DNA from: Novosphingobium sp. KA1 | GTDB taxonomy: Bacteria > Pseudomonadota > Alphaproteobacteria > Sphingomonadales > Sphingomonadaceae | Direction of reading: 5' to 3' | Assembly (NCBI RefSeq): GCF_017309955.1 | Contig: NZ_CP021248.1 | Coordinates: 1,054,001-1,118,000 of the forward strand | Length of the DNA stretch: 64,000 nt | In this document: positions 1 through 64,000 of the stretch, one piece after another | Layout of the letters: every line of letters begins with the position of its first letter | Position numbering within the stretch: the first letter of the stretch is position 1 | Notes under the pieces: generated by a model | The model's input: only the letters and a program-made list of their open reading frames with translations | Database searches by the model: none | What the model was told of the DNA's origin: nothing | Program-made: the position numbers and the translations under genes

Positions 1-33
1 TTCGCAGCCTGCTTCCAGAGGGAAGGACATTAC

Positions 34-840
34 ATGAAACAACAAGCCCGCTACCGGTCGGCTCTGGCGTGCGCCGCGCTGGCCGCCGCCTTCACGGCCC
101 CGCCGGCCCTGGCGCATTCACCCTATCTGCTGCCGAACGGTTTCACGCTCGCCGCGCAGGACCATGTCAGCGTCGAGGCCGCGTTCAGCGAGCATGTCTT
201 CGTGCCCGCCATCGCCATGCAGTCCGACCTGTTCCACGTCGTCGCCCCCGATGGCGCCGGCACCGCGCTGAAACCGGTCGTGCTGCGCGACCTCACGATA
301 CTGGAAGTGCCGACCCCGATGCAGGGCACCTATCGCATCAGCAGCGGCGCGCGCATGGGCCGGGTCGCCAAGGCGGCGCTGATCGACGGGGTCTGGGAAT
401 TCATCGATCCGCGCCGCCCGCTGCCTGCCGGGGTCGCGCCGGTGGACATGCAGAGCGTGACCAGGGCCGAGGCCTACGTCACCCGCGGCGCGCCGACGGC
501 CGCCGCGCTCACGCCGACCGGCAAGGGCCTTGAATACCGTGCGATCACCCATCCCGACGCGATCCGGGCGGGCAAGCCTGCCGAATTCCAGTTGCTGTTC
601 GATGGCAAGCCGCTCGCCGGGGCCGATGTCGAAGTGGAAGAGGCGCAGGCTGGAGACGGTGAGAATGTGCGCCTGCCGCTGATCGTCAGCGATGCGCAGG
701 GCCGCTTTGCCATCACCGCGCCGCGGGCCGGGCTCTACTTCGCCATGACCCGCCACCGGGTGGCCGCGAGCGGCGCCGATCCGGCGCGCAGCTACACGTA
801 CGCGCTCAGCTATTCCGTCACCGAGGGAGAACGACCATGA
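34..840 (+). CDS. DUF4198 periplasmic protein
   Basis: This 268-residue protein has a Sec signal peptide (about residues 1-27, ending ALA before HSPYLLP). It resembles the DUF4198 family, periplasmic proteins often found beside metal or TonB transport genes and related to NikK-type nickel uptake factors. The mature N-terminus starts with His after cleavage, as in many DUF4198 proteins that use it as a metal ligand. A purine-rich ribosome site (GGAAGGA) lies before the ATG. Its stop overlaps the start of the EF-hand gene by 4 bp, so the two are co-translated. A TonB receptor converges on the pair from the other side. Metal handling is a family-based inference; the ligand is unknown. Confidence 0.8.
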   Translation: MKQQARYRSALACAALAAAFTAPPALAHSPYLLPNGFTLAAQDHVSVEAAFSEHVFVPAIAMQSDLFHVVAPDGAGTALKPVVLRDLTILEVPTPMQGTYRISSGARMGRVAKAALIDGVWEFIDPRRPLPAGVAPVDMQSVTRAEAYVTRGAPTAAALTPTGKGLEYRAITHPDAIRAGKPAEFQLLFDGKPLAGADVEVEEAQAGDGENVRLPLIVSDAQGRFAITAPRAGLYFAMTRHRVAASGADPARSYTYALSYSVTEGERP

Positions 841-1298
841 CCCAGACCTTCCTGCGCCGCGCCTTTTGCCTTTGCGCGGCGCTGCTACTGCCCTGCGCGG
901 CCCATGCCGCCTCGCACGACCTGGCTACCTTCATCCGCGAGCAGGATCTCGACGGGGACGGCAAGGTCAGCAAGGACGAGTTCCAGCGCGGCCGCGACGC
1001 CGAATTCGCGCGGATGGACCGCAACCGCGACGGTGTCCTCTCGCACGACGAATATGTCGGCGACTACCGCGAACGGCTGGAGCGCGAACTGCTCGAACGT
1101 CCCGAAGCCGAGCGCGCGGACTTGCGCAGCCGACAGCTTCGCCAGGCCGATGTGCGCTTCCGGATCCTCGACAGCGATCACGGCGGCGGCATCTCGACCG
1201 CCGAATTCGCGGCGAGCGGCTGGGCCATGTTCCTGCGCCACGACACCGACCACGACGGCTGGGTCTCCATGGCGGACGTGCCCGCCCCTGCGGACTGA
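837..1298 (+). CDS. Secreted EF-hand calcium-binding protein
   Basis: This 153-residue protein has a signal peptide (about residues 1-22, ending AHA). It carries several EF-hand loops: DLDGDGKVSKDE near residue 37, DRNRDGVLSHDE near residue 60, and two degenerate loops near residues 108 (DSDHGGGIS) and 136 (DTDHDGWVS). The DxDxDG pattern in the first, second and last loops is typical of calcium binding. The protein is probably periplasmic. Its ATG overlaps the stop of the DUF4198 gene (ATGA), so the two form one operon. Its specific role is unknown; a calcium-dependent structural or sensory partner of the DUF4198 protein is possible. Confidence 0.85.
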   Translation: MTQTFLRRAFCLCAALLLPCAAHAASHDLATFIREQDLDGDGKVSKDEFQRGRDAEFARMDRNRDGVLSHDEYVGDYRERLERELLERPEAERADLRSRQLRQADVRFRILDSDHGGGISTAEFAASGWAMFLRHDTDHDGWVSMADVPAPAD

Positions 1299-1331
1299 TA
1301 CCGTTCAGGGGCCTGAATTCCTTGGGGGGAA

Positions 1332-1363
1332 GCCGCGGCGAGGTGGGGGCACCGCGCCGCGGC
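1332..1363. terminator. Convergent terminator-like hairpin
   Basis: GCCGCGGCG (1332-1340) and CGCCGCGGC (1355-1363) form a perfect 9-bp stem with a 14-nt loop. It lies in the 74-bp gap between the converging EF-hand and TonB receptor genes. Flanking GGGAA and TTCCC could extend it past a bulge. There is no long T run, so its strength as an intrinsic terminator is uncertain. Confidence 0.5.
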
Positions 1364-1372
1364 AATTCCCGC

Positions 1373-3757
1373 TTACCAGTTGAAGCCGGCGCGGACGTAG
1401 AGATAGCGTCCGTTGAAGCCGAAGGGCGAGTAGTACGGGAAGCCCAGCACGCCGGTCGAGTTCAGCGCGGCGGGCACCTTGTGCGGGTAGACGTCGAACA
1501 GGTTGCTTGCGCCGATCGCCACTTGCGCGCCCTTGGCGGGCTGATAGCGCAGTTCCAGGTCGGTGATCGTGTGGGCGCCGGTGTTGTAGTCGTTCGCCGC
1601 CGTGGTTCCGGCCTGCAGCACGTCGCCGTAGTAGGTCGCCCGCAGCGTCGCGCCCAGCGGGCCGTTAGACCAGTCCACCGATCCCGTCACCTTCTCGCCG
1701 GGGGTGCCCTGCTCGATGGTCAGGATGCGGCTGCGGGCAAACAGCGTCGGCGCCGGATCGAGCACCGAGGTAGAGGTCGGCACCTTGGTCACCTTGACGT
1801 CGTTGACGTTGCCCGCGAGCGTCAGGTCGAAGGTGTTCTCCCCCGCATGCAGGCGGTAGTGGGCCACCGCGTCGATGCCCTTGGTGGTCGAGGCGAGGCC
1901 GTTGATGAAGAAGCGTGCCGCCGAGACGTTGAAGGGCGCCAGCAGGTCGGCCACTTGCGAACTGAAGCTGGCCTGGATGTTCTCCGAAAGGCCGAGCTGG
2001 TCGCGCAGGTGGATACGGTAGCCGTCGACGGTCAGGTCGAAGCCGCCGCTGCGCACGACAAAGCCCGCCGAAAGGTTGGTGGACTTTTCGGGCTGGAGCT
2101 TCTTGCCGCCCAGCGCCACGGCGACGTCGCTGGTCGAGGGATAAGTGCCGGTCAGGATCGGCACGCCGTTCTGCACCACCGAGGAGACCGAGGTGAAGTA
2201 CTGCTGCTGGAGCGAGGGGGCGCGGAAGCCGGTGGAGGCAGTGCCGCGGACCGCGAAGGCCGGGCTGAAGTCGTAGCGCAGCGAGAGCTTGCCGGTCCCG
2301 GTCGAGCCGAAATCGGAATAATGCTCGCCGCGCCCGGCCAGGCCGACCAGCAGCTTGTCGGTCACTTGCGCCTCGAGATCGAGATAGATGCTCTGGTTGC
2401 CGCGATGCTTGCTCACTTCGTTGAGCGGCGAGAAGCCGAGGAAGCCCTGCGCACCCGGCGCCGCGCCTGCCACCGGATTGTCGGCATAATCGTAGGAGGC
2501 AGGCTCGCCCGCCTTGATCTCATACCCCTCGCGGCGCCCCTCCACGCCGAAGGCGAGGTTGAGCGACTGGAACACATCGAACTTGCGCGATACGTCCACG
2601 CCGCCGACCAGTTGGTCGTAGATCAGCGCGCCGTCGTAGAAGTCGGTCCGGGATTCGTTGCCGTAGCTGTAGTTGGCGGTATCGAGCGTGCGGAAATCGA
2701 TCCGGTTGCGGCCGTAGCTGACGTTTACGTCGACGTTCCAGTCGCCGAGGTCGCCTTTCAGGCCCAGCGCCGAATTGAGGTCCTTCGAGCGGGTGTTGAT
2801 GAGCGGCAGGAAGCCATCCGGGTAGAGTTCGGACACGGCGGTGGCGGCAGAGGGCAGGCGCGGGAAGGCCGCGCTTTCGCTTTCGCGGTGCTGGTAGCCC
2901 AGCCAGCCGTAAAGCTGCCAGTTGTCGCCCACCGAGGTGCCGGCATTGGCCCAGAGGCTGTACTGCTCGACGGCGGGGTCACCGAAGCGGCCGGTCACCC
3001 GCGAAGGGGTGACGCGCGGGTCGAAGTCGGCGCGGTTGGTGGCGTCGCGGTTCACGTATTCGCCGGAAACGGTCAGGTAGCCGTCCTCGCCGAAGCCGAA
3101 GCCCTGCCAGGCCGAGGCGGTGATCGCGCGTTCGCCGGTCACGCTGCGGCTGCCGCGCGCGGTGTCCACGTCGGTATCGTAGAGGCCATAGGTCACGCTG
3201 GCGCCGCCGCCGCTGCGTGCCTTGCGCAGGCGCAAGTTGACGACACCGGCGATGGCGTCCGAACCGTATTGGGCGGAAGCGCCGTCGCGCAGTACCTCGA
3301 TGGTCTCCAGCGCCACGGTCGGCACGGTGTTGAGGTCGACCGCGGCCGAGCCGCGCCCGACGGCGCCATTGGTGTTGAGCAGTGCGGCGGAATGGCCGCG
3401 CACGCCGTTGATCAGCACCAGCGTGGCGTCGGGCGAGAGGCCGCGCAGGGTGGCGGGGCGGATCGCGTCGGTGCCGTCGACGGCCGAGGGGCGGGGGAAA
3501 TCGATGGACGGGGCGACGGCGGCGAGCGCGCTTCCGAGTTCGGTGGTGCCTTGCTGGCGCAGGCTGTTCGCGCTCAGCACATCGACCGGCGAGGCGCTGT
3601 CGAGCCGCGAGCGTCCTTCGGCGCGGGTGCCGGTGACGATGATGTCGGCGCCGGGTTCGGCGGCGTCGCCGCTCTCGGTCGCGGTCTGGGCCAGCGCGGG
3701 GAATGGCGCCCAGACGAGGGCTGCCCCCAGCGAGAGGCGGGTCAGGCTGATTTTCAC
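1373..3757 (-). CDS. TonB-dependent outer membrane receptor
   Basis: This 794-residue receptor has a signal peptide (about 1-23, ending ALA). Next come a short TonB-box-like segment (DIIVTGTR near residue 39) and a plug domain with typical motifs (LINGVRG, IEVLRDGASAQYGSDAIAGVVN). A 22-strand-type barrel follows, ending in the aromatic residue FNW. It imports a ligand that cannot be named from sequence. The family includes siderophore, vitamin B12, metal and carbohydrate receptors. It converges on the DUF4198/EF-hand pair, which hints at metal. An inverted repeat lies about 140 bp upstream and could be its operator. Confidence 0.9.
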   Translation of the reverse strand: MKISLTRLSLGAALVWAPFPALAQTATESGDAAEPGADIIVTGTRAEGRSRLDSASPVDVLSANSLRQQGTTELGSALAAVAPSIDFPRPSAVDGTDAIRPATLRGLSPDATLVLINGVRGHSAALLNTNGAVGRGSAAVDLNTVPTVALETIEVLRDGASAQYGSDAIAGVVNLRLRKARSGGGASVTYGLYDTDVDTARGSRSVTGERAITASAWQGFGFGEDGYLTVSGEYVNRDATNRADFDPRVTPSRVTGRFGDPAVEQYSLWANAGTSVGDNWQLYGWLGYQHRESESAAFPRLPSAATAVSELYPDGFLPLINTRSKDLNSALGLKGDLGDWNVDVNVSYGRNRIDFRTLDTANYSYGNESRTDFYDGALIYDQLVGGVDVSRKFDVFQSLNLAFGVEGRREGYEIKAGEPASYDYADNPVAGAAPGAQGFLGFSPLNEVSKHRGNQSIYLDLEAQVTDKLLVGLAGRGEHYSDFGSTGTGKLSLRYDFSPAFAVRGTASTGFRAPSLQQQYFTSVSSVVQNGVPILTGTYPSTSDVAVALGGKKLQPEKSTNLSAGFVVRSGGFDLTVDGYRIHLRDQLGLSENIQASFSSQVADLLAPFNVSAARFFINGLASTTKGIDAVAHYRLHAGENTFDLTLAGNVNDVKVTKVPTSTSVLDPAPTLFARSRILTIEQGTPGEKVTGSVDWSNGPLGATLRATYYGDVLQAGTTAANDYNTGAHTITDLELRYQPAKGAQVAIGASNLFDVYPHKVPAALNSTGVLGFPYYSPFGFNGRYLYVRAGFNW

Positions 3758-4101
3758 GAAAAACTCCCTGTGGTCACGTTTGCGGGCCGGAAGGGGGGAT
3801 TCCCGGCCGCGGGTACGGTGGGCTGCGTTGTCGCATGCCCTGTTGGACGGGAACGCCGGACGAAAACGCGCGGAAGGCGGCGTCCCGAACCGTTGACGCT
3901 GACTGGCGAGTGCTCGATTCGCAGCATTTGCCAGTCAGGCGAATTCCCCGATGACGGGAAAGTCGCGCCAGTATCCCCTCGCGCTTTGTCGACCTATTTG
4001 ATTGACATTATGCCGTCAAGGCGGGGAAGCGCCTGCGGGACATAGGAAATCTAGGATAAGCCTTAGCCGTACTTCGCAGGCGGCCCGGGCGGCGCGCATT
4101 T
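3758..4101. other. Intergenic region upstream of TonB receptor
   Basis: These 344 bp contain no convincing gene. They should hold the promoter of the leftward TonB receptor and the 3' end of the leftward EAL gene. The clearest structure is an inverted repeat at 3899-3938. The segment 4010-4060 shows no clear signal. Confidence 0.6.
3899..3938. promoter_or_regulatory. Inverted repeat upstream of TonB receptor
   Basis: CTGACTGGC (3899-3907) and GCCAGTCAG (3930-3938) are a perfect 9-bp inverted repeat separated by 22 bp. It lies about 140 bp upstream of the TonB receptor start. It could be a regulator site or the terminator of a transcript from the EAL gene. Nothing in the sequence decides between these. 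Confidence 0.35.
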
Positions 4102-5670
4102 TCACGCCGCTGCCTTGTTCGTGCGATTATGAAACGCCACGAAATCGTCTGCTGGCAGCGCCTTCGAGTACAGCCATCCCTGGGCAAACTCGACGCCGGC
4201 ATCCTTCAGGTACGCTTGCTGTGCCTCGGTCTCGACGCCTTCTGCCACGATCTTGAAATTGAGGCTGTGACCCATTTCAATGATGTGCGGAATGACCAGG
4301 CTCGTTGCCGCCTGCTTGCCGATCGCACTGATGAACGATTTATCGATCTTGAGCGTGTCGAGCGGCAACGTCTCCAGCAATGACAGACTGGAATAGCCGG
4401 TGCCGAAGTCGTCAATCGCGATGACATGGCCTGCCGCGCGGGCGCGTTCGATGGTGGCACGGGCCGCGGCGGCGTTCATGAAGCCGCGTTCGGTTGCCTC
4501 GAGCCAGATCTGTTCGCTCGCCACGTCGGCGTCAGCCAGTGATTTCGCCAGCACGGCCAGGAAACGCCCGCTTTGCATGTCGGCGGAGGAGATGTTGACG
4601 GCAATGTGAATGCCCCCATACTCGCCCCCGCATTCACCTTTCCAGCGCGCAAGATCGGCAGCGACGCACTCGATCGCATGGTCGGTGAGCGCCTCGATCA
4701 GGCCGGTTTCCTCGGCCAGTGGGATGAATATTTCCGGAGATATGGAAGTCCCGTCCGGCCGGTTCCACCGCATCAGGGCTTCGGCGCCGACGCATCGGCC
4801 GGTCGATAGCTCGATGATGGGTTGGTAGAGGGTGATGAACTCGCGGTTTTTCACCGCGATTGCCAGTTCCTTGTGCGGTGAAAGGCGCTGACGTAATGCC
4901 CAGAGGACAAGCGCCACGAGAAGCGCCGAAGTGACGAGCCCGAGCGGGACGAGATACCACAACTCCTTCTGGGCGCGTGTTTCCGCAAGCGTATGATCGC
5001 TTATCGCAAATGCCCGCAGCTTTCCCTCATCGATCGAGGCGAACATGAACTGGCCCTGTCGCCCCGCCCCCTTGCGGTTGGCCACGCGCTCAAGGAGGTC
5101 TGTCGGCACCGGGCCGCTGACGGAAATAACCCGGCCATCGATCGAGGCGATTCCCAGCGTCATGGCGGTGTCGGTCAACACATCGATCATGCGCGCGGGA
5201 TGCATGAGCGCATTGTAATTTCCATGGCTTAGCGCATTCATGGCGATGCCGCCGGAGAGCCGTGCCGGCATTTTCAGGAACAAGCCGAAGCCATCGTCCA
5301 ACTGCAGGTCGGGCTTGCCCATCGCGATCGGTTGATCCACGCGGCCCCAACTCGTGCAGGCGAGACGCCCGTTCATGAAAAAGCCGATTTCTTCGACAGA
5401 GCGTGTCGCAAGGGTAAGCCGGCGCATGCGTGCGATGTGCGCCGGGGAGCAATCGGAAAACCCTTCCCGTTCGAGCTGCCTGATGGCGTCGCGGGCGAAG
5501 TCGAGACTTCGATCGGTACGCTTGAGGGTCCACCCGGCATATTCCTCAAGGTGGCGTTTTTCGGATTCGGCAGCGCTATGCCGCGCGTAGATGGCGATGC
5601 CTGCCAGTGGCGTGACTGCCGCCAGCACGGCGAGCAAAGAGGCAATGGCGGCAATCTTGCGGCGGCTCAT
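4102..5670 (-). CDS. CSS-motif EAL c-di-GMP phosphodiesterase
   Basis: This 522-residue inner-membrane protein has a first membrane segment at about 7-28, a periplasmic sensor region of about 200 residues and a second segment at about 240-260. A cytoplasmic EAL domain occupies 265-515. The periplasmic part carries cysteines in contexts typical of the CSS domain (SDCSP, ACTSWG), which in PdeB/PdeC-type enzymes senses periplasmic thiol redox state. The EAL domain looks active: the EALMRW signature, IDDFGTGYSSL, KIDKSFI and VAEGVET are all present. It should hydrolyse c-di-GMP to pGpG. The same window carries the cellulose synthase whose PilZ domain is activated by c-di-GMP, a plausible but unproven link. 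A 14-bp palindrome sits 55 bp upstream. Confidence 0.92.
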   Translation of the reverse strand: MSRRKIAAIASLLAVLAAVTPLAGIAIYARHSAAESEKRHLEEYAGWTLKRTDRSLDFARDAIRQLEREGFSDCSPAHIARMRRLTLATRSVEEIGFFMNGRLACTSWGRVDQPIAMGKPDLQLDDGFGLFLKMPARLSGGIAMNALSHGNYNALMHPARMIDVLTDTAMTLGIASIDGRVISVSGPVPTDLLERVANRKGAGRQGQFMFASIDEGKLRAFAISDHTLAETRAQKELWYLVPLGLVTSALLVALVLWALRQRLSPHKELAIAVKNREFITLYQPIIELSTGRCVGAEALMRWNRPDGTSISPEIFIPLAEETGLIEALTDHAIECVAADLARWKGECGGEYGGIHIAVNISSADMQSGRFLAVLAKSLADADVASEQIWLEATERGFMNAAAARATIERARAAGHVIAIDDFGTGYSSLSLLETLPLDTLKIDKSFISAIGKQAATSLVIPHIIEMGHSLNFKIVAEGVETEAQQAYLKDAGVEFAQGWLYSKALPADDFVAFHNRTNKAAA

Positions 5671-5724
5671 GCAAATCCCACATGGATGCGTTCTTGCCCG
5701 CGTTTGCAGGCTGTCGGAAGATCT

Positions 5725-5738
5725 CTATCTTGAGATAG
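5725..5738. promoter_or_regulatory. Palindrome in EAL gene promoter region
   Basis: CTATCT-TG-AGATAG is a perfect 6-bp inverted repeat with a 2-bp spacer, 55 bp upstream of the phosphodiesterase start. Its size and position suit a repressor site, but no regulator can be assigned. Confidence 0.3.
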
Positions 5739-5855
5739 GGCGCGGATGGGCGGCAAGCCCGATTTCAACAACAAATTCAATCGCAAAGCAGCATGGGGCG
5801 ATGCTGCGCGACCACCTTGAGGATACCGCGAACAGGCTGTCTGGTGGAGGAGCGG

Positions 5856-5890
5856 GGAATTCGCTTTTCGCGAACATCCAAACGGCCTAG
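5856..5890. repeat. Short stem-loop repeat, copy 1
   Basis: This copy holds TTCGC-TTTTC-GCGAA, a 5-bp stem. It matches copy 2 at 6430-6464 at about 26 of 34 aligned bases by hand count. The two copies bracket the GNAT gene in the same orientation. It may be a small repetitive extragenic element. Confidence 0.4.
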
Positions 5891-5901
5891 CGCCAGGAAC
5901 C

Positions 5902-6417
5902 ATGAGCAAGCCCGTGATCCGTCCTTTCGTGCCCGCCGACGAGCAGGGAGTCCTCGACGTGATCCTGCCGATCCAGCAGCAGGAATTCGGCGTGGCGATA
6001 ACCGCCGAGGACCAGCCCGACTTGCGCGCGATCCCCAGTTGGTACCAGACCGGACGGGGCGCCTTTCTCGTCGCCGAGCATGAGGGCCGGATCGTCGGCA
6101 CCATCGCGATGAAGGACATCGGCGATCTCGGATCCGGCACGGATCGCAAGGGCGGCGGCGCCTTGCGCAAGATGTTCGTGGCGGCGGACTATCGCGGGCG
6201 GGAACGGGGCGTGGCCACCGCCTTGCTGCACAGCCTGCTGGATGCCTCGCGGGCGAAAGGGATCGGCACGGTCTACCTCGGCACGACCGACCGGTTCCTC
6301 GCCGCGCACCGCTTCTACGAGCGCAGCGGCTTCCGGCCGGTCGCGGCGGAAGACCTGCCGGAGCGTTTCCCGCGCATGGCGGTGGATACGCGCTTTTATG
6401 CCATCGATCTGGGGTGA
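5902..6417 (+). CDS. GNAT family N-acetyltransferase
   Basis: This 171-residue protein spans a full GNAT fold. The N-terminal strand starts VIRPFVPADEQGV. The acetyl-CoA loop follows strand 4 (KMFVAADYRGRERGVATALL, near residues 93-112) and the C-terminal strands end in HRFYERSGFRPV. It transfers an acetyl group from acetyl-CoA to an unknown amine. It resembles small cytoplasmic acetyltransferases annotated only at family level. An AGGA ribosome site precedes the ATG. It stands alone between leftward operons and is flanked by two related stem-loop repeats. Confidence 0.85.
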   Translation: MSKPVIRPFVPADEQGVLDVILPIQQQEFGVAITAEDQPDLRAIPSWYQTGRGAFLVAEHEGRIVGTIAMKDIGDLGSGTDRKGGGALRKMFVAADYRGRERGVATALLHSLLDASRAKGIGTVYLGTTDRFLAAHRFYERSGFRPVAAEDLPERFPRMAVDTRFYAIDLG

Positions 6418-6429
6418 GGGGCTGGTGCC

Positions 6430-6464
6430 GCGAAATTCGCTTGTCGCGAATGTGCAGACGGTCT
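6430..6464. repeat. Short stem-loop repeat, copy 2
   Basis: This copy contains the perfect 6-bp stem ATTCGC-TTGTC-GCGAAT. It shares sequence with copy 1 beyond the stem (CGCGAA, then CAGACGG versus CAAACGG). It lies between the GNAT stop and the dgcA stop, so it could also act as a weak terminator. Confidence 0.4.
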
Positions 6465-6465
6465 C

Positions 6466-7497
6466 TTAGGGCTGACCCCAGCCGAACGTCCCCGAAGCGG
6501 TCAGCAAGCCGTCCTGCACGGTAAATCCACCCGGCAGATCGCGCGCCAGCCAGAGCGGGCCGTCCAGGTCGACAAAGCGGCTCATCGCGGCGAGCGGCCA
6601 GGCGGCGGCGACCGAGAGGGACGAGCAGAGCATGCAGCCGGTCATCACCCCCATGCCGGCGCGGCGCGCGGCATCGGCGAGGGCGAGTGCGCCGGTGAGG
6701 CCGCCGGACTTGTCGAGCTTGATCGTCACATAGGCGTAGCGGCTGCGCAGGCGGGCAACGTCAGCGGCGACGTGGGCGGATTCGTCGGCGGAGAGCGGGA
6801 CCGGAGAATCGAAGCCTTCCAGCGCGTCGTCCGCCCCGGCGGGCAGCGGCTGCTCCAGCAGTTCGAGCCGTGCCTGTGCCAGTGCCGGCAGGACCCGTTC
6901 GAGCAGGGCCATGTTCCAGCTCTCGTTGGCATCGGCGATCAGCACCGCGTGGGGCACGGCGGCGCGGATCGCGGAGACGCGCTCGGCCACGTCGTGGGCA
7001 TCGAGCTTGATCTTGAGCAGGGGGCCATTGCCCTTGCTTCCGCCTTCGTTGCCATCTCCCGCGCCATGCTCGGCGGCAATCGCGGCGGCGCGGGCGGCCA
7101 TCGCCTCGGGACGGTCGATGCCGACGGTGACGGCGGTGCGCAGCGCAAGGGGGAAAGCGCCGAAATGCGCCGAGACCGGCACGCCGGAGCGCTTGGCCTC
7201 AAGATCCCACAGCGCGCTGTCGATGGCGTTGCGCGCCGCACCGGGCGGCACCGCGCCGAGCAGGGCGGTCCGGTCGATGCCGCCTTCGACCAGCGGGGCG
7301 AGGGCGGCGATCTGCTCGACAATATCGGGGGCGAATTCGCCGTAGCGGCCATTGGGGGCACCTTCACCCCGGCCGACGTGCCCGTCCTGCTCGATGGTCA
7401 CGTGAACCAGGTCGATCGCCTCACGCGTGCCCCTCGCGATGGCGAAGGGCCGCGCGAGGGGGTGGTGCGCGATCGAGGCCGAAACGCGGCGGATCAC
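6466..7497 (-). CDS. dgcA: N-acetyl-D-glutamate racemase DgcA
   Basis: This 343-residue enolase-superfamily enzyme belongs to the dipeptide epimerase/muconate lactonizing group. It has the KIKLD lysine motif near 180, DANESW (first metal aspartate), the ELLEQPL glutamate and SADES (third metal ligand). KLDKSGG supplies the second catalytic lysine. Translation should start at GTG 7497, which overlaps the dgcN stop in GTGA; the reading frame extends further upstream but only inside dgcN. In the DgcN-DgcA pathway this enzyme converts N-acetyl-D-glutamate to the L form, so that D-glutamate can be used as carbon and nitrogen. The assignment rests on the fused gene order with dgcN. Confidence 0.88.
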   Translation of the reverse strand: MIRRVSASIAHHPLARPFAIARGTREAIDLVHVTIEQDGHVGRGEGAPNGRYGEFAPDIVEQIAALAPLVEGGIDRTALLGAVPPGAARNAIDSALWDLEAKRSGVPVSAHFGAFPLALRTAVTVGIDRPEAMAARAAAIAAEHGAGDGNEGGSKGNGPLLKIKLDAHDVAERVSAIRAAVPHAVLIADANESWNMALLERVLPALAQARLELLEQPLPAGADDALEGFDSPVPLSADESAHVAADVARLRSRYAYVTIKLDKSGGLTGALALADAARRAGMGVMTGCMLCSSLSVAAAWPLAAMSRFVDLDGPLWLARDLPGGFTVQDGLLTASGTFGWGQP

Positions 7498-8504
7498 GCC
7501 GGGAAGCGGGCGATCAGGCGGTCGATCACGGCATCCATGCCGGTGACGACCGGATCGACGCAGGGCAGGCCGGTCTCGGCGGTGATCCGCGCGCGCAGGT
7601 CCTCGGCGGCAGCGGCGTCGAGCAGCGAGCCGTTGATCGACACGCCGATGAACTCGGCATCGGGGCTGGTCAGCCGGGCGCTGCGCAGGTTCTCCTCGAT
7701 GCAGGCGGCAATGCCGGGCACCTGCATGTGCGGCAATCCGCGCATGTGCGGGCGCGAGGGATCGTGGCACATCACCATGGCCTGCGGCTGGGCGCCGTGG
7801 AGCAGGCCGAGCGAGACGCCCGCGAAGGAGGGATTGAACAGCGAACCCTGCCCCTCGATCACGTCCCAGACGTCGTCTTCCCGCGCGGGCGAAAGTGCTT
7901 CGGCGGCGCCCGCGATGAAGTCGGCGATCACGCTGTCGATGACCACGCCCTCACCGGCGATCAGCACGCCGGTCTGGCCGGTGGCGCGGAAGCGGGCGGG
8001 CAGGCCGCGGGCGTTGAGGGCATCGGCGAGGTGGATCGAGGTGTACATCTTGCCGACCGCACAATCGGTGCCCACGGTCAGGATGCGGCGGCCCGGACGC
8101 GCGGCACCGGTGCCGACCTTGAGGCCTTCGGGGGCGGCGCGCACGTCGATCAGCTGGCGGCCCAGTGCCTCGGCCCGTTCGCGGATGCGCGGCTCGGTGG
8201 CAAGGTGCTGGTGCAGGCCCGAGACGATGTCGAGCCCGGCGTCGAGCGCGGCGAGCACATGGGGGATCATCGCTTCCTCGAGCCGGCCGCCGCTGGTGGC
8301 GATGCCGAGGACAAGCGAGCGGGCACCGGCGGCGGCGGCCTCCACGGCGGTCATGCGCGGCAGGCCGAGGGTCAGGGTGTTGTCCGCCTCGCCGAGTTCG
8401 CCGATGCAGTCCGCCCGGCGGAACGTGGCCAGCCCGCGCGAGGTCTTGATGTCGAGCGGGTTACGCTTGTCGCCGATGTAGAGGAGGAAGGGGCCGGGGA
8501 TCAT
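7494..8504 (-). CDS. dgcN: D-glutamate N-acetyltransferase DgcN (DUF1611)
   Basis: This 336-residue protein of the DUF1611 family has a P-loop-like segment in TVGTDCAVGKMYTS near residue 140, characteristic of this ATPase-fold family. The N-terminus (PFLLYIGDKRNPLDIKTSRG) is also typical. DgcN acetylates D-glutamate to N-acetyl-D-glutamate, the first step of the pathway completed by DgcA. The gene overlaps dgcA by 4 bp and follows a LysR gene by 88 bp on the same strand, so lysR-dgcN-dgcA may be one transcript. Older annotations call this family simply DUF1611. Confidence 0.88.
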   Translation of the reverse strand: MIPGPFLLYIGDKRNPLDIKTSRGLATFRRADCIGELGEADNTLTLGLPRMTAVEAAAAGARSLVLGIATSGGRLEEAMIPHVLAALDAGLDIVSGLHQHLATEPRIRERAEALGRQLIDVRAAPEGLKVGTGAARPGRRILTVGTDCAVGKMYTSIHLADALNARGLPARFRATGQTGVLIAGEGVVIDSVIADFIAGAAEALSPAREDDVWDVIEGQGSLFNPSFAGVSLGLLHGAQPQAMVMCHDPSRPHMRGLPHMQVPGIAACIEENLRSARLTSPDAEFIGVSINGSLLDAAAAEDLRARITAETGLPCVDPVVTGMDAVIDRLIARFPA

Positions 8505-8581
8505 GGAGAGTGCTTTCCGTCTTGGTGTGACGGGGCCCTAGCACGGCTGGACGCCGGGTAGGCATCGCAATTCCGCGCCCA

Positions 8582-8602
8582 TCCATAATCGTTACTTATG
8601 GA
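8582..8602. promoter_or_regulatory. Inverted repeat between lysR and dgcN
   Basis: TCCATAA (8582-8588) and TTATGGA (8596-8602) form a perfect 7-bp stem with a 7-nt loop overlapping the lysR stop codon. It lies about 80 bp upstream of dgcN. It could be a regulator site for dgcNA or a small attenuating hairpin. Confidence 0.35.
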
Positions 8603-9479
8603 CCTGCAAGCGATCGCGCAGAAAATCGAGGAAGTCGAGTGCAAGCTGCGAGGGCGGGCGCGCCTCCAGATAGGCCGCGTGAATGGCATAGGGCTGGGGC
8701 GGGTCGAGCCTGCGCATCGCCATGCCGGGCGCCTGCATCGCCAGCGCCGTGTGCAGGTCGACAATGGTCATGCCGAGCCCCGCACGCGCCATGGCGGCCG
8801 CCACGAAAAACGTGCGCGAGGCGCCGACCGGATCGGTCTCGATCTCGCGGCGCGCCAGTTCGTCGGCCACGGCGCGCCCTTGCGGGCCGCTGTCGGCGGT
8901 GGAGATCAGCGCGCGCCCGGACAGGGCGGACAGCGGCAGCGGATCGAGCGCATCGGGCAGGTCGGCCTCGCGGAAGCAGGCGACCATCTCCCCCTCGCCG
9001 AGACGGGAACTAGCCAGCAGGGTATCGCGCGGCGGGGTATAGCAGATGACAACGTCGGTCTCGTGCGCGCGCAGCTTGGCGGCCATGTCGTCGTGGTGGA
9101 TCGTGTGCAGTTCGATCGAGACGCCGGGATGGCGCGCGAGATAACCCGCCAGCGCCTCGGGCAGCAGCTCCATGCCGAGCGCGGGCAGGGTGGACAGCCG
9201 CAAGGTGGTGCCCCGGCCATGGCGCATGTTGCGCGCGGTGTCGCGCATCTGGCGGACCTTCTCCTGGATGGCGTCGGCCTGCTCGTAGAGGGCATGGGCA
9301 TCGGCGGTCGGCACCAGGCGGCCGCGGGTGCGCCCGAACAGCGGGAAGCCGAGCACGCTTTCGGCATGGCGCAGCAGGCTGGTGACGGCGGGCTGCGATA
9401 CGTGCAGCAACCGCGCGGCGGCGCTGACCGAGCCGGTGGTGTAGACGGCGTGGAAGACTTCGATGTGGCGCAGGTTCAT
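8592..9479 (-). CDS. LysR-family regulator of the dgc operon
   Basis: This 295-residue LysR regulator has an N-terminal winged helix-turn-helix (MNLRHIEVFHAVYTTGSVSA through VSQPAVTSLLRHAE, residues 1-45) followed by a two-lobe effector-binding domain. The ATG at 9479 is chosen because the family always starts close to this sequence; the upstream open frame is only the complement of the iminopeptidase gene. It is transcribed towards dgcN and dgcA and probably controls them in response to a D-amino acid. It also stands divergent to pip across 153 bp. Confidence 0.88.
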   Translation of the reverse strand: MNLRHIEVFHAVYTTGSVSAAARLLHVSQPAVTSLLRHAESVLGFPLFGRTRGRLVPTADAHALYEQADAIQEKVRQMRDTARNMRHGRGTTLRLSTLPALGMELLPEALAGYLARHPGVSIELHTIHHDDMAAKLRAHETDVVICYTPPRDTLLASSRLGEGEMVACFREADLPDALDPLPLSALSGRALISTADSGPQGRAVADELARREIETDPVGASRTFFVAAAMARAGLGMTIVDLHTALAMQAPGMAMRRLDPPQPYAIHAAYLEARPPSQLALDFLDFLRDRLQVHK

Positions 9480-9563
9480 GCCGGGGGTTTGCCGGATCGG
9501 GGCAAGGTATGTCCAGTGGCAGGCTTTGGGTTGCCCGGGGACCTCCAGGTGTCGTTCTGGTAG

Positions 9564-11488
<1,925 letters not shown>

Positions 11489-11503
11489 GAGGTATCGATT
11501 CTG

Positions 11504-11521
11504 TTTGTGATAAACGACAAA
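11504..11521. promoter_or_regulatory. Candidate LysR site in divergent promoter
   Basis: TTTGT-N8-ACAAA is an inverted repeat in the 137-bp region between the NodD-like lysR and the monooxygenase operon. It is followed by an A/T-rich stretch that would suit a promoter. Position and symmetry fit a LysR-type binding site, but the motif is short. Confidence 0.35.
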
Positions 11522-11625
11522 AACAAAAAATTTGATCTGTAGCAAGGGCCGGCCCATCCCGAAGCCATGACAAGTCCGGGGACGCCGGGCGTGCGGCCCA
11601 CGCCGCGAGGGCGAGAGGAAGGCAG

Positions 11626-12741
11626 ATGAAGGACCTGAACGTGCTGGTTGTCGGCGGCGGCATTGGCGGGCTTTCCGCCGCGATCGCGCTGCGGCGGGCA
11701 GGGCACGGGGTGACGGTGATCGAGCGCGATCCCACCTGGTCGGTCTATGGGGTAGGCATCATCCAGCAATCGAACGTGGTGCGGGCGATGGACCAGCTTG
11801 GCGTTCTCGATGCCTTTCTGGATGCCGCCTGCGGGTTCGATGCAGTGGAGATCTATATTCCCGACGGCACCCGCGTGGCCCGTATCCCGACGCCGACGCT
11901 GGTCGAGGGCAAGCCGTCGAACGTGGGCATCGGCCGCCGCGCCTTGCAAGCGGTGCTGGGCGGCAGCGCCCGGGAACTCGGCGCAGAGATACGTCTCGGG
12001 CTTACGGTAGAGGTGCTGGAGCAGGATGAAACGGGTGTTACCGCCCGCTTCCCGGACGGCAGCGAGGGACGATACGACATCGTCGTTGGTGCCGACGGAG
12101 TCTATTCGCAGACCCGCCGCATGGTGCTGCCCGACGCGGAAAGCCCCGAATTCACCGGCCAGTCGGTCTGGCGCTACAACTTTCCGCGCGCCGAGGGGCT
12201 CGATGCCCTTCACGTCTATAACGGCCCGACCGGCGTTGGCCTCGTGCCGATGTCGGCCGAGACGATGTACATGTACGCGACCACGCCCGAGCCCGGAAAT
12301 CCGCGCTATCCGCAGGAGGGCCTCGCCGCGACGATGCGAAGCAAGCTGGCCGGAACCGCGCCCGCGATCCGCGAACTGGCCGAGGCGATCACCGAGGATG
12401 AAGGCGTCGTCTATCGTCCGCTGGAAGGCATGATGGTGCACGGGCCATGGCACAGCGGACGGGTGGTGCTGCTGGGCGATGCCGTCCACGCGACGACGCC
12501 GCATCTGGGGCAGGGCGCGGGCATGGCGATCGAGGATGCCCTCGTGCTGGCGGAGGAACTCTCCGCTTGTGACACGCCGGAACGGGCCTTCGAAGCCTAT
12601 CGCGCGCGTCGCTACGAACGCTGCCGCTACATCGTCGAGGCCTCGCTGGCGATCTGCCACGGCCAGATCGGCAAGGGCCCGCCGGTCGACAATCACAAGG
12701 CCACTGCCGAGATGTTCGCGGTGGTCAGCCAGCCAATTTGA
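11626..12741 (+). CDS. FAD-dependent aromatic monooxygenase
   Basis: This 371-residue class A flavoprotein monooxygenase has the FAD-binding GGGIGG motif near residue 10, the DG motif (VGADGVYS near 150) and the GD motif (LLGDAVHATTPHLGQGAG near 280). These enzymes use NAD(P)H and oxygen to hydroxylate phenolic rings. As the first gene of a six-gene operon that continues with an extradiol-type dioxygenase, it probably prepares a dihydroxy substrate for ring opening. The ribosome site GAGGAAGG is strong. The natural substrate is not evident; salicylate and hydroxybenzoate hydroxylases are only distant relatives. Confidence 0.88.
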   Translation: MKDLNVLVVGGGIGGLSAAIALRRAGHGVTVIERDPTWSVYGVGIIQQSNVVRAMDQLGVLDAFLDAACGFDAVEIYIPDGTRVARIPTPTLVEGKPSNVGIGRRALQAVLGGSARELGAEIRLGLTVEVLEQDETGVTARFPDGSEGRYDIVVGADGVYSQTRRMVLPDAESPEFTGQSVWRYNFPRAEGLDALHVYNGPTGVGLVPMSAETMYMYATTPEPGNPRYPQEGLAATMRSKLAGTAPAIRELAEAITEDEGVVYRPLEGMMVHGPWHSGRVVLLGDAVHATTPHLGQGAGMAIEDALVLAEELSACDTPERAFEAYRARRYERCRYIVEASLAICHGQIGKGPPVDNHKATAEMFAVVSQPI

Positions 12742-12766
12742 CATTTTGATTCAAGGAATTGCAGCC

Positions 12767-13669
12767 ATGAGCCGAGTGACCGAAATCCGCTATGTCGGAT
12801 ATGGCGTCGAGGATTTCGACGCCGAACGCGCCTTCTACACGCAGGACTGGGGATTGGAGGAAGTTGCCGCTTCCGAAGACTATGTGTGGTTCAAGACGCA
12901 GGGGCATGACGAGCATCATGTCGTCCGCCTGCACAAGTCCGCCGCCAACCATGTCGAAGTGATCGCCTTCGCCGCTGACAGCCGCGAGGATGTGGAGGCG
13001 CTCCACGGCAAGGTCGTCGCCGCGGGTTGCAAGGTGATCTTCGCGCCGCGCGACCTCGACGCGCCGGGCGGCGGTTATGGCTTCCGCTTTTTCAGCCCCG
13101 ATGGGCTGCCTTTCGAGATTTCGACGGGTGTCGAACGGCTCGGCAAACGCGACATGGCGCGCTGGGAAGGCGTGCCGGCGAAGATCAGCCACATCGTCAT
13201 GCACTCGCCCGATCATCAGGCGCTGGTGGCCTTCTTCACCGATGTGCTGGGCTTCAAGGTGAGCGACTGGCTGGGCGATTTCATGTGCTTCCTGCGCTGC
13301 AACGAGGCGCACCACCGCGTCGCCATCCTGCCCGGGCCGCCCTGCCTCAACCACGTGGCCTACGACATGCTCTCGGTGGACGACATGATGCGCGGCATCC
13401 ACCGGCTGAAGCAGCGCGGCACCGATCTGCGCTGGGGGCCGGGGCGCCACACGGCGGGCAACAACACCTTCAGCTACTTCACGACACCTGCCGGGTTCGC
13501 GGTCGAATATACCTCGGAACTGGAAGAGGTCGATTTCGAGACGCATGAGCACAAGGTTCACATTCCCGGCCCGCAGGTCATGGACCAGTGGGGCATCGGT
13601 GTCGGCGGCCCGCAGACGATGCCGCATCCCGCGCCCGACGCGCGGCTGTTCCAGCCGGCAGACGCATGA
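12767..13669 (+). CDS. VOC-family extradiol dioxygenase
   Basis: This 300-residue protein has two vicinal-oxygen-chelate modules (about 5-120 and 140-265). The second carries likely iron ligands: His in KISHIVMHS, His in CLNHVAYD and Glu in FAVEYTSE. This is the arrangement of two-domain type I extradiol dioxygenases such as BphC, which cleave catechols next to the hydroxyl groups. It is 25 bp after the monooxygenase and its stop overlaps the next start in ATGA. Ring cleavage of the hydroxylated product is the expected role. A non-oxygenase VOC function cannot be excluded. Confidence 0.82.
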   Translation: MSRVTEIRYVGYGVEDFDAERAFYTQDWGLEEVAASEDYVWFKTQGHDEHHVVRLHKSAANHVEVIAFAADSREDVEALHGKVVAAGCKVIFAPRDLDAPGGGYGFRFFSPDGLPFEISTGVERLGKRDMARWEGVPAKISHIVMHSPDHQALVAFFTDVLGFKVSDWLGDFMCFLRCNEAHHRVAILPGPPCLNHVAYDMLSVDDMMRGIHRLKQRGTDLRWGPGRHTAGNNTFSYFTTPAGFAVEYTSELEEVDFETHEHKVHIPGPQVMDQWGIGVGGPQTMPHPAPDARLFQPADA

Positions 13670-14118
13670 TGCGGCGCGGGCTTCGGATCGCGGCACTGGC
13701 GGCCTGTGCCCTTGCGCTGGTTTCGGCGCGCGGGCCGGACAGTCTGACCGAGCGTAATCGCGCGATCGTGACCGATTTCGCCCGCCTGTTCTACACGGAG
13801 CGCAACGTGCGCGCGGCGTTCGAGCGCTATGTCGCGGAGGACTATGTCCAGCACAACCCGGCCATCCTTGACGGGCGGGAAGCGGCGATCGCCATGCTGG
13901 AGCCTAAGTTCTCCGCGCCGGGCGCCTCGTTCGATGTGAAGCGTATCCTCGTCGATGGCGACATGGCGATGATCCACCTCCACGGCCGCCCTTCGCCGGA
14001 TAATCCCGGCGGCGCGGTGGCCGATATCTACCGCCTGAAGGACGGCCGGATCGTCGAGCACTGGGACGTGCTGCAGCCGATCCAGAGGCAGACCGTCAAT
14101 CCGCACCCCTATTTCTGA
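13666..14118 (+). CDS. SnoaL-like protein with signal peptide
   Basis: This 150-residue protein opens with a hydrophobic signal-like stretch (about 1-24). A SnoaL/NTF2-like cone domain follows (VTDFARLFYTERN, DYVQHNPAILDGREA, DIYRLKDGRIVEHWDVLQPI). The ATG at 13666 overlaps the dioxygenase stop. Related proteins in catabolic operons are small isomerases, dehydratases or of unknown function. Export would be unusual for an enzyme of an intracellular pathway, so the predicted signal peptide deserves attention. Its reaction is not predicted. Confidence 0.78.
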   Translation: MMRRGLRIAALAACALALVSARGPDSLTERNRAIVTDFARLFYTERNVRAAFERYVAEDYVQHNPAILDGREAAIAMLEPKFSAPGASFDVKRILVDGDMAMIHLHGRPSPDNPGGAVADIYRLKDGRIVEHWDVLQPIQRQTVNPHPYF

Positions 14119-14133
14119 TTACAGGAGCCCCCA

Positions 14134-15291
14134 TTGGCCCTCTTCGAATACTTTCCGAACTACATCTGGAACCTCTCGGTCGCGATCGCGATGGAATCGG
14201 GCGCGCAGCTCGGCGAGATCATCGACATGTGCCAGCCGATCCGCGACGCGGCGGCGAACGGTGCCGATGCGGGCACGCCGCAGTTCATGAAGGCCTGGGC
14301 GGCGATGGGCGACAAGCTGCTGCAGCTTGCCGCCGAGGATGAGGCGAAGGGCCGTACATTCTCTGCCTCCAACAAGCTGGAGCGGGCCTCGCTCTATCTC
14401 ATCACGGCAGAGCGCATGCAGGGCCACGGCCATCCCGGCCGCCAGGAGACTTACGCGAAGGCGCGCGAGGCTTTCGATCGCTCGACGGTGCTGGGCAAAC
14501 TCAACCGCGAGCGCGTGGAAATTCCGCTGGAAATCGGCACGATGCCGGCACTGTTCACGCGCGCACCGGGAGAGGGGCACAAGCCCGTGGTGGTGTTCTG
14601 CAACGGCCTCGATAGCTGCAAGGAACTGCTCTACTGGACCCGTCTGCCGCAGGAACTGGCACGCCGGGGGATCTCCACGCTCTGCGTCGATCAGCCCGGT
14701 TCGGGCGAGGCGCTGCGCCTGCAGGGCCTACCGGTCGATCCCCATTCGGAAAGCTGGGCAAGCAAGGCGGTGGACTGGCTGGAGCAGCAGCCGGAAGTCG
14801 ATCCCGCGCGCATCGGCATGACCGGCATCTCGCTCGGCGGTCATTTCGCGCCGCGTGCGGTTGCCTATGAGCCCCGCTTTGCCTCGGGCGCGGTCTGGGG
14901 GGCCAACCACAACTGGCGCGAAGTGCAGGACAAGCGGATGGCGCGTGAGGGCGAGAACCCGGTGCCGCACTACTGGGCGCACGTTCACTGGGCCTTTGGC
15001 GCCAAGGATCAGGACGATTTCCTCGCCAGGTCCGAAGCGATGAACCTCAACGGCCACATGGATTCCATCCGCGTGCCGTTCCTCGTCACCCATGGCGCCA
15101 AGGATCGCCAGATCAGCGCGGGCTATGCAGAGGATCTCTACGACCAACTCGTGAACTCGCCGCGCCGCGAGAAGGTGATCTTCACTGACCGCGAAGGCGG
15201 CGTGGAGCATGTCGGCGCCGACAACATGGCATATGGGCGCGACCTGATTTCCGACTGGTTCGCCGAGACGCTCGGAGGAGAAACCGCATGA
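14134..15291 (+). CDS. Alpha/beta hydrolase, C-C hydrolase-like
   Basis: This 385-residue hydrolase has a helical N-terminal region of about 130 residues before the catalytic domain. It shows the nucleophile motif GISLGG (Ser near 233), an acid in HGAKDRQI and a histidine in GGVEHVG. Long-N-terminus enzymes of this type include the FrsA-like family and 2,6-dihydroxypseudooxynicotine hydrolase, which breaks a carbon-carbon bond. In this operon it would suit hydrolysis of the ring-cleavage product. The start is TTG 14134, supported by AGGAG six bases upstream. The stop overlaps the next ATG by 4 bp. Confidence 0.82.
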   Translation: MALFEYFPNYIWNLSVAIAMESGAQLGEIIDMCQPIRDAAANGADAGTPQFMKAWAAMGDKLLQLAAEDEAKGRTFSASNKLERASLYLITAERMQGHGHPGRQETYAKAREAFDRSTVLGKLNRERVEIPLEIGTMPALFTRAPGEGHKPVVVFCNGLDSCKELLYWTRLPQELARRGISTLCVDQPGSGEALRLQGLPVDPHSESWASKAVDWLEQQPEVDPARIGMTGISLGGHFAPRAVAYEPRFASGAVWGANHNWREVQDKRMAREGENPVPHYWAHVHWAFGAKDQDDFLARSEAMNLNGHMDSIRVPFLVTHGAKDRQISAGYAEDLYDQLVNSPRREKVIFTDREGGVEHVGADNMAYGRDLISDWFAETLGGETA

Positions 15292-16079
15292 CCCGCCGCT
15301 TCGTCGATCTCTCGATCTCGCTCTGCAACGACGTGGTCAGCGATCCGCCGTTCCTGAAGCCCGAGATCACCTATCAGACCCACATGGATACGGCGGGCGA
15401 ACTGGACATGTTCTTCCCCGGCGTCACGGCGGAAGACACGCCGGATGGCGCCGGCTTCGCGGCATCGGAATGGGTGAAGTTGACGACGCACAGCGGCACG
15501 CATCTGGACGCGCCGTACCACTTTCACCCCACCATGAACGGCAGGGATGGGGAGCCGGAGCGCTCGATCACTATCGACGAAGTACCGCTGGAATGGTGCT
15601 TCCAGCCGGGCGTGAAGCTGGATTTCCGGCACTTCCCTGATGGCTACGTCGTGACCGCCAAGGACGTGGAGGACGAACTCGCCCGTATCGGGCATGAGCT
15701 GCAACCGCTCGATATCGTCCTCGTCAACACCGCTGCCGGCGAGGCTCTGGGCGAGCCGAACTACGTCAACCGTGGCTGCGGCATGGGTTATGACGCAACG
15801 ATGTACCTGACGGAGCGCGGCGTGCGCGTTACCGGCACCGATGCGTGGTCCTGGGACGCACCGTTCAGCTACACCGCGGAAAAGGTCAAGGAAACCGGCG
15901 ATACCTCGCTGATCTGGGAAGGCCACAAGGCGGGCCGCGACATCGGCTATTGCCACCTTGAAAAGCTGCACAATCTGGAAGTGCTGCCAGGCAACGGCTT
16001 CACGGTCTCGTGTTTCCCGCACAAGATCAAGGGTGCCTCGGCAGGCTGGACCCGAGCCGTCGCGATCTTCGAGGACTGA
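15288..16079 (+). CDS. Cyclase family protein (kynurenine formamidase-like)
   Basis: This 263-residue metal-dependent hydrolase of the cyclase family carries the signature HSGTHLDAPYHF near residue 70, whose histidines and aspartate bind zinc or manganese. Relatives include KynB-type formamidases and isatin hydrolase, which open amide or lactam bonds. Its place between a C-C hydrolase and an FAH-family enzyme suggests hydrolysis of a cyclic or lactone intermediate. It overlaps the preceding gene by 4 bp and precedes the next by 2 bp, so translation is coupled. Confidence 0.85.
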   Translation: MTRRFVDLSISLCNDVVSDPPFLKPEITYQTHMDTAGELDMFFPGVTAEDTPDGAGFAASEWVKLTTHSGTHLDAPYHFHPTMNGRDGEPERSITIDEVPLEWCFQPGVKLDFRHFPDGYVVTAKDVEDELARIGHELQPLDIVLVNTAAGEALGEPNYVNRGCGMGYDATMYLTERGVRVTGTDAWSWDAPFSYTAEKVKETGDTSLIWEGHKAGRDIGYCHLEKLHNLEVLPGNGFTVSCFPHKIKGASAGWTRAVAIFED

Positions 16080-16081
16080 CC

Positions 16082-17038
16082 GTGCGCCTTGCAACGCTGG
16101 AGAACGGCCGTCCGGACGGTGAACTTGTCGTCGTTTCGGCGGACGGCGCCCGCTATCTGGCTACGGCGGGATTGAGCCTGCTTTCGGCCATGGAGGGCTG
16201 GCAGGCCGCCCAGCCCGACCTGCTGCGGCTGGCTGCGCTGCTGGAGGCAGGCGGCGGCGGGCGGCTCGATCCTGCGCGTCTTCGCGCGCCGATGCCGCGG
16301 TCCTGGCAATGGCTGGATGGATCGGCCTTCGGCACCCACGGCGAACTCATGCAGATCGCGTTCGGGCTGCCGCCGGTCGATACCGACAGGCCGTTGATGT
16401 ATCAGGGCATTTCGGATCGCTTCTATGGCCCCAGCGAACCGGTGCCGTTTGCCGATCCGGCCCACGGCATCGATTTCGAGGGCGAGTTCGGGGTGATCGT
16501 CGACCATGTGCCGATGGGGACCAGCGCGGATGAGGCTCTGGGGCACATCACGCTGGTGGTACAGATCAACGACTGGTCCCTACGCGCCATCGCGCCGATC
16601 GAGATGAAGACCGGGTTCGGCTGGATACAGGCCAAGCCACCCTGCTCGATGGCGCCTTTCGCGGTCACGCCCGATGCCCTGGGCACGGCGTGGCGTGAAG
16701 GGCGGGTCTGCATGGATCTGCTCGTCGATCTTGATGGCAAGCGGTTCGGCGCGGCGAACGGCGCGGCGATGGATTTCGGATTTCATGAACTCGTGGCCCA
16801 CGCCGCGCTGACGCGCGATGTGGTAGCGGGCACGGTGATCGGTTCGGGCACGGTTTCGAATGCCAACTATGCCGAAGTCGGCTCCAGTTGCATTTCCGAA
16901 GTGCGCGCGATCGAGATCATCCGCGACGGCAAGCCGTCAACGCCGTTCATGACATATGGCGATACCGTTCGCATGGAAGCGCGTCTGCCCGACGGGACGG
17001 CCCCGTTCGGCGTGATCGAGCAGAAGGTTTGCCGCTAG
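16082..17038 (+). CDS. Fumarylacetoacetate hydrolase family enzyme
   Basis: This 318-residue protein of the FAH family has a small N-terminal domain (1-85) and a C-terminal catalytic domain. Metal-binding glutamates are seen in DFEGEFGVIVD near residue 140. Such enzymes cleave beta-diketones or hydrate and decarboxylate the short acids left after meta-cleavage. It starts at GTG 16082, two bases after the previous stop, and closes the six-gene operon. It would release small central-metabolism acids; the exact reaction is open. Confidence 0.85.
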   Translation: MRLATLENGRPDGELVVVSADGARYLATAGLSLLSAMEGWQAAQPDLLRLAALLEAGGGGRLDPARLRAPMPRSWQWLDGSAFGTHGELMQIAFGLPPVDTDRPLMYQGISDRFYGPSEPVPFADPAHGIDFEGEFGVIVDHVPMGTSADEALGHITLVVQINDWSLRAIAPIEMKTGFGWIQAKPPCSMAPFAVTPDALGTAWREGRVCMDLLVDLDGKRFGAANGAAMDFGFHELVAHAALTRDVVAGTVIGSGTVSNANYAEVGSSCISEVRAIEIIRDGKPSTPFMTYGDTVRMEARLPDGTAPFGVIEQKVCR

Positions 17039-17045
17039 CCGGCCT

Positions 17046-17948
17046 TCAGGCTGCAAGCTGCCGCACCACATCGCCGATCAGGGATCGCAGCCAGCGATGG
17101 GCCGGATCGTGGCGATAGCGGACGTGCCAGGCGATTTCGACCGGGAACTGCCCAAGATCCACCGGGGCGGGAAGGACCTTCAGCCGCGGATCGTGGCGCA
17201 GCCGATTGCAGATCAGGCGCGGCAGCGTGGTGCAATAGTCGGTCACCGCGACCATTTCCGCCACTGCGAAGAAATTGGTCACCGAGATCGCCACATCGCG
17301 CTTGAGTTGCTGCTGTGCGAGCGCCTGGAACACCCCCGCGCGGATCCTTCCGGGCGGCATCACGTTGACGTGGCGCAGGTGTTCGAACTGATCGCGCGTG
17401 ATGGCCTCGCCAACCTCGGGATGACCGGCGCGCACGACGCATTCAAGGCTCTCGTCCATGAGATGCTGGACGACAAGATTGTCCGGCGGATCGACGATGC
17501 GGCCAAGTACCATCGCGGTCGTCCCGGAAATGACGCCGGTCTCGCTCAGGTCGTTGCCGTAGGGCGTCAGGCGCAGTCTTATGCCGGGGGCAACGTGTGC
17601 CAGACGCGCGACGATGGCCGGCACCAGTACGAACTCGACATAGCCGTTGGGCGCGATCGTGAAGAGCCGTTCCGCATGCGCCGGATCGAAGTCCTGCTGG
17701 CCGAGCACGGCGTCGTCCAGACGGGCAAGGGCGTCCGCTATCGCAGGGGCCAGTTCCAGCGCCACGGGCGTCGGCTGGATGCCGTAGCGTTCGCGGATGA
17801 ACAACTGGTCCTGCAGCATGGTCCGCAGTCGCGCGAGGGCGTTCGACAGCGCGGGCTGGGTCATTCCGAGCCGCTCGGCCGCGCGGGTCACGCTCCGTTC
17901 GTCCATCAAGGCGACAAAGATCGGCAGCAGATTGAGGTCGTAGCGCAT
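17046..17948 (-). CDS. LysR-family regulator
   Basis: This 300-residue LysR regulator has its helix-turn-helix near the N-terminus (VTRAAERLGMTQPALSNALAR, about residues 20-40). It begins MRYDLNLLPIFVALMDE, again the NodD-like type of start. It converges on the ring-cleavage operon, 7 bp from its end, and is divergent from the DJ-1/PfpI gene. A palindrome touches its start codon. It may control the DJ-1/ABM pair, or the operon as a second regulator. Confidence 0.88.
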   Translation of the reverse strand: MRYDLNLLPIFVALMDERSVTRAAERLGMTQPALSNALARLRTMLQDQLFIRERYGIQPTPVALELAPAIADALARLDDAVLGQQDFDPAHAERLFTIAPNGYVEFVLVPAIVARLAHVAPGIRLRLTPYGNDLSETGVISGTTAMVLGRIVDPPDNLVVQHLMDESLECVVRAGHPEVGEAITRDQFEHLRHVNVMPPGRIRAGVFQALAQQQLKRDVAISVTNFFAVAEMVAVTDYCTTLPRLICNRLRHDPRLKVLPAPVDLGQFPVEIAWHVRYRHDPAHRWLRSLIGDVVRQLAA

Positions 17949-17976
17949 TTAGACATATGCTCATAGATATATCTAA
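17949..17976. promoter_or_regulatory. LysR-type operator next to lysR start
   Basis: TTAGA-N-ATAT-N8-ATAT-N-TCTAA is a 28-bp inverted repeat directly upstream of the LysR start codon, in the 121-bp divergent region before the DJ-1 gene. This position is typical of an autoregulatory LysR site that also activates the divergent gene. Confidence 0.5.
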
Positions 17977-18069
17977 AATCCAAGAAATAAAGTTCTGAAA
18001 TGATCTCGGGAAGGCCATCTTGCGGGCATCGGCGGATCGCCCGCCAATTGCGAATTTTCGGAGGTTAAG

Positions 18070-18861
18070 ATGACCAAGGGTAAGGTTCTCGTTCTCGGCT
18101 CCAACGCCACGCGGATCGAAGTGCAGGGTGGCTACGCCGACATCGGCCAGTATCTCAACGAAACCGTCGTGCCGGTCATGGCTCTGATCGCTGCCGGCTA
18201 CGAAATCGTCTTGGCAACGCCGGACGGCGGCAAGCCGACCATCGACCCGGTTTCGGATTCGCCAATGCATTTCGGTGATGACGTGGCCGCCCATGAGCGG
18301 GCCAGGGCGTTCTACGAGCGCGATCCCTCGATGAACGCGGTCCTCAGCCTGGGCGCGGTGATCGAGCAGGGGCTCGACCAGTTTGCGGGACTTTTTGTGC
18401 CGGGCGGGCATGCTCCGGTCGTCGATCTCATGCAGGATGCCGATGCCGGTGCGATCCTGCGTCATTTCCATGCTGCTTCCAAGCCGACCGCGCTGCTCTG
18501 CCACGGTCCGATCGCGCTGATCGCGGCGATGGCGCAGGCCCCTGCATTCCGTGCGGCGCTGATTGCCGGCGATGAGGCCGGTGCCCGAAAGCTGGCGGGG
18601 GACTGGCCTTACGCGGGCTACCGGATGACGATATTCTCGGCTTCGGAAGAGGCTTTTGTCGAGGAGCATGTCTTCAAGGCGAAGATGCATTTCGAGATGC
18701 CGCAGGCGCTCGGCATCGCGGGCGGTAGCGTGATCGTCACCCCGGTCGACTTCGCACCCCATGTCGTCACCGATCGTGAACTCATCACCGGTCAGAACCC
18801 GGGTTCGGACCGCGGCGTCGCCAAGGCCTTGATCGAGGCTCTCGACCGCGCGAATGCATGA
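18070..18861 (+). CDS. DJ-1/PfpI family protein
   Basis: This 263-residue protein of the class I glutamine amidotransferase-like fold has the nucleophilic elbow ALLCHGP (Cys near 143) and FVPGGH with the upstream glycine-rich loop. It resembles larger DJ-1/PfpI members of the Hsp31 type, which act as glyoxalases, deglycases or chaperones. It is divergent from a LysR gene across a palindromic site and is followed at 90 bp by an ABM monooxygenase. The pair probably handles a reactive carbonyl or quinone by-product. That is inference from the families. Confidence 0.85.
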   Translation: MTKGKVLVLGSNATRIEVQGGYADIGQYLNETVVPVMALIAAGYEIVLATPDGGKPTIDPVSDSPMHFGDDVAAHERARAFYERDPSMNAVLSLGAVIEQGLDQFAGLFVPGGHAPVVDLMQDADAGAILRHFHAASKPTALLCHGPIALIAAMAQAPAFRAALIAGDEAGARKLAGDWPYAGYRMTIFSASEEAFVEEHVFKAKMHFEMPQALGIAGGSVIVTPVDFAPHVVTDRELITGQNPGSDRGVAKALIEALDRANA

Positions 18862-18951
18862 ACCAGCGGATGACCGGCGGGACGCTTCGCCAGCGCTTCG
18901 CCGGTCATCCGGACGGGCCAGCCGGGCTGGCGGGCAGCAAGGACAGGAACG

Positions 18952-19248
18952 ATGACCGATACCGTGAAAATCATGGCAATTCTCACCGCCCGGCCGGGCA
19001 GGCTGGCCGACCTGCGGGCCTTGCTAGGCGGCATGGTCGCGGCCAGCCGCGACGAACCGGGCAATCTGCGTTATGACCTTTGGGTGGACCAGACCACGCC
19101 TGAACGCTTTGTGCTGGACGAGCTCTATGTGGATCGCGCGGCGGTGGAGGCCCATCGGGCGAGCGCGCACTTCCAGAATTATCTGGCCCGGATCAACGCG
19201 CTTGCGGATCGCAGCGCCCTGACGCTCGATCCGGTTGCGGTTGCCTGA
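18952..19248 (+). CDS. ABM-domain quinol monooxygenase-like protein
   Basis: This 98-residue protein has one antibiotic-biosynthesis-monooxygenase domain: KIMAILTARPGR at the start, NLRYDLWVDQTTPERFVLDELY in the middle and HFQNYL near the end. Such dimeric ferredoxin-fold proteins include YgiN-like quinol monooxygenases, which need no cofactor. It follows the DJ-1/PfpI gene and is probably in the same transcript. A role in quinone or hydroxyaromatic detoxification is plausible but untested. Confidence 0.85.
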   Translation: MTDTVKIMAILTARPGRLADLRALLGGMVAASRDEPGNLRYDLWVDQTTPERFVLDELYVDRAAVEAHRASAHFQNYLARINALADRSALTLDPVAVA

Positions 19249-19471
19249 GAGCCGGCCCGAAAAGCGCCGCCGGGGCATTTTTGACGGGGCGGAGGCTTAT
19301 GGGCAGGGAGAGGATTTGACTGTCATGTTGCAGACCCTTGGAGTAGGGCGGGTTTCTTGACGTTCGCCCCCCCGGTACTCATCCTGTACGGCCGATTTCT
19401 TCGCGTTGTGCTGGCTGGAACCCGGACGTTTGGAAATCGAGGTTACCGATGATCGTTGAAAGGGATGCAGT

Positions 19472-19981
19472 TTGAGCGCCGATCCCGCCAGTCTTGCCCG
19501 GCTCAGCATGAGCCTGCCTGCCGATCTTTTCCGCCAGCTTGATGCAATGGTGGAAGAGCGCGGCCTGCCCTCTCGCTCGCAATTGATTTCCGAGCTGATC
19601 CGCCATGCGCTTGCCGAGCACGAGGCTCTCACCCGGCCGGAAGAGATGCTCGCCGGTACGATCACGATCGTCTATCGCGGGGACAAAGGGCGGGTGCGCC
19701 AGCAACTGGCACAGAGCCAGGCCGATTACCTCAAGGAAGTGATTTCCTCGCAGCACGTCTTCCTCGAGGATGACCAGTCCCTCGAAGTGCTGCTGGTGCA
19801 GGGACCGGCGACCAGGCTCAAGGAACTGTGCGATGCGCTGCGCAGCATTCGCGGCGTTCACCAACTGCAACTGGTGACGACCACCGCGCTCCTGCCGCCT
19901 CTGCACGAGCAGGACGCGGCGCACGACGGGCCGGTCCTTGCCGCACGCAGGCACACGGTGAAAAGCGAAGCGACGGCCTGA
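19472..19981 (+). CDS. NikR-like ribbon-helix-helix regulator, copy A
   Basis: This 169-residue regulator has an N-terminal ribbon-helix-helix domain (ARLSMSLPADLFRQLDAMV, with ERGLPSRSQLISELIRHAL, residues 9-47). A NikR-type ACT-like C-terminal domain covers 60-145. Aligned without gaps to E. coli NikR as I recall it, only one of four nickel ligands survives: His95 matches His87, while Ala84, Phe97 and Ser103 replace His76, His89 and Cys95. It is therefore unlikely to sense nickel. The start is TTG 19472 with a purine-rich site before it. It precedes the transporter genes and a 28-bp operator, and has a near-identical twin at 22830-23303. Confidence 0.88.
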   Translation: MSADPASLARLSMSLPADLFRQLDAMVEERGLPSRSQLISELIRHALAEHEALTRPEEMLAGTITIVYRGDKGRVRQQLAQSQADYLKEVISSQHVFLEDDQSLEVLLVQGPATRLKELCDALRSIRGVHQLQLVTTTALLPPLHEQDAAHDGPVLAARRHTVKSEATA

Positions 19982-20014
19982 CCGGGCCGTCCAATTGGCT
20001 CGGATACGTGGAGG

Positions 20015-20042
20015 TTATTACAGAATCGCCATCACGTAATAA
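20015..20042. promoter_or_regulatory. NikR-like operator upstream of ABC transporter
   Basis: TTATTAC-N14-GTAATAA spans 28 bp, the same overall length and two-turn geometry as the E. coli NikR site (6-16-6). It lies 60 bp upstream of the binding-protein gene and just after the first NikR-like gene. A second TATTAC-N14-GTAATA site with identical spacing lies before the second NikR-like gene, which makes chance unlikely. Confidence 0.8.
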
Positions 20043-20102
20043 TTTTCGATGGACAACCTTTCGAATCGCGGCAATGCTGCACTGCGAAAGGGGACCCGAG
20101 TC

Positions 20103-21182
20103 ATGATCGTATCGATCCGCAGAATATCCAAGGCCGCATTGCTGGCGGGCGTGCTTCTTACCGCAGCCTGCTCGCAATCCGGCGAAGCGCCCAAGGCGCG
20201 CACGGAGTTCAACATCGGATGGTCGATCTACGCCGGCTGGATGCCCTGGCCCTATGCCCAGCAGGCGGGCATCGTGAAGAAGTGGGCGGACAAGTACGGT
20301 CTCAAGATCAACGTGGTCCAGGTCAACGACTACGTCGAATCGGTCAATCAATACACCGCCGGCAAGCTCGACGGCGTCACCGTCGCCAACATGGACGCGC
20401 TGACCATTCCGGCGGCCGGCGGCAAGGACACCAGCGCGATCATCGTCGGCGACTATTCGAACGGCAATGACGGCATCATGCTCAAGGGCGGCGGCGACCT
20501 GAAGTCGCTGAAGGGCAAGCAGATCAATCTCGTCGAGCTTTCGGTGTCCCACTACCTGCTCGCTCGCGGCCTCGCTTCGGCCGGGATGTCGCTCAGCGAC
20601 GTCAAGACCGTGAACACGGCCGATGCCGATATCGTCGGCGCCTTCGCCAGCCCCGACGTGACGGCTGCCGTCGCCTGGAACCCGCAGCTTTCGGTCATGA
20701 AGCAGCAGGCGGGCGCCAAGGAAGTCTTCAGTTCGGCCAATATTCCCGGCGAGATCCTCGATCTTCTGGCAGTCGATACCGCCACGCTGAAGGCCAACCC
20801 GAAGCTCGGCAAGGCGCTGGCGGGGATCTGGTACGAAACCGTGGCGCTGATGAAGCGCCAGGATGCCGAGGGCAAGGCCGCGCGCGCGGCCATGGCCAAG
20901 CTTGCCGGATCGACGCCCGAAGCCTTCGATGGCCAGCTTGCAACCACCTACCTCTACTCCGATCCGAAGGCGGCCGTTGCGGCCACGGAATCGCCTGCGC
21001 TCGTCACCACGATGACCCGCGTGCGCGATTTCAGCTTCTCGAAGGGGCTGTTCAAGGGCGCTGCGTCCGCCGATGCGGTCGGCATGTCCTTCCCCGGCGG
21101 CAAGACCCTCGGCGACCCGCAGCACGTGACGCTGCGCTTCGACGACAGCTTCATGAAGATGGCCGCCGAAGGCAAGCTCTGA
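20103..21182 (+). CDS. Guanidine/urea ABC transporter binding protein
   Basis: This 359-residue substrate-binding protein of the nitrate/sulfonate/taurine superfamily resembles those annotated as putative urea ABC transporter binding proteins beside urea carboxylase genes. The N-terminal signal ends LLTAAC, a lipobox-like sequence (residues 17-22), so it may be a lipoprotein. The start ATG 20103 is chosen over 20049 because the signal sequence begins there. It is the first structural gene after the 28-bp operator. Given the downstream carboxylase and DUF1989 genes, guanidine is the favoured ligand. Confidence 0.85.
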   Translation: MIVSIRRISKAALLAGVLLTAACSQSGEAPKARTEFNIGWSIYAGWMPWPYAQQAGIVKKWADKYGLKINVVQVNDYVESVNQYTAGKLDGVTVANMDALTIPAAGGKDTSAIIVGDYSNGNDGIMLKGGGDLKSLKGKQINLVELSVSHYLLARGLASAGMSLSDVKTVNTADADIVGAFASPDVTAAVAWNPQLSVMKQQAGAKEVFSSANIPGEILDLLAVDTATLKANPKLGKALAGIWYETVALMKRQDAEGKAARAAMAKLAGSTPEAFDGQLATTYLYSDPKAAVAATESPALVTTMTRVRDFSFSKGLFKGAASADAVGMSFPGGKTLGDPQHVTLRFDDSFMKMAAEGKL

Positions 21183-21222
21183 GAGTCTCGCACTTCCGCA
21201 TCCTCAAGGTGAAAAGACCGCT

Positions 21223-22038
21223 ATGCGTTGGGTAAATCGTCAAGTCCGGCGAGGGGACCGTATGCTTCTGGGATCGCTGCCGATCCTGCTGCTGGTCGTG
21301 GTCTACCTTGTCCTCGCGGCGAACCGCCATGCGGTGAACCCGGCGGACAAGATCCTGCCTCTGCCATCCAGCATGGCCGAGAGCATGTCGGCGCTGATGT
21401 TCGTGCCGGACCAGCTTTCCGGGCAACTGGTGTTCTGGGCCGATACGCTCGCCAGCCTTCAGCGGCTTGGCATCGGGCTCGGCATCTCGACGCTGACGGC
21501 GCTGGTGGTCGGTCTTGCGCTGGGTGTGCTGCCGCCGGTCAGGGCCACGTTCGGGCCGCTGGTGACGGGCATCGCGGTGATCCCGCCGATCGCGCTCCTG
21601 CCGATCCTGTTCATCGCGCTGGGACTGGGTGAAACGGCAAAAGTGGCGCTGATCGTCATCGGCATCGCGCCGGTCATGATCCGCGACATCGCCGCCCATG
21701 TCGGTTCCCTGCCGCGAGAGCAGATCATCAAGGCGCAGACACTGGGAGCCAGCAGCTGGCAGGTGATGATCCGCGTGGCCTTGCCGCAGGCGATGCCCCG
21801 GCTGCTACATGCACTGCGACTGGCGCTGGGTCCGGCCTGGGTCTTCCTCATCTCGGCGGAGGCGATCGCGTCCGACGTGGGCCTTGGCTACCGCATCTTC
21901 CTGGTTCGCCGCTATCTCTCGATGGACGTGATCATCCCCTACGTCGCCTGGATCGCGGTGCTGGCCATCGTGATGGACGTGACGCTGACGGTCCTCAGCA
22001 AGCGGCTGTTCCCGTGGGCACACGGAGAAAACCATTGA
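21223..22038 (+). CDS. ABC transporter permease (SsuC/TauC type)
   Basis: This 271-residue inner-membrane permease has about six membrane segments and the cytoplasmic EAA-type loop (AQTLGASSWQVMIRVALPQAMP, near residues 167-190) that contacts the ATPase. It belongs to the BPD_transp_1 superfamily of nitrate/sulfonate/taurine transporters. It follows the binding protein by 40 bp. Its stop overlaps the ATPase start, so stoichiometric translation is likely. Confidence 0.9.
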   Translation: MRWVNRQVRRGDRMLLGSLPILLLVVVYLVLAANRHAVNPADKILPLPSSMAESMSALMFVPDQLSGQLVFWADTLASLQRLGIGLGISTLTALVVGLALGVLPPVRATFGPLVTGIAVIPPIALLPILFIALGLGETAKVALIVIGIAPVMIRDIAAHVGSLPREQIIKAQTLGASSWQVMIRVALPQAMPRLLHALRLALGPAWVFLISAEAIASDVGLGYRIFLVRRYLSMDVIIPYVAWIAVLAIVMDVTLTVLSKRLFPWAHGENH

Positions 22039-22802
22039 ACACGCTACTCAGTTTCAAGGACGTCTGGGTCGAATACGGCGACAGGATCGTTATCGAGAAA
22101 CTCACGCTCGACATCGAGGCCGGCTCCTTCGTATCCATCGTCGGCCCCTCGGGTGCGGGCAAGAGCAGTTTCCTGCGCCTGATCCTCGGGCAGGAAGCAC
22201 CGACCCAGGGCGAGATCCTGATGGACGGAACCCCGCTCCGTGCCGAGTGCGGGCCCGATCGCGGCATCGTCTTCCAGCGCTATTCGGTGTTTCCGCACCT
22301 TTCGGCGCTGCGCAACACGATGCTGGGCATGGAATGCGAGAAATCGCCCATCGCCACGCGGCTGTTCGGTGCCCGCCGCCGCGCTGCCCGCGAGGAAGCG
22401 GTGGAGATGCTGCAGGCGGTGGGCCTTGGCGACAGTCTCGATCTCTACCCCGCGCAGATGTCGGGCGGCATGCAGCAGCGACTGGCCATCGCGCAGGCCC
22501 TGGTGAAGCGGCCGCGCATCCTCCTGCTCGATGAGCCGTTCGGCGCGCTCGATCCCGGCATCCGGGCGGACATGCACACGCTGATCCGCCGTTTGTGGAG
22601 CGATTACGGGCTGACCATCGTCATGGTCACCCACGATATCCGCGAGGCATTCAGCCTCGGAACCCGCGTGCTGGCGCTCGACAAGCGTCGCCACGATCCG
22701 CACGCACCGCACCGTTTCGGCGCCACGGCGGTCTACGACCTGCCGCTGAAGGACCGCGTCGTGCATATTCCCGACGAGCGCGTCAGTATTACCATTGACT
22801 GA
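22035..22802 (+). CDS. ABC transporter ATP-binding protein
   Basis: This 255-residue ATPase has Walker A (GPSGAGKS near 37), the Q-loop (FQRYSVFP), the signature MSGGMQQR, Walker B (ILLLDEPFGALD) and the switch histidine (VTHD). It energises uptake of the compound bound by the preceding lipoprotein. Translation most likely starts at TTG 22035, which overlaps the permease stop and follows GGAGA; an upstream in-frame GTG at 22014 is weaker. Its 3' end overlaps the second NikR-like operator. Confidence 0.9.
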   Translation: MNTLLSFKDVWVEYGDRIVIEKLTLDIEAGSFVSIVGPSGAGKSSFLRLILGQEAPTQGEILMDGTPLRAECGPDRGIVFQRYSVFPHLSALRNTMLGMECEKSPIATRLFGARRRAAREEAVEMLQAVGLGDSLDLYPAQMSGGMQQRLAIAQALVKRPRILLLDEPFGALDPGIRADMHTLIRRLWSDYGLTIVMVTHDIREAFSLGTRVLALDKRRHDPHAPHRFGATAVYDLPLKDRVVHIPDERVSITID

Positions 22803-22812
22803 ATAGGTAATA
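22787..22812. promoter_or_regulatory. NikR-like operator before second regulator gene
   Basis: TATTAC-N14-GTAATA overlaps the end of the ATPase gene and ends 17 bp before the ATG of the second NikR-like gene. Half-sites and spacing equal those of the first site at 20015-20042. It probably serves a second promoter driving the regulator and the catabolic genes. Confidence 0.78.
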
Positions 22813-22829
22813 ACTGGAAGGAGGTGCAT

Positions 22830-23303
22830 ATGAGCTCCGAATCCGCAAGCCTGGCGCGGCTCAGCATGAGCCTACCGGCAGACCTCTTCAGACAGCTCGA
22901 CACGATGGTTGCGGAACGGGGCCTGCCGTCCCGTTCGCAGCTGATCGCCGAACTGATCCGCCACGCGCTTGCCGAGCATGGCTCGCTGGTTCACCCGGAC
23001 GAGACGCTCGCGGGCACCATCACCCTCGTTTACCGCAGCGAAAAGGGCCGCGTGCGCCATCTGCTGTCGCAGACCCAGGCCAGCTATCTGAAGGAAGTCA
23101 TTTCCTCGCAGCATGTCGTGCTGGAAGATGACCAGTCGCTTGAAGTTCTTCTCGTGCAGGGGCCGGCCGTCCGGCTGAAGGAACTGTGCGATGCCATCCG
23201 GCGGGTCCGCGGCGTGCAGCAGCTGGAACTCGTCACCACCACCGCTCTTCTGCCGCCGCTCCATGAGCAGGACGGCCACCCCCATTCGAACGGAGCGCAT
23301 TGA
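22830..23303 (+). CDS. NikR-like ribbon-helix-helix regulator, copy B
   Basis: This 157-residue paralogue of the regulator at 19472-19981 is about four-fifths identical by eye over 145 residues, including the DNA-binding half and the stretch from YLKEVISSQHV to the LLPPLHEQD end. As in copy A, only one nickel ligand of NikR is kept. A perfect AAGGAGG at 22818-22824 sits five bases before ATG 22830 and fixes that start over the in-frame GTG at 22824. An operator lies just upstream, so autoregulation is likely. It overlaps the next gene by one base. Two such similar regulators in one operon suggest a recent duplication or mixed tetramers. Confidence 0.88.
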   Translation: MSSESASLARLSMSLPADLFRQLDTMVAERGLPSRSQLIAELIRHALAEHGSLVHPDETLAGTITLVYRSEKGRVRHLLSQTQASYLKEVISSQHVVLEDDQSLEVLLVQGPAVRLKELCDAIRRVRGVQQLELVTTTALLPPLHEQDGHPHSNGAH

Positions 23304-24127
23304 TGTCCGAAGTCCTCGCGAACCCGCTGGCCGCCCGCGATCATGCACGCAGCATGGAAGGCACCGTGGCCGAAAGCATGCCGGTGCTGCCCCCGGTGGC
23401 GGACGATCTGCCCGCAGGTGTCTCCCCGGAGGATCTCGTCTGGGAAGAGACCATCGCGGCGGGCGGTTATGCCACCCGGCGTCTTTCGCGCGGCACCCGG
23501 CTGCGGCTGATCGACCTGCGCGGCGATGCCTGTGCCTCGCTGCTGGTGTTCAACGCCGAGATGCCGACCGAGCGCCTCAACGTGGCCGATACCGTGAAAG
23601 TGCAGTGGAACGCCTATCTCGGCGCCGGCAAGCTGCTGCTGTCCGACATGGGGCGGGTACTGTTCAGCATTCTGGAAGACGATGCGGGCACGCATGACAC
23701 CTTCTGCGGCACCTCGAATGCGGCCACCAATGCCGCCAAGTACGGCGATGGCAGCAACAGCGGCCTCTATCCCAACGGCCGCGACCGCTTCCTGCTCGGC
23801 AGTGCCAAGCACGGCCTCGGCCGCCGCGACGTGCATCCTTGCGTGACGCTGTTTAAGGGCACGCGGATCGAGGCCGACGGCACCATCACCCCGCTCGTGG
23901 GGCCTTACGAGGCAGGCCGCAGCGTGATCCTGCGCGCCGAGATGGACGTGATCGTGGTCATCGCCAACGTGCCCCACGTGCTCGACCCGCGCGAGGACTA
24001 TGCGGCGACGCCGCTGCGCGTCTCGGCCTGGCGCGGCGCGGTGACGGGCGAGGACGATCCCGTCCGCACCGCCACCCCCGAAGGCCTGCGCGCCTTCAAG
24101 AACGTCGAAGACTACTTCCGCCGCTGA
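23303..24127 (+). CDS. DUF1989 protein UAAP1 (carboxyguanidine deiminase subunit)
   Basis: This 274-residue DUF1989 protein is of the urea amidolyase-associated type 1. Typical motifs are HDTFCGTSNAATNAAKYGDG and HGLGRRDVHPCVTLF, with conserved cysteines and histidines likely to bind metal. The two DUF1989 proteins beside such carboxylases are known as CgdA and CgdB and together deiminate carboxyguanidine to allophanate; I do not assign which is which. ATG 23303 overlaps the regulator's stop. About 50 residues precede the core domain. Confidence 0.83.
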   Translation: MSEVLANPLAARDHARSMEGTVAESMPVLPPVADDLPAGVSPEDLVWEETIAAGGYATRRLSRGTRLRLIDLRGDACASLLVFNAEMPTERLNVADTVKVQWNAYLGAGKLLLSDMGRVLFSILEDDAGTHDTFCGTSNAATNAAKYGDGSNSGLYPNGRDRFLLGSAKHGLGRRDVHPCVTLFKGTRIEADGTITPLVGPYEAGRSVILRAEMDVIVVIANVPHVLDPREDYAATPLRVSAWRGAVTGEDDPVRTATPEGLRAFKNVEDYFRR

Positions 24128-24141
24128 AAGGACACCGGATT

Positions 24142-24777
24142 ATGAGCACCGATCCCCACATGTCCGGCCTTGACGGCAGCGTGATCCACGATGTCGTCGT
24201 CCCGGCCCGTGCGCCCTGGCTGCACCATATCGCCGCAGGACAGACGCTGCGCATCGTTGATCTCGAAGGCAATCAGGCCGTCGATTTCCTGCTCTATGCG
24301 GCCGAGGACGATGCCGAACGCTACAGCGCGCAGGATACCGTCTCCGCGCAGGGCAACCTGTTCCTGCGGGCTGGTACGAAGCTGCTGTCCAACGAAGGAC
24401 GGCCGATGATGACCATCGCCGCCACCTCGGTCGAATACCACGACACTATCGGCGGCGCCTGTTCCTGCGAGTCCAACACGCTGCGCTATGGCCACCATAC
24501 CAAGGCCGAGCATGCCTGCGTCGAGAACTTCCTCGAAGCCAACCTCACCGAAGGGCGCGGCAAGCGGGACATCGTCTCCAACATCAACTTCTTCATGAAC
24601 GTACCGGTCGAGCCGGACGGGTCGCTGGGCATCGTCGACGGAATATCCGCGCCGGGCCTGACTGTGGACCTGAGGGCGGAAATGGACGTGGTTGTCGTCG
24701 TTTCCAACTGCCCGCAGGTCAACAACCCCTGCAACGGTTTCAACCCCACCCCCGTTCGGATGATTGTCACCGCATGA
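24142..24777 (+). CDS. DUF1989 protein UAAP2 (carboxyguanidine deiminase subunit)
   Basis: This 211-residue DUF1989 protein is of the urea amidolyase-associated type 2. The motifs are YHDTIGGACSCESNTLRYG, HACVENFLEANL, GKRDIVSNINFFMNVP and NNPCNGFNPTPVRM, including conserved cysteines. It partners with the preceding DUF1989 protein. It lies 14 bp after that gene and overlaps the carboxylase start by 4 bp, so the deiminase and carboxylase subunits are translated together. Confidence 0.85.
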   Translation: MSTDPHMSGLDGSVIHDVVVPARAPWLHHIAAGQTLRIVDLEGNQAVDFLLYAAEDDAERYSAQDTVSAQGNLFLRAGTKLLSNEGRPMMTIAATSVEYHDTIGGACSCESNTLRYGHHTKAEHACVENFLEANLTEGRGKRDIVSNINFFMNVPVEPDGSLGIVDGISAPGLTVDLRAEMDVVVVVSNCPQVNNPCNGFNPTPVRMIVTA

Positions 24778-27700
24778 GCTTCGACACGGTCCTGATCGCC
24801 AACCGAGGCGCGATCGCCACCCGCATCATCCGCACGCTGCGCCGCATGGGCCTGAAGTCCGTGGCGGTCTATTCCGAGGCGGATGAGGGCTCCAACCACG
24901 TTTCCGAAGCAGATGAAGCTGTCTGCATCGGCGGCGCCAAGGCTTCCGACAGCTACCTCAACATCCCCGCCATTCTCGCAGCGGCGAAGAAGACCGGGGC
25001 CGGGGCGATCCATCCCGGCTACGGCTTCCTGGCCGAGAATGTCGAATTTGCCGAGGCCTGCGCCGCCGCCGGGATCGTCTTCGTCGGCCCGACCACGGAC
25101 AATATCCGCACTTTCGGCCTCAAGCATAGCGCCCGCGCGCTGGCTGCCGCCCATGACGTGCCGCTGGCGCCGGGCACCGACCTCCTCACCGACGAGGAAG
25201 AGGCGGTCAGCGCCGCCACGAAGATCGGTTATCCGGTCATGCTCAAGGCCACCGCGGGCGGCGGCGGCATCGGCATGCGCGTCTGCGAGGACGAGACGGC
25301 CCTGCGCGAAGGCTTCGCCGCCGTGAAGCGGCAGGGGCAGAGCAACTTTGGCGATGCCGGGGTCTTCCTCGAACGCTACATCGGCCGTGCGCGCCATATC
25401 GAAGTCCAGCTTTTCGGCGATGGGCAGGGCCGCGTCATGGCGCTTGGCGAGCGCGATTGCTCGCTCCAGCGCCGCAACCAGAAAGTGGTCGAGGAAGCGC
25501 CCGCGCCGCTGCTGCCGGACTCCGTGCGGACCGAACTGTTCGCTGCCGCCGTCCGTCTGGGCGAAGCCGCGAAGTACCGCTCGGCCGGTACGGTCGAGTT
25601 CCTCTACGATGCCGATCGCGCCGAGTTCTTCTTCCTCGAGATGAACACCCGCCTCCAGGTAGAGCACGGTGTCACCGAAATGGTGATGGGCATCGATCTT
25701 GTCGAATGGATGGTGCGCGGCGCGGCGGGCGATTACGCCTTCCTCGACCGCGAGACGCCGAAGCCGCAGGGCCATTCGGTGCAGATGCGCCTCTATGCGG
25801 AAGACCCCTCGCTCGATTACCGCCCCACCTCGGGCACGCTGACGGCGCTGGAATTCCCCGAGGATATCCGCGTCGAGACATGGTGTTCGGCAGGCAGCAC
25901 GGTCAGCGCCTGGTACGATCCGATGCTGGCCAAGCTGATCGTCCACGCACCGAGCCGCGAAGAGGCGGTCGAGGCGGCGCAAAAGGCGCTCGACGCCAGC
26001 CGCGTCGACGGGATCGAGACCAATTTGCGCTGGCTGCGCGATGTGGTGCGCACCCCCGCCTTCACCAGCGGCGAGGTTTCAACCCGCGTGCTGGACGGCG
26101 TGGCCTATCACCCCAATTCGATCCGCGTGGTCAGCGGCGGCACGGCGACGACCGTGCAGGACTGGCCGGGCCGTCAGCACCTCTGGGCCGTGGGCGTGCC
26201 GCCTTCGGGGCCGATGGACGACCAGTCGTTCCGCCTCGGCAACCGTCTGCTCGGCAATCCGGAAGGCACGGCGGGTCTGGAAGCGACCGTGACCGGCCCG
26301 ACGCTGTCCTTCGTGGCGGCGGCGCGCATCTGCCTGATGGGCGCGGATTTCGGCGCGACGCTCGATGGCGCGCCGGTGTCGCTGGGCGTTCCCACCGATG
26401 TGCAGGCAGGCCAGACGCTGGCCATGGGCCGGGCATCGAGCGGCGGCATGCGCGGCTATGTGCTGTTCGCGGGCGGGCTCGACATCGCGCCTTACCTCGG
26501 CAGCCGCAGCACCTTCGAACTCGGCCAGTTCGGCGGCCACGCCGCGCGCCGTCTGCTTGCGGGCGATACGCTGCATCTGGCAAATGACGCCACCGACGTG
26601 CCGCTGCCCGAGGTGGTCCTGCCGGAGATCGCGACCGACTGGACCCTGCGCGTGCTCTACGGCCCGCACGGCGCGCCGGACTTCTTCACCGGCGATGACG
26701 TCGAGACGTTCCTCGCGGCGGAATGGAAGGTGCACTACAACTCCAACCGCACCGGTGTGCGCCTGATCGGTCCCAAGCCGCGCTGGGCCCGCACCGATGG
26801 CGGCGAGGCGGGCCTTCACCCCTCGAACATCCATGACAACCCCTACGCCATCGGCGCGGTGGACTTCACCGGCGACATGCCGATCATCCTGGGCCCCGAC
26901 GGTCCCTCGCTCGGCGGCTTCGTCTGCCCCTTCGTGGTGATCGCGGCGGACCGCTGGAAGATCGGCCAGTTGACGCCGGGCGACAAGCTGCGCTTCGTGC
27001 CGGTGAACATCGCGGATGCGACCCAGGCCGATGCCATGCAGCGCGGCCTTGTCGAAACCGGCGCAGTGCCGGCCTCGTCCCCGGCGCGGGCGGTCGAGAC
27101 GCTTTCGCCGATCCTTGCCGAGATCCCCGAAGGTCCGGGTCGTCCGCGCACGGTCTACCGCCAGCAGGGCGACCGCAATATCCTTGTTGAATACGGCCCG
27201 ATCGTGCTCGACATCGAGCTGCGCATCCGCGTCCATGCGCTGATGACCGAGCTGGAACGGCTCGCGCTGCCCGGCATCATCGACGTGGTGCCCGGCATCC
27301 GCTCGCTCCAGTTGCACTTCGACGGGCAGGCGATGGACCAGAAGGCCGCGCTTGCCATGCTGATCGCGGCGGAAGAGCGGCTGGGCGATCTGGAGGACTT
27401 CGCGATCCCCTCGCGCATTGTCCACCTGCCGCTCAGCTGGCGCGATCCGGCGACGATCGAGACGATCGAGAAGTACATGGCGACCGTGCGCGACGATGCG
27501 CCCTGGTGCCCGGACAACATCGAGTTCATCCGCCGCATCAACGGCCTTGCCGACGCCGATGCGGTGGAGAACCTGATCTTCGAGGCGAACTACCTCGTGA
27601 TGGGCCTGGGCGACGTCTATCTGGGCGCGCCGGTGGCAACTCCGGTCGATCCGCGTCACCGGCTGGTCACCACCAAGTACAACCCCGCCCGCACCTGGAC

Positions 27701-28370
27701 CCCGCCCAACGTGGTGGGCATCGGCGGCGCCTACATGTGCATCTACGGCATGGAAGGGCCGGGCGGTTACCAGCTCTTCGGCCGCACGCTGCAGGTCTGG
27801 AACACCTATCGCCAGACCGACGCCTTCACCGAAGGCAAGCCGTGGCTGCTGCGCTTCTTCGACCAGATCCGCTTCTATCCCGTCAGCGCGGACGAACTGG
27901 CCGACTGGCGCCGCGAATTCCCGGCGGGGCGCCGTTCGATCCGCATCGAGCCTTCCGAATTCCGCCTTGCCGACTACCGCGCCTATCTGGCCGAGAATGC
28001 CGAAGGCATCGCCGAGTTCGAGGCGAAGCGGCAGGCCGCCTTCGACGAGGAACGCGCCGACTGGCAGCGCCGGGGCGAGTTCGATCACGCCGCCGATGCC
28101 GCCGAAGCGGACGTGGCGGTGGAAGCGGCCATCGAGGTGCCGGACGGCTCCAATCTGGTCGAGGCGCCCTACGGCGGTGTCGTCTCGATGCTGCTCGTCT
28201 CGGCAGGCGACGTGGTGGAAGCGGGCGACAAGATCGCCGTTATCGAGGCTATGAAAATGGAATGTCCGGTGGAAAGCCCCGGCCGGGGCACGGTCGAAGT
28301 CCTCTACATGCGCGAAGGGCAGTCGCTGCAACCCGGTGCGCCCATGCTCGCGCTGAGGCAGCACGCATGA
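24774..28370 (+). CDS. Guanidine/urea carboxylase (biotin-dependent)
   Basis: This 1198-residue single-chain enzyme contains biotin carboxylase (about 1-450, with the GGGGIGMR ATP loop and MNTRLQVEHGVTE), KipA-like and KipI-like carboxyltransferase halves (about 460-1090) and a biotinyl domain with EAMKME near the end. It carboxylates urea or guanidine using ATP and bicarbonate. Beside UAAP1/2, guanidine is the favoured substrate. Asp697 in GAVDFTGD sits where, from memory, true urea carboxylases have Asn. The length and order match the family. It overlaps both neighbours by 4 bp. Confidence 0.9.
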   Translation: MSFDTVLIANRGAIATRIIRTLRRMGLKSVAVYSEADEGSNHVSEADEAVCIGGAKASDSYLNIPAILAAAKKTGAGAIHPGYGFLAENVEFAEACAAAGIVFVGPTTDNIRTFGLKHSARALAAAHDVPLAPGTDLLTDEEEAVSAATKIGYPVMLKATAGGGGIGMRVCEDETALREGFAAVKRQGQSNFGDAGVFLERYIGRARHIEVQLFGDGQGRVMALGERDCSLQRRNQKVVEEAPAPLLPDSVRTELFAAAVRLGEAAKYRSAGTVEFLYDADRAEFFFLEMNTRLQVEHGVTEMVMGIDLVEWMVRGAAGDYAFLDRETPKPQGHSVQMRLYAEDPSLDYRPTSGTLTALEFPEDIRVETWCSAGSTVSAWYDPMLAKLIVHAPSREEAVEAAQKALDASRVDGIETNLRWLRDVVRTPAFTSGEVSTRVLDGVAYHPNSIRVVSGGTATTVQDWPGRQHLWAVGVPPSGPMDDQSFRLGNRLLGNPEGTAGLEATVTGPTLSFVAAARICLMGADFGATLDGAPVSLGVPTDVQAGQTLAMGRASSGGMRGYVLFAGGLDIAPYLGSRSTFELGQFGGHAARRLLAGDTLHLANDATDVPLPEVVLPEIATDWTLRVLYGPHGAPDFFTGDDVETFLAAEWKVHYNSNRTGVRLIGPKPRWARTDGGEAGLHPSNIHDNPYAIGAVDFTGDMPIILGPDGPSLGGFVCPFVVIAADRWKIGQLTPGDKLRFVPVNIADATQADAMQRGLVETGAVPASSPARAVETLSPILAEIPEGPGRPRTVYRQQGDRNILVEYGPIVLDIELRIRVHALMTELERLALPGIIDVVPGIRSLQLHFDGQAMDQKAALAMLIAAEERLGDLEDFAIPSRIVHLPLSWRDPATIETIEKYMATVRDDAPWCPDNIEFIRRINGLADADAVENLIFEANYLVMGLGDVYLGAPVATPVDPRHRLVTTKYNPARTWTPPNVVGIGGAYMCIYGMEGPGGYQLFGRTLQVWNTYRQTDAFTEGKPWLLRFFDQIRFYPVSADELADWRREFPAGRRSIRIEPSEFRLADYRAYLAENAEGIAEFEAKRQAAFDEERADWQRRGEFDHAADAAEADVAVEAAIEVPDGSNLVEAPYGGVVSMLLVSAGDVVEAGDKIAVIEAMKMECPVESPGRGTVEVLYMREGQSLQPGAPMLALRQHA

Positions 28371-30136
28371 GCGCGCCTGATCGTCTCAGCGCGGCCGAGA
28401 TCGCCGCTGCCGTCAATGCGGGCCGCACCAGTGCCGTGGCCGTGGCCGAGGATACCCTCGCCAGGGTCGAGGCTTACGACGCGGTTCAGCCGCAGATCTG
28501 GATCAGCCGCGCGGCGCGGGAAGATCTTCTCGCCGCCGCCCGCGCCATCGATGCCCGCGTGGCCGCCGGGGAGAGCCTGCCGCTGGCGGGCGTTCCCTTC
28601 GCGGTGAAGGACAATATCGATGTCGCCGGCCTCGATACCACGGCGGCCTGCCCGGACTTTGCCTATCGCCCCGAAGCCTCGGCGACGGTGGTCGAGCGGC
28701 TGCTGGCTGCGGGCGCGCTCTGTGTCGGCAAGACCAACCTCGACCAGTTCGCGACCGGCCTTGTCGGCACCCGCAGCCCTTACGGCATTCCGCGCAATGC
28801 CTCCAACCTTGCCTATGTCAGTGGCGGGTCGAGTTCGGGCTCGTCGGTCACCGTCGCGGCGGGGCTGGTGGCCTTTGCGCTGGGCACCGATACCGCCGGT
28901 TCGGGCCGCGTTCCGGCAGCGTTTAACCACCTGATCGGCTTCAAGCCCACCAAGGGCCGCTGGAGCACGCAGGGCCTCGTCCCGGCCTGCCGCACGCTCG
29001 ACTGCATCACCGTCTTCACCGACGACACCGCTGACGCGCGGCTGGTCGACAGCGTAGTGGCGGCGTTCGATGAGGCCGATGCTTATTCCAAGCCGCTGGC
29101 GGACAAGCCGCTCGCCAGCAAGCGCATCGGCGTGCCGCGCCGCGAGCAGCGCGTGTGGTTCGGCGATGCCGAATCCGAATTCCTCTACGACCGGGCGCTG
29201 GAAAACCTCGCGCAGCTTGGCGAGCTCGTCGAGATCGACCTCGCCCCGCTGCTGGAGGCTGCCCAACTGCTTTACGGCGGCCCCTGGGTGGCCGAGCGTA
29301 CCGCTGCGGTCGAGGCGCTCTTGGCGGCAAACCCCGATGCCATCGACCCGACCGTCCGCTCCATCGTCGAGCCCGGCGCGGATGTCAGCGCGGTGGAGCT
29401 GTTCAACGGCATGTACCGCCTCGCCGCAATCAAGCGCCATGCGGATCTGCTGTGGGGGGACATCGACATGATGGCCTTCCCGACCACGGGCACCACCTAC
29501 CGCGTGTCCGAACTGCTGGCGGCGCCGGTCGCGCTCAACAGCAATCTCGGGCTCTACACCAATTTCGTGAACCTGCTCGACATGGCCGCGCTGGCCGTGC
29601 CCGCAGGCATTCGCGCCAATGCCACGGGCTTCGGGATCACCCTGATCGGCCCCGCCGACACCGACCGCGCCCTGCTGGACGTGGCCGACGCCTACCTTAC
29701 GGTCGCGGATCTTCCGCCGCCGCCATCACTCGATCTGGAGGGAAAGATGCAGACTGTGAAACTCGCCGTCGTTGGAGCCCATCTCAAGGACATGCCGCTC
29801 CACTGGCAGCTGACCTCGCGCGACGCCGAGTTCGTCGGCGCGTTCGAAACCGCACCCACCTACCGTCTCTACGCCATGGCCGACAGCGTGCCGCCCAAGC
29901 CCGCGCTGATCCATAGCGAGGACGGCGCGCCGATCGCCGTCGAAGTCTACGAACTGGGCGTGGCCGAGTTCGGCAGCTTCGTCGTCGAAGTGCCCGCGCC
30001 GCTCGCCATCGGCACGGTGACGCTGGCCGATGGCTCCAGCGTGAAGAGCTTCGTGGCCGAACCGCGCGCGATCACCGGCGCTGAAGACATCACCAGCCTC
30101 GGCGGCTGGCGCGCCTTCATCGCCCGCGCCGCCTGA
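28367..30136 (+). CDS. atzF: Allophanate hydrolase
   Basis: This 589-residue two-domain enzyme hydrolyses allophanate to ammonia and carbon dioxide. The amidase-signature domain (1-450) shows the catalytic lysine in FAVKDNID and the serine-rich loop SGGSSSGSSV, with the second serine in GTDTAGSGRVP. The C-terminal domain (about 460-589, VGAHLKDMPLHWQL) has the GGCT-like fold found in full-length AtzF. It completes the path from guanidine through carboxyguanidine and allophanate. ATG 28367 overlaps the carboxylase stop. Confidence 0.92.
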   Translation: MSAPDRLSAAEIAAAVNAGRTSAVAVAEDTLARVEAYDAVQPQIWISRAAREDLLAAARAIDARVAAGESLPLAGVPFAVKDNIDVAGLDTTAACPDFAYRPEASATVVERLLAAGALCVGKTNLDQFATGLVGTRSPYGIPRNASNLAYVSGGSSSGSSVTVAAGLVAFALGTDTAGSGRVPAAFNHLIGFKPTKGRWSTQGLVPACRTLDCITVFTDDTADARLVDSVVAAFDEADAYSKPLADKPLASKRIGVPRREQRVWFGDAESEFLYDRALENLAQLGELVEIDLAPLLEAAQLLYGGPWVAERTAAVEALLAANPDAIDPTVRSIVEPGADVSAVELFNGMYRLAAIKRHADLLWGDIDMMAFPTTGTTYRVSELLAAPVALNSNLGLYTNFVNLLDMAALAVPAGIRANATGFGITLIGPADTDRALLDVADAYLTVADLPPPPSLDLEGKMQTVKLAVVGAHLKDMPLHWQLTSRDAEFVGAFETAPTYRLYAMADSVPPKPALIHSEDGAPIAVEVYELGVAEFGSFVVEVPAPLAIGTVTLADGSSVKSFVAEPRAITGAEDITSLGGWRAFIARAA

Positions 30137-30165
30137 TCCTGTCGCCAATCCCGAAGGGGGGACAT

Positions 30166-31095
30166 ATGCGCAAGTTCGGATTGATGGCTCTGGCGGCAGC
30201 CGGTGCTTTGGCGACGATTTCGACCACCGCCCATGCTCAGGAAGAGCAGGTCATCCAGGTGCCGGGCTTCGCGGATTTCCTGGCGGTGGACGGCAAGACC
30301 GTCTGGGCGACCAATCGCGGCAAGGTCGAGCAATGGTCGCGTGAGGGCAAACTCGCGGAAGTGCCGATGACCCGCCCCTGCGGGGCCATGGCGATTGCCG
30401 AGGGCTCGCTCTGGGTGGCGGATTGCAAGGAAGGCGCGGTCAAGCGCATCGACGTGAAGACCGCGAAGCTGCTGGCGACGATCCCCACCGGCATTGCCAA
30501 TCCGGCAGGTGAACTGAACGTCGTGGCCGGGGCGGGCTCGATCTGGGTCGCCAGCGACGCTGCCGGCAAGATCGCGCGGATCGATCCCGCAACCAATACA
30601 GTGGCGAGTTCGGTAGCGGTCGATCCGGGTACCTGGTATCTTGCGTTCGGGCTCGGCTCGCTCTGGGCGGTCAGCGCCACGCAGCAGACCCTGCAGCGCA
30701 TCGATCCGGCCACCAACACCGTTGTCGGCAAGGCGCCGCTCGGCAAGGAGCCGGGTTTCCTCGCCGCCGGGGAAGGCGGCGTCTGGGTGCAGGAACAGGG
30801 CGACGGCACGGTCGCACGGGTCGATCCCGCCAGCGTTGCCGTTACCGGCCGCGTCAAGGTGGGCGCCAACCTCAAGTGGGGCGATATCGATACCGGCGGC
30901 GGCAAGGTCTGGCTGCGCACGACTGACGATCAGGTCTTTGTGGCCATCGATCCGGCGACGATGACGGTCGAAAAGCGGGCTGGCAAGGCCGCCGGCAGCG
31001 GGGCGCTGCGTTATACGGCAGAGGGGCTCTGGACCACGGCGCATGACCAGCACACGCTGACATGGTGGCCCAAGTCCGTCCTTTTCGGGGAGTAG
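30166..31095 (+). CDS. Periplasmic beta-propeller protein
   Basis: This 309-residue protein has a signal peptide (ending AHA, about residue 24) and six or seven repeats with the pattern GSLWV-x-RIDPATNTV. It resembles YncE and virginiamycin B lyase-like propellers. No lyase residues can be assigned. It lies 29 bp after atzF on the same strand with a clear ribosome site (AAGGGGGG), so it belongs to the guanidine operon by position. A binding or scaffold role in the periplasm is possible; the function is unknown. Confidence 0.8.
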   Translation: MRKFGLMALAAAGALATISTTAHAQEEQVIQVPGFADFLAVDGKTVWATNRGKVEQWSREGKLAEVPMTRPCGAMAIAEGSLWVADCKEGAVKRIDVKTAKLLATIPTGIANPAGELNVVAGAGSIWVASDAAGKIARIDPATNTVASSVAVDPGTWYLAFGLGSLWAVSATQQTLQRIDPATNTVVGKAPLGKEPGFLAAGEGGVWVQEQGDGTVARVDPASVAVTGRVKVGANLKWGDIDTGGGKVWLRTTDDQVFVAIDPATMTVEKRAGKAAGSGALRYTAEGLWTTAHDQHTLTWWPKSVLFGE

Positions 31096-31098
31096 AAC

Positions 31099-31116
31099 AG
31101 CCCTGAAGAGGGGCTG
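31099..31116. terminator. Small hairpin after propeller gene
   Basis: CAGCCC and GGGCTG form a 6-bp stem with a 6-nt loop just after the propeller stop. It lacks a T run, so at best it is a weak or partial terminator. Confidence 0.35.
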
Positions 31117-31131
31117 AGCATGACCTGAGCG

Positions 31132-31168
31132 TCCCATTGGCGCGGTTTTTACCGAAGCGCCAATGGGA
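31132..31168. promoter_or_regulatory. Strong 12-bp hairpin upstream of aldehyde dehydrogenase
   Basis: TCCCATTGGCGC (31132-31143) and GCGCCAATGGGA (31157-31168) pair perfectly. The 13-nt loop contains a nested GGT-TTTT-ACC. There is no downstream T run, so this is not a classic terminator. It may be a transcript-stability element, an attenuator or a protein-binding site about 115 bp before the dehydrogenase. Confidence 0.5.
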
Positions 31169-31282
31169 TCCGGCGCAGTTTTGCAGGTTCTGGGCGGACA
31201 ACCGCGCCTGCGGGGTTGCCGCCGACCGGCTTTTGGCCCATGCGCCTGCGGGCCCCTCTGTCGGCCCCCCGAGGTTATGCGC

Positions 31283-32689
31283 ATGGATTACCAACTTCTC
31301 ATCGGCGGCACGCTTGTGCCGGGCGCTTCGACGCTTGAAGTCGTCAACCCGGCGACCGGGCGCGTCTTCGCGCAGGCGCCGCGTGCCGACGAAGCGCAGG
31401 CCGAGCAGGCCATTGCCGCTGCCCGCCACGCATTTCCGGCCTGGGCGGCGATGGGCTATGCCGAGCGCGGCGCCTTCCTGGAGCGTCTGGCCGCCGCGAT
31501 CGAGGCGCGGGCCGAGGATTTTGCCCGCATCCTGACGCTGGAGCAGGGCAAGCCGCTCGATCAGGCGCGCGGCGAAGTGGCCGCCAGCATTTCCGCCTTC
31601 GCCTACTATGCGCAGCAGCAGCTCGAACCGCGTGTCCTGCGGGAAACCGCGAAGGAGCGCATCGTCGAGCAGCGCTATCCGCTGGGCGTGGTCGCGGCGA
31701 TCACGCCGTGGAACTACCCGCTGCTGCTGCTGGCCGTGAAGATGGCCCCCGCGCTGGTCACCGGCAATGTCCTCATCGCCAAGCCGGCCCCGTCGACCCC
31801 GCTGGCGACGCTGCAGCTCGGCGAAGTCGCCGCCTCGGTGCTGCCTGCCGGGGTGTTCCAGACGCTCACCGACGCCAACGACCTGGGCGCGCTGCTCAGC
31901 CGTCATCCCGGCGTTGCCCATGTCAGCTTCACCGGCTCCACCCCGACCGGCAAGAAAGTGCTGGCCAGCGCGGCCGACACCCTCAAGCGCTTCACGCTCG
32001 AACTCGGCGGCAACGACGCCGCACTGGTGCTTGGCGATGCCGACATCGCCAAGGTCGCCCCGCATATCTATGCGGGCGCGACGACCAATTCCGGCCAGGT
32101 CTGCCTTGCCATCAAGCGGGTCTATGCCCCGCGCGGCAAGGTCGACGCGCTGTGCGACGCGCTTGCCGAACTGGCCCGCGCGGCCGTGATCGGCGACGGC
32201 ATGGAGCCGGGCACCACCATCGGCCCGATCCAGAACCGCACCCAGTTCGAGAAAGTGCAGGCCTACATCGCCGAGGCGCGCGCGCAGGGCACCATCGTTG
32301 CCGGCGGCGCCCCGGTTCCGGGCGAGGGCTTTTTCATCGCGCCGACCATCGTGCGCGACCTGCCCGACGATGCCCGCCTGGTGCGCGAGGAGCAGTTCGG
32401 CCCGGTCCTGCCGGTGCAGGCCTACGACGATCTCGACGCCGCGATTGCGCAAGTCAACGCCAGCGAATACGGCCTTGCCGCCAGCGTCTGGACGTCCGAC
32501 GCCGAGCGCGGCCTCGCGGTCGCCTCGCGGATCGAGTGCGGCACGGTCTGGGTCAACCGTCATCTCGACCTGCCATGGGACGTACCCTTCGGCGGGGCAA
32601 AACAATCGGGCATCGGCCGTCAGCAAGGTATAGAAGGCATGGAAGATTTCACCCAGCCGCGCATCGTCAACGTGGCGCTGGCCGAGTAA
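31283..32689 (+). CDS. NAD(P)-dependent aldehyde dehydrogenase
   Basis: This 468-residue ALDH has the catalytic glutamate in LELGGNDA near 242 and the nucleophilic cysteine in NSGQVCLA near 276. Ahead of these are the cofactor motifs PWNYP and FTGSTPTGK. It oxidises an aldehyde to an acid; sequence places it near the succinate-semialdehyde/betaine-aldehyde group but the substrate is open. Two ATGs six bases apart exist; 31283 has GAGG at proper spacing. It follows the guanidine genes after a strong hairpin. Confidence 0.88.
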   Translation: MDYQLLIGGTLVPGASTLEVVNPATGRVFAQAPRADEAQAEQAIAAARHAFPAWAAMGYAERGAFLERLAAAIEARAEDFARILTLEQGKPLDQARGEVAASISAFAYYAQQQLEPRVLRETAKERIVEQRYPLGVVAAITPWNYPLLLLAVKMAPALVTGNVLIAKPAPSTPLATLQLGEVAASVLPAGVFQTLTDANDLGALLSRHPGVAHVSFTGSTPTGKKVLASAADTLKRFTLELGGNDAALVLGDADIAKVAPHIYAGATTNSGQVCLAIKRVYAPRGKVDALCDALAELARAAVIGDGMEPGTTIGPIQNRTQFEKVQAYIAEARAQGTIVAGGAPVPGEGFFIAPTIVRDLPDDARLVREEQFGPVLPVQAYDDLDAAIAQVNASEYGLAASVWTSDAERGLAVASRIECGTVWVNRHLDLPWDVPFGGAKQSGIGRQQGIEGMEDFTQPRIVNVALAE

Positions 32690-32695
32690 ACGGGC

Positions 32696-33067
32696 GTGAG
32701 TGAACAAGTGGAACGCGTGAAGGACATCCTCGTCTTTTCCTATGGCACCCTGCGCCAGAGCGAAGTGCAGCAGGCGCTGTTCGGCCGCCTGCTGACCGGC
32801 GAGCCGGATGCCATGGCCGGCTGGCGCAGCCGCCTGATCGAGATCACCGATCCCGACGTCATCGCCAAGAGCGGCAAGCGCTGGCACCCGATGGTCGAGC
32901 GCAGCGACGATCCCGAGGATGCGGTGGAAGGCGTGGTCTTCCGCCTCACCGCCGAGGAACTCGCCCGCGCCGACGATTACGAGGTGGACTATATCCGCCA
33001 TCCGGTGACCCTGCGCTCGGGCTGGGTGGCGTTTGTCTACGGCGATCCCGTCAGCGCGCGCGGATAG
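32696..33067 (+). CDS. Gamma-glutamylcyclotransferase-fold protein
   Basis: This 123-residue AIG2/GGCT-fold protein has the substrate-loop motif SYGTLRQSE near residue 15 and the catalytic-type glutamate in RADDYEVDY near 96. It may act on gamma-glutamylamines or be a minor amide-processing enzyme. The AtzF C-terminal domain upstream has the same fold. It starts at GTG 32696, 7 bp after the dehydrogenase stop, so the two are co-transcribed. Confidence 0.78.
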   Translation: MSEQVERVKDILVFSYGTLRQSEVQQALFGRLLTGEPDAMAGWRSRLIEITDPDVIAKSGKRWHPMVERSDDPEDAVEGVVFRLTAEELARADDYEVDYIRHPVTLRSGWVAFVYGDPVSARG

Positions 33068-33076
33068 GGCGGCGCC

Positions 33077-33970
33077 ATGATCGTCCGGCCCAAGCCCGGT
33101 CTGTGGGAAGTCGCCTTCGCGGTCAGCGGGTCGATCCTGCCCCGGATCGCGGGACGGCTGGCGGTCATCGCGCTGATTGCCGTGGCCGCGGTGCTTGCGG
33201 CCGAGGCGCATCCGGGCCTGTTCGCGCAGATCAGCGCCATTCCCTTCACGCTGATCGGCATTGCCCTGTCGATCTTCATGAGCTTCCGCAACAACGCGTG
33301 CTATGACCGCTGGTGGGAAGGGCGCAAGCTCTGGGGATCGCTGGTGATTGCCTGCCGTTCGCTGGCCCGGCGGGTCTCGATCCTGGACGAGGCCGAGCGC
33401 CGCCTGGTGCTGACGGGTGCCGCCGGTTTTGCCGCAGGGCTCGCCGCGCGGCTGCGCGGGGGCGATGAACCGGCCGCCATTGCCCGCCACTGCGAGGGCG
33501 CCCCGGTGACGGCGGTGAACCCGACCGACGCCCTGCTCCACGGGCTTGGCCAGCGCTGCCTGACGCTGATGCGCGACGGCCGTATCGCGCCGATCCACCA
33601 TTCGCTGATCGAGGAGCAGCTGCACCTCATGGCGCAAGTGCAGGCGGGCTGCGAGCGCATCGCGCTGACCCCGGTGCCGTTCAGCTACTCGCTGCTGCTG
33701 CACCGCACCGCCTATATCTTCTGCCTGGCCCTCCCGTTTGCGCTGGCGGGCACGCTGGGCTGGTGGACGCTGCTGCCGGTGCTGCTGGTCAGCTACACGT
33801 TCTTCGGGCTCGATGCGCTGGGCGACCAGCTGGAGGATCCGTTCGGCCTCGAACCCAACGACCTGCCGCTTGACGCCATGGCGCGCACCATCGAGCGCGA
33901 GATGCTGGCAATCCTGGGCGAGGCAGACCTGCCGCCCCCGCTCGCGCCCGAAGGGGATGTGCTGCGCTGA
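33077..33970 (+). CDS. Bestrophin-like channel (YneE/UPF0187)
   Basis: This 297-residue membrane protein of the bestrophin family has hydrophobic segments near 25-45, 50-70, 205-225 and 230-250. The family motif SFRNNACYDRWWEGRKLWG follows the second segment. The C-terminus, with DALGDQLEDPFGLEPNDLPLD, is also characteristic. Bacterial homologues form pentameric ion channels. It is 9 bp after the GGCT gene and ends the rightward run. Efflux or balance of an ion linked to the preceding metabolism is conceivable. Confidence 0.85.
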   Translation: MIVRPKPGLWEVAFAVSGSILPRIAGRLAVIALIAVAAVLAAEAHPGLFAQISAIPFTLIGIALSIFMSFRNNACYDRWWEGRKLWGSLVIACRSLARRVSILDEAERRLVLTGAAGFAAGLAARLRGGDEPAAIARHCEGAPVTAVNPTDALLHGLGQRCLTLMRDGRIAPIHHSLIEEQLHLMAQVQAGCERIALTPVPFSYSLLLHRTAYIFCLALPFALAGTLGWWTLLPVLLVSYTFFGLDALGDQLEDPFGLEPNDLPLDAMARTIEREMLAILGEADLPPPLAPEGDVLR

Positions 33971-33975
33971 CGGTG

Positions 33976-34599
33976 TCAGCCAGTCGGGGCGAGGGATGCG
34001 GCGAGAAAGGCGGCGCCGATTTCCGCGCCTTCACGGCTGATGGTGTGGCCGAGGCCCGGCAGGATCGTGCTCCCGGCCGCGATGCCGAGGGCGGCAAGGC
34101 GGGCGGCGGCATCGGTGGTTTCGGCGGGCGGGATCACCGGATCGCTGCCGCCGTGGATCAGGGCAACGCGCGTGCGCGGTGACGGCGCGAACGGCGCGAA
34201 CGGCCCGGGCGAAGCCAGCCGGCCCGAATAGCCGAGCAGCGCCGCCACCGGCCAGCGGCCCGAGACGACCGCGTCGAGCGCCATGATGGTGCCTTGCGAA
34301 AAACCGACCAGCGCGACGCGGTCCAGCCGGTCCTCGAGGCCCTGCGCGGCAACGATCGGGGCGATCACGCCGTCGAAGGCGGCGCGGGCCGCCTCGACAC
34401 GGGCCGGGCGGTTGTCGGCAGTGACACCGGCAAGGCTGAACCATTGCCGTCCCGCCCCGCCGCCGTCGAACGCGAAGGGCGCGTCGGGGGACACGAACCG
34501 CGCTTCGGGCAATTGCTGCCGCCAGAGCTGGCCGAGCCCGGCAAGGTCGGCGCCATTGCTGCCGACGCCGTGGAGCAGGAGGACAAGCGACGTGTTCAC
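33976..34599 (-). CDS. Phospholipase/carboxylesterase-type hydrolase
   Basis: This 207-residue alpha/beta hydrolase of the carboxylesterase 2 family has HGVGSNGADL at the N-terminus, nucleophile motif GFSQGT (Ser near 104), an acid in GGSDPVIP and a histidine in GLGHTIS. It hydrolyses short esters or thioesters. Translation starts at GTG 34599, overlapping the stop of the upstream glutathione-transferase gene, so the two are one operon. It converges on the bestrophin gene with only 5 bp between. Confidence 0.87.
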   Translation of the reverse strand: MNTSLVLLLHGVGSNGADLAGLGQLWRQQLPEARFVSPDAPFAFDGGGAGRQWFSLAGVTADNRPARVEAARAAFDGVIAPIVAAQGLEDRLDRVALVGFSQGTIMALDAVVSGRWPVAALLGYSGRLASPGPFAPFAPSPRTRVALIHGGSDPVIPPAETTDAAARLAALGIAAGSTILPGLGHTISREGAEIGAAFLAASLAPTG

Positions 34600-35600
34600 G
34601 CAGGTGTCTCCATCGGGGCGGTCGCTATCGGCGCGGTCTGGGGCGGGGGGAAGTCGGCAAGCTGCGGGCCGAGGGGCACGATCCCGTTGGGATTGAGCGC
34701 CTTGATCGAATAGTAGCCGCGCTTGATGTGATCGATGCTGACGGTTTCGCGCAGGCCGGGAAGTTCCAGCATGCGTGTCTGGTATGCCGAAAGCGCGGGA
34801 TAGTCGGCGATACGGCGCAAGTTGCACTTGAACAGGCCGTGATAGGCCGCATCGAAGCGCACCAGCGTCACGAACAGGCGCAGGTCGGTTTCGGTCACGC
34901 GGCTGCCGAACAGGTAGGGACCACCCCCGGCCAGCCGCTGTTCGAGATCGTCGAGCGCGGCGAACACGTCGGCAAAGGCTTCCTCGTAGGCAAGCTGCGT
35001 CGTCGCGAACCCGCTGCGGTAGACGCCGTTGTTGAGGCGGGGATAGATCTCGTCGTTGAGGGTGTCGATCGCTTCGCGCAGGTCCGCCGGGTAGAGGTCG
35101 AACCGGTCACTGGCGAGGGCGCCGAAGCCGGAATTGAACATGCGCAGGATGTCGGCGGATTCGTTGTTGACGATGGTATCGGTCTCGCGGTCCCACAGCA
35201 CCGGAACCGTCGCGCGGCCGGTATAGCGCGGATCGGCGCGGGTGTAGATCTCGTGCATGTAGAGCGCGCCGTGGAGCGGGTCGCGGTCGCTGCCGGGATA
35301 GTCGCCGAAACGCCAGCCTTCCTCGGTCAGCATCGGTTCGACCACGCTGACGCTGACCACTTCCTCCAGGCCCTTGAGCGTGCGGGCGATCAGGGTGCGC
35401 GAGGCCCAGGGGCAGATCAGCGCGACATAGAGGTGATAGCGCCCCGCCTCGGCGCGGAAGCCGCCGGTGCCGGTAGGGCCCGCCGCGCCGTCGGTGGTGA
35501 CCCAGTTGCGGAAGCCGGAGACCTGGCGGACAAAACCGCCCTTTTCATCGGTGGACTGGACCGGCTGCCAGTCCGCCGTCCACTTGCCGTCGACCAGCAT
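34596..35600 (-). CDS. Glutathionyl-hydroquinone reductase (Xi-class GST)
   Basis: This 334-residue glutathione transferase of the ECM4/YqjG type has the active-site motif CPWA near residue 64, followed by helical regions typical of this class. These enzymes reduce glutathionyl-hydroquinones back to hydroquinones and glutathione. The role fits an organism that degrades aromatic compounds. It is followed by a small esterase in a 4-bp overlap. Length and motif match the family well. Confidence 0.92.
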   Translation of the reverse strand: MLVDGKWTADWQPVQSTDEKGGFVRQVSGFRNWVTTDGAAGPTGTGGFRAEAGRYHLYVALICPWASRTLIARTLKGLEEVVSVSVVEPMLTEEGWRFGDYPGSDRDPLHGALYMHEIYTRADPRYTGRATVPVLWDRETDTIVNNESADILRMFNSGFGALASDRFDLYPADLREAIDTLNDEIYPRLNNGVYRSGFATTQLAYEEAFADVFAALDDLEQRLAGGGPYLFGSRVTETDLRLFVTLVRFDAAYHGLFKCNLRRIADYPALSAYQTRMLELPGLRETVSIDHIKRGYYSIKALNPNGIVPLGPQLADFPPPQTAPIATAPMETPA

Positions 35601-35658
35601 GGAGGATCCTTCGGATGGGGGCGGGAGGAGCCCTGGCGGCCCCTCCCGGTTCAGGCGA

Positions 35659-36276
35659 TCAGCCGACCTTTTCGAAGGCGGCGGTGATGCGGATCTGCAC
35701 TTCGTCGCTGACGGCGGGCACGTACTTGCTCACGCCGAAGTCGGAGCGCTTGAGGGTGCCGGTGGCGGCAAAGCCGATCGTGTAGGCCTTGTCCATCGGG
35801 TTGACGCCGGCGCCGCCGAAGGTGGCATCGAGCACCAGCGGCTTGCTGACGCCGTGCATCGTCACCGTGCCGGTGATGCGGGCGGTGCGGGCGCCGGTGC
35901 GCTCGACCTTCTGCGAGACGAAGCGGATGGTGGGGTAGGTGGCGGCGTCGAACCAGTCGGCGCTCACCAGTTCGGAATCCAGCGTCGCATTGGTGGTGGA
36001 GATGCGCGCGACCGGCAGCGAGACGTCCAGCTTGGCATTGCCCAGCGCCTTGGGATCAAGCGAGAGCGAGCCGGTGGCGCCGGGGATCGTGCCGAAGTAG
36101 TCGTTGAAGCCGAAGTGGTTCACCGCGAACTGGGTCAGCGTGTGGTTGCTTTCGACCTTGTAGCTGCCGGCCTCGATGGTTTCGGGGGCGACGGGGGCTG
36201 CGGCGGACAGGAATGCGGGCGCGGCCAGTACGGGAACGAGCAGGGCGAGTGAAGCGGCAAAGGGAAGGGCTTTCAA
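35659..36276 (-). CDS. YceI-family periplasmic protein
   Basis: This 205-residue protein has a signal peptide (about 1-25) and a YceI lipocalin-like domain. Motifs are YKVESNHTLTQFAVNHFGFNDY near the start, RISTTNATLDSELVSADWFD in the middle and GTVTMHGVSKPLVLDATF later. YceI proteins bind long isoprenoids in the periplasm. The last strand ends KVG. It stands alone, separated by about 60 bp from the glutathione-transferase gene downstream. Confidence 0.92.
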   Translation of the reverse strand: MKALPFAASLALLVPVLAAPAFLSAAAPVAPETIEAGSYKVESNHTLTQFAVNHFGFNDYFGTIPGATGSLSLDPKALGNAKLDVSLPVARISTTNATLDSELVSADWFDAATYPTIRFVSQKVERTGARTARITGTVTMHGVSKPLVLDATFGGAGVNPMDKAYTIGFAATGTLKRSDFGVSKYVPAVSDEVQIRITAAFEKVG

Positions 36277-36379
36277 GGGGATGCTCCTGTGATCGGGTTG
36301 CTGCCGTCTATAGGCGCGCCCGATTGCCGGGATAATCCGTCTTTATGTTTCATGACTTTCAACTGAGGGTGTGAAATGA

Positions 36380-36408
36380 AACCGGCACGGCGGCCGCCTG
36401 CGCCGGTT
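36380..36408 (-). terminator. Terminator hairpin after saponin-hydrolase-like gene
   Basis: AACCGGC and GCCGGTT (7-bp stem, 15-nt GC-rich loop) lie just beyond the stop of the leftward gene at 36425. On the minus strand they are followed by TCATTTC. Position supports transcription termination; the T tract is imperfect. Confidence 0.45.
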
Positions 36409-36424
36409 CCGGTTGGCTGCGACC

Positions 36425-38389
36425 TCAGGTGCCGGGCGCGGGCTTGCGGTATGTCTTGCCGTCGATGGTGGTGACAAGATCGCCGTCCAGCGGCTCGCCC
36501 AGCGGGCTGATGACAAAACCGCCGGGCTCGGTGGTCTTTTTGGTGCCGGTCTGGGCCCCGCTCGCCCGCAGGTCCGAGTGCCAGACGATCCGGGCGCGCC
36601 CGTCCTTCATGACAAGTTCCGCGCTTTCGGTGCCGTCGATCACGTGGGCGCCGTCGTCGGTGAAGCCGGCGTAGCGGGCCGACACGAAGGAAATGCGGCC
36701 GCTCGCGGTCTTGCGGATCTCCACTTCGGCCTTGCCGCCCTTCCACCCGTCCATCGTGAAGCGCCCGGCCGGGGCGGAGGGATAGCGCCGGGGCATCGGA
36801 TCGCCGGCGCGGTAGGGGGTTCCCCAGGGCACCGCAATGGCCCCCGGCGCCACCTTGCGGGCAAGAGGCAGGGCGGTCCGATCGGGCAGGCGCGCGATCA
36901 TCAGCCGGGTCCGCCGCCCGCCCGGTTCGCGGGAGGCCGGGCAGGGCAGCGGATTGGCGCCGCCGCAATCGGGCGAGATCACTTGCGCCTGCCAATAGAC
37001 GACGTTTGTCCCGTCGGGCGACCAGGCCGGATCGGCGCGGGCATTCCAGTCGGGATCGCTGGCGCTGCCGGGCGCGCCGTTTCCGGCATTGAGCTGCTGC
37101 CCGCGATAGGTGCCCCGGTCGCCCCAGCGGTCGATCAGGATCGGCTGGAAGAACCGGCGCATGCCGTTGCGATAGCCATAGCGCGCGCTGAGCATGACCA
37201 TTCGCGTCAGTTCGTCGGTCAGCGGCGGGATGCCCTGCATGGCGCCGTAGTACATGTGGCGCTCGACGGTGCGGTTGTCGAAGACCACGAGCCACTTGTC
37301 GTCGGGTGACATCAGGATCGGATCGGCATAGCCGGGTGCCGATGTCAGCCGGTGCGAATGGCCGGATTGCAGGTCGGTTATGAACATGTCGACGTTGCCG
37401 GATTCGGGAATGCCCATGCCGACCGCATTGCGGCCGTCGCGGGTCCAGCCCCGGGCTTCGCCGATCGCGCCCTTGACCGGGTTGTGGATCAGCACGCCGG
37501 GTCTTTTCGGATCTTCGCGAAAGGCGGCAAACTCAGGGGAGCGGCCATTGGTCAGCACCTGGACGTCGCCGAGTTCGTAGCGCGGGGCCAGCGGCAGCCC
37601 GCGTCGCGGCGCGGGGTTGAAGCGCAGCGTGCCGACCAGCCCGTGCTGGTCGATGTCGGGCCCCGTCGCGATCATGTGGCTCCACATCAGATGGCGGCCA
37701 TCGGGATTGAGCCGCAGCTCGCGCATCGAGCCCCCCGGCCCGGAGCCGTCCGCGCTGGTGTTCCAGCGGATCGGATAGATGCGGATGCGATCGGGCGTGC
37801 AGCGCTCGTCGGCAAGCCCGTATGGCCCGCAATCGACGACGTTGGTTCCCGCGATCATCCTGGTGCCGCCCGGGAAAGGCTGGGGATGATCGAGGCTCAG
37901 CCAGGGCGATCCCGCCGGCACGGTGCGTCCATGCTCGTTGCTGCCGGCCGGGTTGGCATCGCGGCGCGCCTCTGCCGGAACCCCGCAGGTGATGCATTTC
38001 CAGCCATCGCCGTTCGAAAAGACCGTGCCGTCGGTCCGGATCGCGATGACCTGCGGCCCGTCGTGGGTCGGATCCCCGGCGGGAGCGCCCGCGAACTGGA
38101 CGGTGAGCAGCACGTGCCGCCCATCACCCATGTAGGCAGGGCCTTCGACAATCCCGTCGTCGGCGGCGGACATGCAGCCGGTCCCGCGCGGGGCGACCGC
38201 CTTCGAACAGGCGCCCGCCGTTTCGGACGGCGCGGTGGGGGGCAGGGGGAGCGCGGAGACCTCCACCCGTTCGGGTTTCGGGGGGGCTGGCACCGCCGTG
38301 CCTGCTGCCGGCGCGGAAAATGCGCCAAGCGGCGCGAGCGCGGTGCCAAGACTGGCCAGAACGAGGGGGATGCGTGCGGATCGGGACAT
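36425..38389 (-). CDS. Saponin-hydrolase-like secreted beta-propeller
   Basis: This 654-residue protein has a signal peptide (about 1-26) and a TolB/PD40-like propeller. Several phrases match fungal saponin hydrolase (soyasaponin beta-glucuronidase) as I remember it: DGWKCITCGVP, the DCGPYG segment, RIYPIRWNTSADGSG and RELRLNPDG. That enzyme removes the sugar chain from soyasaponin by cutting the glucuronide-aglycone bond. I rate the homology likely but it was recognised from memory. It follows an SDR gene by 109 bp and shares its operator-bearing promoter. Periplasmic action on a glycoside brought in by the TonB receptor would make sense. Confidence 0.7.
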   Translation of the reverse strand: MSRSARIPLVLASLGTALAPLGAFSAPAAGTAVPAPPKPERVEVSALPLPPTAPSETAGACSKAVAPRGTGCMSAADDGIVEGPAYMGDGRHVLLTVQFAGAPAGDPTHDGPQVIAIRTDGTVFSNGDGWKCITCGVPAEARRDANPAGSNEHGRTVPAGSPWLSLDHPQPFPGGTRMIAGTNVVDCGPYGLADERCTPDRIRIYPIRWNTSADGSGPGGSMRELRLNPDGRHLMWSHMIATGPDIDQHGLVGTLRFNPAPRRGLPLAPRYELGDVQVLTNGRSPEFAAFREDPKRPGVLIHNPVKGAIGEARGWTRDGRNAVGMGIPESGNVDMFITDLQSGHSHRLTSAPGYADPILMSPDDKWLVVFDNRTVERHMYYGAMQGIPPLTDELTRMVMLSARYGYRNGMRRFFQPILIDRWGDRGTYRGQQLNAGNGAPGSASDPDWNARADPAWSPDGTNVVYWQAQVISPDCGGANPLPCPASREPGGRRTRLMIARLPDRTALPLARKVAPGAIAVPWGTPYRAGDPMPRRYPSAPAGRFTMDGWKGGKAEVEIRKTASGRISFVSARYAGFTDDGAHVIDGTESAELVMKDGRARIVWHSDLRASGAQTGTKKTTEPGGFVISPLGEPLDGDLVTTIDGKTYRKPAPGT

Positions 38390-38498
38390 GACGGTTCTTC
38401 TCGAAAGCGGTCCATCCGGCGGCGCGGCGACGGACGGGTGAGGGGGAGGGGGGCTGGCGGGCCGGGCGCGCCGCGCAGATCGCGGCGGCCTGCCATCC

Positions 38499-39251
38499 TT
38501 ATCCGATGAACATGCCGCCATTGACGGCCAGGACCTGGCCGGTGACGTAGCTGGCGCCGTCCGAGGCGAGATATTCGCAGGCTGCCGCGATGTCGTCCGG
38601 GGTGCCGGGACGCGGGATCGGGATGTGCTGGGAGATGATTTCCAGCGGCGGGAAGGTCCCGGCCGCGATCCCGGCTTCGGCCATGGGCGTCGCCACCACC
38701 GAGGGGGGGATGGTGTTCACGGTGATGCCGCTGGCGGCAAATTCGCGGGCCAGCGAGCGGGTCAGGCCGATCACCCCGGCCTTGGCGGCGGCATAGTGGG
38801 CGCGGTCTGCGGCGCCGGACTGGCCTGCCTGCGACGAGATGGTGATGATGCGTCCCCAGCTTGCCGCGACCATGTCCGGCAGGGCGGCCTGCACCGTGTT
38901 GAACACGCCGGTCAGGTTGATGTCGATCATGCGCTGCCAGGTCTGCGCGGTGACGTCGAGGAAGCCGATGCCCTCGGAAATCCCGGCATTGGCGACCACG
39001 ATCGCGATCGGGCCGAGCTCTTCGCGGATGGCGGCATAAGCTGCCTCCACGCTGGCGCGGTCGGCGACGTCGACCTTGCGGGCAAGGATGCGCGCTCCTT
39101 GCGCCCGCAGCGCCGCGCTTTCGCGTTCCAGCGCTTCGTCCTGAACGTCGAGCATGGCGACCGGATGGCCCTTGGCGGCAAACAGCCGCGACACGCCGAG
39201 CCCGATGCCCGATGCCCCGCCGGTGACGACGACGACACGATTGGCAACCAT
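38499..39251 (-). CDS. SDR-family oxidoreductase 1
   Basis: This 250-residue classical short-chain dehydrogenase has TGGASGIG (residues 10-17), NAG near 88-90 and the catalytic Ser139/140, Tyr153 and Lys157 (YAAAK). The start ATG 39251 follows GGGAGAAGAT. It would oxidise or reduce a hydroxyl or keto group, for example on a sapogenin or freed sugar. A copy of the shared palindrome lies 78 bp upstream, and the saponin-hydrolase-like gene follows downstream. A second SDR is divergent. Confidence 0.9.
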   Translation of the reverse strand: MVANRVVVVTGGASGIGLGVSRLFAAKGHPVAMLDVQDEALERESAALRAQGARILARKVDVADRASVEAAYAAIREELGPIAIVVANAGISEGIGFLDVTAQTWQRMIDINLTGVFNTVQAALPDMVAASWGRIITISSQAGQSGAADRAHYAAAKAGVIGLTRSLAREFAASGITVNTIPPSVVATPMAEAGIAAGTFPPLEIISQHIPIPRPGTPDDIAAACEYLASDGASYVTGQVLAVNGGMFIG

Positions 39252-39329
39252 ATCTTCTCTCCCGTTGGGCGCTCGGCAGGATGGGGCCGGCGCCTTTTCA
39301 TGTGTGGCGTCCTGTCCGGTTACGCCTGT

Positions 39330-39352
39330 TTGTGCGATAATGTGGCGCACAA
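39330..39352. promoter_or_regulatory. Regulon operator site A
   Basis: TTGTGCG-N9-CGCACAA is a perfect 7-bp inverted repeat whose 17-bp core is TGCGATAATGTGGCGCA. It lies between two divergent SDR genes. GATAAT inside it could be the -10 box for the rightward SDR. It is one of five related sites in the window. Confidence 0.78.
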
Positions 39353-39459
39353 CTTGCCAGCTGTCCAGCCTCGATATAGGCAATCCGGCGAGGGGATCCG
39401 GCGCCGCGATTCGACGTTGCGGGCAATGCCGGGGCCCGAAAACAACAGGAGAAATGGGG

Positions 39460-40272
39460 ATGCCAGTGCCAGACGTTTCGGATCGCTCGCTCGATCAGCT
39501 GACCTCGCTGAAGGGCCGGGGCGCGGTTGTCACCGGGGCGGCGTGGGGGCTGGGCAAGGCCGCGGCGCGGCGGCTTGCCGAAGCCGGCGCGTCGGTGCTG
39601 ATCGCCGATATCGATGAAGAGGCCGCCGCCGCAACTGCCCGCGAACTGGCCGGACGGTTCGGCGTCGATGTCGTCTCGATCCGCCTCGACGCGGGTGATC
39701 CAGCGTCGATCGTGGCGGCTGCCGACCTTGCCGAGAGCCGCTTCGGCACGCTCGACATCTGGGTCAACAATGCCGGTATCCCGTCGTTTCAGCCGCTGCT
39801 CGACCTCGACGTCGAGGAGTTCGATAACGTCCTGGCGATCAATCTGCGCGGCACCTTTGTCGGCGCCAGGGAAGCGGCGCGGCGGATGATCGCGCGGGGG
39901 CGCGGCGGGGTGATCGTCAACGTCGCCTCGCTGGCCGGCGTGCGCGGTATTTCCGAAGGGCAGGCTGCCTATTGCAGTTCGAAGCACGGCGTTGTCGGCC
40001 TGACCAGGCAACTGGCGATCGAACTGGGCGGGCACGGCATCCGCGTGCTGGGGGTGGCTCCGGGTTTCTCGCTGACCGAGAAGACCATGTTCATCGCCGA
40101 ATGGGACGAGGAAACGATCAGGAACTGCCCGATCCCCGGCATCGGCGGCAGCCGCCTCGGACGGGTCGGCGTGGCCGACGACATTGCCCGGGCGATCCTG
40201 TTCTGCGCCTCGGACATGGCCATGTTCATGACCGGCAGCACTTTGCTGCTCGAAGGCGGAATGGCGGCCTGA
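39460..40272 (+). CDS. SDR-family oxidoreductase 2
   Basis: This 270-residue short-chain dehydrogenase has TGAAWGLG at 25-32, NNAG at 103-106 and the catalytic Ser157, Tyr171 and Lys175 (YCSSK). The N-terminus is about 20 residues longer than usual. Two ATGs six bases apart exist; 39460 lies eight bases after AGGAG and is preferred over 39454. It is divergent from the first SDR across operator A, so both are probably induced together. Its substrate is unknown, but the neighbourhood suggests a sugar or sapogenin alcohol. Confidence 0.9.
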   Translation: MPVPDVSDRSLDQLTSLKGRGAVVTGAAWGLGKAAARRLAEAGASVLIADIDEEAAAATARELAGRFGVDVVSIRLDAGDPASIVAAADLAESRFGTLDIWVNNAGIPSFQPLLDLDVEEFDNVLAINLRGTFVGAREAARRMIARGRGGVIVNVASLAGVRGISEGQAAYCSSKHGVVGLTRQLAIELGGHGIRVLGVAPGFSLTEKTMFIAEWDEETIRNCPIPGIGGSRLGRVGVADDIARAILFCASDMAMFMTGSTLLLEGGMAA

Positions 40273-40277
40273 CGGTT

Positions 40278-40316
40278 GGCGGGTGGGGGCACCCGGGGCA
40301 ATGCTCCCGGGCCGCC
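40278..40316. terminator. Convergent terminator-like hairpin
   Basis: CCCGGG (40292-40297) and CCCGGG (40306-40311) pair around an 8-nt loop, with flanking GGCGG and CCGCC able to extend the stem. It occupies the 45-bp gap between the converging SDR2 and gntR genes. There is no T run. Confidence 0.5.
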
Positions 40317-40317
40317 T

Positions 40318-41130
40318 CTATTCGCCCGCGCCCGGCCGCAGGAAACGGGCCCGCGTGGCGGCAACCGACCGGCGCGCGGCGGCGACGGCCTGCTCCTCCA
40401 CCGCGAAGAGCAGGTGCTGGAGCACCGCGTCGAGGTGCGCGTGCATGGCCGCGCGGGCGGCGGCGGGATCGCGCCGCTGCAGCGCGGCGAGGATGGCGCG
40501 GTGCTCCGCCACCACCGGCTTGACGTTGGCGGTGCGCGCCTGTTCGAGCAGCAGGCGGCATTCCGGCGAAGTGGAGCGCAAGGTCCAGAGCTGTTCGACG
40601 GTCCGGACGATGGCGCTGTTCCTGCCGGCGCGGGCGATCGTCATGTGGAAGGCCTCGTCGGCGTTCTCTTCGCCGCGCGCATCGGCGTTCTCCAGCGCGA
40701 TCGCGGCAACGAGGTGCTCCAGCCGGTGGAGTTCCTCGTCGGTGATGTGGCGGGCGGCGAGCGCCGCGGCCTCGCCTTCGATCAGCAGCCGCGCCTCGAT
40801 GAGTTCGAAGGGGCTGACGGTGAATTCGGGCTCCCGGTCGATGTCACCGGGCAGGCGGATCACGAAAGTGCCCGCCCCCAGGCGCGCCTCGACCAGGCCC
40901 AGCACCTCCATCGCCAGCATTGCCTCGCGCACGACCGGCCTGCTCACGCCCATGCCGGTCGCGATGTCGCGTTCCGCGGGCATGCGCTCGCCCACCGCGT
41001 ACGTGCCGGACTGGAGTTCGGCGATCAGCGCCTTCACCACCCGGCGGTAGAGCCTGCCCTCACCCCCGCACTCGCCCCCGCCTGCCGGATCCAGCCCGAT
41101 GAGCGGCTTTGCACCCGCGATACCTGCCAT
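40318..41130 (-). CDS. GntR/FadR-type regulator
   Basis: This 270-residue FadR-subfamily regulator has a winged helix at about 27-95 (GERMPAERDIATGMGVSRPVVREAMLAMEVLGLVEARLG) and an all-helical FCD effector domain at about 105-240. His residues in the FCD domain (HMTIARAG, EHRAIL) suit metal-assisted binding of an organic acid or sugar acid. The start at 41130 lies 20 bp downstream of a canonical FadR-type operator, so it represses itself. It is the last gene of the GH106-GH2-GH39 direction and may respond to a sugar acid such as a uronate. Confidence 0.88.
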   Translation of the reverse strand: MAGIAGAKPLIGLDPAGGGECGGEGRLYRRVVKALIAELQSGTYAVGERMPAERDIATGMGVSRPVVREAMLAMEVLGLVEARLGAGTFVIRLPGDIDREPEFTVSPFELIEARLLIEGEAAALAARHITDEELHRLEHLVAAIALENADARGEENADEAFHMTIARAGRNSAIVRTVEQLWTLRSTSPECRLLLEQARTANVKPVVAEHRAILAALQRRDPAAARAAMHAHLDAVLQHLLFAVEEQAVAAARRSVAATRARFLRPGAGE

Positions 41131-41150
41131 ACCTTCCCGCCTTGCCGTTA

Positions 41151-41161
41151 TGGTCGGACCA
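41151..41161. promoter_or_regulatory. FadR-type GntR operator
   Basis: TGGTC-G-GACCA is a perfect match to the FadR-subfamily consensus TGGTC-N-GACCA. It lies 20 bp upstream of the gntR start and 27 bp downstream of the GH39 coding end. I saw no second copy in the window. Confidence 0.8.
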
Positions 41162-41188
41162 ATTTTCCCTGGACGCCCCGCCATGCGA

Positions 41189-42745
41189 TCAGGCGATCTC
41201 GACCAGGGCGAGCCCTTCGGCGGGCAGGTCGAGCGTGAGCGAGGCGTCGGCGCCGAGGCGGCGTGTTTCCACCACCGGCCGCGAGACCTGCCGCAACTGC
41301 GCGATCTGCGCGCGCGAGGGGTACCGGGGCGAGCCCATCGCCCACCAGGCCGGCATCGGCGAGCCGCGCTCCCAATCGACATAGTGCACCTGCGCGGTCC
41401 GTCCGCCCTTCAGCCCGTCGAACTGCACGGTCACGCGCCTGGCTCCGCCGACGATCTTGCGTTCGGAGGTCATGCCGGGAATGCCGCCGGGCTGATCGAC
41501 TTCGGCGAGATTCCACACGAGTGCGGAGATCCGCCCCCGCTTGTCCTTCGCGGCCAGCGCCGGGCCCTGCGCGGCGAGCCGCTCGGTGCCGAGCCGGTGC
41601 AGCAGCCGGTAGGTATTGAACGAAGGTTTGGCGATGCCGTCGATCATCATGCTCCAGCCCATCGAGCCTTCCTTCAGCATGTAGTCGTCGACGCCCAGTT
41701 CCTCGTACATGCCGCTCAGCGTCCATTGCGACATGCCCGCGCAGTGCGCCATGCCGCCGGCGATGACGTGGGCGATCATCGCCGGGCTGTCGGACGACCA
41801 TTCGGACAGCCACATCGGCTTGCCGGCGAACGTGCCGGCATCGATAGTGCGCCGGGCATCGGCAAGCGCGTCGGGGATGACGGCATTGACGCTGCGGCGC
41901 GGGCTGCCCTTGCCGAAGACCTCGTCCTGGTTGTCACCGGCGTAGACATGGGTGGCGAAGAAGTCGACGGGGGCGTTGTTGGCCGCGCACCATTCGGCAA
42001 AATCGCCGATCCATGCCGTTTTCGAGGTGGCGGGGCCGCCGACCTTGATCTGCGGGTCGACCGACTTGATGGCGACCGCGACGGCCTTGTACATGTCGAA
42101 ATAGCGCTGCTTGTCGGCGGTCCAGAAGAACGAGAGGTTGGGTTCGTTCCACACCTCGAAGGGCCAGCTGCGCACGGCATCCAGCCCGTAGCGATCGACC
42201 ATCGCGGTGGTGAAAGACCGGATGAATCCGGCAAATTCGGCGTCCGAGGTCGGCGGCGTGATATTGCCGCCGTAGAAGCCGAACTGGGTTTTCCCGGAGG
42301 CGAGCTTGCCGGGCATGAAGCTCAGTTCCACATAGGGCGACACGCCAAGGTCGAGCAGGCCGTCGTAGACGCGGTAGACGTTCAGCCAGTTCGGGCCACC
42401 GTTGCGGCGCATCTCGAGGATGCTCTTGCCGAACACCCCCAGTTCGTCGTTGAAGATGCCGTGGAAGCGTGCGCGCTTGATGCCCGCCTCCGCCACGGCG
42501 AGCCGCATGTCCTGCCGCCATTCCTCGCGCATGGTGATCGCCGCACGGTCCGATCCGACACATTCCTCCCAGACATGGGGCAGGGCGCCCGCAACCGTGC
42601 GGGTATCGACCCGCACCGTTTCGCCAGCGAGGGCGGCGCCCCCGCGGGCGGCCCCACTGGCGGCCCCAATGGCGGCCCGAGCCCCGCTGGCCGACAAGGC
42701 CGCGGCGGCGGCGCCTGATGCCAGAAACATGCGTCGATCCAACAT
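41189..42745 (-). CDS. GH39-family glycosidase, Tat-exported
   Basis: This 518-residue glycoside hydrolase starts with a Tat-like signal (DRRMFLASG, residues 3-11). The (beta/alpha)8 barrel carries EVWNEPN with acid/base Glu201 and WLSEWSS with nucleophile Glu315, as in GH39 beta-xylosidases and iduronidases. A C-terminal beta-sandwich covers about 410-518. The start ATG 42745 follows GGAGA at good spacing. The segment between the signal and the domain is Ala/Gly-rich with repeated GGCGGCCCC-like DNA. It probably removes xylose or a related sugar from a glycoside in the periplasm. GH106 and GH2 precede it in the same operon. Confidence 0.85.
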   Translation of the reverse strand: MLDRRMFLASGAAAAALSASGARAAIGAASGAARGGAALAGETVRVDTRTVAGALPHVWEECVGSDRAAITMREEWRQDMRLAVAEAGIKRARFHGIFNDELGVFGKSILEMRRNGGPNWLNVYRVYDGLLDLGVSPYVELSFMPGKLASGKTQFGFYGGNITPPTSDAEFAGFIRSFTTAMVDRYGLDAVRSWPFEVWNEPNLSFFWTADKQRYFDMYKAVAVAIKSVDPQIKVGGPATSKTAWIGDFAEWCAANNAPVDFFATHVYAGDNQDEVFGKGSPRRSVNAVIPDALADARRTIDAGTFAGKPMWLSEWSSDSPAMIAHVIAGGMAHCAGMSQWTLSGMYEELGVDDYMLKEGSMGWSMMIDGIAKPSFNTYRLLHRLGTERLAAQGPALAAKDKRGRISALVWNLAEVDQPGGIPGMTSERKIVGGARRVTVQFDGLKGGRTAQVHYVDWERGSPMPAWWAMGSPRYPSRAQIAQLRQVSRPVVETRRLGADASLTLDLPAEGLALVEIA

Positions 42746-42780
42746 GGGCAGTCTCTCCGGTATTTGCTGATGGGCGGGAT

Positions 42781-45525
42781 TCAATGCGCGATCTCGATTC
42801 CGGCCAGCGCGACGTTGCCCGACACGCTGGTGAAATCGAGCTTGAGGCGGCCGTTGCGGACAGTGACCGGGAAGCTGCGGAGCAGTTCCTTGAGCGGCGC
42901 CCCGGCCGCCCTGCCAATGTTGAGACCCTGGATGACCGCCTCTCCGTTCGCGGTGACGGTGAGGGCCTGGTCGGACGAGGCGGTCTTGCGCGGTTCGAAG
43001 AGGTGCAGTGTCACCGTCCAGCTGCCGTTCGGCAGGGGAATGTCGTAGCTGAAGGCATCCCCGTCGCGCCAGTAGTCGAACAATGCCGGGTCGGCTGCAT
43101 CGACCGTGCGGATCGGCGCCATCGAGCGCCCGCCGAAACCGACAAGGTTGAGCACGGCCGGCTTGCCGCCCGTCACGAACGTGTCCGAACCGAAGTGGCG
43201 GCTGCCGTGATGCCCGCCCTGATGCCCGCCGGCCAGTTCAAGACCGGGCAGTTCAAGACCGGCTGGGCTACCCGCATTGATGCGCAGTCCGCCGCGCTCC
43301 ACGTCGGGCCCGTTCCAGGTGGCGCGGTCGGTCAGGGTCTTGCCGCCCTGCGTGGTCGTCACCACGGCGGCATTGGCGCCGGGCCGCAGCGCCACGTCTT
43401 TCCATTCGCAGACAAAGTCCCGGCAGGGCACTTCGCCGACCGGCCTGCCGTTGATCGTCAGTCGCGCGGACGGGGCGGTGGCATAAGCCTTGACGTCCAT
43501 CACCGGATAGGCGCGGTCCAGATCGCGCGTTCCGGCAAAGTGCAGGGCAGGGCTGTCGCTCCAGGCCACCTTGTAGAACCAGAAGGCATCCTTGCGGGTC
43601 TTGCGGTCCGCCGTGATCAGCCCCTTGTCGTTGAGGTCGACCGCGTCGCCTTCATCACGCAGGTCGCTGGCAAAGTCGAACATCGCCCAGACCCAGCTGG
43701 CAAACACGAAATCGCGGGCGGCGATGCTCGGCCAGGACTGCTCGTGGACCCATGCCTGGTACTCTTCGGGATGGGGACGGCCGACAAAATTGACATAACC
43801 GCTGCGCACGTCGTCGCTGTGCTGGCTGATCGCGCCGCCCGCGCCGTATTCGCTGAGCGAGAGCGGCAGCCCCGGATGCTCGCGGTGGAGCTTGTCGAGC
43901 GTGTCGCCAAGGTCCTGGCGGACCTCCAGGGGCTTGGGATAATACCAGCCGTAGTAGCGGTTGTAGCCGATCAGGTCGGTGGTTCCGGCCAGCGTCTCTC
44001 CGGCGGTCTGGACCAGCGTCAGCCCTTCGCAGCAATCGGCAAAAGTGGTCGGGCGATCGGGGTCTTCCTGCCGGGCGATGGCATTGAGGTGCGCGAGCAG
44101 GGCCTGCGGCTGCGGCGGCGCGCCTTTCTGGCCGAAACCCTTGGCCGAATCCACTTCGTTGCCGACCGACCACATCAGGATCGCGGGGTGGTTGTAGTTC
44201 TGCCGGATCTGCTCGCGCAATTGCTGCTCGGCATTGGCCCAGAGCGCATCCGAGCCCTTGCCGCCGGTAATGCTGGGGGTGGTGACGTAAGGCAGCTCGG
44301 CCCAGACCACCATGCCGGCCTTGTCGGCGAGATCGGACCAGGCATCGGCGTGCTGGTAATGGGCCTGGCGGATGGTGTTGGCCCCGAGTTCCTCGACCAG
44401 CGCCATGTCCTGCGCGTGCTGCGCGGGCGTCAGTGCCCAGCCCGAGCCGAGCGCGTCCTGATGGCGCGAGACACCGCGCAGCTTCACATGCCGCCCGTTC
44501 AGGAAAAAGCCCTTGTCGGCATCGAAGCGGAAGGTGCGAAGGCCCAGCGGCTGCGACACCCGGTCCAGCACGGCCTTGCCGTCCGAAAGGGTGGCGGTGA
44601 CCGAATAGAGGTAGGGATCGGCCCGTCCGTCCCAGCGATGGGGACGGGCCAGGTCGAGCGCCGTGCGCTGCTCGCCGGTTCCGCTCGCCAGGGTGACCGG
44701 CTGGACGGTGCGGGCGACGACCTTGCCGCGCGCGTCGCGGATCTCGGTCGCGAGGGTGAGGCTGCGCGGCGCCGGGCCGGCATTGCGCAAGCGGGTGCGC
44801 ACCTCGACTGTCGCGCTTTCGGCGGAAATCCTCGTCGCATGCGCGTAGACGCCCGGTCCGCCGTAATCGAGCGGATCGATGGACGCGGCGGGAAGCTGGA
44901 GCAGTGCAACCTCGCGGTAAATGCCTCCATGCACGAAGAAATCGCCGGAGAGCGGAATGACTTCGGAGGTGGAGCTGCCGGGCTCCACCTTGCTGTTGTC
45001 GGCGCTGACCACGACCAGATTGCGCTGGCCCGGCTTCCAGGCATCGGTAACGTCGAGGCGGAAGCGGGCGAAAGCGCCCTTGTGGGTGCCGACATGGTGG
45101 CCGTTTACCCAGACTTCGGCCAGTTTGCCGACCGCTGCAAAGTCCAGATACTGGCGGTCGCCCGGCTTCGCCTTTGGCGCATCGACCTGCAGGCGGTACC
45201 AGCCCAGGCCCTGCCGGTTGTCGGTCTCGGCGCCGCGCTTCTGGGCATAGGCACCGATGCGGTTCCAGCTGTGCGGGACCGAGACCTGCTCCCAGTCCCG
45301 ATCGTCGAAGCCGGTGGCGGTGACCGCCGCCGGAGCATCGCCGAAGTGGAAGCGCCAGCCATGCGACAGGTCGATTGCCGCTCGCCCGGTTCCTGGCTGC
45401 CTGGCTGCCTGCGTGCCTGCCTGCGACGCAGTGCGGTCCGCCGCCACGGCCGCGGGGGATATGGCTGTGGCGGCGATTGCCGAACCCAGCATCAGGCCTG
45501 TCAGTATCCGCTTGAAATCGCCCAC
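42781..45525 (-). CDS. GH2 beta-galactosidase-like enzyme with malectin-like tail
   Basis: This 914-residue enzyme has a signal peptide (about 1-29) and the GH2 sugar-binding domain (50-210). An immunoglobulin-like domain (about 215-335) and a TIM barrel follow, with acid/base Glu457 in SVGNEVD and nucleophile Glu559 in LSEYGAGG. A DUF4982-type domain and a malectin-like carbohydrate-binding domain (about 790-914) end the protein. The linker before the tail has short in-frame duplications (LELPGLELAGG, HQGGHHG). It starts at GTG 45525 with AGGGAGAG upstream. Galactosidase activity on a saponin or glycan chain is the likely role, though GH2 also includes glucuronidases and mannosidases. Confidence 0.87.
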   Translation of the reverse strand: MGDFKRILTGLMLGSAIAATAISPAAVAADRTASQAGTQAARQPGTGRAAIDLSHGWRFHFGDAPAAVTATGFDDRDWEQVSVPHSWNRIGAYAQKRGAETDNRQGLGWYRLQVDAPKAKPGDRQYLDFAAVGKLAEVWVNGHHVGTHKGAFARFRLDVTDAWKPGQRNLVVVSADNSKVEPGSSTSEVIPLSGDFFVHGGIYREVALLQLPAASIDPLDYGGPGVYAHATRISAESATVEVRTRLRNAGPAPRSLTLATEIRDARGKVVARTVQPVTLASGTGEQRTALDLARPHRWDGRADPYLYSVTATLSDGKAVLDRVSQPLGLRTFRFDADKGFFLNGRHVKLRGVSRHQDALGSGWALTPAQHAQDMALVEELGANTIRQAHYQHADAWSDLADKAGMVVWAELPYVTTPSITGGKGSDALWANAEQQLREQIRQNYNHPAILMWSVGNEVDSAKGFGQKGAPPQPQALLAHLNAIARQEDPDRPTTFADCCEGLTLVQTAGETLAGTTDLIGYNRYYGWYYPKPLEVRQDLGDTLDKLHREHPGLPLSLSEYGAGGAISQHSDDVRSGYVNFVGRPHPEEYQAWVHEQSWPSIAARDFVFASWVWAMFDFASDLRDEGDAVDLNDKGLITADRKTRKDAFWFYKVAWSDSPALHFAGTRDLDRAYPVMDVKAYATAPSARLTINGRPVGEVPCRDFVCEWKDVALRPGANAAVVTTTQGGKTLTDRATWNGPDVERGGLRINAGSPAGLELPGLELAGGHQGGHHGSRHFGSDTFVTGGKPAVLNLVGFGGRSMAPIRTVDAADPALFDYWRDGDAFSYDIPLPNGSWTVTLHLFEPRKTASSDQALTVTANGEAVIQGLNIGRAAGAPLKELLRSFPVTVRNGRLKLDFTSVSGNVALAGIEIAH
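43212..43266. repeat. Short tandem duplications in GH2 linker
   Basis: Two adjacent imperfect tandem repeats are seen on the + strand: TGATGCCCGCC twice (43209-43230 region), then AGTTCAAGACCGG twice (about 43235-43263). They keep the reading frame and only lengthen the linker before the malectin-like tail. Confidence 0.6.
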
Positions 45526-45555
45526 TTTCCACTCTCCCTGTTGTCGGTTTCCGGT

Positions 45556-48500
45556 TCAGTCCCGGCGTTGTTCCAGCAGGCGCACGGGGCCCAGCAGGCC
45601 GGACGGGCGCAGCGGCGCGTCCTTCCGGTAGGTCGCCGTGGCGGTCCAGGTCACTTTTGCGGCGCCTGGCTGGGCATCGCCGATCAGCCGGTTGACCCAC
45701 AGGTTCGCGACGCGGATCGTCAGGCGGTTCCTGCCGGGGCGGGCCTGCGCGCCGATGTCGATGCGGTAAGGCTGGTGCCAGCCGTATCCGGCCAGCTGTC
45801 CGTTGACGCGGACTTCGGCGATTTCGCGCGCCTCGCCGAGATCGAGCAGCAGCGGCATGCCCTTTTTCCACCCGCGCGGCGCCGTGAATGACTTGGTATA
45901 CGTGGCAATTCCCGAGAAATAGCGGATCGCGGGGTCGGCGTTCGCGCCGAGCGGGGCCAGTTGGGCCAGCCGGACTTGCGGCGGCGCGCCGCGCCCCGGC
46001 TCGAACGTGACGTCCCAGGCCCCGCCAAGGACTGCCGCTTCGCGCAGCTCGACCGGCGCGACGGTGCGGGAGGTAGCCGCACTGTCCTTGCGGAACACCA
46101 CGTGCACCGCCTCGTCCGGGCCGAGCGTGAGCGGAACCGAGGTCACCCCTTGCGCGGCCGTGAAGCTCACCGGCTCCGAGCGGCCGGTCTCGGCATGCCA
46201 GAGTTCGGCTTCCTTGCCAGCCACCCGGAAATGCGCGGTGATCGTCTCGGCCCGGTTCGACTGATTGGAGATGAAGTAGCTGTCCCCGTCCGCCAGCTTG
46301 CGGTGGACAAAAGGAAGCACGGCCCCCGGCGCCCCGCCCGAGAAGGTGAAATCGGGCGCGATACCGGCCTGCGCAAGACCTGCGGCCAGGTCGCCGGTCG
46401 CGATCACCCGGCCCCGGCCGACCGGATTGACCGCCGCGCCCGGCCACAGTTTCTGCACCAGCGACCGGTAGCGGGCAGGGTCGGCGCCAAGGCCGGGATC
46501 GCCCACTGGCGGCGCGCCGATGACGGTCGCGCCCGCCTCCACAAGGTCGGCGATGCGCGCCAGCACACGAAGGCTCATCCTCCCGGCGGTGCCGCCGAGG
46601 TACAGCGCGCGGTATCGTGCCCCGCCCGCCGTCACCAGATCGCCGCCGTCATTGGCCAGCGCATCGATCAGGGCATCGGCGTTCACGAAGTCGAACGCGG
46701 TCCCGGCCGGAACCTCGCTGACCGGCTTGTCGCCGAACAGCCCGGTCAGCGGGGCTTCCTCGCCGTAGAAATAGGCAAGGTCGGCCCGGTTGACGCCCTG
46801 CTGGAGCATCAGCGAATTGCGCGCGACATAGTCCATCCACGGCCGCGCCAGTTCGCCCCAGGCTTCGTTGCGGTTGAAGTCCTGACCGAAGATCGACAGC
46901 CGCAGACCCGGCTTCCGGTCGTCCACCGGCACATGGACGGAGGTATGGATGACCGGGCGATTGATGCCGGAGGCGAACGCGAGATCGATCATCCGCTTGA
47001 GATCGGCGGGCGCAAAGGCCCAGGGTGCCAGCATCGAGGTCAGCGATTCCGCCGCGACGGTTCGCTGCCCGTAAAGATGGGCGACCGATGCCGCGCCCTT
47101 CATGTCGGCAAGGTAGGTCGGCTTGGGCCCCCGGTCACGCTGGAACGCCCACATCGCCGCCATCGGCACGTCGGTCCAGCGGCGCATGGCCATGTCGTCG
47201 CCAAGCTGCGGGCGGTGATCTTCCAGCGCCTCGCCGTAGACGACCAGCCCGTTGTCGTGCGCCGCGCGGGCAACCGTGCCGTAGTGCTCGCTGGCCAGCA
47301 GATCGGCCAGGGTCCGCCGGAAATCATGCAGGAAGCGCTCGCTGTCCTGCCGCGAGCCGACGATCGTCCCGGTCAGCGCGGCCATCCAGGGGACCGGATC
47401 ATAACCGCGCAGGCGCTTGAACTGCGCGACCATCCGCGGCGTCCAGTTCGCCGCGCCGACCTCGATGCTGTCGGTGAGGATGGCCCGCACGCCCTGGGCG
47501 CCGATGAGGTCCGCGCCCACCGTCTGGCGATAGGTCGCCAGATAGTGATCCATGTAGCGGCGCACGGCTTCGCCATCGTACTTGTCCACTTCGAGGCCGG
47601 TTGCCTCCAGCGGAGCAGGATGGTTCATCGTGCCCACCAGCGAATAGCCGAAGCGGATGATGCGCCAGCGCCCCGGTGGCGGGGTCCAGTCGAGCGTGCC
47701 GTCGGCGTGGAGGCGCGGGGTCAGGTCGATGATCCGGTCCGGCGCCACGCCGGCGGAATTGGCAAGACCGGCGTCGAGCGCGTAATAGTCCGGCACGATG
47801 TCGAAGCCGGCCTTGGCCTCGGCGCGGTTGACGCGCTCTTCGGCGGACAACGCGAATTCGGCGACCCGGATCGAGGCCGCCGGTTTGCCGCCGGAAAAGC
47901 CGGCCGCAAGCGCCGAAAGGTCGACGCCCGCAGGCGGCGGGGCAAAGTTCGGCAGGCTGCTGGCGTCCTGGAACACGATGCGGAAGGCCCGTGCCGTCAC
48001 CGGCGCGAAACTGCGGGTCGTTGGTACGCGTCCGAGCGGAATGTCGGTGACGGTTGTCCACTGCCCGGCAGCGGTTTGCGCTTCCAGGCTGGCCTTGAGG
48101 TTGGCGCCGATGAACTTGCCCGCGCCGCCGGGGACGAACAGGGTGAGCGCACGGATCGTCCGGGCCGCCGGATAGCGGGCTGTAAGGAGTGTCGGCTGCC
48201 TGGCGACTTTCGGCAGGTCGGCACCGGTTTCGAGGTCGCCGTCCGTCAGTGCTGCGGCATCGACCGGCTGTCCTTCGCCGCTCGTAAACGTTGCTGCGGC
48301 GCCATCCGCAAGGGCCGGTTCTGCGGGCACCGCGACAACCACGGCATCGCGGTAGAACGGCGCGGGAACGTCGGGTGCCTTTTCGTTGATCGTCGAGTTG
48401 GTGCCCGAAGTCGCCGCGATCGACTGGTACGGGCCGGTCACCGAGGGCGGCATGGGGAGCGGGCGGGTGAGGCGCTTGCCGCCGCTCACGGTCACTTCGC

Positions 48501-48975
48501 TCCACACCAGCTTTTTCATGCCGTCGGCGGGCGTCACCCAGGGGCCGCCGGTCTCGGACCAGCCCGGCGATGAGGCAATCGCCAATTCGATGCCAAGGCG
48601 ATCCGCCTCGCGCGCTGCGGCCTTGAAGGCAGACCGCCAGGCGGGCGTCATGTAGACCAGTCGCTGGTCGACGATTTGCGGGCTCTGGAGATTGACGTCG
48701 AATGCCTGCGCGCCGCCGATGCCGATCCGCTTCATCCAGGCGAGGTCCTTGCGCAGCCCGTCCACGGTGATGTTGCCGTTGATCCAGTGCCACCAGACCC
48801 GCGGACGCGCCTCCATCGGCGGGTCGCTGAACTGTCCTGCAAGCGGGTCAGCCTGATCGGGCGCGGCCGGGGACCCTGACTGGGCGGAGACCGGCCCCGA
48901 AACAGCGGCAACCGATAGCGACAGCGCCAGCCTGATCAGCGCCGACCTTCTCCGAAATTGCCCGTTCTTCGCCAT
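45556..48975 (-). CDS. GH106 alpha-L-rhamnosidase
   Basis: This 1139-residue enzyme has a signal peptide (about 1-31, ending SAQ). Its N-terminus PRVWWHWINGNIT is characteristic of GH106, whose founding member is a Sphingomonas paucimobilis rhamnosidase of similar size. The central barrel includes LTDSIEVGAANWTP. A galactose-binding-like C-terminal domain carries VRVNGQLAGYGWHQPYRIDI. It removes alpha-linked L-rhamnose from glycosides such as saponins, flavonoids or pectin. Its promoter carries operator B with a consensus -35. The start at 48975 fits the signal peptide but has a poor ribosome site; an ATG 9 bp upstream is the alternative. Confidence 0.9.
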   Translation of the reverse strand: MAKNGQFRRRSALIRLALSLSVAAVSGPVSAQSGSPAAPDQADPLAGQFSDPPMEARPRVWWHWINGNITVDGLRKDLAWMKRIGIGGAQAFDVNLQSPQIVDQRLVYMTPAWRSAFKAAAREADRLGIELAIASSPGWSETGGPWVTPADGMKKLVWSEVTVSGGKRLTRPLPMPPSVTGPYQSIAATSGTNSTINEKAPDVPAPFYRDAVVVAVPAEPALADGAAATFTSGEGQPVDAAALTDGDLETGADLPKVARQPTLLTARYPAARTIRALTLFVPGGAGKFIGANLKASLEAQTAAGQWTTVTDIPLGRVPTTRSFAPVTARAFRIVFQDASSLPNFAPPPAGVDLSALAAGFSGGKPAASIRVAEFALSAEERVNRAEAKAGFDIVPDYYALDAGLANSAGVAPDRIIDLTPRLHADGTLDWTPPPGRWRIIRFGYSLVGTMNHPAPLEATGLEVDKYDGEAVRRYMDHYLATYRQTVGADLIGAQGVRAILTDSIEVGAANWTPRMVAQFKRLRGYDPVPWMAALTGTIVGSRQDSERFLHDFRRTLADLLASEHYGTVARAAHDNGLVVYGEALEDHRPQLGDDMAMRRWTDVPMAAMWAFQRDRGPKPTYLADMKGAASVAHLYGQRTVAAESLTSMLAPWAFAPADLKRMIDLAFASGINRPVIHTSVHVPVDDRKPGLRLSIFGQDFNRNEAWGELARPWMDYVARNSLMLQQGVNRADLAYFYGEEAPLTGLFGDKPVSEVPAGTAFDFVNADALIDALANDGGDLVTAGGARYRALYLGGTAGRMSLRVLARIADLVEAGATVIGAPPVGDPGLGADPARYRSLVQKLWPGAAVNPVGRGRVIATGDLAAGLAQAGIAPDFTFSGGAPGAVLPFVHRKLADGDSYFISNQSNRAETITAHFRVAGKEAELWHAETGRSEPVSFTAAQGVTSVPLTLGPDEAVHVVFRKDSAATSRTVAPVELREAAVLGGAWDVTFEPGRGAPPQVRLAQLAPLGANADPAIRYFSGIATYTKSFTAPRGWKKGMPLLLDLGEAREIAEVRVNGQLAGYGWHQPYRIDIGAQARPGRNRLTIRVANLWVNRLIGDAQPGAAKVTWTATATYRKDAPLRPSGLLGPVRLLEQRRD

Positions 48976-49054
48976 GGATGTCATCTGCCTGCCAATCGCA
49001 TCCGCAGCCGCACCTGCTCGAGGCGCTGCTGGCCATTCTCCCGAAATCGCCTCT

Positions 49055-49099
49055 TTGTGCGACACACTGTCGCCTATTGTTGCCGATATGCGCTGTCAA
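49055..49099 (-). promoter_or_regulatory. GH106 promoter with regulon operator site B
   Basis: On the minus strand, TTGACA (49094-49099), 17 bp and TAGGCG (49071-49076) form a promoter whose -10 runs into operator B (49055-49077, core TGCGACACACTGTCGCC). GCGACA-CAC-TGTCGC is a perfect inverted repeat. A repressor bound here would block polymerase. Confidence 0.75.
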
Positions 49100-49350
49100 G
49101 TCGGTCAGGCCAATCCCGGCCATCGCGGTCAATGCAATAAGCCAGGTCATGCCGCATTGCGCCTGCAACGTCCCCGGAGCGGAAGGCACGGCTGCGGATA
49201 ACGCCGCAGCGATCAACCGGCCATCCGCGAGGTGCCGCAGCGGCATGGCGGTTCCCTGCGCTCCGCCCGGACGCGGAGAATCGCGCCATTGGAGCGTCCT
49301 GTCCGAGCATTCGCGTCGGGCGGGGCGCGATGGCATCGGCCTCTTCGCGG

Positions 49351-49396
49351 TTGACGTTATCCGCCCTCCCACGGTATGCGACACTGTATCGCATAA
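49351..49396 (+). promoter_or_regulatory. Ferredoxin-P450 promoter with regulon operator site C
   Basis: TTGACG (49351-49356), 18 bp and TATGCG (49375-49380) form a promoter whose -10 lies inside operator C (49374-49396, core TGCGACACTGTATCGCA). TATGCGA and TCGCATA at its edges pair perfectly. The layout copies that of site B. The ferredoxin ATG is 68 bp downstream. Confidence 0.78.
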
Positions 49397-49463
49397 AATT
49401 CGCTGCGGCCTTTGCGCGGCGCAGCAGGCCCGCAAGAGGCCGGAACCTGGAAGAGGGCGAGAA

Positions 49464-49781
49464 ATGGCATCGATTACCGTAATAGGCGTGTCCGGCGAGG
49501 AAAGGCTGCTCGAGGCCAGGACCGGACAGACGGTCATGGAAGTGATCCGCGACGCGGGCTTTGACGAGTTGCTGGCGCTGTGCGGCGGCTGCTGCTCGTG
49601 CGCGACCTGCCACGTGCACGTCGAAGGCGGTCCGGCCGAGGCACTGGCGGCGATGAGCGAGGACGAGAACGACCTTCTCGATTCGTCGAGCCAGCGTGGC
49701 GGCCAATCGCGCCTTTCATGCCAGCTGCCGATCACCGACGCGCTTGACGGACTGCGCGTGCGGATCGCGCCCGAAGACTGA
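49464..49781 (+). CDS. [2Fe-2S] ferredoxin for P450
   Basis: This 105-residue adrenodoxin/putidaredoxin-type ferredoxin has cluster cysteines in C-X5-C-X2-C (ALCGGCCSCATC, residues about 40-48) and the fourth in LSCQLP near 85. It would pass electrons to the P450 encoded 56 bp downstream. No ferredoxin reductase is present nearby, so that partner must be elsewhere. The ribosome site is GAGGGCGAG. Operator C lies upstream. Confidence 0.93.
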   Translation: MASITVIGVSGEERLLEARTGQTVMEVIRDAGFDELLALCGGCCSCATCHVHVEGGPAEALAAMSEDENDLLDSSSQRGGQSRLSCQLPITDALDGLRVRIAPED

Positions 49782-49836
49782 ACCAGACATATCGCTTGCC
49801 CGCCGACAGAGCGGCCAGGCAGCAGGAGTGGGAAAA

Positions 49837-51441
49837 ATGACGGAACTGGCCGATCGGGACTATTTCACCGACCACGAGATCCTTGTCGATCCTTATGCCT
49901 ATTTCGAGGCGGTACGGAGCAAGGGCCAGGTCTACCAGCCCCAGGGCAAGGATTATCTGATGGTCATGGGTTTCGAGGAAACCCTCGAGATCATGCGCAA
50001 TTCGGAAGACTTCTCGGCGATTATCGGCCTGCAGGGCGCTTCCGCCCCGCTGCCGTTCACGCCGCAAGGATCCGACATCACCGCCCAGATCGAGGCGCAC
50101 CGCGACGCGTTTCACGGCGGCGACCTGCTGGTCAATCTCGATGACAATCCGCACCTGCAGCTGCGATCGCTTGTCAACCGCCTGTTCACGCCCTCGCGCC
50201 TCAAGGCCAACGAGGAGTTCATCCAGGCCTTCTCGGACGAACTGGTGCGGGACGCGGTGGCCAATGGCGGCGTGGAATTGGTCAAGACGATCGCGACGCC
50301 GTTCGTCACGTTGGTCATCGCCGATCTCCTCGGTATTCCCGCCGAGGATCGCCAGAAGTTCATGGACATCATCGAGAACGCGCCGCCTCCCGGCAACCTC
50401 GACGGCGAACTCGACCTCAATGCCGAAGACCACCCGTTCGTGATCATGGGCGGCTACTTCGCGCAATATGTGGCCGATCGCCGCGCCAATCCGCGCGAGG
50501 ACATCCTCTCCGAGCTGTCCAACGCGCTCTATCCCGACGGCACGCTTCCTGACGAGATGGCGATCATCAAGCTGGGCATGTTCATGTTCGGGGCGGGGCA
50601 GGACACCAGCGCCAAGCTGCTGGGCAACGCGATGCGCTACATCGTCGATCAGCCGGGGCTGCAGGACCGGCTGCGCGCCGATCCCAAGCTCATTCCGGCA
50701 CTGATCGAGGAAGTCCTGCGCCTCGAAGGTTCGACCAAGCAGACCGCCCGCCTGGCGCGGCGCGATACCAGGATCGGCGATCTGGCGGTTCCGGCCGGTA
50801 CGAAGATCATGCTCTCGATCGCCGCTGCGAACCGCGATCCGGCGCGCTGGGAAGACCCGCAGGCGTTCAGGCTCGACCGTCCGAAGATTCGCGAACACGT
50901 CGCGTTCGGCCGCAGCGCGCACACCTGCGCGGGCGCGCCGCTCGCCCGCGTGGAAGTGCGCATCATTCTGGAAAAGCTGCTGCAATACACGTCCGACATC
51001 GATCTCGATCCTGCGGTGCATGGCCCGCGCGGTGCCCGCAAGCTCAACTTCGAGCCGAGCTTCATCATCCGCGGCCTTTCGGAACTGCACCTCAAGCTTA
51101 CCCCGGCCGAAGGCGCTGACCTTTCGTCGACACGCCCCTCGGTGATCCAGAAGACCGCGGAAGCCGCAGTGCCGGTCGCGCCTGAGACACCGGCATCCGC
51201 ATCGGCGCCGGTCGCGACGTCCGGATACTCGACCGGCGTGACCAAGCTTGCCGTGCTCCTTGCCGATCCCGGCGCCAAGGCCGTGCTTGAACAGCACTTC
51301 CCCGGCATCACCACCGACAAGCGCATCGGCATGGCCAAGTCGATGACGCTGCGTGCGATCCAGAAGTTCGCGCCGGGCCAGTTCACCAACGAAACGCTCG
51401 AAGCCGTCGACCGCGACCTCGCCGTTCTGCCGGCGGCCTGA
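49837..51441 (+). CDS. Cytochrome P450 with extra C-terminal domain
   Basis: This 534-residue protein has a bacterial class I P450 core in residues 1-425: I-helix GAGQDT (252-257), ExxR (Glu292-Arg295) and heme-ligand Cys364 in FGRSAHTCAG. The core is complete. An Ala/Pro-rich linker (427-467) and a domain of about 65 residues (468-534) follow, absent from ordinary P450s. That domain is about 40 percent identical by hand count to the secreted protein at 55688-56008. It probably hydroxylates a hydrophobic aglycone using the upstream ferredoxin. The extra domain may bind substrate or a partner. Confidence 0.92.
   Translation: MTELADRDYFTDHEILVDPYAYFEAVRSKGQVYQPQGKDYLMVMGFEETLEIMRNSEDFSAIIGLQGASAPLPFTPQGSDITAQIEAHRDAFHGGDLLVNLDDNPHLQLRSLVNRLFTPSRLKANEEFIQAFSDELVRDAVANGGVELVKTIATPFVTLVIADLLGIPAEDRQKFMDIIENAPPPGNLDGELDLNAEDHPFVIMGGYFAQYVADRRANPREDILSELSNALYPDGTLPDEMAIIKLGMFMFGAGQDTSAKLLGNAMRYIVDQPGLQDRLRADPKLIPALIEEVLRLEGSTKQTARLARRDTRIGDLAVPAGTKIMLSIAAANRDPARWEDPQAFRLDRPKIREHVAFGRSAHTCAGAPLARVEVRIILEKLLQYTSDIDLDPAVHGPRGARKLNFEPSFIIRGLSELHLKLTPAEGADLSSTRPSVIQKTAEAAVPVAPETPASASAPVATSGYSTGVTKLAVLLADPGAKAVLEQHFPGITTDKRIGMAKSMTLRAIQKFAPGQFTNETLEAVDRDLAVLPAA
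51238..51438 (+). other. C-terminal P450 extension domain
   Basis: This segment encodes residues 468-534 of the P450, with the pattern LL-x2-P-x2-KA-x-L and IGMAKSMTLRAIQKF. Residues 474-533 align without gaps to residues 45-104 of the small secreted protein, with about 24 of 60 identical. I do not recognise it as a named domain. Confidence 0.75.
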
Positions 51442-51564
51442 GCCGGCCGCCCACCAATCCGGACCGGTGGTCACCTGCATGGTTTCCGCCGGCCCCATGC
51501 CGATGGCGGCGCGAAAACTTCGCCCCGGCGAAACGGGCAAGCCAATCCAGCCTGATGGATTGAC

Positions 51565-51587
51565 CGATGCGACACAGTGGCGCACAA
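51565..51587 (+). promoter_or_regulatory. Regulon operator site D before TonB receptor
   Basis: The core TGCGACACAGTGGCGCA (51568-51584) lies 39 bp upstream of the TonB receptor ATG. TTGACC at 51560-51565 with CACAAA 17 bp later would put the operator in the promoter spacer. The flank GCACAAAATTCG matches the flank of site C (GCATAAAATTCG). Confidence 0.75.
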
Positions 51588-51623
51588 AATTCGACAAGAA
51601 AAATCATATCGGGAGAGGATTCG

Positions 51624-54140
51624 ATGCGTAGACAAGACGCGTTCATACTTGCTGGCGTGAGTGCGCTGGCCATGGCCAGTCCCGCGCGGGCGCAGGAGGC
51701 GGAAAGCACCACCGCCGCCGTGGGCGTCCATTCCGGCGCCACCAGCGATGCTTCGGTTGTGACCGAGATCATCGTCCAGGCGCGCCGCCGCGACGAAAGC
51801 CTTCAGGATGTGCCGCTGGTCGTGAACGCGGTGACGGCGGATTCGATCACCAAGCTGAACATCCGCAACTTCACCGAGATCAACGCCGTGGTGCCGGGTC
51901 TCCAGCTCACGCCCAACGCGAACGGCATCGGCACCTCGTCCTCGATCCGCGGCGTCAACCACGACGTCAACGTCAGCGCCGAAAACGGCACGATCCAGTA
52001 CTATCGCAACGACGCGCCGGTTCCCTCGAACTTCGTCATGCAGACGATGTATGACGTTGGCCAGATCGAAGTGCTGCGCGGTCCGCAGGGCACCTTGCGC
52101 GGGCGCTCGACGCCGTCGGGTTCGATCACGGTGACCACGCGCCAGCCGGATCTGGTGGAAGCGGGCGGCTACATGGCCGGCACGCTGGCCTCGGCTTCGG
52201 CCGCCAACATCAACGGCGCGCTCAACATTCCGATCATTTCCGATGTGCTTGGCATCCGCGTGGCCGGCCTCCACAGCTTCGATCGCGGCAATCGCGTCAC
52301 CAGCGTCAACAGCGACGTGAAGCCGAGCAGCGAGACCAACGCCATCCGTGCCGCGGTTCGTTTCGAACCGACGCAGTGGCTGCGTCTCGGCTTCCTCTAC
52401 GAAGGCATGCAGAACACCGGCACGCGGTTCGACCAGGTGCGTTCCGTCAGCCAGTACGATCCCGACTATGTGCCCTCCGCGGGCGCGCCGGATTACGGCG
52501 AGATCGGCCTGAGCGACCGCCTCTCGGTGCAATCGCGCCCGAGCACGACCTCGCAGAAGTTCCAGTTCTACAACTGGAATGCCGAAGTCGATGTCCTCGG
52601 CCAGCGCCTGATCTACGTGGGTTCGGCGACTTCGCAGAAGTACCATAGCTACGGCGTGCGCGACCTCGCGAACTTCTTCCCGGATCTCGCCGTCGCGCAG
52701 ATCGCGGACACCAAGGGCACGACCAGCAGCCATGAAGTGCGTCTGCAGAACCTCGACCGGGTTGCCGGGCTGTTCGACTACGTCGCCGGGTACTTCCACT
52801 ATGCGGTGCCGTCGCAGACCAACCTCGACGACCTCAGCATAACCCAGTTGCGCCTTGCCGGACTCGGCTTCCCGATCGCCGCACCGAGCGTGACGGACAC
52901 CCCGATCTACGTTGCCAAGGGTACGCCGACGGAAGATTCCTTCTTCGGCAACGTGACCTTCCACCTCACCGAAGCGACGGAACTGTCGGGCGGATTGCGG
53001 CGTATCCACTTTACCGACAACCGCGATGGCCTGTTCATCAGCTGTACGCCCGAAATGTACGCGGCGGGCAACTGCACGCGCCAGAACGGCACCCAGTCGG
53101 ACGTCAACGAGAACGCCACGATCTACAGCGCCAGCATCAAGCATCGCTTCACGCCGGACCTCATGGTCTACGCCTCCACGGGGAGTTCCTGGCGTCCCCC
53201 GGTCGTGGCGATCGGCAATTTCACCCATGCGGACTACACCGCGAACGAGATCGCCCATATCTCGTTGCCTTCGGAAAGTTCGAAGTCCTACGAGATCGGC
53301 TTGAAGTCCGATTGGTTTGACCGCAAGGTGCAGTTCAACCTGACCGCGTACCATCAGGACTACAAGAACTACCCCTACCGCTCCGGCGGGGCAGGGATCG
53401 CCTATATCAACATCAACTCGGCCGGCGCGCCGACGATCGGCAACTTCAACTTCGTCAGCGCGGTGCCGATCAAGGTCAACGGCGTCGAGGCCGAACTCGC
53501 CTTCACGCCGACGCCGCGCTGGAATCTCGGGGCAACGGTCAACTTCGCACGCAGCCGTATCGGCAACGCGCTGCTGGCTTGCACCGACGCGCTGAACAAC
53601 CAGAGCGGCGCGGTCGGCTCCGACGGCATTCCCGATACGGTCACGCCGACGCTGGCGCAGATGCAGCAGGCCTATGGCGGCGAGCGCGTGGCGCAATGCG
53701 CGGGCGGCGGACAGTCGGCGACCTTCCAGCCGGAATGGTCGGGCGTGTTCAGGGCCGAATACACGCTTCCCCTGAACAACGATGTCGATGGTTACCTGCG
53801 CGGGCTGTTCAGCTGGAAGGGCAAGTCCCGGACCGACCCGAACAATCCCTATGACAACGTCAAGGCCTATGGATTGCTGAACCTGTTCGGCGGCCTCAGG
53901 GCCCAGGATGGCGGATGGGAAGTCTCGGTCTACGCGAAGAACATCTTCGATACGACCAAGCTGCTGAGCCAGGACGATCTCGCGCAGTTCACCTCGGTGA
54001 CCGACGTCTATCTCAGCCCGCCGACCTACAGCGTCTCGGGCATCGGATCGACGGTCTACAGCAGCCGCTATGCCGGTGTGGCGGTGACCGCACCGCGTGA
54101 ATTCGGCGTGACGTTCCGCGTTGCGTTCGGCTCGCGCTAA
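51624..54140 (+). CDS. TonB-dependent receptor of the P450 regulon
   Basis: This 838-residue outer-membrane receptor has a signal peptide (about 1-23). A TonB-box/plug start follows (VTEIIVQARRRDESLQDVPL) with plug motifs IEVLRGPQGTLRGRSTPSGSI, then a barrel ending in RVAFGSR. It is of the sphingomonad type used for plant and aromatic compounds as well as siderophores. Its promoter carries operator D, so it is probably induced with the glycosidases and the P450. That would suit uptake of an amphipathic glycoside. ATG 51624 follows GGGAGAGGA. Confidence 0.92.
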   Translation: MRRQDAFILAGVSALAMASPARAQEAESTTAAVGVHSGATSDASVVTEIIVQARRRDESLQDVPLVVNAVTADSITKLNIRNFTEINAVVPGLQLTPNANGIGTSSSIRGVNHDVNVSAENGTIQYYRNDAPVPSNFVMQTMYDVGQIEVLRGPQGTLRGRSTPSGSITVTTRQPDLVEAGGYMAGTLASASAANINGALNIPIISDVLGIRVAGLHSFDRGNRVTSVNSDVKPSSETNAIRAAVRFEPTQWLRLGFLYEGMQNTGTRFDQVRSVSQYDPDYVPSAGAPDYGEIGLSDRLSVQSRPSTTSQKFQFYNWNAEVDVLGQRLIYVGSATSQKYHSYGVRDLANFFPDLAVAQIADTKGTTSSHEVRLQNLDRVAGLFDYVAGYFHYAVPSQTNLDDLSITQLRLAGLGFPIAAPSVTDTPIYVAKGTPTEDSFFGNVTFHLTEATELSGGLRRIHFTDNRDGLFISCTPEMYAAGNCTRQNGTQSDVNENATIYSASIKHRFTPDLMVYASTGSSWRPPVVAIGNFTHADYTANEIAHISLPSESSKSYEIGLKSDWFDRKVQFNLTAYHQDYKNYPYRSGGAGIAYININSAGAPTIGNFNFVSAVPIKVNGVEAELAFTPTPRWNLGATVNFARSRIGNALLACTDALNNQSGAVGSDGIPDTVTPTLAQMQQAYGGERVAQCAGGGQSATFQPEWSGVFRAEYTLPLNNDVDGYLRGLFSWKGKSRTDPNNPYDNVKAYGLLNLFGGLRAQDGGWEVSVYAKNIFDTTKLLSQDDLAQFTSVTDVYLSPPTYSVSGIGSTVYSSRYAGVAVTAPREFGVTFRVAFGSR

Positions 54141-54176
54141 GGTTCCTGCGAAAGGGAGGGCCAAGGGGCGTCCCTG

Positions 54177-54887
54177 ATGATGACGAAGCAAGACGATGGC
54201 GCTGTCGCCAGACGGGAACGGGCCCGCCCGAAGAAAGGGCAGGGCCCCGACCTGCACCGTCTGGAACGCAGCGCCCTCGCGGCCTTTTCACGGCGGGGGT
54301 TCGCGGCCGTGGGGCTTCGCGAACTGGCAGCCTCGATCGGTATCGCGCCGACCCTGATCCTCTATCGCTACGGTTCGAAACTCGGCCTGTGGAAGGCGCT
54401 CGTGGATGAGCTTGGCCTGCGGGTCGATCAGGCCTGCGCGGCGATGGACAGCGCGTTCGCGGCGGCGCAGCCGTTTCCGGACAGGGCCAGCGCCGCGCTT
54501 CGCCCCTTCGTGCGGCTCACTATCGAGATTCCGGAACTGGCGCCGCTGTTCATCGGTGAAATGTCGGAGCCGGGAGAGCGACAGGACTACCTTCTCGACA
54601 AAGTCTGGAGCCCGTTTCTCGTCTCGCTGCTGCCGATCATCCACGACGCCGAGCGTTTCGGCAATTCCGATCTCGGCGTCCCGAAATTTGCCGCATTTTC
54701 GATCCTCAGCATGATCTTTGCGGCGCAGTACATGGCGCCGGTGATCGGTCTGGCAGCGGACGCGCCGCAGCATGACCCGCTCGCCCGGGTCCTGAGGCCG
54801 ATCGAGCGCCTGCTGACGCTCGATCTCGCACAGGATCGCGCCTGCGATCTTTCAACCGGGCGCAGTCCCCTCAATCCGGCGCCATGA
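54177..54887 (+). CDS. TetR-family regulator 1
   Basis: This 236-residue TetR/AcrR-type regulator has its helix-turn-helix in residues 28-75 (LRELAASIGIAPTLILYRYGSKLGLW) and a divergent ligand domain. A basic, flexible stretch of about 25 residues precedes the domain. It follows the TonB receptor by 36 bp on the same strand and may be co-transcribed with it. It overlaps the convergent second TetR gene by 17 bp. It could respond to the imported ligand, but no operator can be assigned to it rather than to regulator 2. Confidence 0.87.
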   Translation: MMTKQDDGAVARRERARPKKGQGPDLHRLERSALAAFSRRGFAAVGLRELAASIGIAPTLILYRYGSKLGLWKALVDELGLRVDQACAAMDSAFAAAQPFPDRASAALRPFVRLTIEIPELAPLFIGEMSEPGERQDYLLDKVWSPFLVSLLPIIHDAERFGNSDLGVPKFAAFSILSMIFAAQYMAPVIGLAADAPQHDPLARVLRPIERLLTLDLAQDRACDLSTGRSPLNPAP

Positions 54888-55494
54888 TCGAGGTGGACAG
54901 CAGCCGGTAAAGGATGCGCGCGATTTGCGAGACGCTGTAGGTGTCTTCCGGCTGGCCGACCCACCAGGCCAGTGTCTCCGCGATCAGCGAGGCGGCGCAG
55001 ATCGTTCCCAGTTCGGTGGGCAGCCAGGCGTTGATCGGCTGTTCGCCCTTGGCCACTTCCATCGAGACCCGCAGCCATTCCTCCCGCATGGCGCCGCCGG
55101 CGCCGCCGTTGAGCAGGATCGCCCAGAGTTCGCGGTGTTCTGCCACATAGGCGCAGAGGCCCTCGAAACCGGCTTCGTAGCTTTCGGCATCGCGGATCGA
55201 CAGCGTCAACTGGTTGAGGCGGGCGATCTCGTCCTTGGCAATGGCGTCGAGCAGCGATTCCTTCGTTTCGTGGTGACGGAAGAAGGTGGCGTAATGGACC
55301 TTTGCCTCGGCGCAGATATCGCGCACGGTGATCTGGTCGAAGGGCTTGCGCTGGAGGAGTTGCAGCATGGCTTCCTGCAGCGCCTTGCCCGATCGCAAGG
55401 CGCGGGCATGGGTCGATCTTGATGATGCCAGTGGCTCGGATTTATGCGATACGGTATCGCCTAAAGCTCGATTCGGTTTTTTGTTTTCGGCCAT
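54871..55494 (-). CDS. TetR-family regulator 2, likely regulon repressor
   Basis: This protein of up to 207 residues has a TetR helix-turn-helix at about 45-90 (FDQITVRDICAEAKVHYATFFRHHETKESL) and a C-terminal ligand domain of about 110 residues. A copy of the regulon palindrome (site E) lies at its 5' end, so it probably represses itself and the other four targets. With ATG 55494 the operator would be inside codons 11-17 and no ribosome site is visible. A downstream start such as TTG 55398 would place the operator about 45 bp upstream, as for the other genes. Confidence 0.85.
   Translation of the reverse strand: MAENKKPNRALGDTVSHKSEPLASSRSTHARALRSGKALQEAMLQLLQRKPFDQITVRDICAEAKVHYATFFRHHETKESLLDAIAKDEIARLNQLTLSIRDAESYEAGFEGLCAYVAEHRELWAILLNGGAGGAMREEWLRVSMEVAKGEQPINAWLPTELGTICAASLIAETLAWWVGQPEDTYSVSQIARILYRLLSTSIMAPD
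55442..55464 (-). promoter_or_regulatory. Regulon operator site E at tetR2
   Basis: GCGATAC-G-GTATCGC (55446-55460) is a perfect 15-bp palindrome, extended by TTTA and TAAA on its outsides. It is the most symmetrical of the five sites. On the minus strand it begins TAGGCG, as in the GH106 promoter. It lies at the 5' end of tetR2. Confidence 0.78.
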
Positions 55495-55687
55495 CGGGTC
55501 GTGTGTGACGCAAAAAGGCCGGTTTGCGCAAGCGCTAGCCGGTCCAGTCCAGCCGGTCGCCCTGACCGGCCGGACTGAGCCAGCAAACTGGCCAGCAACC
55601 TGGCCGGTCAACGTTCAGGGCCGCACAAGAACAGGCGGCCTGATCGCAGGCGATCAGGCCGGTACCATTGAAGAGAGGATTGCAACT
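55495..55687. promoter_or_regulatory. Structured leader upstream of small secreted protein
   Basis: This 193-bp divergent region is full of inverted repeats. 55545-55558 pairs with 55564-55577 (14 bp, one mismatch, 5-nt loop). TGGCCA-rich arms follow around 55590-55605. GGCCTGATCGC (55637-55647) and GCGATCAGGCC (55650-55660) pair perfectly with a 2-nt centre, 27 bp before the ATG of the small protein. The first could be a terminator or RNA leader; the last looks like a protein-binding palindrome. Confidence 0.6.
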
Positions 55688-56008
55688 ATGCTTCGTCAAA
55701 TTCTGATCGCCGGAACCATGGCCCTCGTCGCCGCGCCGCTTTCGGTGGTCTGCGCCGGGACCGCAGCGGCCGCCGCGGTGGCCCCCGCCTTTTCGACATC
55801 GGAGAGTTCGATCGGCACCCTGCTCGACAATCCGGCCACGAAGGCGATCCTCCAGAAGTATCTTCCCGATCTCGTCAGCAACCCGCAGATCGAAATGGCG
55901 CGGGGCATGACCCTGAAGCAGATCCAGTCCTATTCGGCCGACACCGTCACCGACGAGGTCCTGGCCAAGATCGATGCCGATCTGGCGAAGGTCCCCGCGC
56001 CCAAGTAA
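55688..56008 (+). CDS. Small secreted protein with P450-tail domain
   Basis: This 106-residue protein has a signal peptide (about 1-30, Ala-rich). The mature domain at 45-104 matches the C-terminal extension of the P450 at 49837-51441. Shared positions include LL, P, KA, IxMA, MTL, IQ, DxDLA and a final PA. The domain is probably helical. Its function is unknown; binding of a shared hydrophobic ligand or of another protein is possible. It is divergent from tetR2 and preceded by a strongly structured leader. GAGAGGA precedes the ATG at slightly long spacing. Confidence 0.8.
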   Translation: MLRQILIAGTMALVAAPLSVVCAGTAAAAAVAPAFSTSESSIGTLLDNPATKAILQKYLPDLVSNPQIEMARGMTLKQIQSYSADTVTDEVLAKIDADLAKVPAPK

Positions 56009-56021
56009 GCGCGTTCACGGT

Positions 56022-56041
56022 AGCCGCCCGCCGTGGCGGCT
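56022..56041. terminator. Terminator hairpin after small secreted protein
   Basis: AGCCGCC (56022-56028) and GGCGGCT (56035-56041) pair perfectly around a 6-nt loop, 14 bp after the stop and between converging genes. There is no T run after it, only CCATCTTC. Confidence 0.5.
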
Positions 56042-56095
56042 CCATCTTCGGCAACTGCCCCCAGGGCCGAACTCCGTAACAGGCAGCCGGGGTGG

Positions 56096-57160
56096 CTACA
56101 GGCCAGTCGGCAATTTTGCCAGCAGCTGCAGGGAGGCGGCATAGTAGTCGTCGTCGAGCGCGGCGGGCTGCGCCGTGCCGAGCAGCAGCCCGGCCACTGC
56201 CGCGCCGCCGTTCGAAAGCGCGTAGTTCGCTTCCTCGCCGGTGACGACGTCGATCCATGCCGGGATCGGCTTGCCCCCGGCAAGGCAGGCGCGCCAATAG
56301 GCCGCGACGTCGGCTGCCAGCACCTTGCGATTGCCCAAAGCGGCGTAAAGCGGCACGCGGATCGCATCGTATCCGAAGCGGGGCGGCTTGTCGCTTGCCG
56401 GGGCAAGCTGTGCTGGGCCGCTGATGGTCATCCAGTCACAGGGAAGATGGCGCGCGCCGAAGCGGGCAAGGCCCAGCAACTGGGCGCAGTCATCGATCAC
56501 CGGTCCCCATATGCCGGCGCCGTCGATGCGCGCAAAAGCGTCGAGCGCAGGCCACACGAAGTAGGACGGGTTAAGCGTGACGCCGCCGCCGGTGACAAAG
56601 CCCTGGAGGCCCGGCAGCAGCAGATGGCGCCCGTAGCGTTCGATCACGCAGTGGCTGCGAATGGCGGCGCGGATTGCCGCAGAGCGTGCCATGTAGTCCG
56701 GCCGGTCCCATCGTTTTCCGGCCAGGTGCAGCGCCCAGGCGATGACAAGGTCGCCGTCGGTGGCGTTGTTCTTGTCCGCCACCGGGTCGGCGGCGGCGGG
56801 ATCGTAGCGCCAGCAATGGAGGGCGATGTCCTTGCGCGACAACTGCTCCTGCGTCCAGCGGGCGATCCGCTCGAAACTGTCGCGATCATTGGCGTTGTAG
56901 GCAAAGATCAGGCCATAGCTCTGGCCTTCGCTATGGCTGACCCCCTTGTTGCCGGTATCGACGATGCGGCCGTCGGCCATCATGTACTTGTCGCGATAGG
57001 CGGTCCAGGTCAGCATACGCGAGCCCCCCCGCGCCGGATCGCGGCTCTGCGCGCCGCCGTTGCAGGCAGCGGTCAGCGCCAGCATCGCGCCGAGCGTGAA
57101 TTTCCGGCGATCGAGGGCGGGGAAGGCCGCAAACGGTTCGGTCCGGGTATGGCGTGTCAT
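56096..57160 (-). CDS. bcsZ: GH8 endoglucanase of cellulose operon
   Basis: This 354-residue GH8 cellulase has the catalytic acid region HSEGQSYGLIFA near residue 75, ATDGDLVIAWAL near 130 and PSYFVWPALDAF near 200. The N-terminus has a Tat motif (DRRKFTLG) and a lipobox-like LTAAC, so it may be a Tat-exported lipoprotein. BcsZ trims nascent cellulose in the periplasm and is needed for normal export. ATG 57160 is chosen; a TTG 12 bp upstream is possible. It is the last gene of the leftward bcs operon. Confidence 0.9.
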   Translation of the reverse strand: MTRHTRTEPFAAFPALDRRKFTLGAMLALTAACNGGAQSRDPARGGSRMLTWTAYRDKYMMADGRIVDTGNKGVSHSEGQSYGLIFAYNANDRDSFERIARWTQEQLSRKDIALHCWRYDPAAADPVADKNNATDGDLVIAWALHLAGKRWDRPDYMARSAAIRAAIRSHCVIERYGRHLLLPGLQGFVTGGGVTLNPSYFVWPALDAFARIDGAGIWGPVIDDCAQLLGLARFGARHLPCDWMTISGPAQLAPASDKPPRFGYDAIRVPLYAALGNRKVLAADVAAYWRACLAGGKPIPAWIDVVTGEEANYALSNGGAAVAGLLLGTAQPAALDDDYYAASLQLLAKLPTGL

Positions 57161-57238
57161 TCTGGTCTTCAAATCCTTGCGACTGTCACGAATTCGGCGT
57201 CGTTTGCCTGGGCCGTAAACCCATAACCGCCAAAAGAT

Positions 57239-57700
57239 TTACCGACCGTGACGCACTTCCATGATGTCATCCTTCCAAAGCGCCTTGGTCGTCAGCGCGG
57301 CGCCGCTGCCCAGCGCGCGGAACCAGGCGTCGTAGGCGCCTTCGAGAATGCCCAGAAGCATCGCCTGCCAGGCATGACGCAGGTCGGGCACCACCGGTTC
57401 CGGCAAGCGGGCATGGCGCACGACGATCGCATCCTCACCCACGACGAGTTCGATCTGGCCCCAGTCCAGATCGCGCCAATAGGCGTTGATCCGGGTTTCG
57501 AGCACGCCGACGTCGCTGACGTCATCCAGCGGGACCAGCGCGGCGACGCGCCTGCCCACCGAGGAAAAGAACGCCCGCGCCTGCGCCGGCGGCGCGCTCT
57601 CGCCGATCTCCGCGGCGGTAAGGGTGGCCAGCAAGGCGACGCCGCCGATGCCGGAAACGTCGGTATCGTGTCTGGGTGGTGGAAATGACTGGAACTTCAT
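57239..57700 (-). CDS. bcsD: Cellulose synthase subunit BcsD
   Basis: This 153-residue protein has the length and pattern of BcsD: the RRVAALVPLDDVSDVGVLETRINAYWRDLDWGQ segment and the C-terminal HAWQAMLLGILEGAYDAWFRALG helix. BcsD forms octameric rings in the periplasm that help align glucan chains into ordered fibrils. It is typical of acetic acid bacteria and some other Proteobacteria. Its start overlaps the bcsC stop by 4 bp. The presence of bcsD suggests ordered cellulose ribbons rather than loose cellulose. Confidence 0.88.
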   Translation of the reverse strand: MKFQSFPPPRHDTDVSGIGGVALLATLTAAEIGESAPPAQARAFFSSVGRRVAALVPLDDVSDVGVLETRINAYWRDLDWGQIELVVGEDAIVVRHARLPEPVVPDLRHAWQAMLLGILEGAYDAWFRALGSGAALTTKALWKDDIMEVRHGR

Positions 57701-60700
57701 CTGCCCGTGTTCCCGAAGTTCTGCCTGACGCTGAACAAGCTACGGAACTCGTTATAGGTTCCGAAGGTATTATAGCTTGTTTCGCCGCCGATCCGTGTTG
57801 TTGGCGATATCTTGTAATAAAGCGACAGCAGCGCGGAGAGCGCGAAGCCGGTCTTGCTGCTCTCGTCGTAGAAGGAGCGGACGTCGTTATCGTCCGCCTT
57901 GGCATCGTCGAGGTGCCCCTGCAGGTCCGCATCCGTGGGATAGAGCGGGCTGGCATCCTGGCTGTAGCTCTGGAAGCCGGGGGTGAACGAGGCGCGCATG
58001 TCGAACCGGTCGTTATTCAGGGTGTAGTTGACCGGGAAGCCCACCGAGATGAAGCTTTGCGGGCTGAAGTAGCCGCCGTTGCCCCAGGTGAAGTAGTTCT
58101 GGCTCTTGTCGTAGTCCTGGTAATTGACGTTGAGCCCGACCGTGAGTGCCGAATGCGGGCTGGCATAGGCCCGCAGGTAACCGCCGACGTTGGCCTCGAA
58201 GCCGTCATTGCGCACGACCCTGGTCCCGTTGAACCGGTAGTAGCGCCCTTCGCCGTAGACACCGCTGCCATCGCGGTCGTAGGACAGGCCGCCGCCGAAG
58301 CCGGTGCGCATGACCTGGCCCCAACGCTCCTTGCTGACGGGATCGACGACGCCGGCATAAGATAGCACGCTGTCGGTCACCGGCTTGCGCTCGGCCACCG
58401 CGCTCACCCGGAAACCGGGGCTCACTTCAGGCGTGACGGCGCCGCGGAAGGTGACCTTGGTCTTGCCCATGCCGATCGGCGTGGTGCCCGCTTCGGCCTG
58501 GGCAAAATCGCTTTCGTAGCCGGCCGAGAAGGCCACGCCAGAGGCATTGACGCTGCCGGGACCGTCGAACTGCGCCTCCGTCTGGGCGACGATGTTGTCG
58601 GCCTCGATCGTGGCGTTCTGGCCGAACCGCGCCTGCCCGGACTTGCTGGGCGAACCGGCGTCGAGCACGGTCGCTTCGGCCTTGGCATAGACGCGGCCGG
58701 TCGGCACGTCGGTGGAGAAGCGGACCGAGCCCTTGATCTCGTCGAGGCGGCTCAGTCCCTTTTCGCCCGAGCGCTGGCGGTAGCCGGTATCGACATCGAC
58801 ACGCGGTCCGGTTTCCTGCGTCAGGTTGGCGAGCTGGGACTGGATCTGGGCCATGACCGGATCGGCGGGATAGGCGCTCGCCGCGTCAGCCGGGACCGGC
58901 TCGGACATGTAAGGCGAGGAATAGGCGATCGCTCCGCCTGCCGGGCTGGCTCCTGCGCCGCTTGCCAACGGGGCCTGATAGGGCGCGGCGGCATAGGCCT
59001 GGGCAGGCGCATAGGCTGGCGCAGCGGCCGAGGGCAGCCGGGTGCCGGAACCCAGGGCAAACGGATTGACCGCCTGCGGCGCTGCTACGGCCTGGTTGCG
59101 GAACGGATTGGCGCCGCCGGCCGGGCTCATCGCCGCAAAGGGATTGCCGCCTGCCAGACCGTCGATCGAGGTGCCGCCCTGGCGGGCGGTGTAGAGCGCA
59201 CGCGCTTCCTTGAGGTAGCGCGCCGCGGCACGGTTGTTCCCGCGTGACTGTTCGATGCGCGCGATGGTCATGCGCACTTCGTAGTCCTGCGGGAAGGCCC
59301 GCAGCACATCGTTCTGCGCCTTGCGTGAAAGGTCGTCGTCGCCGGCCGCCTGCGCGGTATCGGCCAGTCCGAGCAGGGCGTCGCGGTCCCCCGGCTTGCG
59401 GGCGAGCACCAGTTGCCAGGCCTGCGCCGCGCGTGCCGGCATCCGGCCGCTCTGGTAGAGGCGGGCAAGCCCGGCCAGCACGTCCATGTTGTCAGGCGCG
59501 GCGCTCCAGGCGGATTGCAGGATATCGAAGGATTCGGCAAAACGCCCTTCGAGCCGGGCGCGGTCGGCCTGCGAGACCATCAGCGCCCCGTTCATCCGGG
59601 CATAGGCGCGCTGGCTGTCCGCCGAGCCGCCGGCCAGCGATCCGGCGCGTTGCAGCATGTCGCGGGCAAGATCGTCGCGGCCGACGCGGGCCAGCGTGCC
59701 GATCAGCCCTTCATAGTCCTCGATGCCGGTGGCATTGCCGTGCGTCGCATTTTCCGCGACGGCAGCGGCACCGGCGGTATCGCCGAGGTCATAGAGCGCA
59801 TTGGCGATCGCGGCCTGCTTGCCCACCGGAATGCCGCTCATCGAGCCGAGCTGGCGCAGGGAGGCGAGGGCCTGCGCGCTCTGCCCCGAAGCGCCCATGG
59901 CCTTGGCACGGGCGATTGCCTCGTCGGTCTTCACGCCCACCGCGAAACTGCGCATCTGGGCGGTGCGCTGGGTTTCCGGGATCATGTCGATGAGGCGGCT
60001 GGCCTCGGCCGGGCGGTCGAGGTCGGCGTTGAGCAGCGCGGCGGCATAAAGCGCGTCGGGCTTGCCCTTGGATACCAGGGAACGCAGCAAGGCCTCGGCT
60101 TCCGGGACGCGGCCGCGCTTGATGTTGAACTCGGCAAATTCGTAGCGGATCCACGGATCCTCGGGATCGGCGACAAGGCCGTTCTGGAACTCGCGCGTGG
60201 CGCCCAGATCGTCCCCGGCAGCGGCGGCGGCAAGCGCGCGGCTGCGCGCCGCGCTGACCTGCAGGCGCCGGTCGTCGGCGCTGCTGGCGTTTCCGGTTTG
60301 CCCTGCCTGCCGATAGAGTTCGGCGGCATCGGCATGGCGGCCCTGCTGCTCGTAGATGTTGGCGAGCAGTTCGACCGCCGGGCCGGACTGCGGATAACCG
60401 GAGTGGACCAGCGCTTCGGCGGTGGTCTGCGCCGCCGTCAGATCGCCGCGCGCCAGGGCATCGCGGGCCTCGCCAAGGCCGGCAAAGAAGCGCGCTGCGG
60501 CAAGGCCGCTGCTCCATTGCTCGGCGCGGCCGAGGCGCGAGGCCTGCCCCAGCAGATCGGCCGATTCCGCGAAGCGGCTCTCGCGCAGGCGCACGATGCC
60601 AAGTCCGCCAAGCGCATCGGCATCGCGCGGATTGACCGCGAGGGCGCGCTGGAACTGGCTGGCCGCGCCGTCGAGGTCGCCCTTTTCAATAGCCGCGAAA

Positions 60701-61152
60701 CCGGCCACGCGGGCCTGCCCGGCGCGGTTGCTGGCGGAGGAGGGGGCAGGTTTGGCCTGTGCGGGTTTGGTCTGTACAGGTTTGGCCGGGGTTGGGCCGG
60801 GCCGCGATGCCGAGGCCGCATTGCCGGTCTGGCGCGGCTGAGCGGGTTTGGCAGATGCAGCGGCGGCGGGTTTCGCCGCAGCCGGAGCGGCGGGCGTGGG
60901 AGCCGCCTTGCCGCCGCCGTTCATGGCCTGGGCCACGGCCGGATTGTTGGGATCGAGCGCGCGGGCACGGCGCAAGGCCTGCTGGGCCAGATCCTCGCGC
61001 CCCTTGGAGCGCCAGTAGCGGGCCTGCTGCAGCAGCGCGGCGACGCCGCTATCCTGCGCCGAGGCGACACCCACGCTCACCACTTCCGCCCCGGTCGAGG
61101 CGAGCAGCAGCGCCAGGCAGGCCAGGCGCAGGGGTTTGCGGGCTACGGTCAT
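57697..61152 (-). CDS. bcsC: Cellulose synthase outer-membrane subunit BcsC
   Basis: This 1151-residue protein has a signal peptide (about 1-33) and TPR repeats from about 35 to 640. An Ala/Pro-rich linker full of AP(A/Y) segments (60-135) and another near 660-760 interrupt it. A C-terminal BcsC-type beta-barrel covers about 800-1151. It forms the periplasmic scaffold and outer-membrane pore that lets cellulose leave the cell. It overlaps bcsB and bcsD by 4 bp each. The C-terminus lacks a terminal aromatic residue but ends in the usual FGNTGR-type stretch. Confidence 0.93.
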   Translation of the reverse strand: MTVARKPLRLACLALLLASTGAEVVSVGVASAQDSGVAALLQQARYWRSKGREDLAQQALRRARALDPNNPAVAQAMNGGGKAAPTPAAPAAAKPAAAASAKPAQPRQTGNAASASRPGPTPAKPVQTKPAQAKPAPSSASNRAGQARVAGFAAIEKGDLDGAASQFQRALAVNPRDADALGGLGIVRLRESRFAESADLLGQASRLGRAEQWSSGLAAARFFAGLGEARDALARGDLTAAQTTAEALVHSGYPQSGPAVELLANIYEQQGRHADAAELYRQAGQTGNASSADDRRLQVSAARSRALAAAAAGDDLGATREFQNGLVADPEDPWIRYEFAEFNIKRGRVPEAEALLRSLVSKGKPDALYAAALLNADLDRPAEASRLIDMIPETQRTAQMRSFAVGVKTDEAIARAKAMGASGQSAQALASLRQLGSMSGIPVGKQAAIANALYDLGDTAGAAAVAENATHGNATGIEDYEGLIGTLARVGRDDLARDMLQRAGSLAGGSADSQRAYARMNGALMVSQADRARLEGRFAESFDILQSAWSAAPDNMDVLAGLARLYQSGRMPARAAQAWQLVLARKPGDRDALLGLADTAQAAGDDDLSRKAQNDVLRAFPQDYEVRMTIARIEQSRGNNRAAARYLKEARALYTARQGGTSIDGLAGGNPFAAMSPAGGANPFRNQAVAAPQAVNPFALGSGTRLPSAAAPAYAPAQAYAAAPYQAPLASGAGASPAGGAIAYSSPYMSEPVPADAASAYPADPVMAQIQSQLANLTQETGPRVDVDTGYRQRSGEKGLSRLDEIKGSVRFSTDVPTGRVYAKAEATVLDAGSPSKSGQARFGQNATIEADNIVAQTEAQFDGPGSVNASGVAFSAGYESDFAQAEAGTTPIGMGKTKVTFRGAVTPEVSPGFRVSAVAERKPVTDSVLSYAGVVDPVSKERWGQVMRTGFGGGLSYDRDGSGVYGEGRYYRFNGTRVVRNDGFEANVGGYLRAYASPHSALTVGLNVNYQDYDKSQNYFTWGNGGYFSPQSFISVGFPVNYTLNNDRFDMRASFTPGFQSYSQDASPLYPTDADLQGHLDDAKADDNDVRSFYDESSKTGFALSALLSLYYKISPTTRIGGETSYNTFGTYNEFRSLFSVRQNFGNTGR

Positions 61153-64000
61153 GCGGTATCGTCCGTATTGCCGAGGCGGCGGGCAGCCTGGCCGCGGAAG
61201 TAGAGATAGGCAGGCCCTGCCAGCAGCACGGCAAGGGCAAGCGCGAAGATCGCCATCAGCATCGGGCGCTGGCTGAACCAGTAGGCCAGCTTCATCCAGA
61301 CCGGCAGCGAACCGGTCCAGTAACGGTCGCCGATCGCGAAGCTGGCCATGCCGTCGCCCTTGGTGACCGCGAGATCACCCTGGATCGAGGCGTTGAACTT
61401 CACGTCGGCCATGCCGTCGACGAGGCCGGGAAGGGCCGAGGGATCGTCGGCCAGGACGGCAACGACCGTGCGGTCCGAGGCGTAAGGCGAGCGGAAGCTG
61501 ACGATGCCGGAAAAGCCCCGGGCGTTGTAGACCATCGGTGCCGCGTCGGCGGGATCGTCACTGCGCGTGCCGCCGAAGAGCGACGTGACGTATTGCAGCG
61601 GCGAGCGTTCCGAAACCTGGAGATGGCCGTTCACGAAACGCACCGGGGCGCTGTCGAACAGGGTGCCGCCGGCGAGCTGCGAGCCGCCGATCACCAGCAG
61701 GTCCTGGCTGTCGAGCCGCGAGGGATCGACGCTGGAGGTAATGGTGATCGCCGTTACCGGCACGCCGGTGGAATCGCCGAAGCGGCCCATCAGCCCGAGG
61801 AACGCCTCGACCGTTGCCGCCGAGGGGGCATCGGCCATCACGACGGTCGTCTCGGCAAGGTCGGGCGCCACCGTGAAGGGGAAACCGGCACCGGCGAACG
61901 TGGCGAGATCGGGCATCATGATCGCGTGGTAGGCGCTGGAGAAGTCGATCGTGCTGTCCGGATCAAGCGACGTGCGCACGTTTTCGGGCAGGGTGCCGGT
62001 GCACTTCTTCTTGTCGGCAATGACCATGTTGTAGTCGAACGTCAGTTCGTTCTGGCCGAACAGGTTGTAGCGCGGCAGCGGCAGCGACGCCGTGGAATCC
62101 TGGCTGCGCACGCCGTTCGCACCGAACAGCGCGCTCCACCAGGTGGAGCCCATCGGCAGCGACTTGAGGTACTGGCCATTGAGCGAGACGTCGAGGCGCG
62201 AGGCGCGCTTGTCGAGCCACTGGGCGACCGGATAGCGATAGCCGAGGCTCAGCTTGCCGCCTTCTCGCGGCCAGAAGAACAAGTCGGGCGCGACGCGGAA
62301 GCTGGTGGTCAGCGGGCCGGGGCGGAAGCCCATGCCCTGAAGCGCATAGGCGGGCATGATCTCGCCCAGCTTCACCGGCCGGTCTGTCGAGACCCAGCGC
62401 AGCGCGCCGTATCGCTTCCAGGCCGGGATGCGAACGTCGTCGAAGTTCATGCGCTGGCCGCCGAACACGCCGCGCCCCAGCGCCACGGCTCCGGCGGCGA
62501 GGCGCAGTTCGCCGTCGCTGCGGCCCATCAGCACCAGCAGGGTGCCCGAAGGATCGGCCGGGTTGCGCATGACGGCAGCCGAAGCGCCGCTGGGCGGCGC
62601 GATGGCGAGGCCGGGGATCGATTGGCCCTGCTTGAGGAAGACCACCGCATTGCCCTTGGGCAAGGCGCCGAAGACCGGCTTGAACGAGAAGCCCCGGTAG
62701 CTGGCGAGCGACCCCAGCCAGGAGGCGGTGGCCGCTGCCGCTTCCAGCTCGCCCTTGCGGGGCTGGCCGGCAAACACGAAGGGCACCGTCAGCGGCAGGT
62801 TCTGCCCCTTGTCGAAAAAGGGCAGCGGCATGCGCGCAAGGTCAGGCGCAAAGGGCAGTGGCTGATACTGGAAATCGATCCACGAGCGCACGTTGCTGAT
62901 ATTCGCCCAGAGTACCGAGTTGAACGGATCCTCGCAGTCGGTCGCGTAGTGGCCGACCAGGCGCAAGTTGAGCTGGTTGTCGCCCGGCAGGAACAGCGCG
63001 GGGTTGATCGCGATGCGCAGCGCGCGGCCGCCGGCATCGGCACGGGAGAGCGGGATCGTCTGCACCGCCTCGCCGTTGAGGATCACTACCAGGTGGCTCA
63101 TGCTGTCGAGCATCATCGGCGACCAGGCCATCTGCAGGGTCATGACCGCCGAAGTCACCACACGGTCCTGACGCATGCCGAACGGTATGCCGATTTCCCC
63201 CTGGGTGCCCTGGAGGCGGATCGGGGTGGTGATGCGCATGTCCTTGAGCGTCAGCCGCTCCGCAATGGTGCCGGCCGCGGGCGCGGCTCCGGCTCCGGCT
63301 TCACCGCCGGCCGCAGCGGCGGCGGGCTTTGCCGGAACGGGCGCGGCGTGCACCTCGCGCGAGCCGAGCACGATCGTCGCCAGACCGAGCGCGAGTGCGC
63401 AGGCCAGCGCGGCTGCCTTGCCGAGGCTGATGCCCCGTGTCTTGCGGGTCGGCGAGGGCGAAACAGAGGCAGGGGCGGACGGCGTGGCCGCGACGGGGGC
63501 CGAAGGCGCGATGAGTGCGGCTAGCTCGGCTTCCCGGCGCATGGCGCGGCGTTCGGCAAAATTGAGGCGAAGCATACGTTTAATGGTCACCATGTCGACG
63601 ATGATGATGTCGGCCAGCGAACGCAGGCCGGTCACCTGGACGTGCGGCGAGGCCGGTTGCCAGGCATCCGCACGGCCCATCACGGCGCGCACGAGGTGGC
63701 GTCCGGCCAGGACGTCAAGCTGTTCGAAGCGCACGAAGGCGCGGTCGCCGGTCGTGCGCACGGTTTCCACCGGGATCGACAGGACTTCGTCGCCCATCGC
63801 CATGGTGATGTGCCGCACGGCATTGTCTCCCGCCGGTCGTCCTTGCGGCAGGGCAAGGGCGGCGCCGCCCATCGAGATGTCGAGGGTGCGCGTTTCCAGC
63901 ACGTGCCCCGATGCGAGATAGGCCGTTACCGGCAGCTCCACGGGAATGCGGATGTCCTTGCGGGCCTGGCGGGTTTCGCGCGCCACCGAAACGGCGGCGA
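61149..64000 (-). CDS. bcsB: BcsA-BcsB fusion (cellulose synthase), 5' end outside window
   Basis: The open frame runs through the window edge and encodes at least 950 residues. It begins inside the BcsA PilZ domain (63620-64000), with the c-di-GMP motifs RKDIR and DISMGG. The usual BcsA tail follows, then a Pro/Ala linker and a membrane segment (63363-63422). A full BcsB periplasmic region comes next, with a C-terminal membrane anchor near 61175-61250. There is no stop or start between the BcsA and BcsB parts, so they form one chain, as in AcsAB of Komagataeibacter. BcsA makes cellulose from UDP-glucose; BcsB guides the chain through the periplasm. The catalytic part of BcsA lies outside the window. 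Confidence 0.9.
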   Translation of the reverse strand, partial: AAVSVARETRQARKDIRIPVELPVTAYLASGHVLETRTLDISMGGAALALPQGRPAGDNAVRHITMAMGDEVLSIPVETVRTTGDRAFVRFEQLDVLAGRHLVRAVMGRADAWQPASPHVQVTGLRSLADIIIVDMVTIKRMLRLNFAERRAMRREAELAALIAPSAPVAATPSAPASVSPSPTRKTRGISLGKAAALACALALGLATIVLGSREVHAAPVPAKPAAAAAGGEAGAGAAPAAGTIAERLTLKDMRITTPIRLQGTQGEIGIPFGMRQDRVVTSAVMTLQMAWSPMMLDSMSHLVVILNGEAVQTIPLSRADAGGRALRIAINPALFLPGDNQLNLRLVGHYATDCEDPFNSVLWANISNVRSWIDFQYQPLPFAPDLARMPLPFFDKGQNLPLTVPFVFAGQPRKGELEAAAATASWLGSLASYRGFSFKPVFGALPKGNAVVFLKQGQSIPGLAIAPPSGASAAVMRNPADPSGTLLVLMGRSDGELRLAAGAVALGRGVFGGQRMNFDDVRIPAWKRYGALRWVSTDRPVKLGEIMPAYALQGMGFRPGPLTTSFRVAPDLFFWPREGGKLSLGYRYPVAQWLDKRASRLDVSLNGQYLKSLPMGSTWWSALFGANGVRSQDSTASLPLPRYNLFGQNELTFDYNMVIADKKKCTGTLPENVRTSLDPDSTIDFSSAYHAIMMPDLATFAGAGFPFTVAPDLAETTVVMADAPSAATVEAFLGLMGRFGDSTGVPVTAITITSSVDPSRLDSQDLLVIGGSQLAGGTLFDSAPVRFVNGHLQVSERSPLQYVTSLFGGTRSDDPADAAPMVYNARGFSGIVSFRSPYASDRTVVAVLADDPSALPGLVDGMADVKFNASIQGDLAVTKGDGMASFAIGDRYWTGSLPVWMKLAYWFSQRPMLMAIFALALAVLLAGPAYLYFRGQAARRLGNTDDTA

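What the first reader, a model, noticed from the sequence alone, without database searches (positions are those of the whole stretch)
36425..55494. Candidate saponin (soyasaponin-like) catabolic regulon
The co-regulated genes are a saponin-hydrolase-like protein, GH106 rhamnosidase, GH2 galactosidase-like enzyme, GH39, two SDRs, a ferredoxin-P450 system and a TonB receptor. Soyasaponin I carries Rha-Gal-GlcA on a triterpene, so rhamnosidase, galactosidase and glucuronide-cleaving saponin hydrolase would strip it in order. P450 and SDRs would then attack the aglycone. I recall reports that soyasaponins enrich Novosphingobium in soil. A bacterial pathway of this composition under one TetR would be new to me, though parts may have been described.
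Basis: partly seen in the sequence, partly recalled or inferred. Interest (0 to 1): 0.92.

Follow-up and report, generated by a model that had tools for sequence, protein, structure and literature searches.

The report
Bacterial plant-saponin breakdown gene set
A soil bacterium related to Novosphingobium carries a gene set, apparently under one switch, that looks built to take in a plant saponin, cut off its sugars and start oxidising the core; it is a concrete, testable candidate for how such bacteria feed on saponins from plant roots, but the exact saponin is not known.

Summary
Window 36425-56008 carries a saponin-hydrolase-family protein (SapH), two SDRs, GH106, GH2, GH39, a GntR/FCD regulator, ferredoxin, P450, TonB receptor, two TetR genes and a small secreted protein. 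A 17-bp palindrome occurs five times among them; 5 of the 11 closest sites genome-wide lie here. SapH is 43-46% identical over about 600 residues to 13 fungal proteins, 9 of them named saponin hydrolase, and is modelled as a TolB-like beta-propeller. The P450's nearest solved structure is CYP150A6. Sphingomonas sp. LaA6.9 keeps SapH, SDR, ferredoxin, P450, receptor, TetR, small protein and palindromes without these GHs nearby, so that looks like the core. SapH also lies near related P450s in actinobacteria and near GH106, GH39, GH79 or GH1 in others. Best reading: a TetR-controlled catabolic regulon for a glucuronic-acid-bearing triterpenoid saponin. SapH was found in 2 of 397 family genomes. 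My paper searches listed no such cluster. Side finding: a small helical domain without Pfam match occurs twice in this genome, both here: secreted alone, and fused to the P450.

The parts
36425..38389 (-). SapH: TolB-like beta-propeller protein of the saponin hydrolase family (654 aa), leader peptide by eye
38499..39251 (-). SDRa: short-chain dehydrogenase, upstream of SapH on the same strand
   Evidence: translation; 62-82% relatives near SapH or the P450 in L027, L071, L072, L077
39333..39349 (.). operator 1 (TGCGATAATGTGGCGCA) between SDRa and SDRb
39454..40272 (+). SDRb: short-chain dehydrogenase
   Evidence: 54% relative near SapH in Actinomadura fibrosa L029, 76% in L077
40318..41130 (-). 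GntR/FCD regulator, best NCBIfam match ExuR (146 bits, cut-off 396)
41189..42745 (-). GH39 glycosidase (twin-arginine-like leader by eye); nearest solved structures beta-xylosidases
42781..45525 (-). GH2 enzyme with malectin-like C-terminus; NxK motif present; best NCBIfam match beta-glucuronidase LacZ4 (559 bits, cut-off 950)
45556..48975 (-). GH106 alpha-L-rhamnosidase, nearest solved structure 6q2f
49058..49074 (.). operator 2 (TGCGACACACTGTCGCC), about 83 bp before the GH106 start
49377..49393 (.). operator 3 (TGCGACACTGTATCGCA), about 71 bp before the ferredoxin start
   Evidence: matching sites L027:7633, L076:17026
49464..49781 (+). [2Fe-2S] ferredoxin
49837..51441 (+). CYP150A6-like P450 with an extra C-terminal domain (about residues 425-534)
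51568..51584 (.). operator 4 (TGCGACACAGTGGCGCA), about 40 bp before the receptor start
   Evidence: matching sites L027:4838, L076:19821
51624..54140 (+). TonB-dependent receptor
   Evidence: 50% relative in L027
54177..54887 (+). TetR-family regulator 1, downstream of the receptor
54871..55494 (-). TetR-family regulator 2, the likely repressor; its operator lies in its first codons
   Evidence: relatives with a site at the same place in L076, L071, L073
55445..55461 (.). operator 5 (TGCGATACGGTATCGCC)
   Evidence: matching sites L027:8444, L076:16215
55694..56008 (+). small protein with leader peptide by eye; same domain as the P450 C-terminus (37% over 70 residues)

Best explanation
A TetR-controlled catabolic regulon for a plant triterpenoid saponin that carries glucuronic acid. 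Inferred working: the TonB receptor brings the saponin (or its trimmed form) across the outer membrane; exported SapH cuts the glycosidic bond at the aglycone and releases the sugar chain; GH106, GH2 and GH39 (also exported) trim rhamnose, a hexuronic acid or galactose, and xylose or a similar sugar from saponin or freed chain; the ferredoxin-fed, CYP150-like P450 and the two SDRs hydroxylate and oxidise the freed sapogenin in the cell; TetR2 represses all units at the shared palindrome until a pathway compound binds it. Shown: gene content, family membership, shared palindromes, their conservation in a relative, conserved neighbourhood. Inferred: substrate, order of steps, inducer, place of each enzyme, and that TetR2 is the protein that binds.
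For: SapH family contains UniRef 'Saponin hydrolase' entries from fungi and actinobacteria and 'saponin hydrolase precursor [Colletotrichum truncatum]'; the 13 fungal rows aligned (9 so named, 3 named TolB-like or TolB family, 1 hypothetical) are 43-46% identical to the window protein. Palindromes: and at matching places in LaA6.9. SapH-SDRa-small protein-TetR2-Fd-P450-receptor together in L027, with no match to the window's GHs in its 22 kb. P450 relatives (E <= 1e-55): I gave 22 of the 32 loci as handles, 21 genomes were held; 64 matches in about 186.5 Mb; 8 fall inside 7 of the 21 SapH loci against about 0.15 expected if spread evenly (arithmetic mine; the genomes are related, so this is not a strict probability). 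GH106 and GH1 near SapH in N. chloroacetimidivorans, two GH39 and a GH79 in an Acidobacteriaceae MAG, GH1 in another MAG. CYP150A5 hydroxylates the terpenoid beta-ionone (PMC6237146, passages). An ExuR-like regulator ends the GH operon and UxaC is encoded elsewhere in the genome, which fits glucuronate release. Oleanane-type saponins enrich Novosphingobium (PMC8538258, passages).
Against: No activity or induction data. The window SapH and the fungal ones lie on opposite sides of the deepest split of a midpoint-rooted tree, so activity may differ; most family names are propagated annotation. The P450 with SDRa and/or TetR2 occurs without SapH in 3 of the 5 sampled family genomes whose P450 is 60% or more identical (G325, G168, G031), so the module serves more than one substrate. 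In N. chloroacetimidivorans the best P450 module lies on another contig than SapH, and that genome has no more palindrome sites at up to 2 mismatches than the reversed-pattern control; a 3-mismatch site stands 76 bp before its SapH (L050:9904). 24 of 32 SapH loci show no such P450 within the flank held. The ExuR and LacZ4 matches are far below their cut-offs.
Confidence: 0.65

Rival explanations
1. One reading: the regulon is specifically for soyasaponin I/Bb, with sequential removal of rhamnose (GH106), galactose (GH2) and glucuronic acid (SapH), then P450/SDR attack on soyasapogenol B.
For: SapH family includes fungal proteins named saponin hydrolase (that the founder acts on soyasaponin I is recalled); soyasaponins enrich Novosphingobium (PMC8538258 and PMC10653915, passages).
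Against: GH2 leans to beta-hexuronidase; GH39 has no place on soyasaponin I; quillaja-, gypsophila- or tea-type saponins (GlcA with Gal, Xyl, Ara or Rha; recalled) fit the enzyme set as well or better.
Confidence: 0.2
2. A steroidal saponin or glycoalkaloid catabolon like that of Sphingobium sp. RC1 (tomatine, dioscin).
For: RC1 uses GH39 and GH106 enzymes on tomatine and dioscin (PMC10653915, section 4 part 1, section 13, passages).
Against: RC1 also relies on GH3 enzymes and GH78, and no SapH is named in the parts read; among the window genes scanned with Pfam there is no GH3 or GH78, and the genome has no match over the cut-off of the GH78 model PF17389; the GH2 NxK motif and ExuR-like regulator lean to uronic acid.
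Confidence: 0.12
3. A flavonoid-rhamnoside regulon, since the nearest GH106 structure is 6q2f (RHA-P, recalled).
For: GH106 aligns end to end with 6q2f, 1353.8 bits; a Novosphingobium PP1Y GH106 acts on flavonoid glycosides (cited in PMC10653915, passage).
Against: SapH, CYP150-like P450 and SDRs have no role there, and the cluster in LaA6.9 lacks the GH106.
Confidence: 0.06
4. SapH is not a glycosidase but another propeller enzyme (for example a lactonase or lyase) acting on a terpenoid or other plant compound, and the sugar enzymes are a separate unit captured by the same repressor.
For: Propeller fold shared with many activities; actinobacterial SapH loci hold P450s, SDRs (mycofactocin-coupled in L044 and L045, the two tested) and ALDHs, with no match to the window's GHs; P450 module also without SapH.
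Against: The family name goes back to a characterised fungal enzyme (recalled); GH106, GH39, GH79 and GH1 neighbours in other lineages.
Confidence: 0.17

Closest known systems
Saponin-degrading genes of Sphingobium sp. RC1 (PMC10653915)
   Same: Sphingomonad; exported GH39 and GH106 with sapogenin-oxidising genes; saponin as substrate class
   Different: [quoted passage not shown] here a beta-propeller SapH, GH2, CYP150-like P450 and a palindrome set
Fungal saponin hydrolase (Neocosmospora vasinfecta sdn1 and relatives; PMC8120277, passages)
   Same: Same protein family over full length as fungal proteins of that name; the sdn1 sequence itself was not compared
   Different: The fungal rows nest among actinobacterial ones; the sphingomonad group is in the other clade; no characterised bacterial member appeared in the papers searched (8 listed, 4 opened for passages)
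RHA-P, GH106 rhamnosidase of Novosphingobium sp. PP1Y (6q2f)
   Same: Aligned over residues 44-1166
   Different: Here in a row with GH2, GH39 and a GntR regulator behind the shared palindrome
CYP150 P450s of mycobacteria (CYP150A6, 6dcd; CYP150A5)
   Same: Aligned over 419 residues, 381.7 bits, next chain 176
   Different: [2Fe-2S]-type ferredoxin beside it and an extra C-terminal domain; substrate unknown

Membership tests
Saponin hydrolase family (fungal type) | Homology over the whole chain to proteins named saponin hydrolase | tested here: met
   43-46% identity over 588-621 aligned residues to 13 fungal rows, 9 of them so named
Saponin hydrolase family (fungal type) | Hydrolysis of a glucuronide saponin such as soyasaponin I | not testable with these tools
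   needs assay; founder's activity recalled, its paper (PMC348887) is not held
GH106 | Pfam Glyco_hydro_106 over its cut-off | tested here: met
   1001 bits against cut-off 29
GH2 beta-hexuronidase | NxK motif in loop 8 | tested here: met
   NDK aligned with NDK of 3cmg (3cmg is titled putative beta-galactosidase, recalled as a glucuronidase); marker as in PMC12243196 section 23 part 1
GH2 beta-hexuronidase | Tyr of loop 6 | tested here: inconclusive
   NRYYGWY aligned with NRYDGWY of 3cmg; which Tyr is meant was not checked on a structure
GH2 beta-hexuronidase | Arg upstream of NxK in loop 8 | tested here: inconclusive
   position N-4 is Ala where 3cmg has Arg; an Arg stands at N-9 in both; no structure compared
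NCBIfam beta-glucuronidase LacZ4 | Score over curated cut-off 950 | tested here: not met
   559.2 bits, best of 12 families
GH39 | Pfam Glyco_hydro_39 over its cut-off | tested here: met
   274 bits against 26
CYP150 P450 family | Same family by about 40% identity to a named CYP150 (rule recalled) | tested here: inconclusive
   381.7 bits over 419 residues to CYP150A6; identity not printed
Sphingobium RC1-type steroidal saponin cluster | GH3 set with GH39/GH78/GH106 | tested here: inconclusive
   GH39 and GH106 present; no GH3 or GH78 among window genes scanned with Pfam; genes at 1-24773 were not scanned, only first residues read; no GH78-model match over cut-off in the genome; GH3 not searched genome-wide

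The most novel reading that the evidence does not exclude
This is the missing catabolic system for glucuronic-acid-bearing oleanane saponins in Novosphingobium: a beta-propeller hydrolase frees the sapogenin, a CYP150-like P450 and two SDRs open it, all under one TetR, and a new small helical domain, made both as a secreted protein and as a P450 fusion, acts as carrier or handover factor for the poorly soluble sapogenin.
Probability: 0.22. Interest if true: 0.85.

Novelty: new variant of a known kind. Interest (0 to 1): 0.62.

Why it matters
Soyasaponins and other oleanane saponins enrich Novosphingobium in soil (PMC8538258, passages), yet the six Sphingobium RC1 enzymes gave no product from soyasaponin Bb or glycyrrhizin, and PMC10653915 (passages) says the microbial pathway for sapogenin degradation had not been uncovered. 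This locus gives named genes, a palindrome to test and a candidate deglycosylating enzyme family with bacterial and fungal members, so the question becomes directly testable.
Full report
WHAT IS THERE. The window lies in a 5.78-Mb genome of three contigs (G000:C2:1054001-1118000). Its SapH is 99-100% identical to one in 'Sphingomonas sp. IC081' and 96-97% to one in Novosphingobium clariflavum. The layout is: SDRa-SapH leftward; SDRb rightward; GH106-GH2-GH39-GntR leftward; ferredoxin-P450 rightward; TonB receptor-TetR1 rightward; TetR2 leftward; a small protein with a leader rightward. To the right begins a cellulose-synthase set, to the left lie urea carboxylase/allophanate hydrolase genes and others.

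SHARED CONTROL. A 17-bp palindrome stands before the GH106 row, the ferredoxin-P450 pair and the receptor, between the two SDRs, and in the first codons of TetR2 (5 found at up to 3 mismatches, 1.35 expected, 0 of 100 shuffles as many; at up to 2 mismatches 5 found, none in 40 first-order resamples, one strand). Genome-wide, 5 of the 11 distinct sites at up to 1 mismatch of a looser pattern are these. One more site in G215 (L076:1097) lies far from the cluster. In two further genomes a site lies at the tetR start beside the P450 (L071, 1 mismatch; L073, 2); L072, L074 and L075 have none at up to 2.

NEIGHBOURHOOD ELSEWHERE. A scan of genome contigs with two peptide patterns gave 32 loci (35 of 64 pattern matches confirmed); such a scan is not exhaustive. 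LaA6.9 has SapH, SDRa, the small protein, TetR2, ferredoxin, P450 and receptor in one block, and no match to GH106, GH2 or GH39 in its 22 kb. P450s at 35% or more over 300 residues stand in 8 of the 32 loci (in L024 and L025, near-copies of the window, the flank ends before the P450, and several loci are cut by contig ends). As a control, P450 relatives at E <= 1e-55 were counted in the genomes of 22 of the 32 loci; 21 were held: 64 matches in about 186.5 Mb, of which 8 lie in 7 of the 21 loci, against about 0.15 expected (sums mine, genome sizes rounded, genomes not independent). Loci of Mycolicibacterium and Nocardia also hold SDRs (mycofactocin-coupled in L044 and L045, the ones tested) and aldehyde dehydrogenases. 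Other sugar enzymes near SapH: GH106 and GH1 in N. chloroacetimidivorans, two GH39 and one GH79 in an Acidobacteriaceae MAG, GH1 in another MAG. I called genes in 15 of the 32 loci (L034 printed none in range), so these are not full counts. In the protein searches three SapH relatives and three small-protein relatives have contigs of the same lengths (31508, 65272, 2150198), which suggests linkage there too.

AGAINST A SIMPLE STORY. The P450 with SDRa and/or TetR2 occurs without SapH in G325, G168 and G031, 3 of the 5 sampled family genomes with a P450 at 60% or more. In N. chloroacetimidivorans the closest P450 (75%), SDRa (82%), SDRb (76%) and TetR2 (49%) are together on another contig than SapH, and that genome has 3 palindrome sites at 2 mismatches, equal to the reversed-pattern control; a 3-mismatch site 76 bp before its SapH (L050:9904) may or may not count. 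The P450/SDR module is thus wider than its tie to SapH; SapH and the GHs look like additions that let it feed on glycosides.

SUGAR ENZYMES. GH106 aligns end to end with 6q2f. GH39 is nearest to beta-xylosidases; a GH39 of Sphingobium RC1 is reported to remove xylose and glucose from tomatine (PMC10653915, section 13). GH2 scores best with a beta-glucuronidase family but below its cut-off; it has the NxK motif that marks beta-hexuronidases in PMC12243196, with Ala at N-4 where 3cmg has Arg. The GH row ends with a regulator nearest ExuR, below the cut-off, and UxaC, with a neighbour that I read as a mannonate or altronate oxidoreductase, exists on C1. Together this leans to a uronic-acid-bearing sugar chain.

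P450 AND SMALL DOMAIN. The nearest solved P450 is CYP150A6. CYP150A5 makes 4-hydroxy-beta-ionone (PMC6237146, passages); CYP150 genes have also been tied to pyrene breakdown (PMC10301208, passages), so the family does not by itself name a terpenoid. The P450 carries about 110 extra residues whose end is 37% identical over 70 residues to the small protein. In this genome the domain was found only in these two places (E <= 0.01). It has no consistent Pfam match, a moderate-confidence helical model (pLDDT 75.3) and no significant fold match. The fusion recurs in G325 and in N. chloroacetimidivorans; LaA6.9 has a P450 without it and the separate small protein. A ligand carrier is a guess.

VERDICT. 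Gene set and shared palindromes confirmed; a saponin-type substrate is supported by family and context; soyasaponin as such is open. Literature seen: PMC10653915 (abstract, section 4 part 1, section 13, passages), PMC8538258 (abstract, passages), PMC12243196 (section 23 part 1, passages), PMC6237146, PMC10301208, PMC8896106, PMC7530916, PMC8120277, PMC8502126, PMC13039779 (passages). The N. vasinfecta enzyme paper was not held; its substrate and its way of releasing the chain are recalled.

Noticed in passing
window 51109-51441 (+) and 55694-56008 (+): A small helical domain without Pfam match, found only twice in the genome: alone with a leader peptide, and fused to a P450, both in this regulon.
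   Followed up: partly
P0157-P0219 (13 fungal rows) and P0175 (rotifer Rotaria) in alignment A2: Fungal members of the saponin hydrolase family, with one rotifer sequence, nest inside a clade holding the actinobacterial ones, which suggests transfer from bacteria (midpoint root).
   Followed up: partly
window 55636-55661: Perfect 12-bp inverted repeat with 2-bp spacer between the TetR2 start and the small protein gene.
   Followed up: no
L050:3-842: Rieske-type oxygenase part near SapH in N. chloroacetimidivorans, best NCBIfam match 4beta-methylsterol monooxygenase SdmA, far below its cut-off; of interest because oleananes carry a 4,4-dimethyl group.
   Followed up: no
G000:C1:1851476-1852711: A second, 53% identical P450 in the same genome; no match to the other regulon genes and no palindrome in the 20 kb taken.
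   Followed up: partly
window 24774-30136 and 56096-63986: Urea carboxylase and allophanate hydrolase genes to the left; cellulose synthase genes to the right.
   Followed up: no
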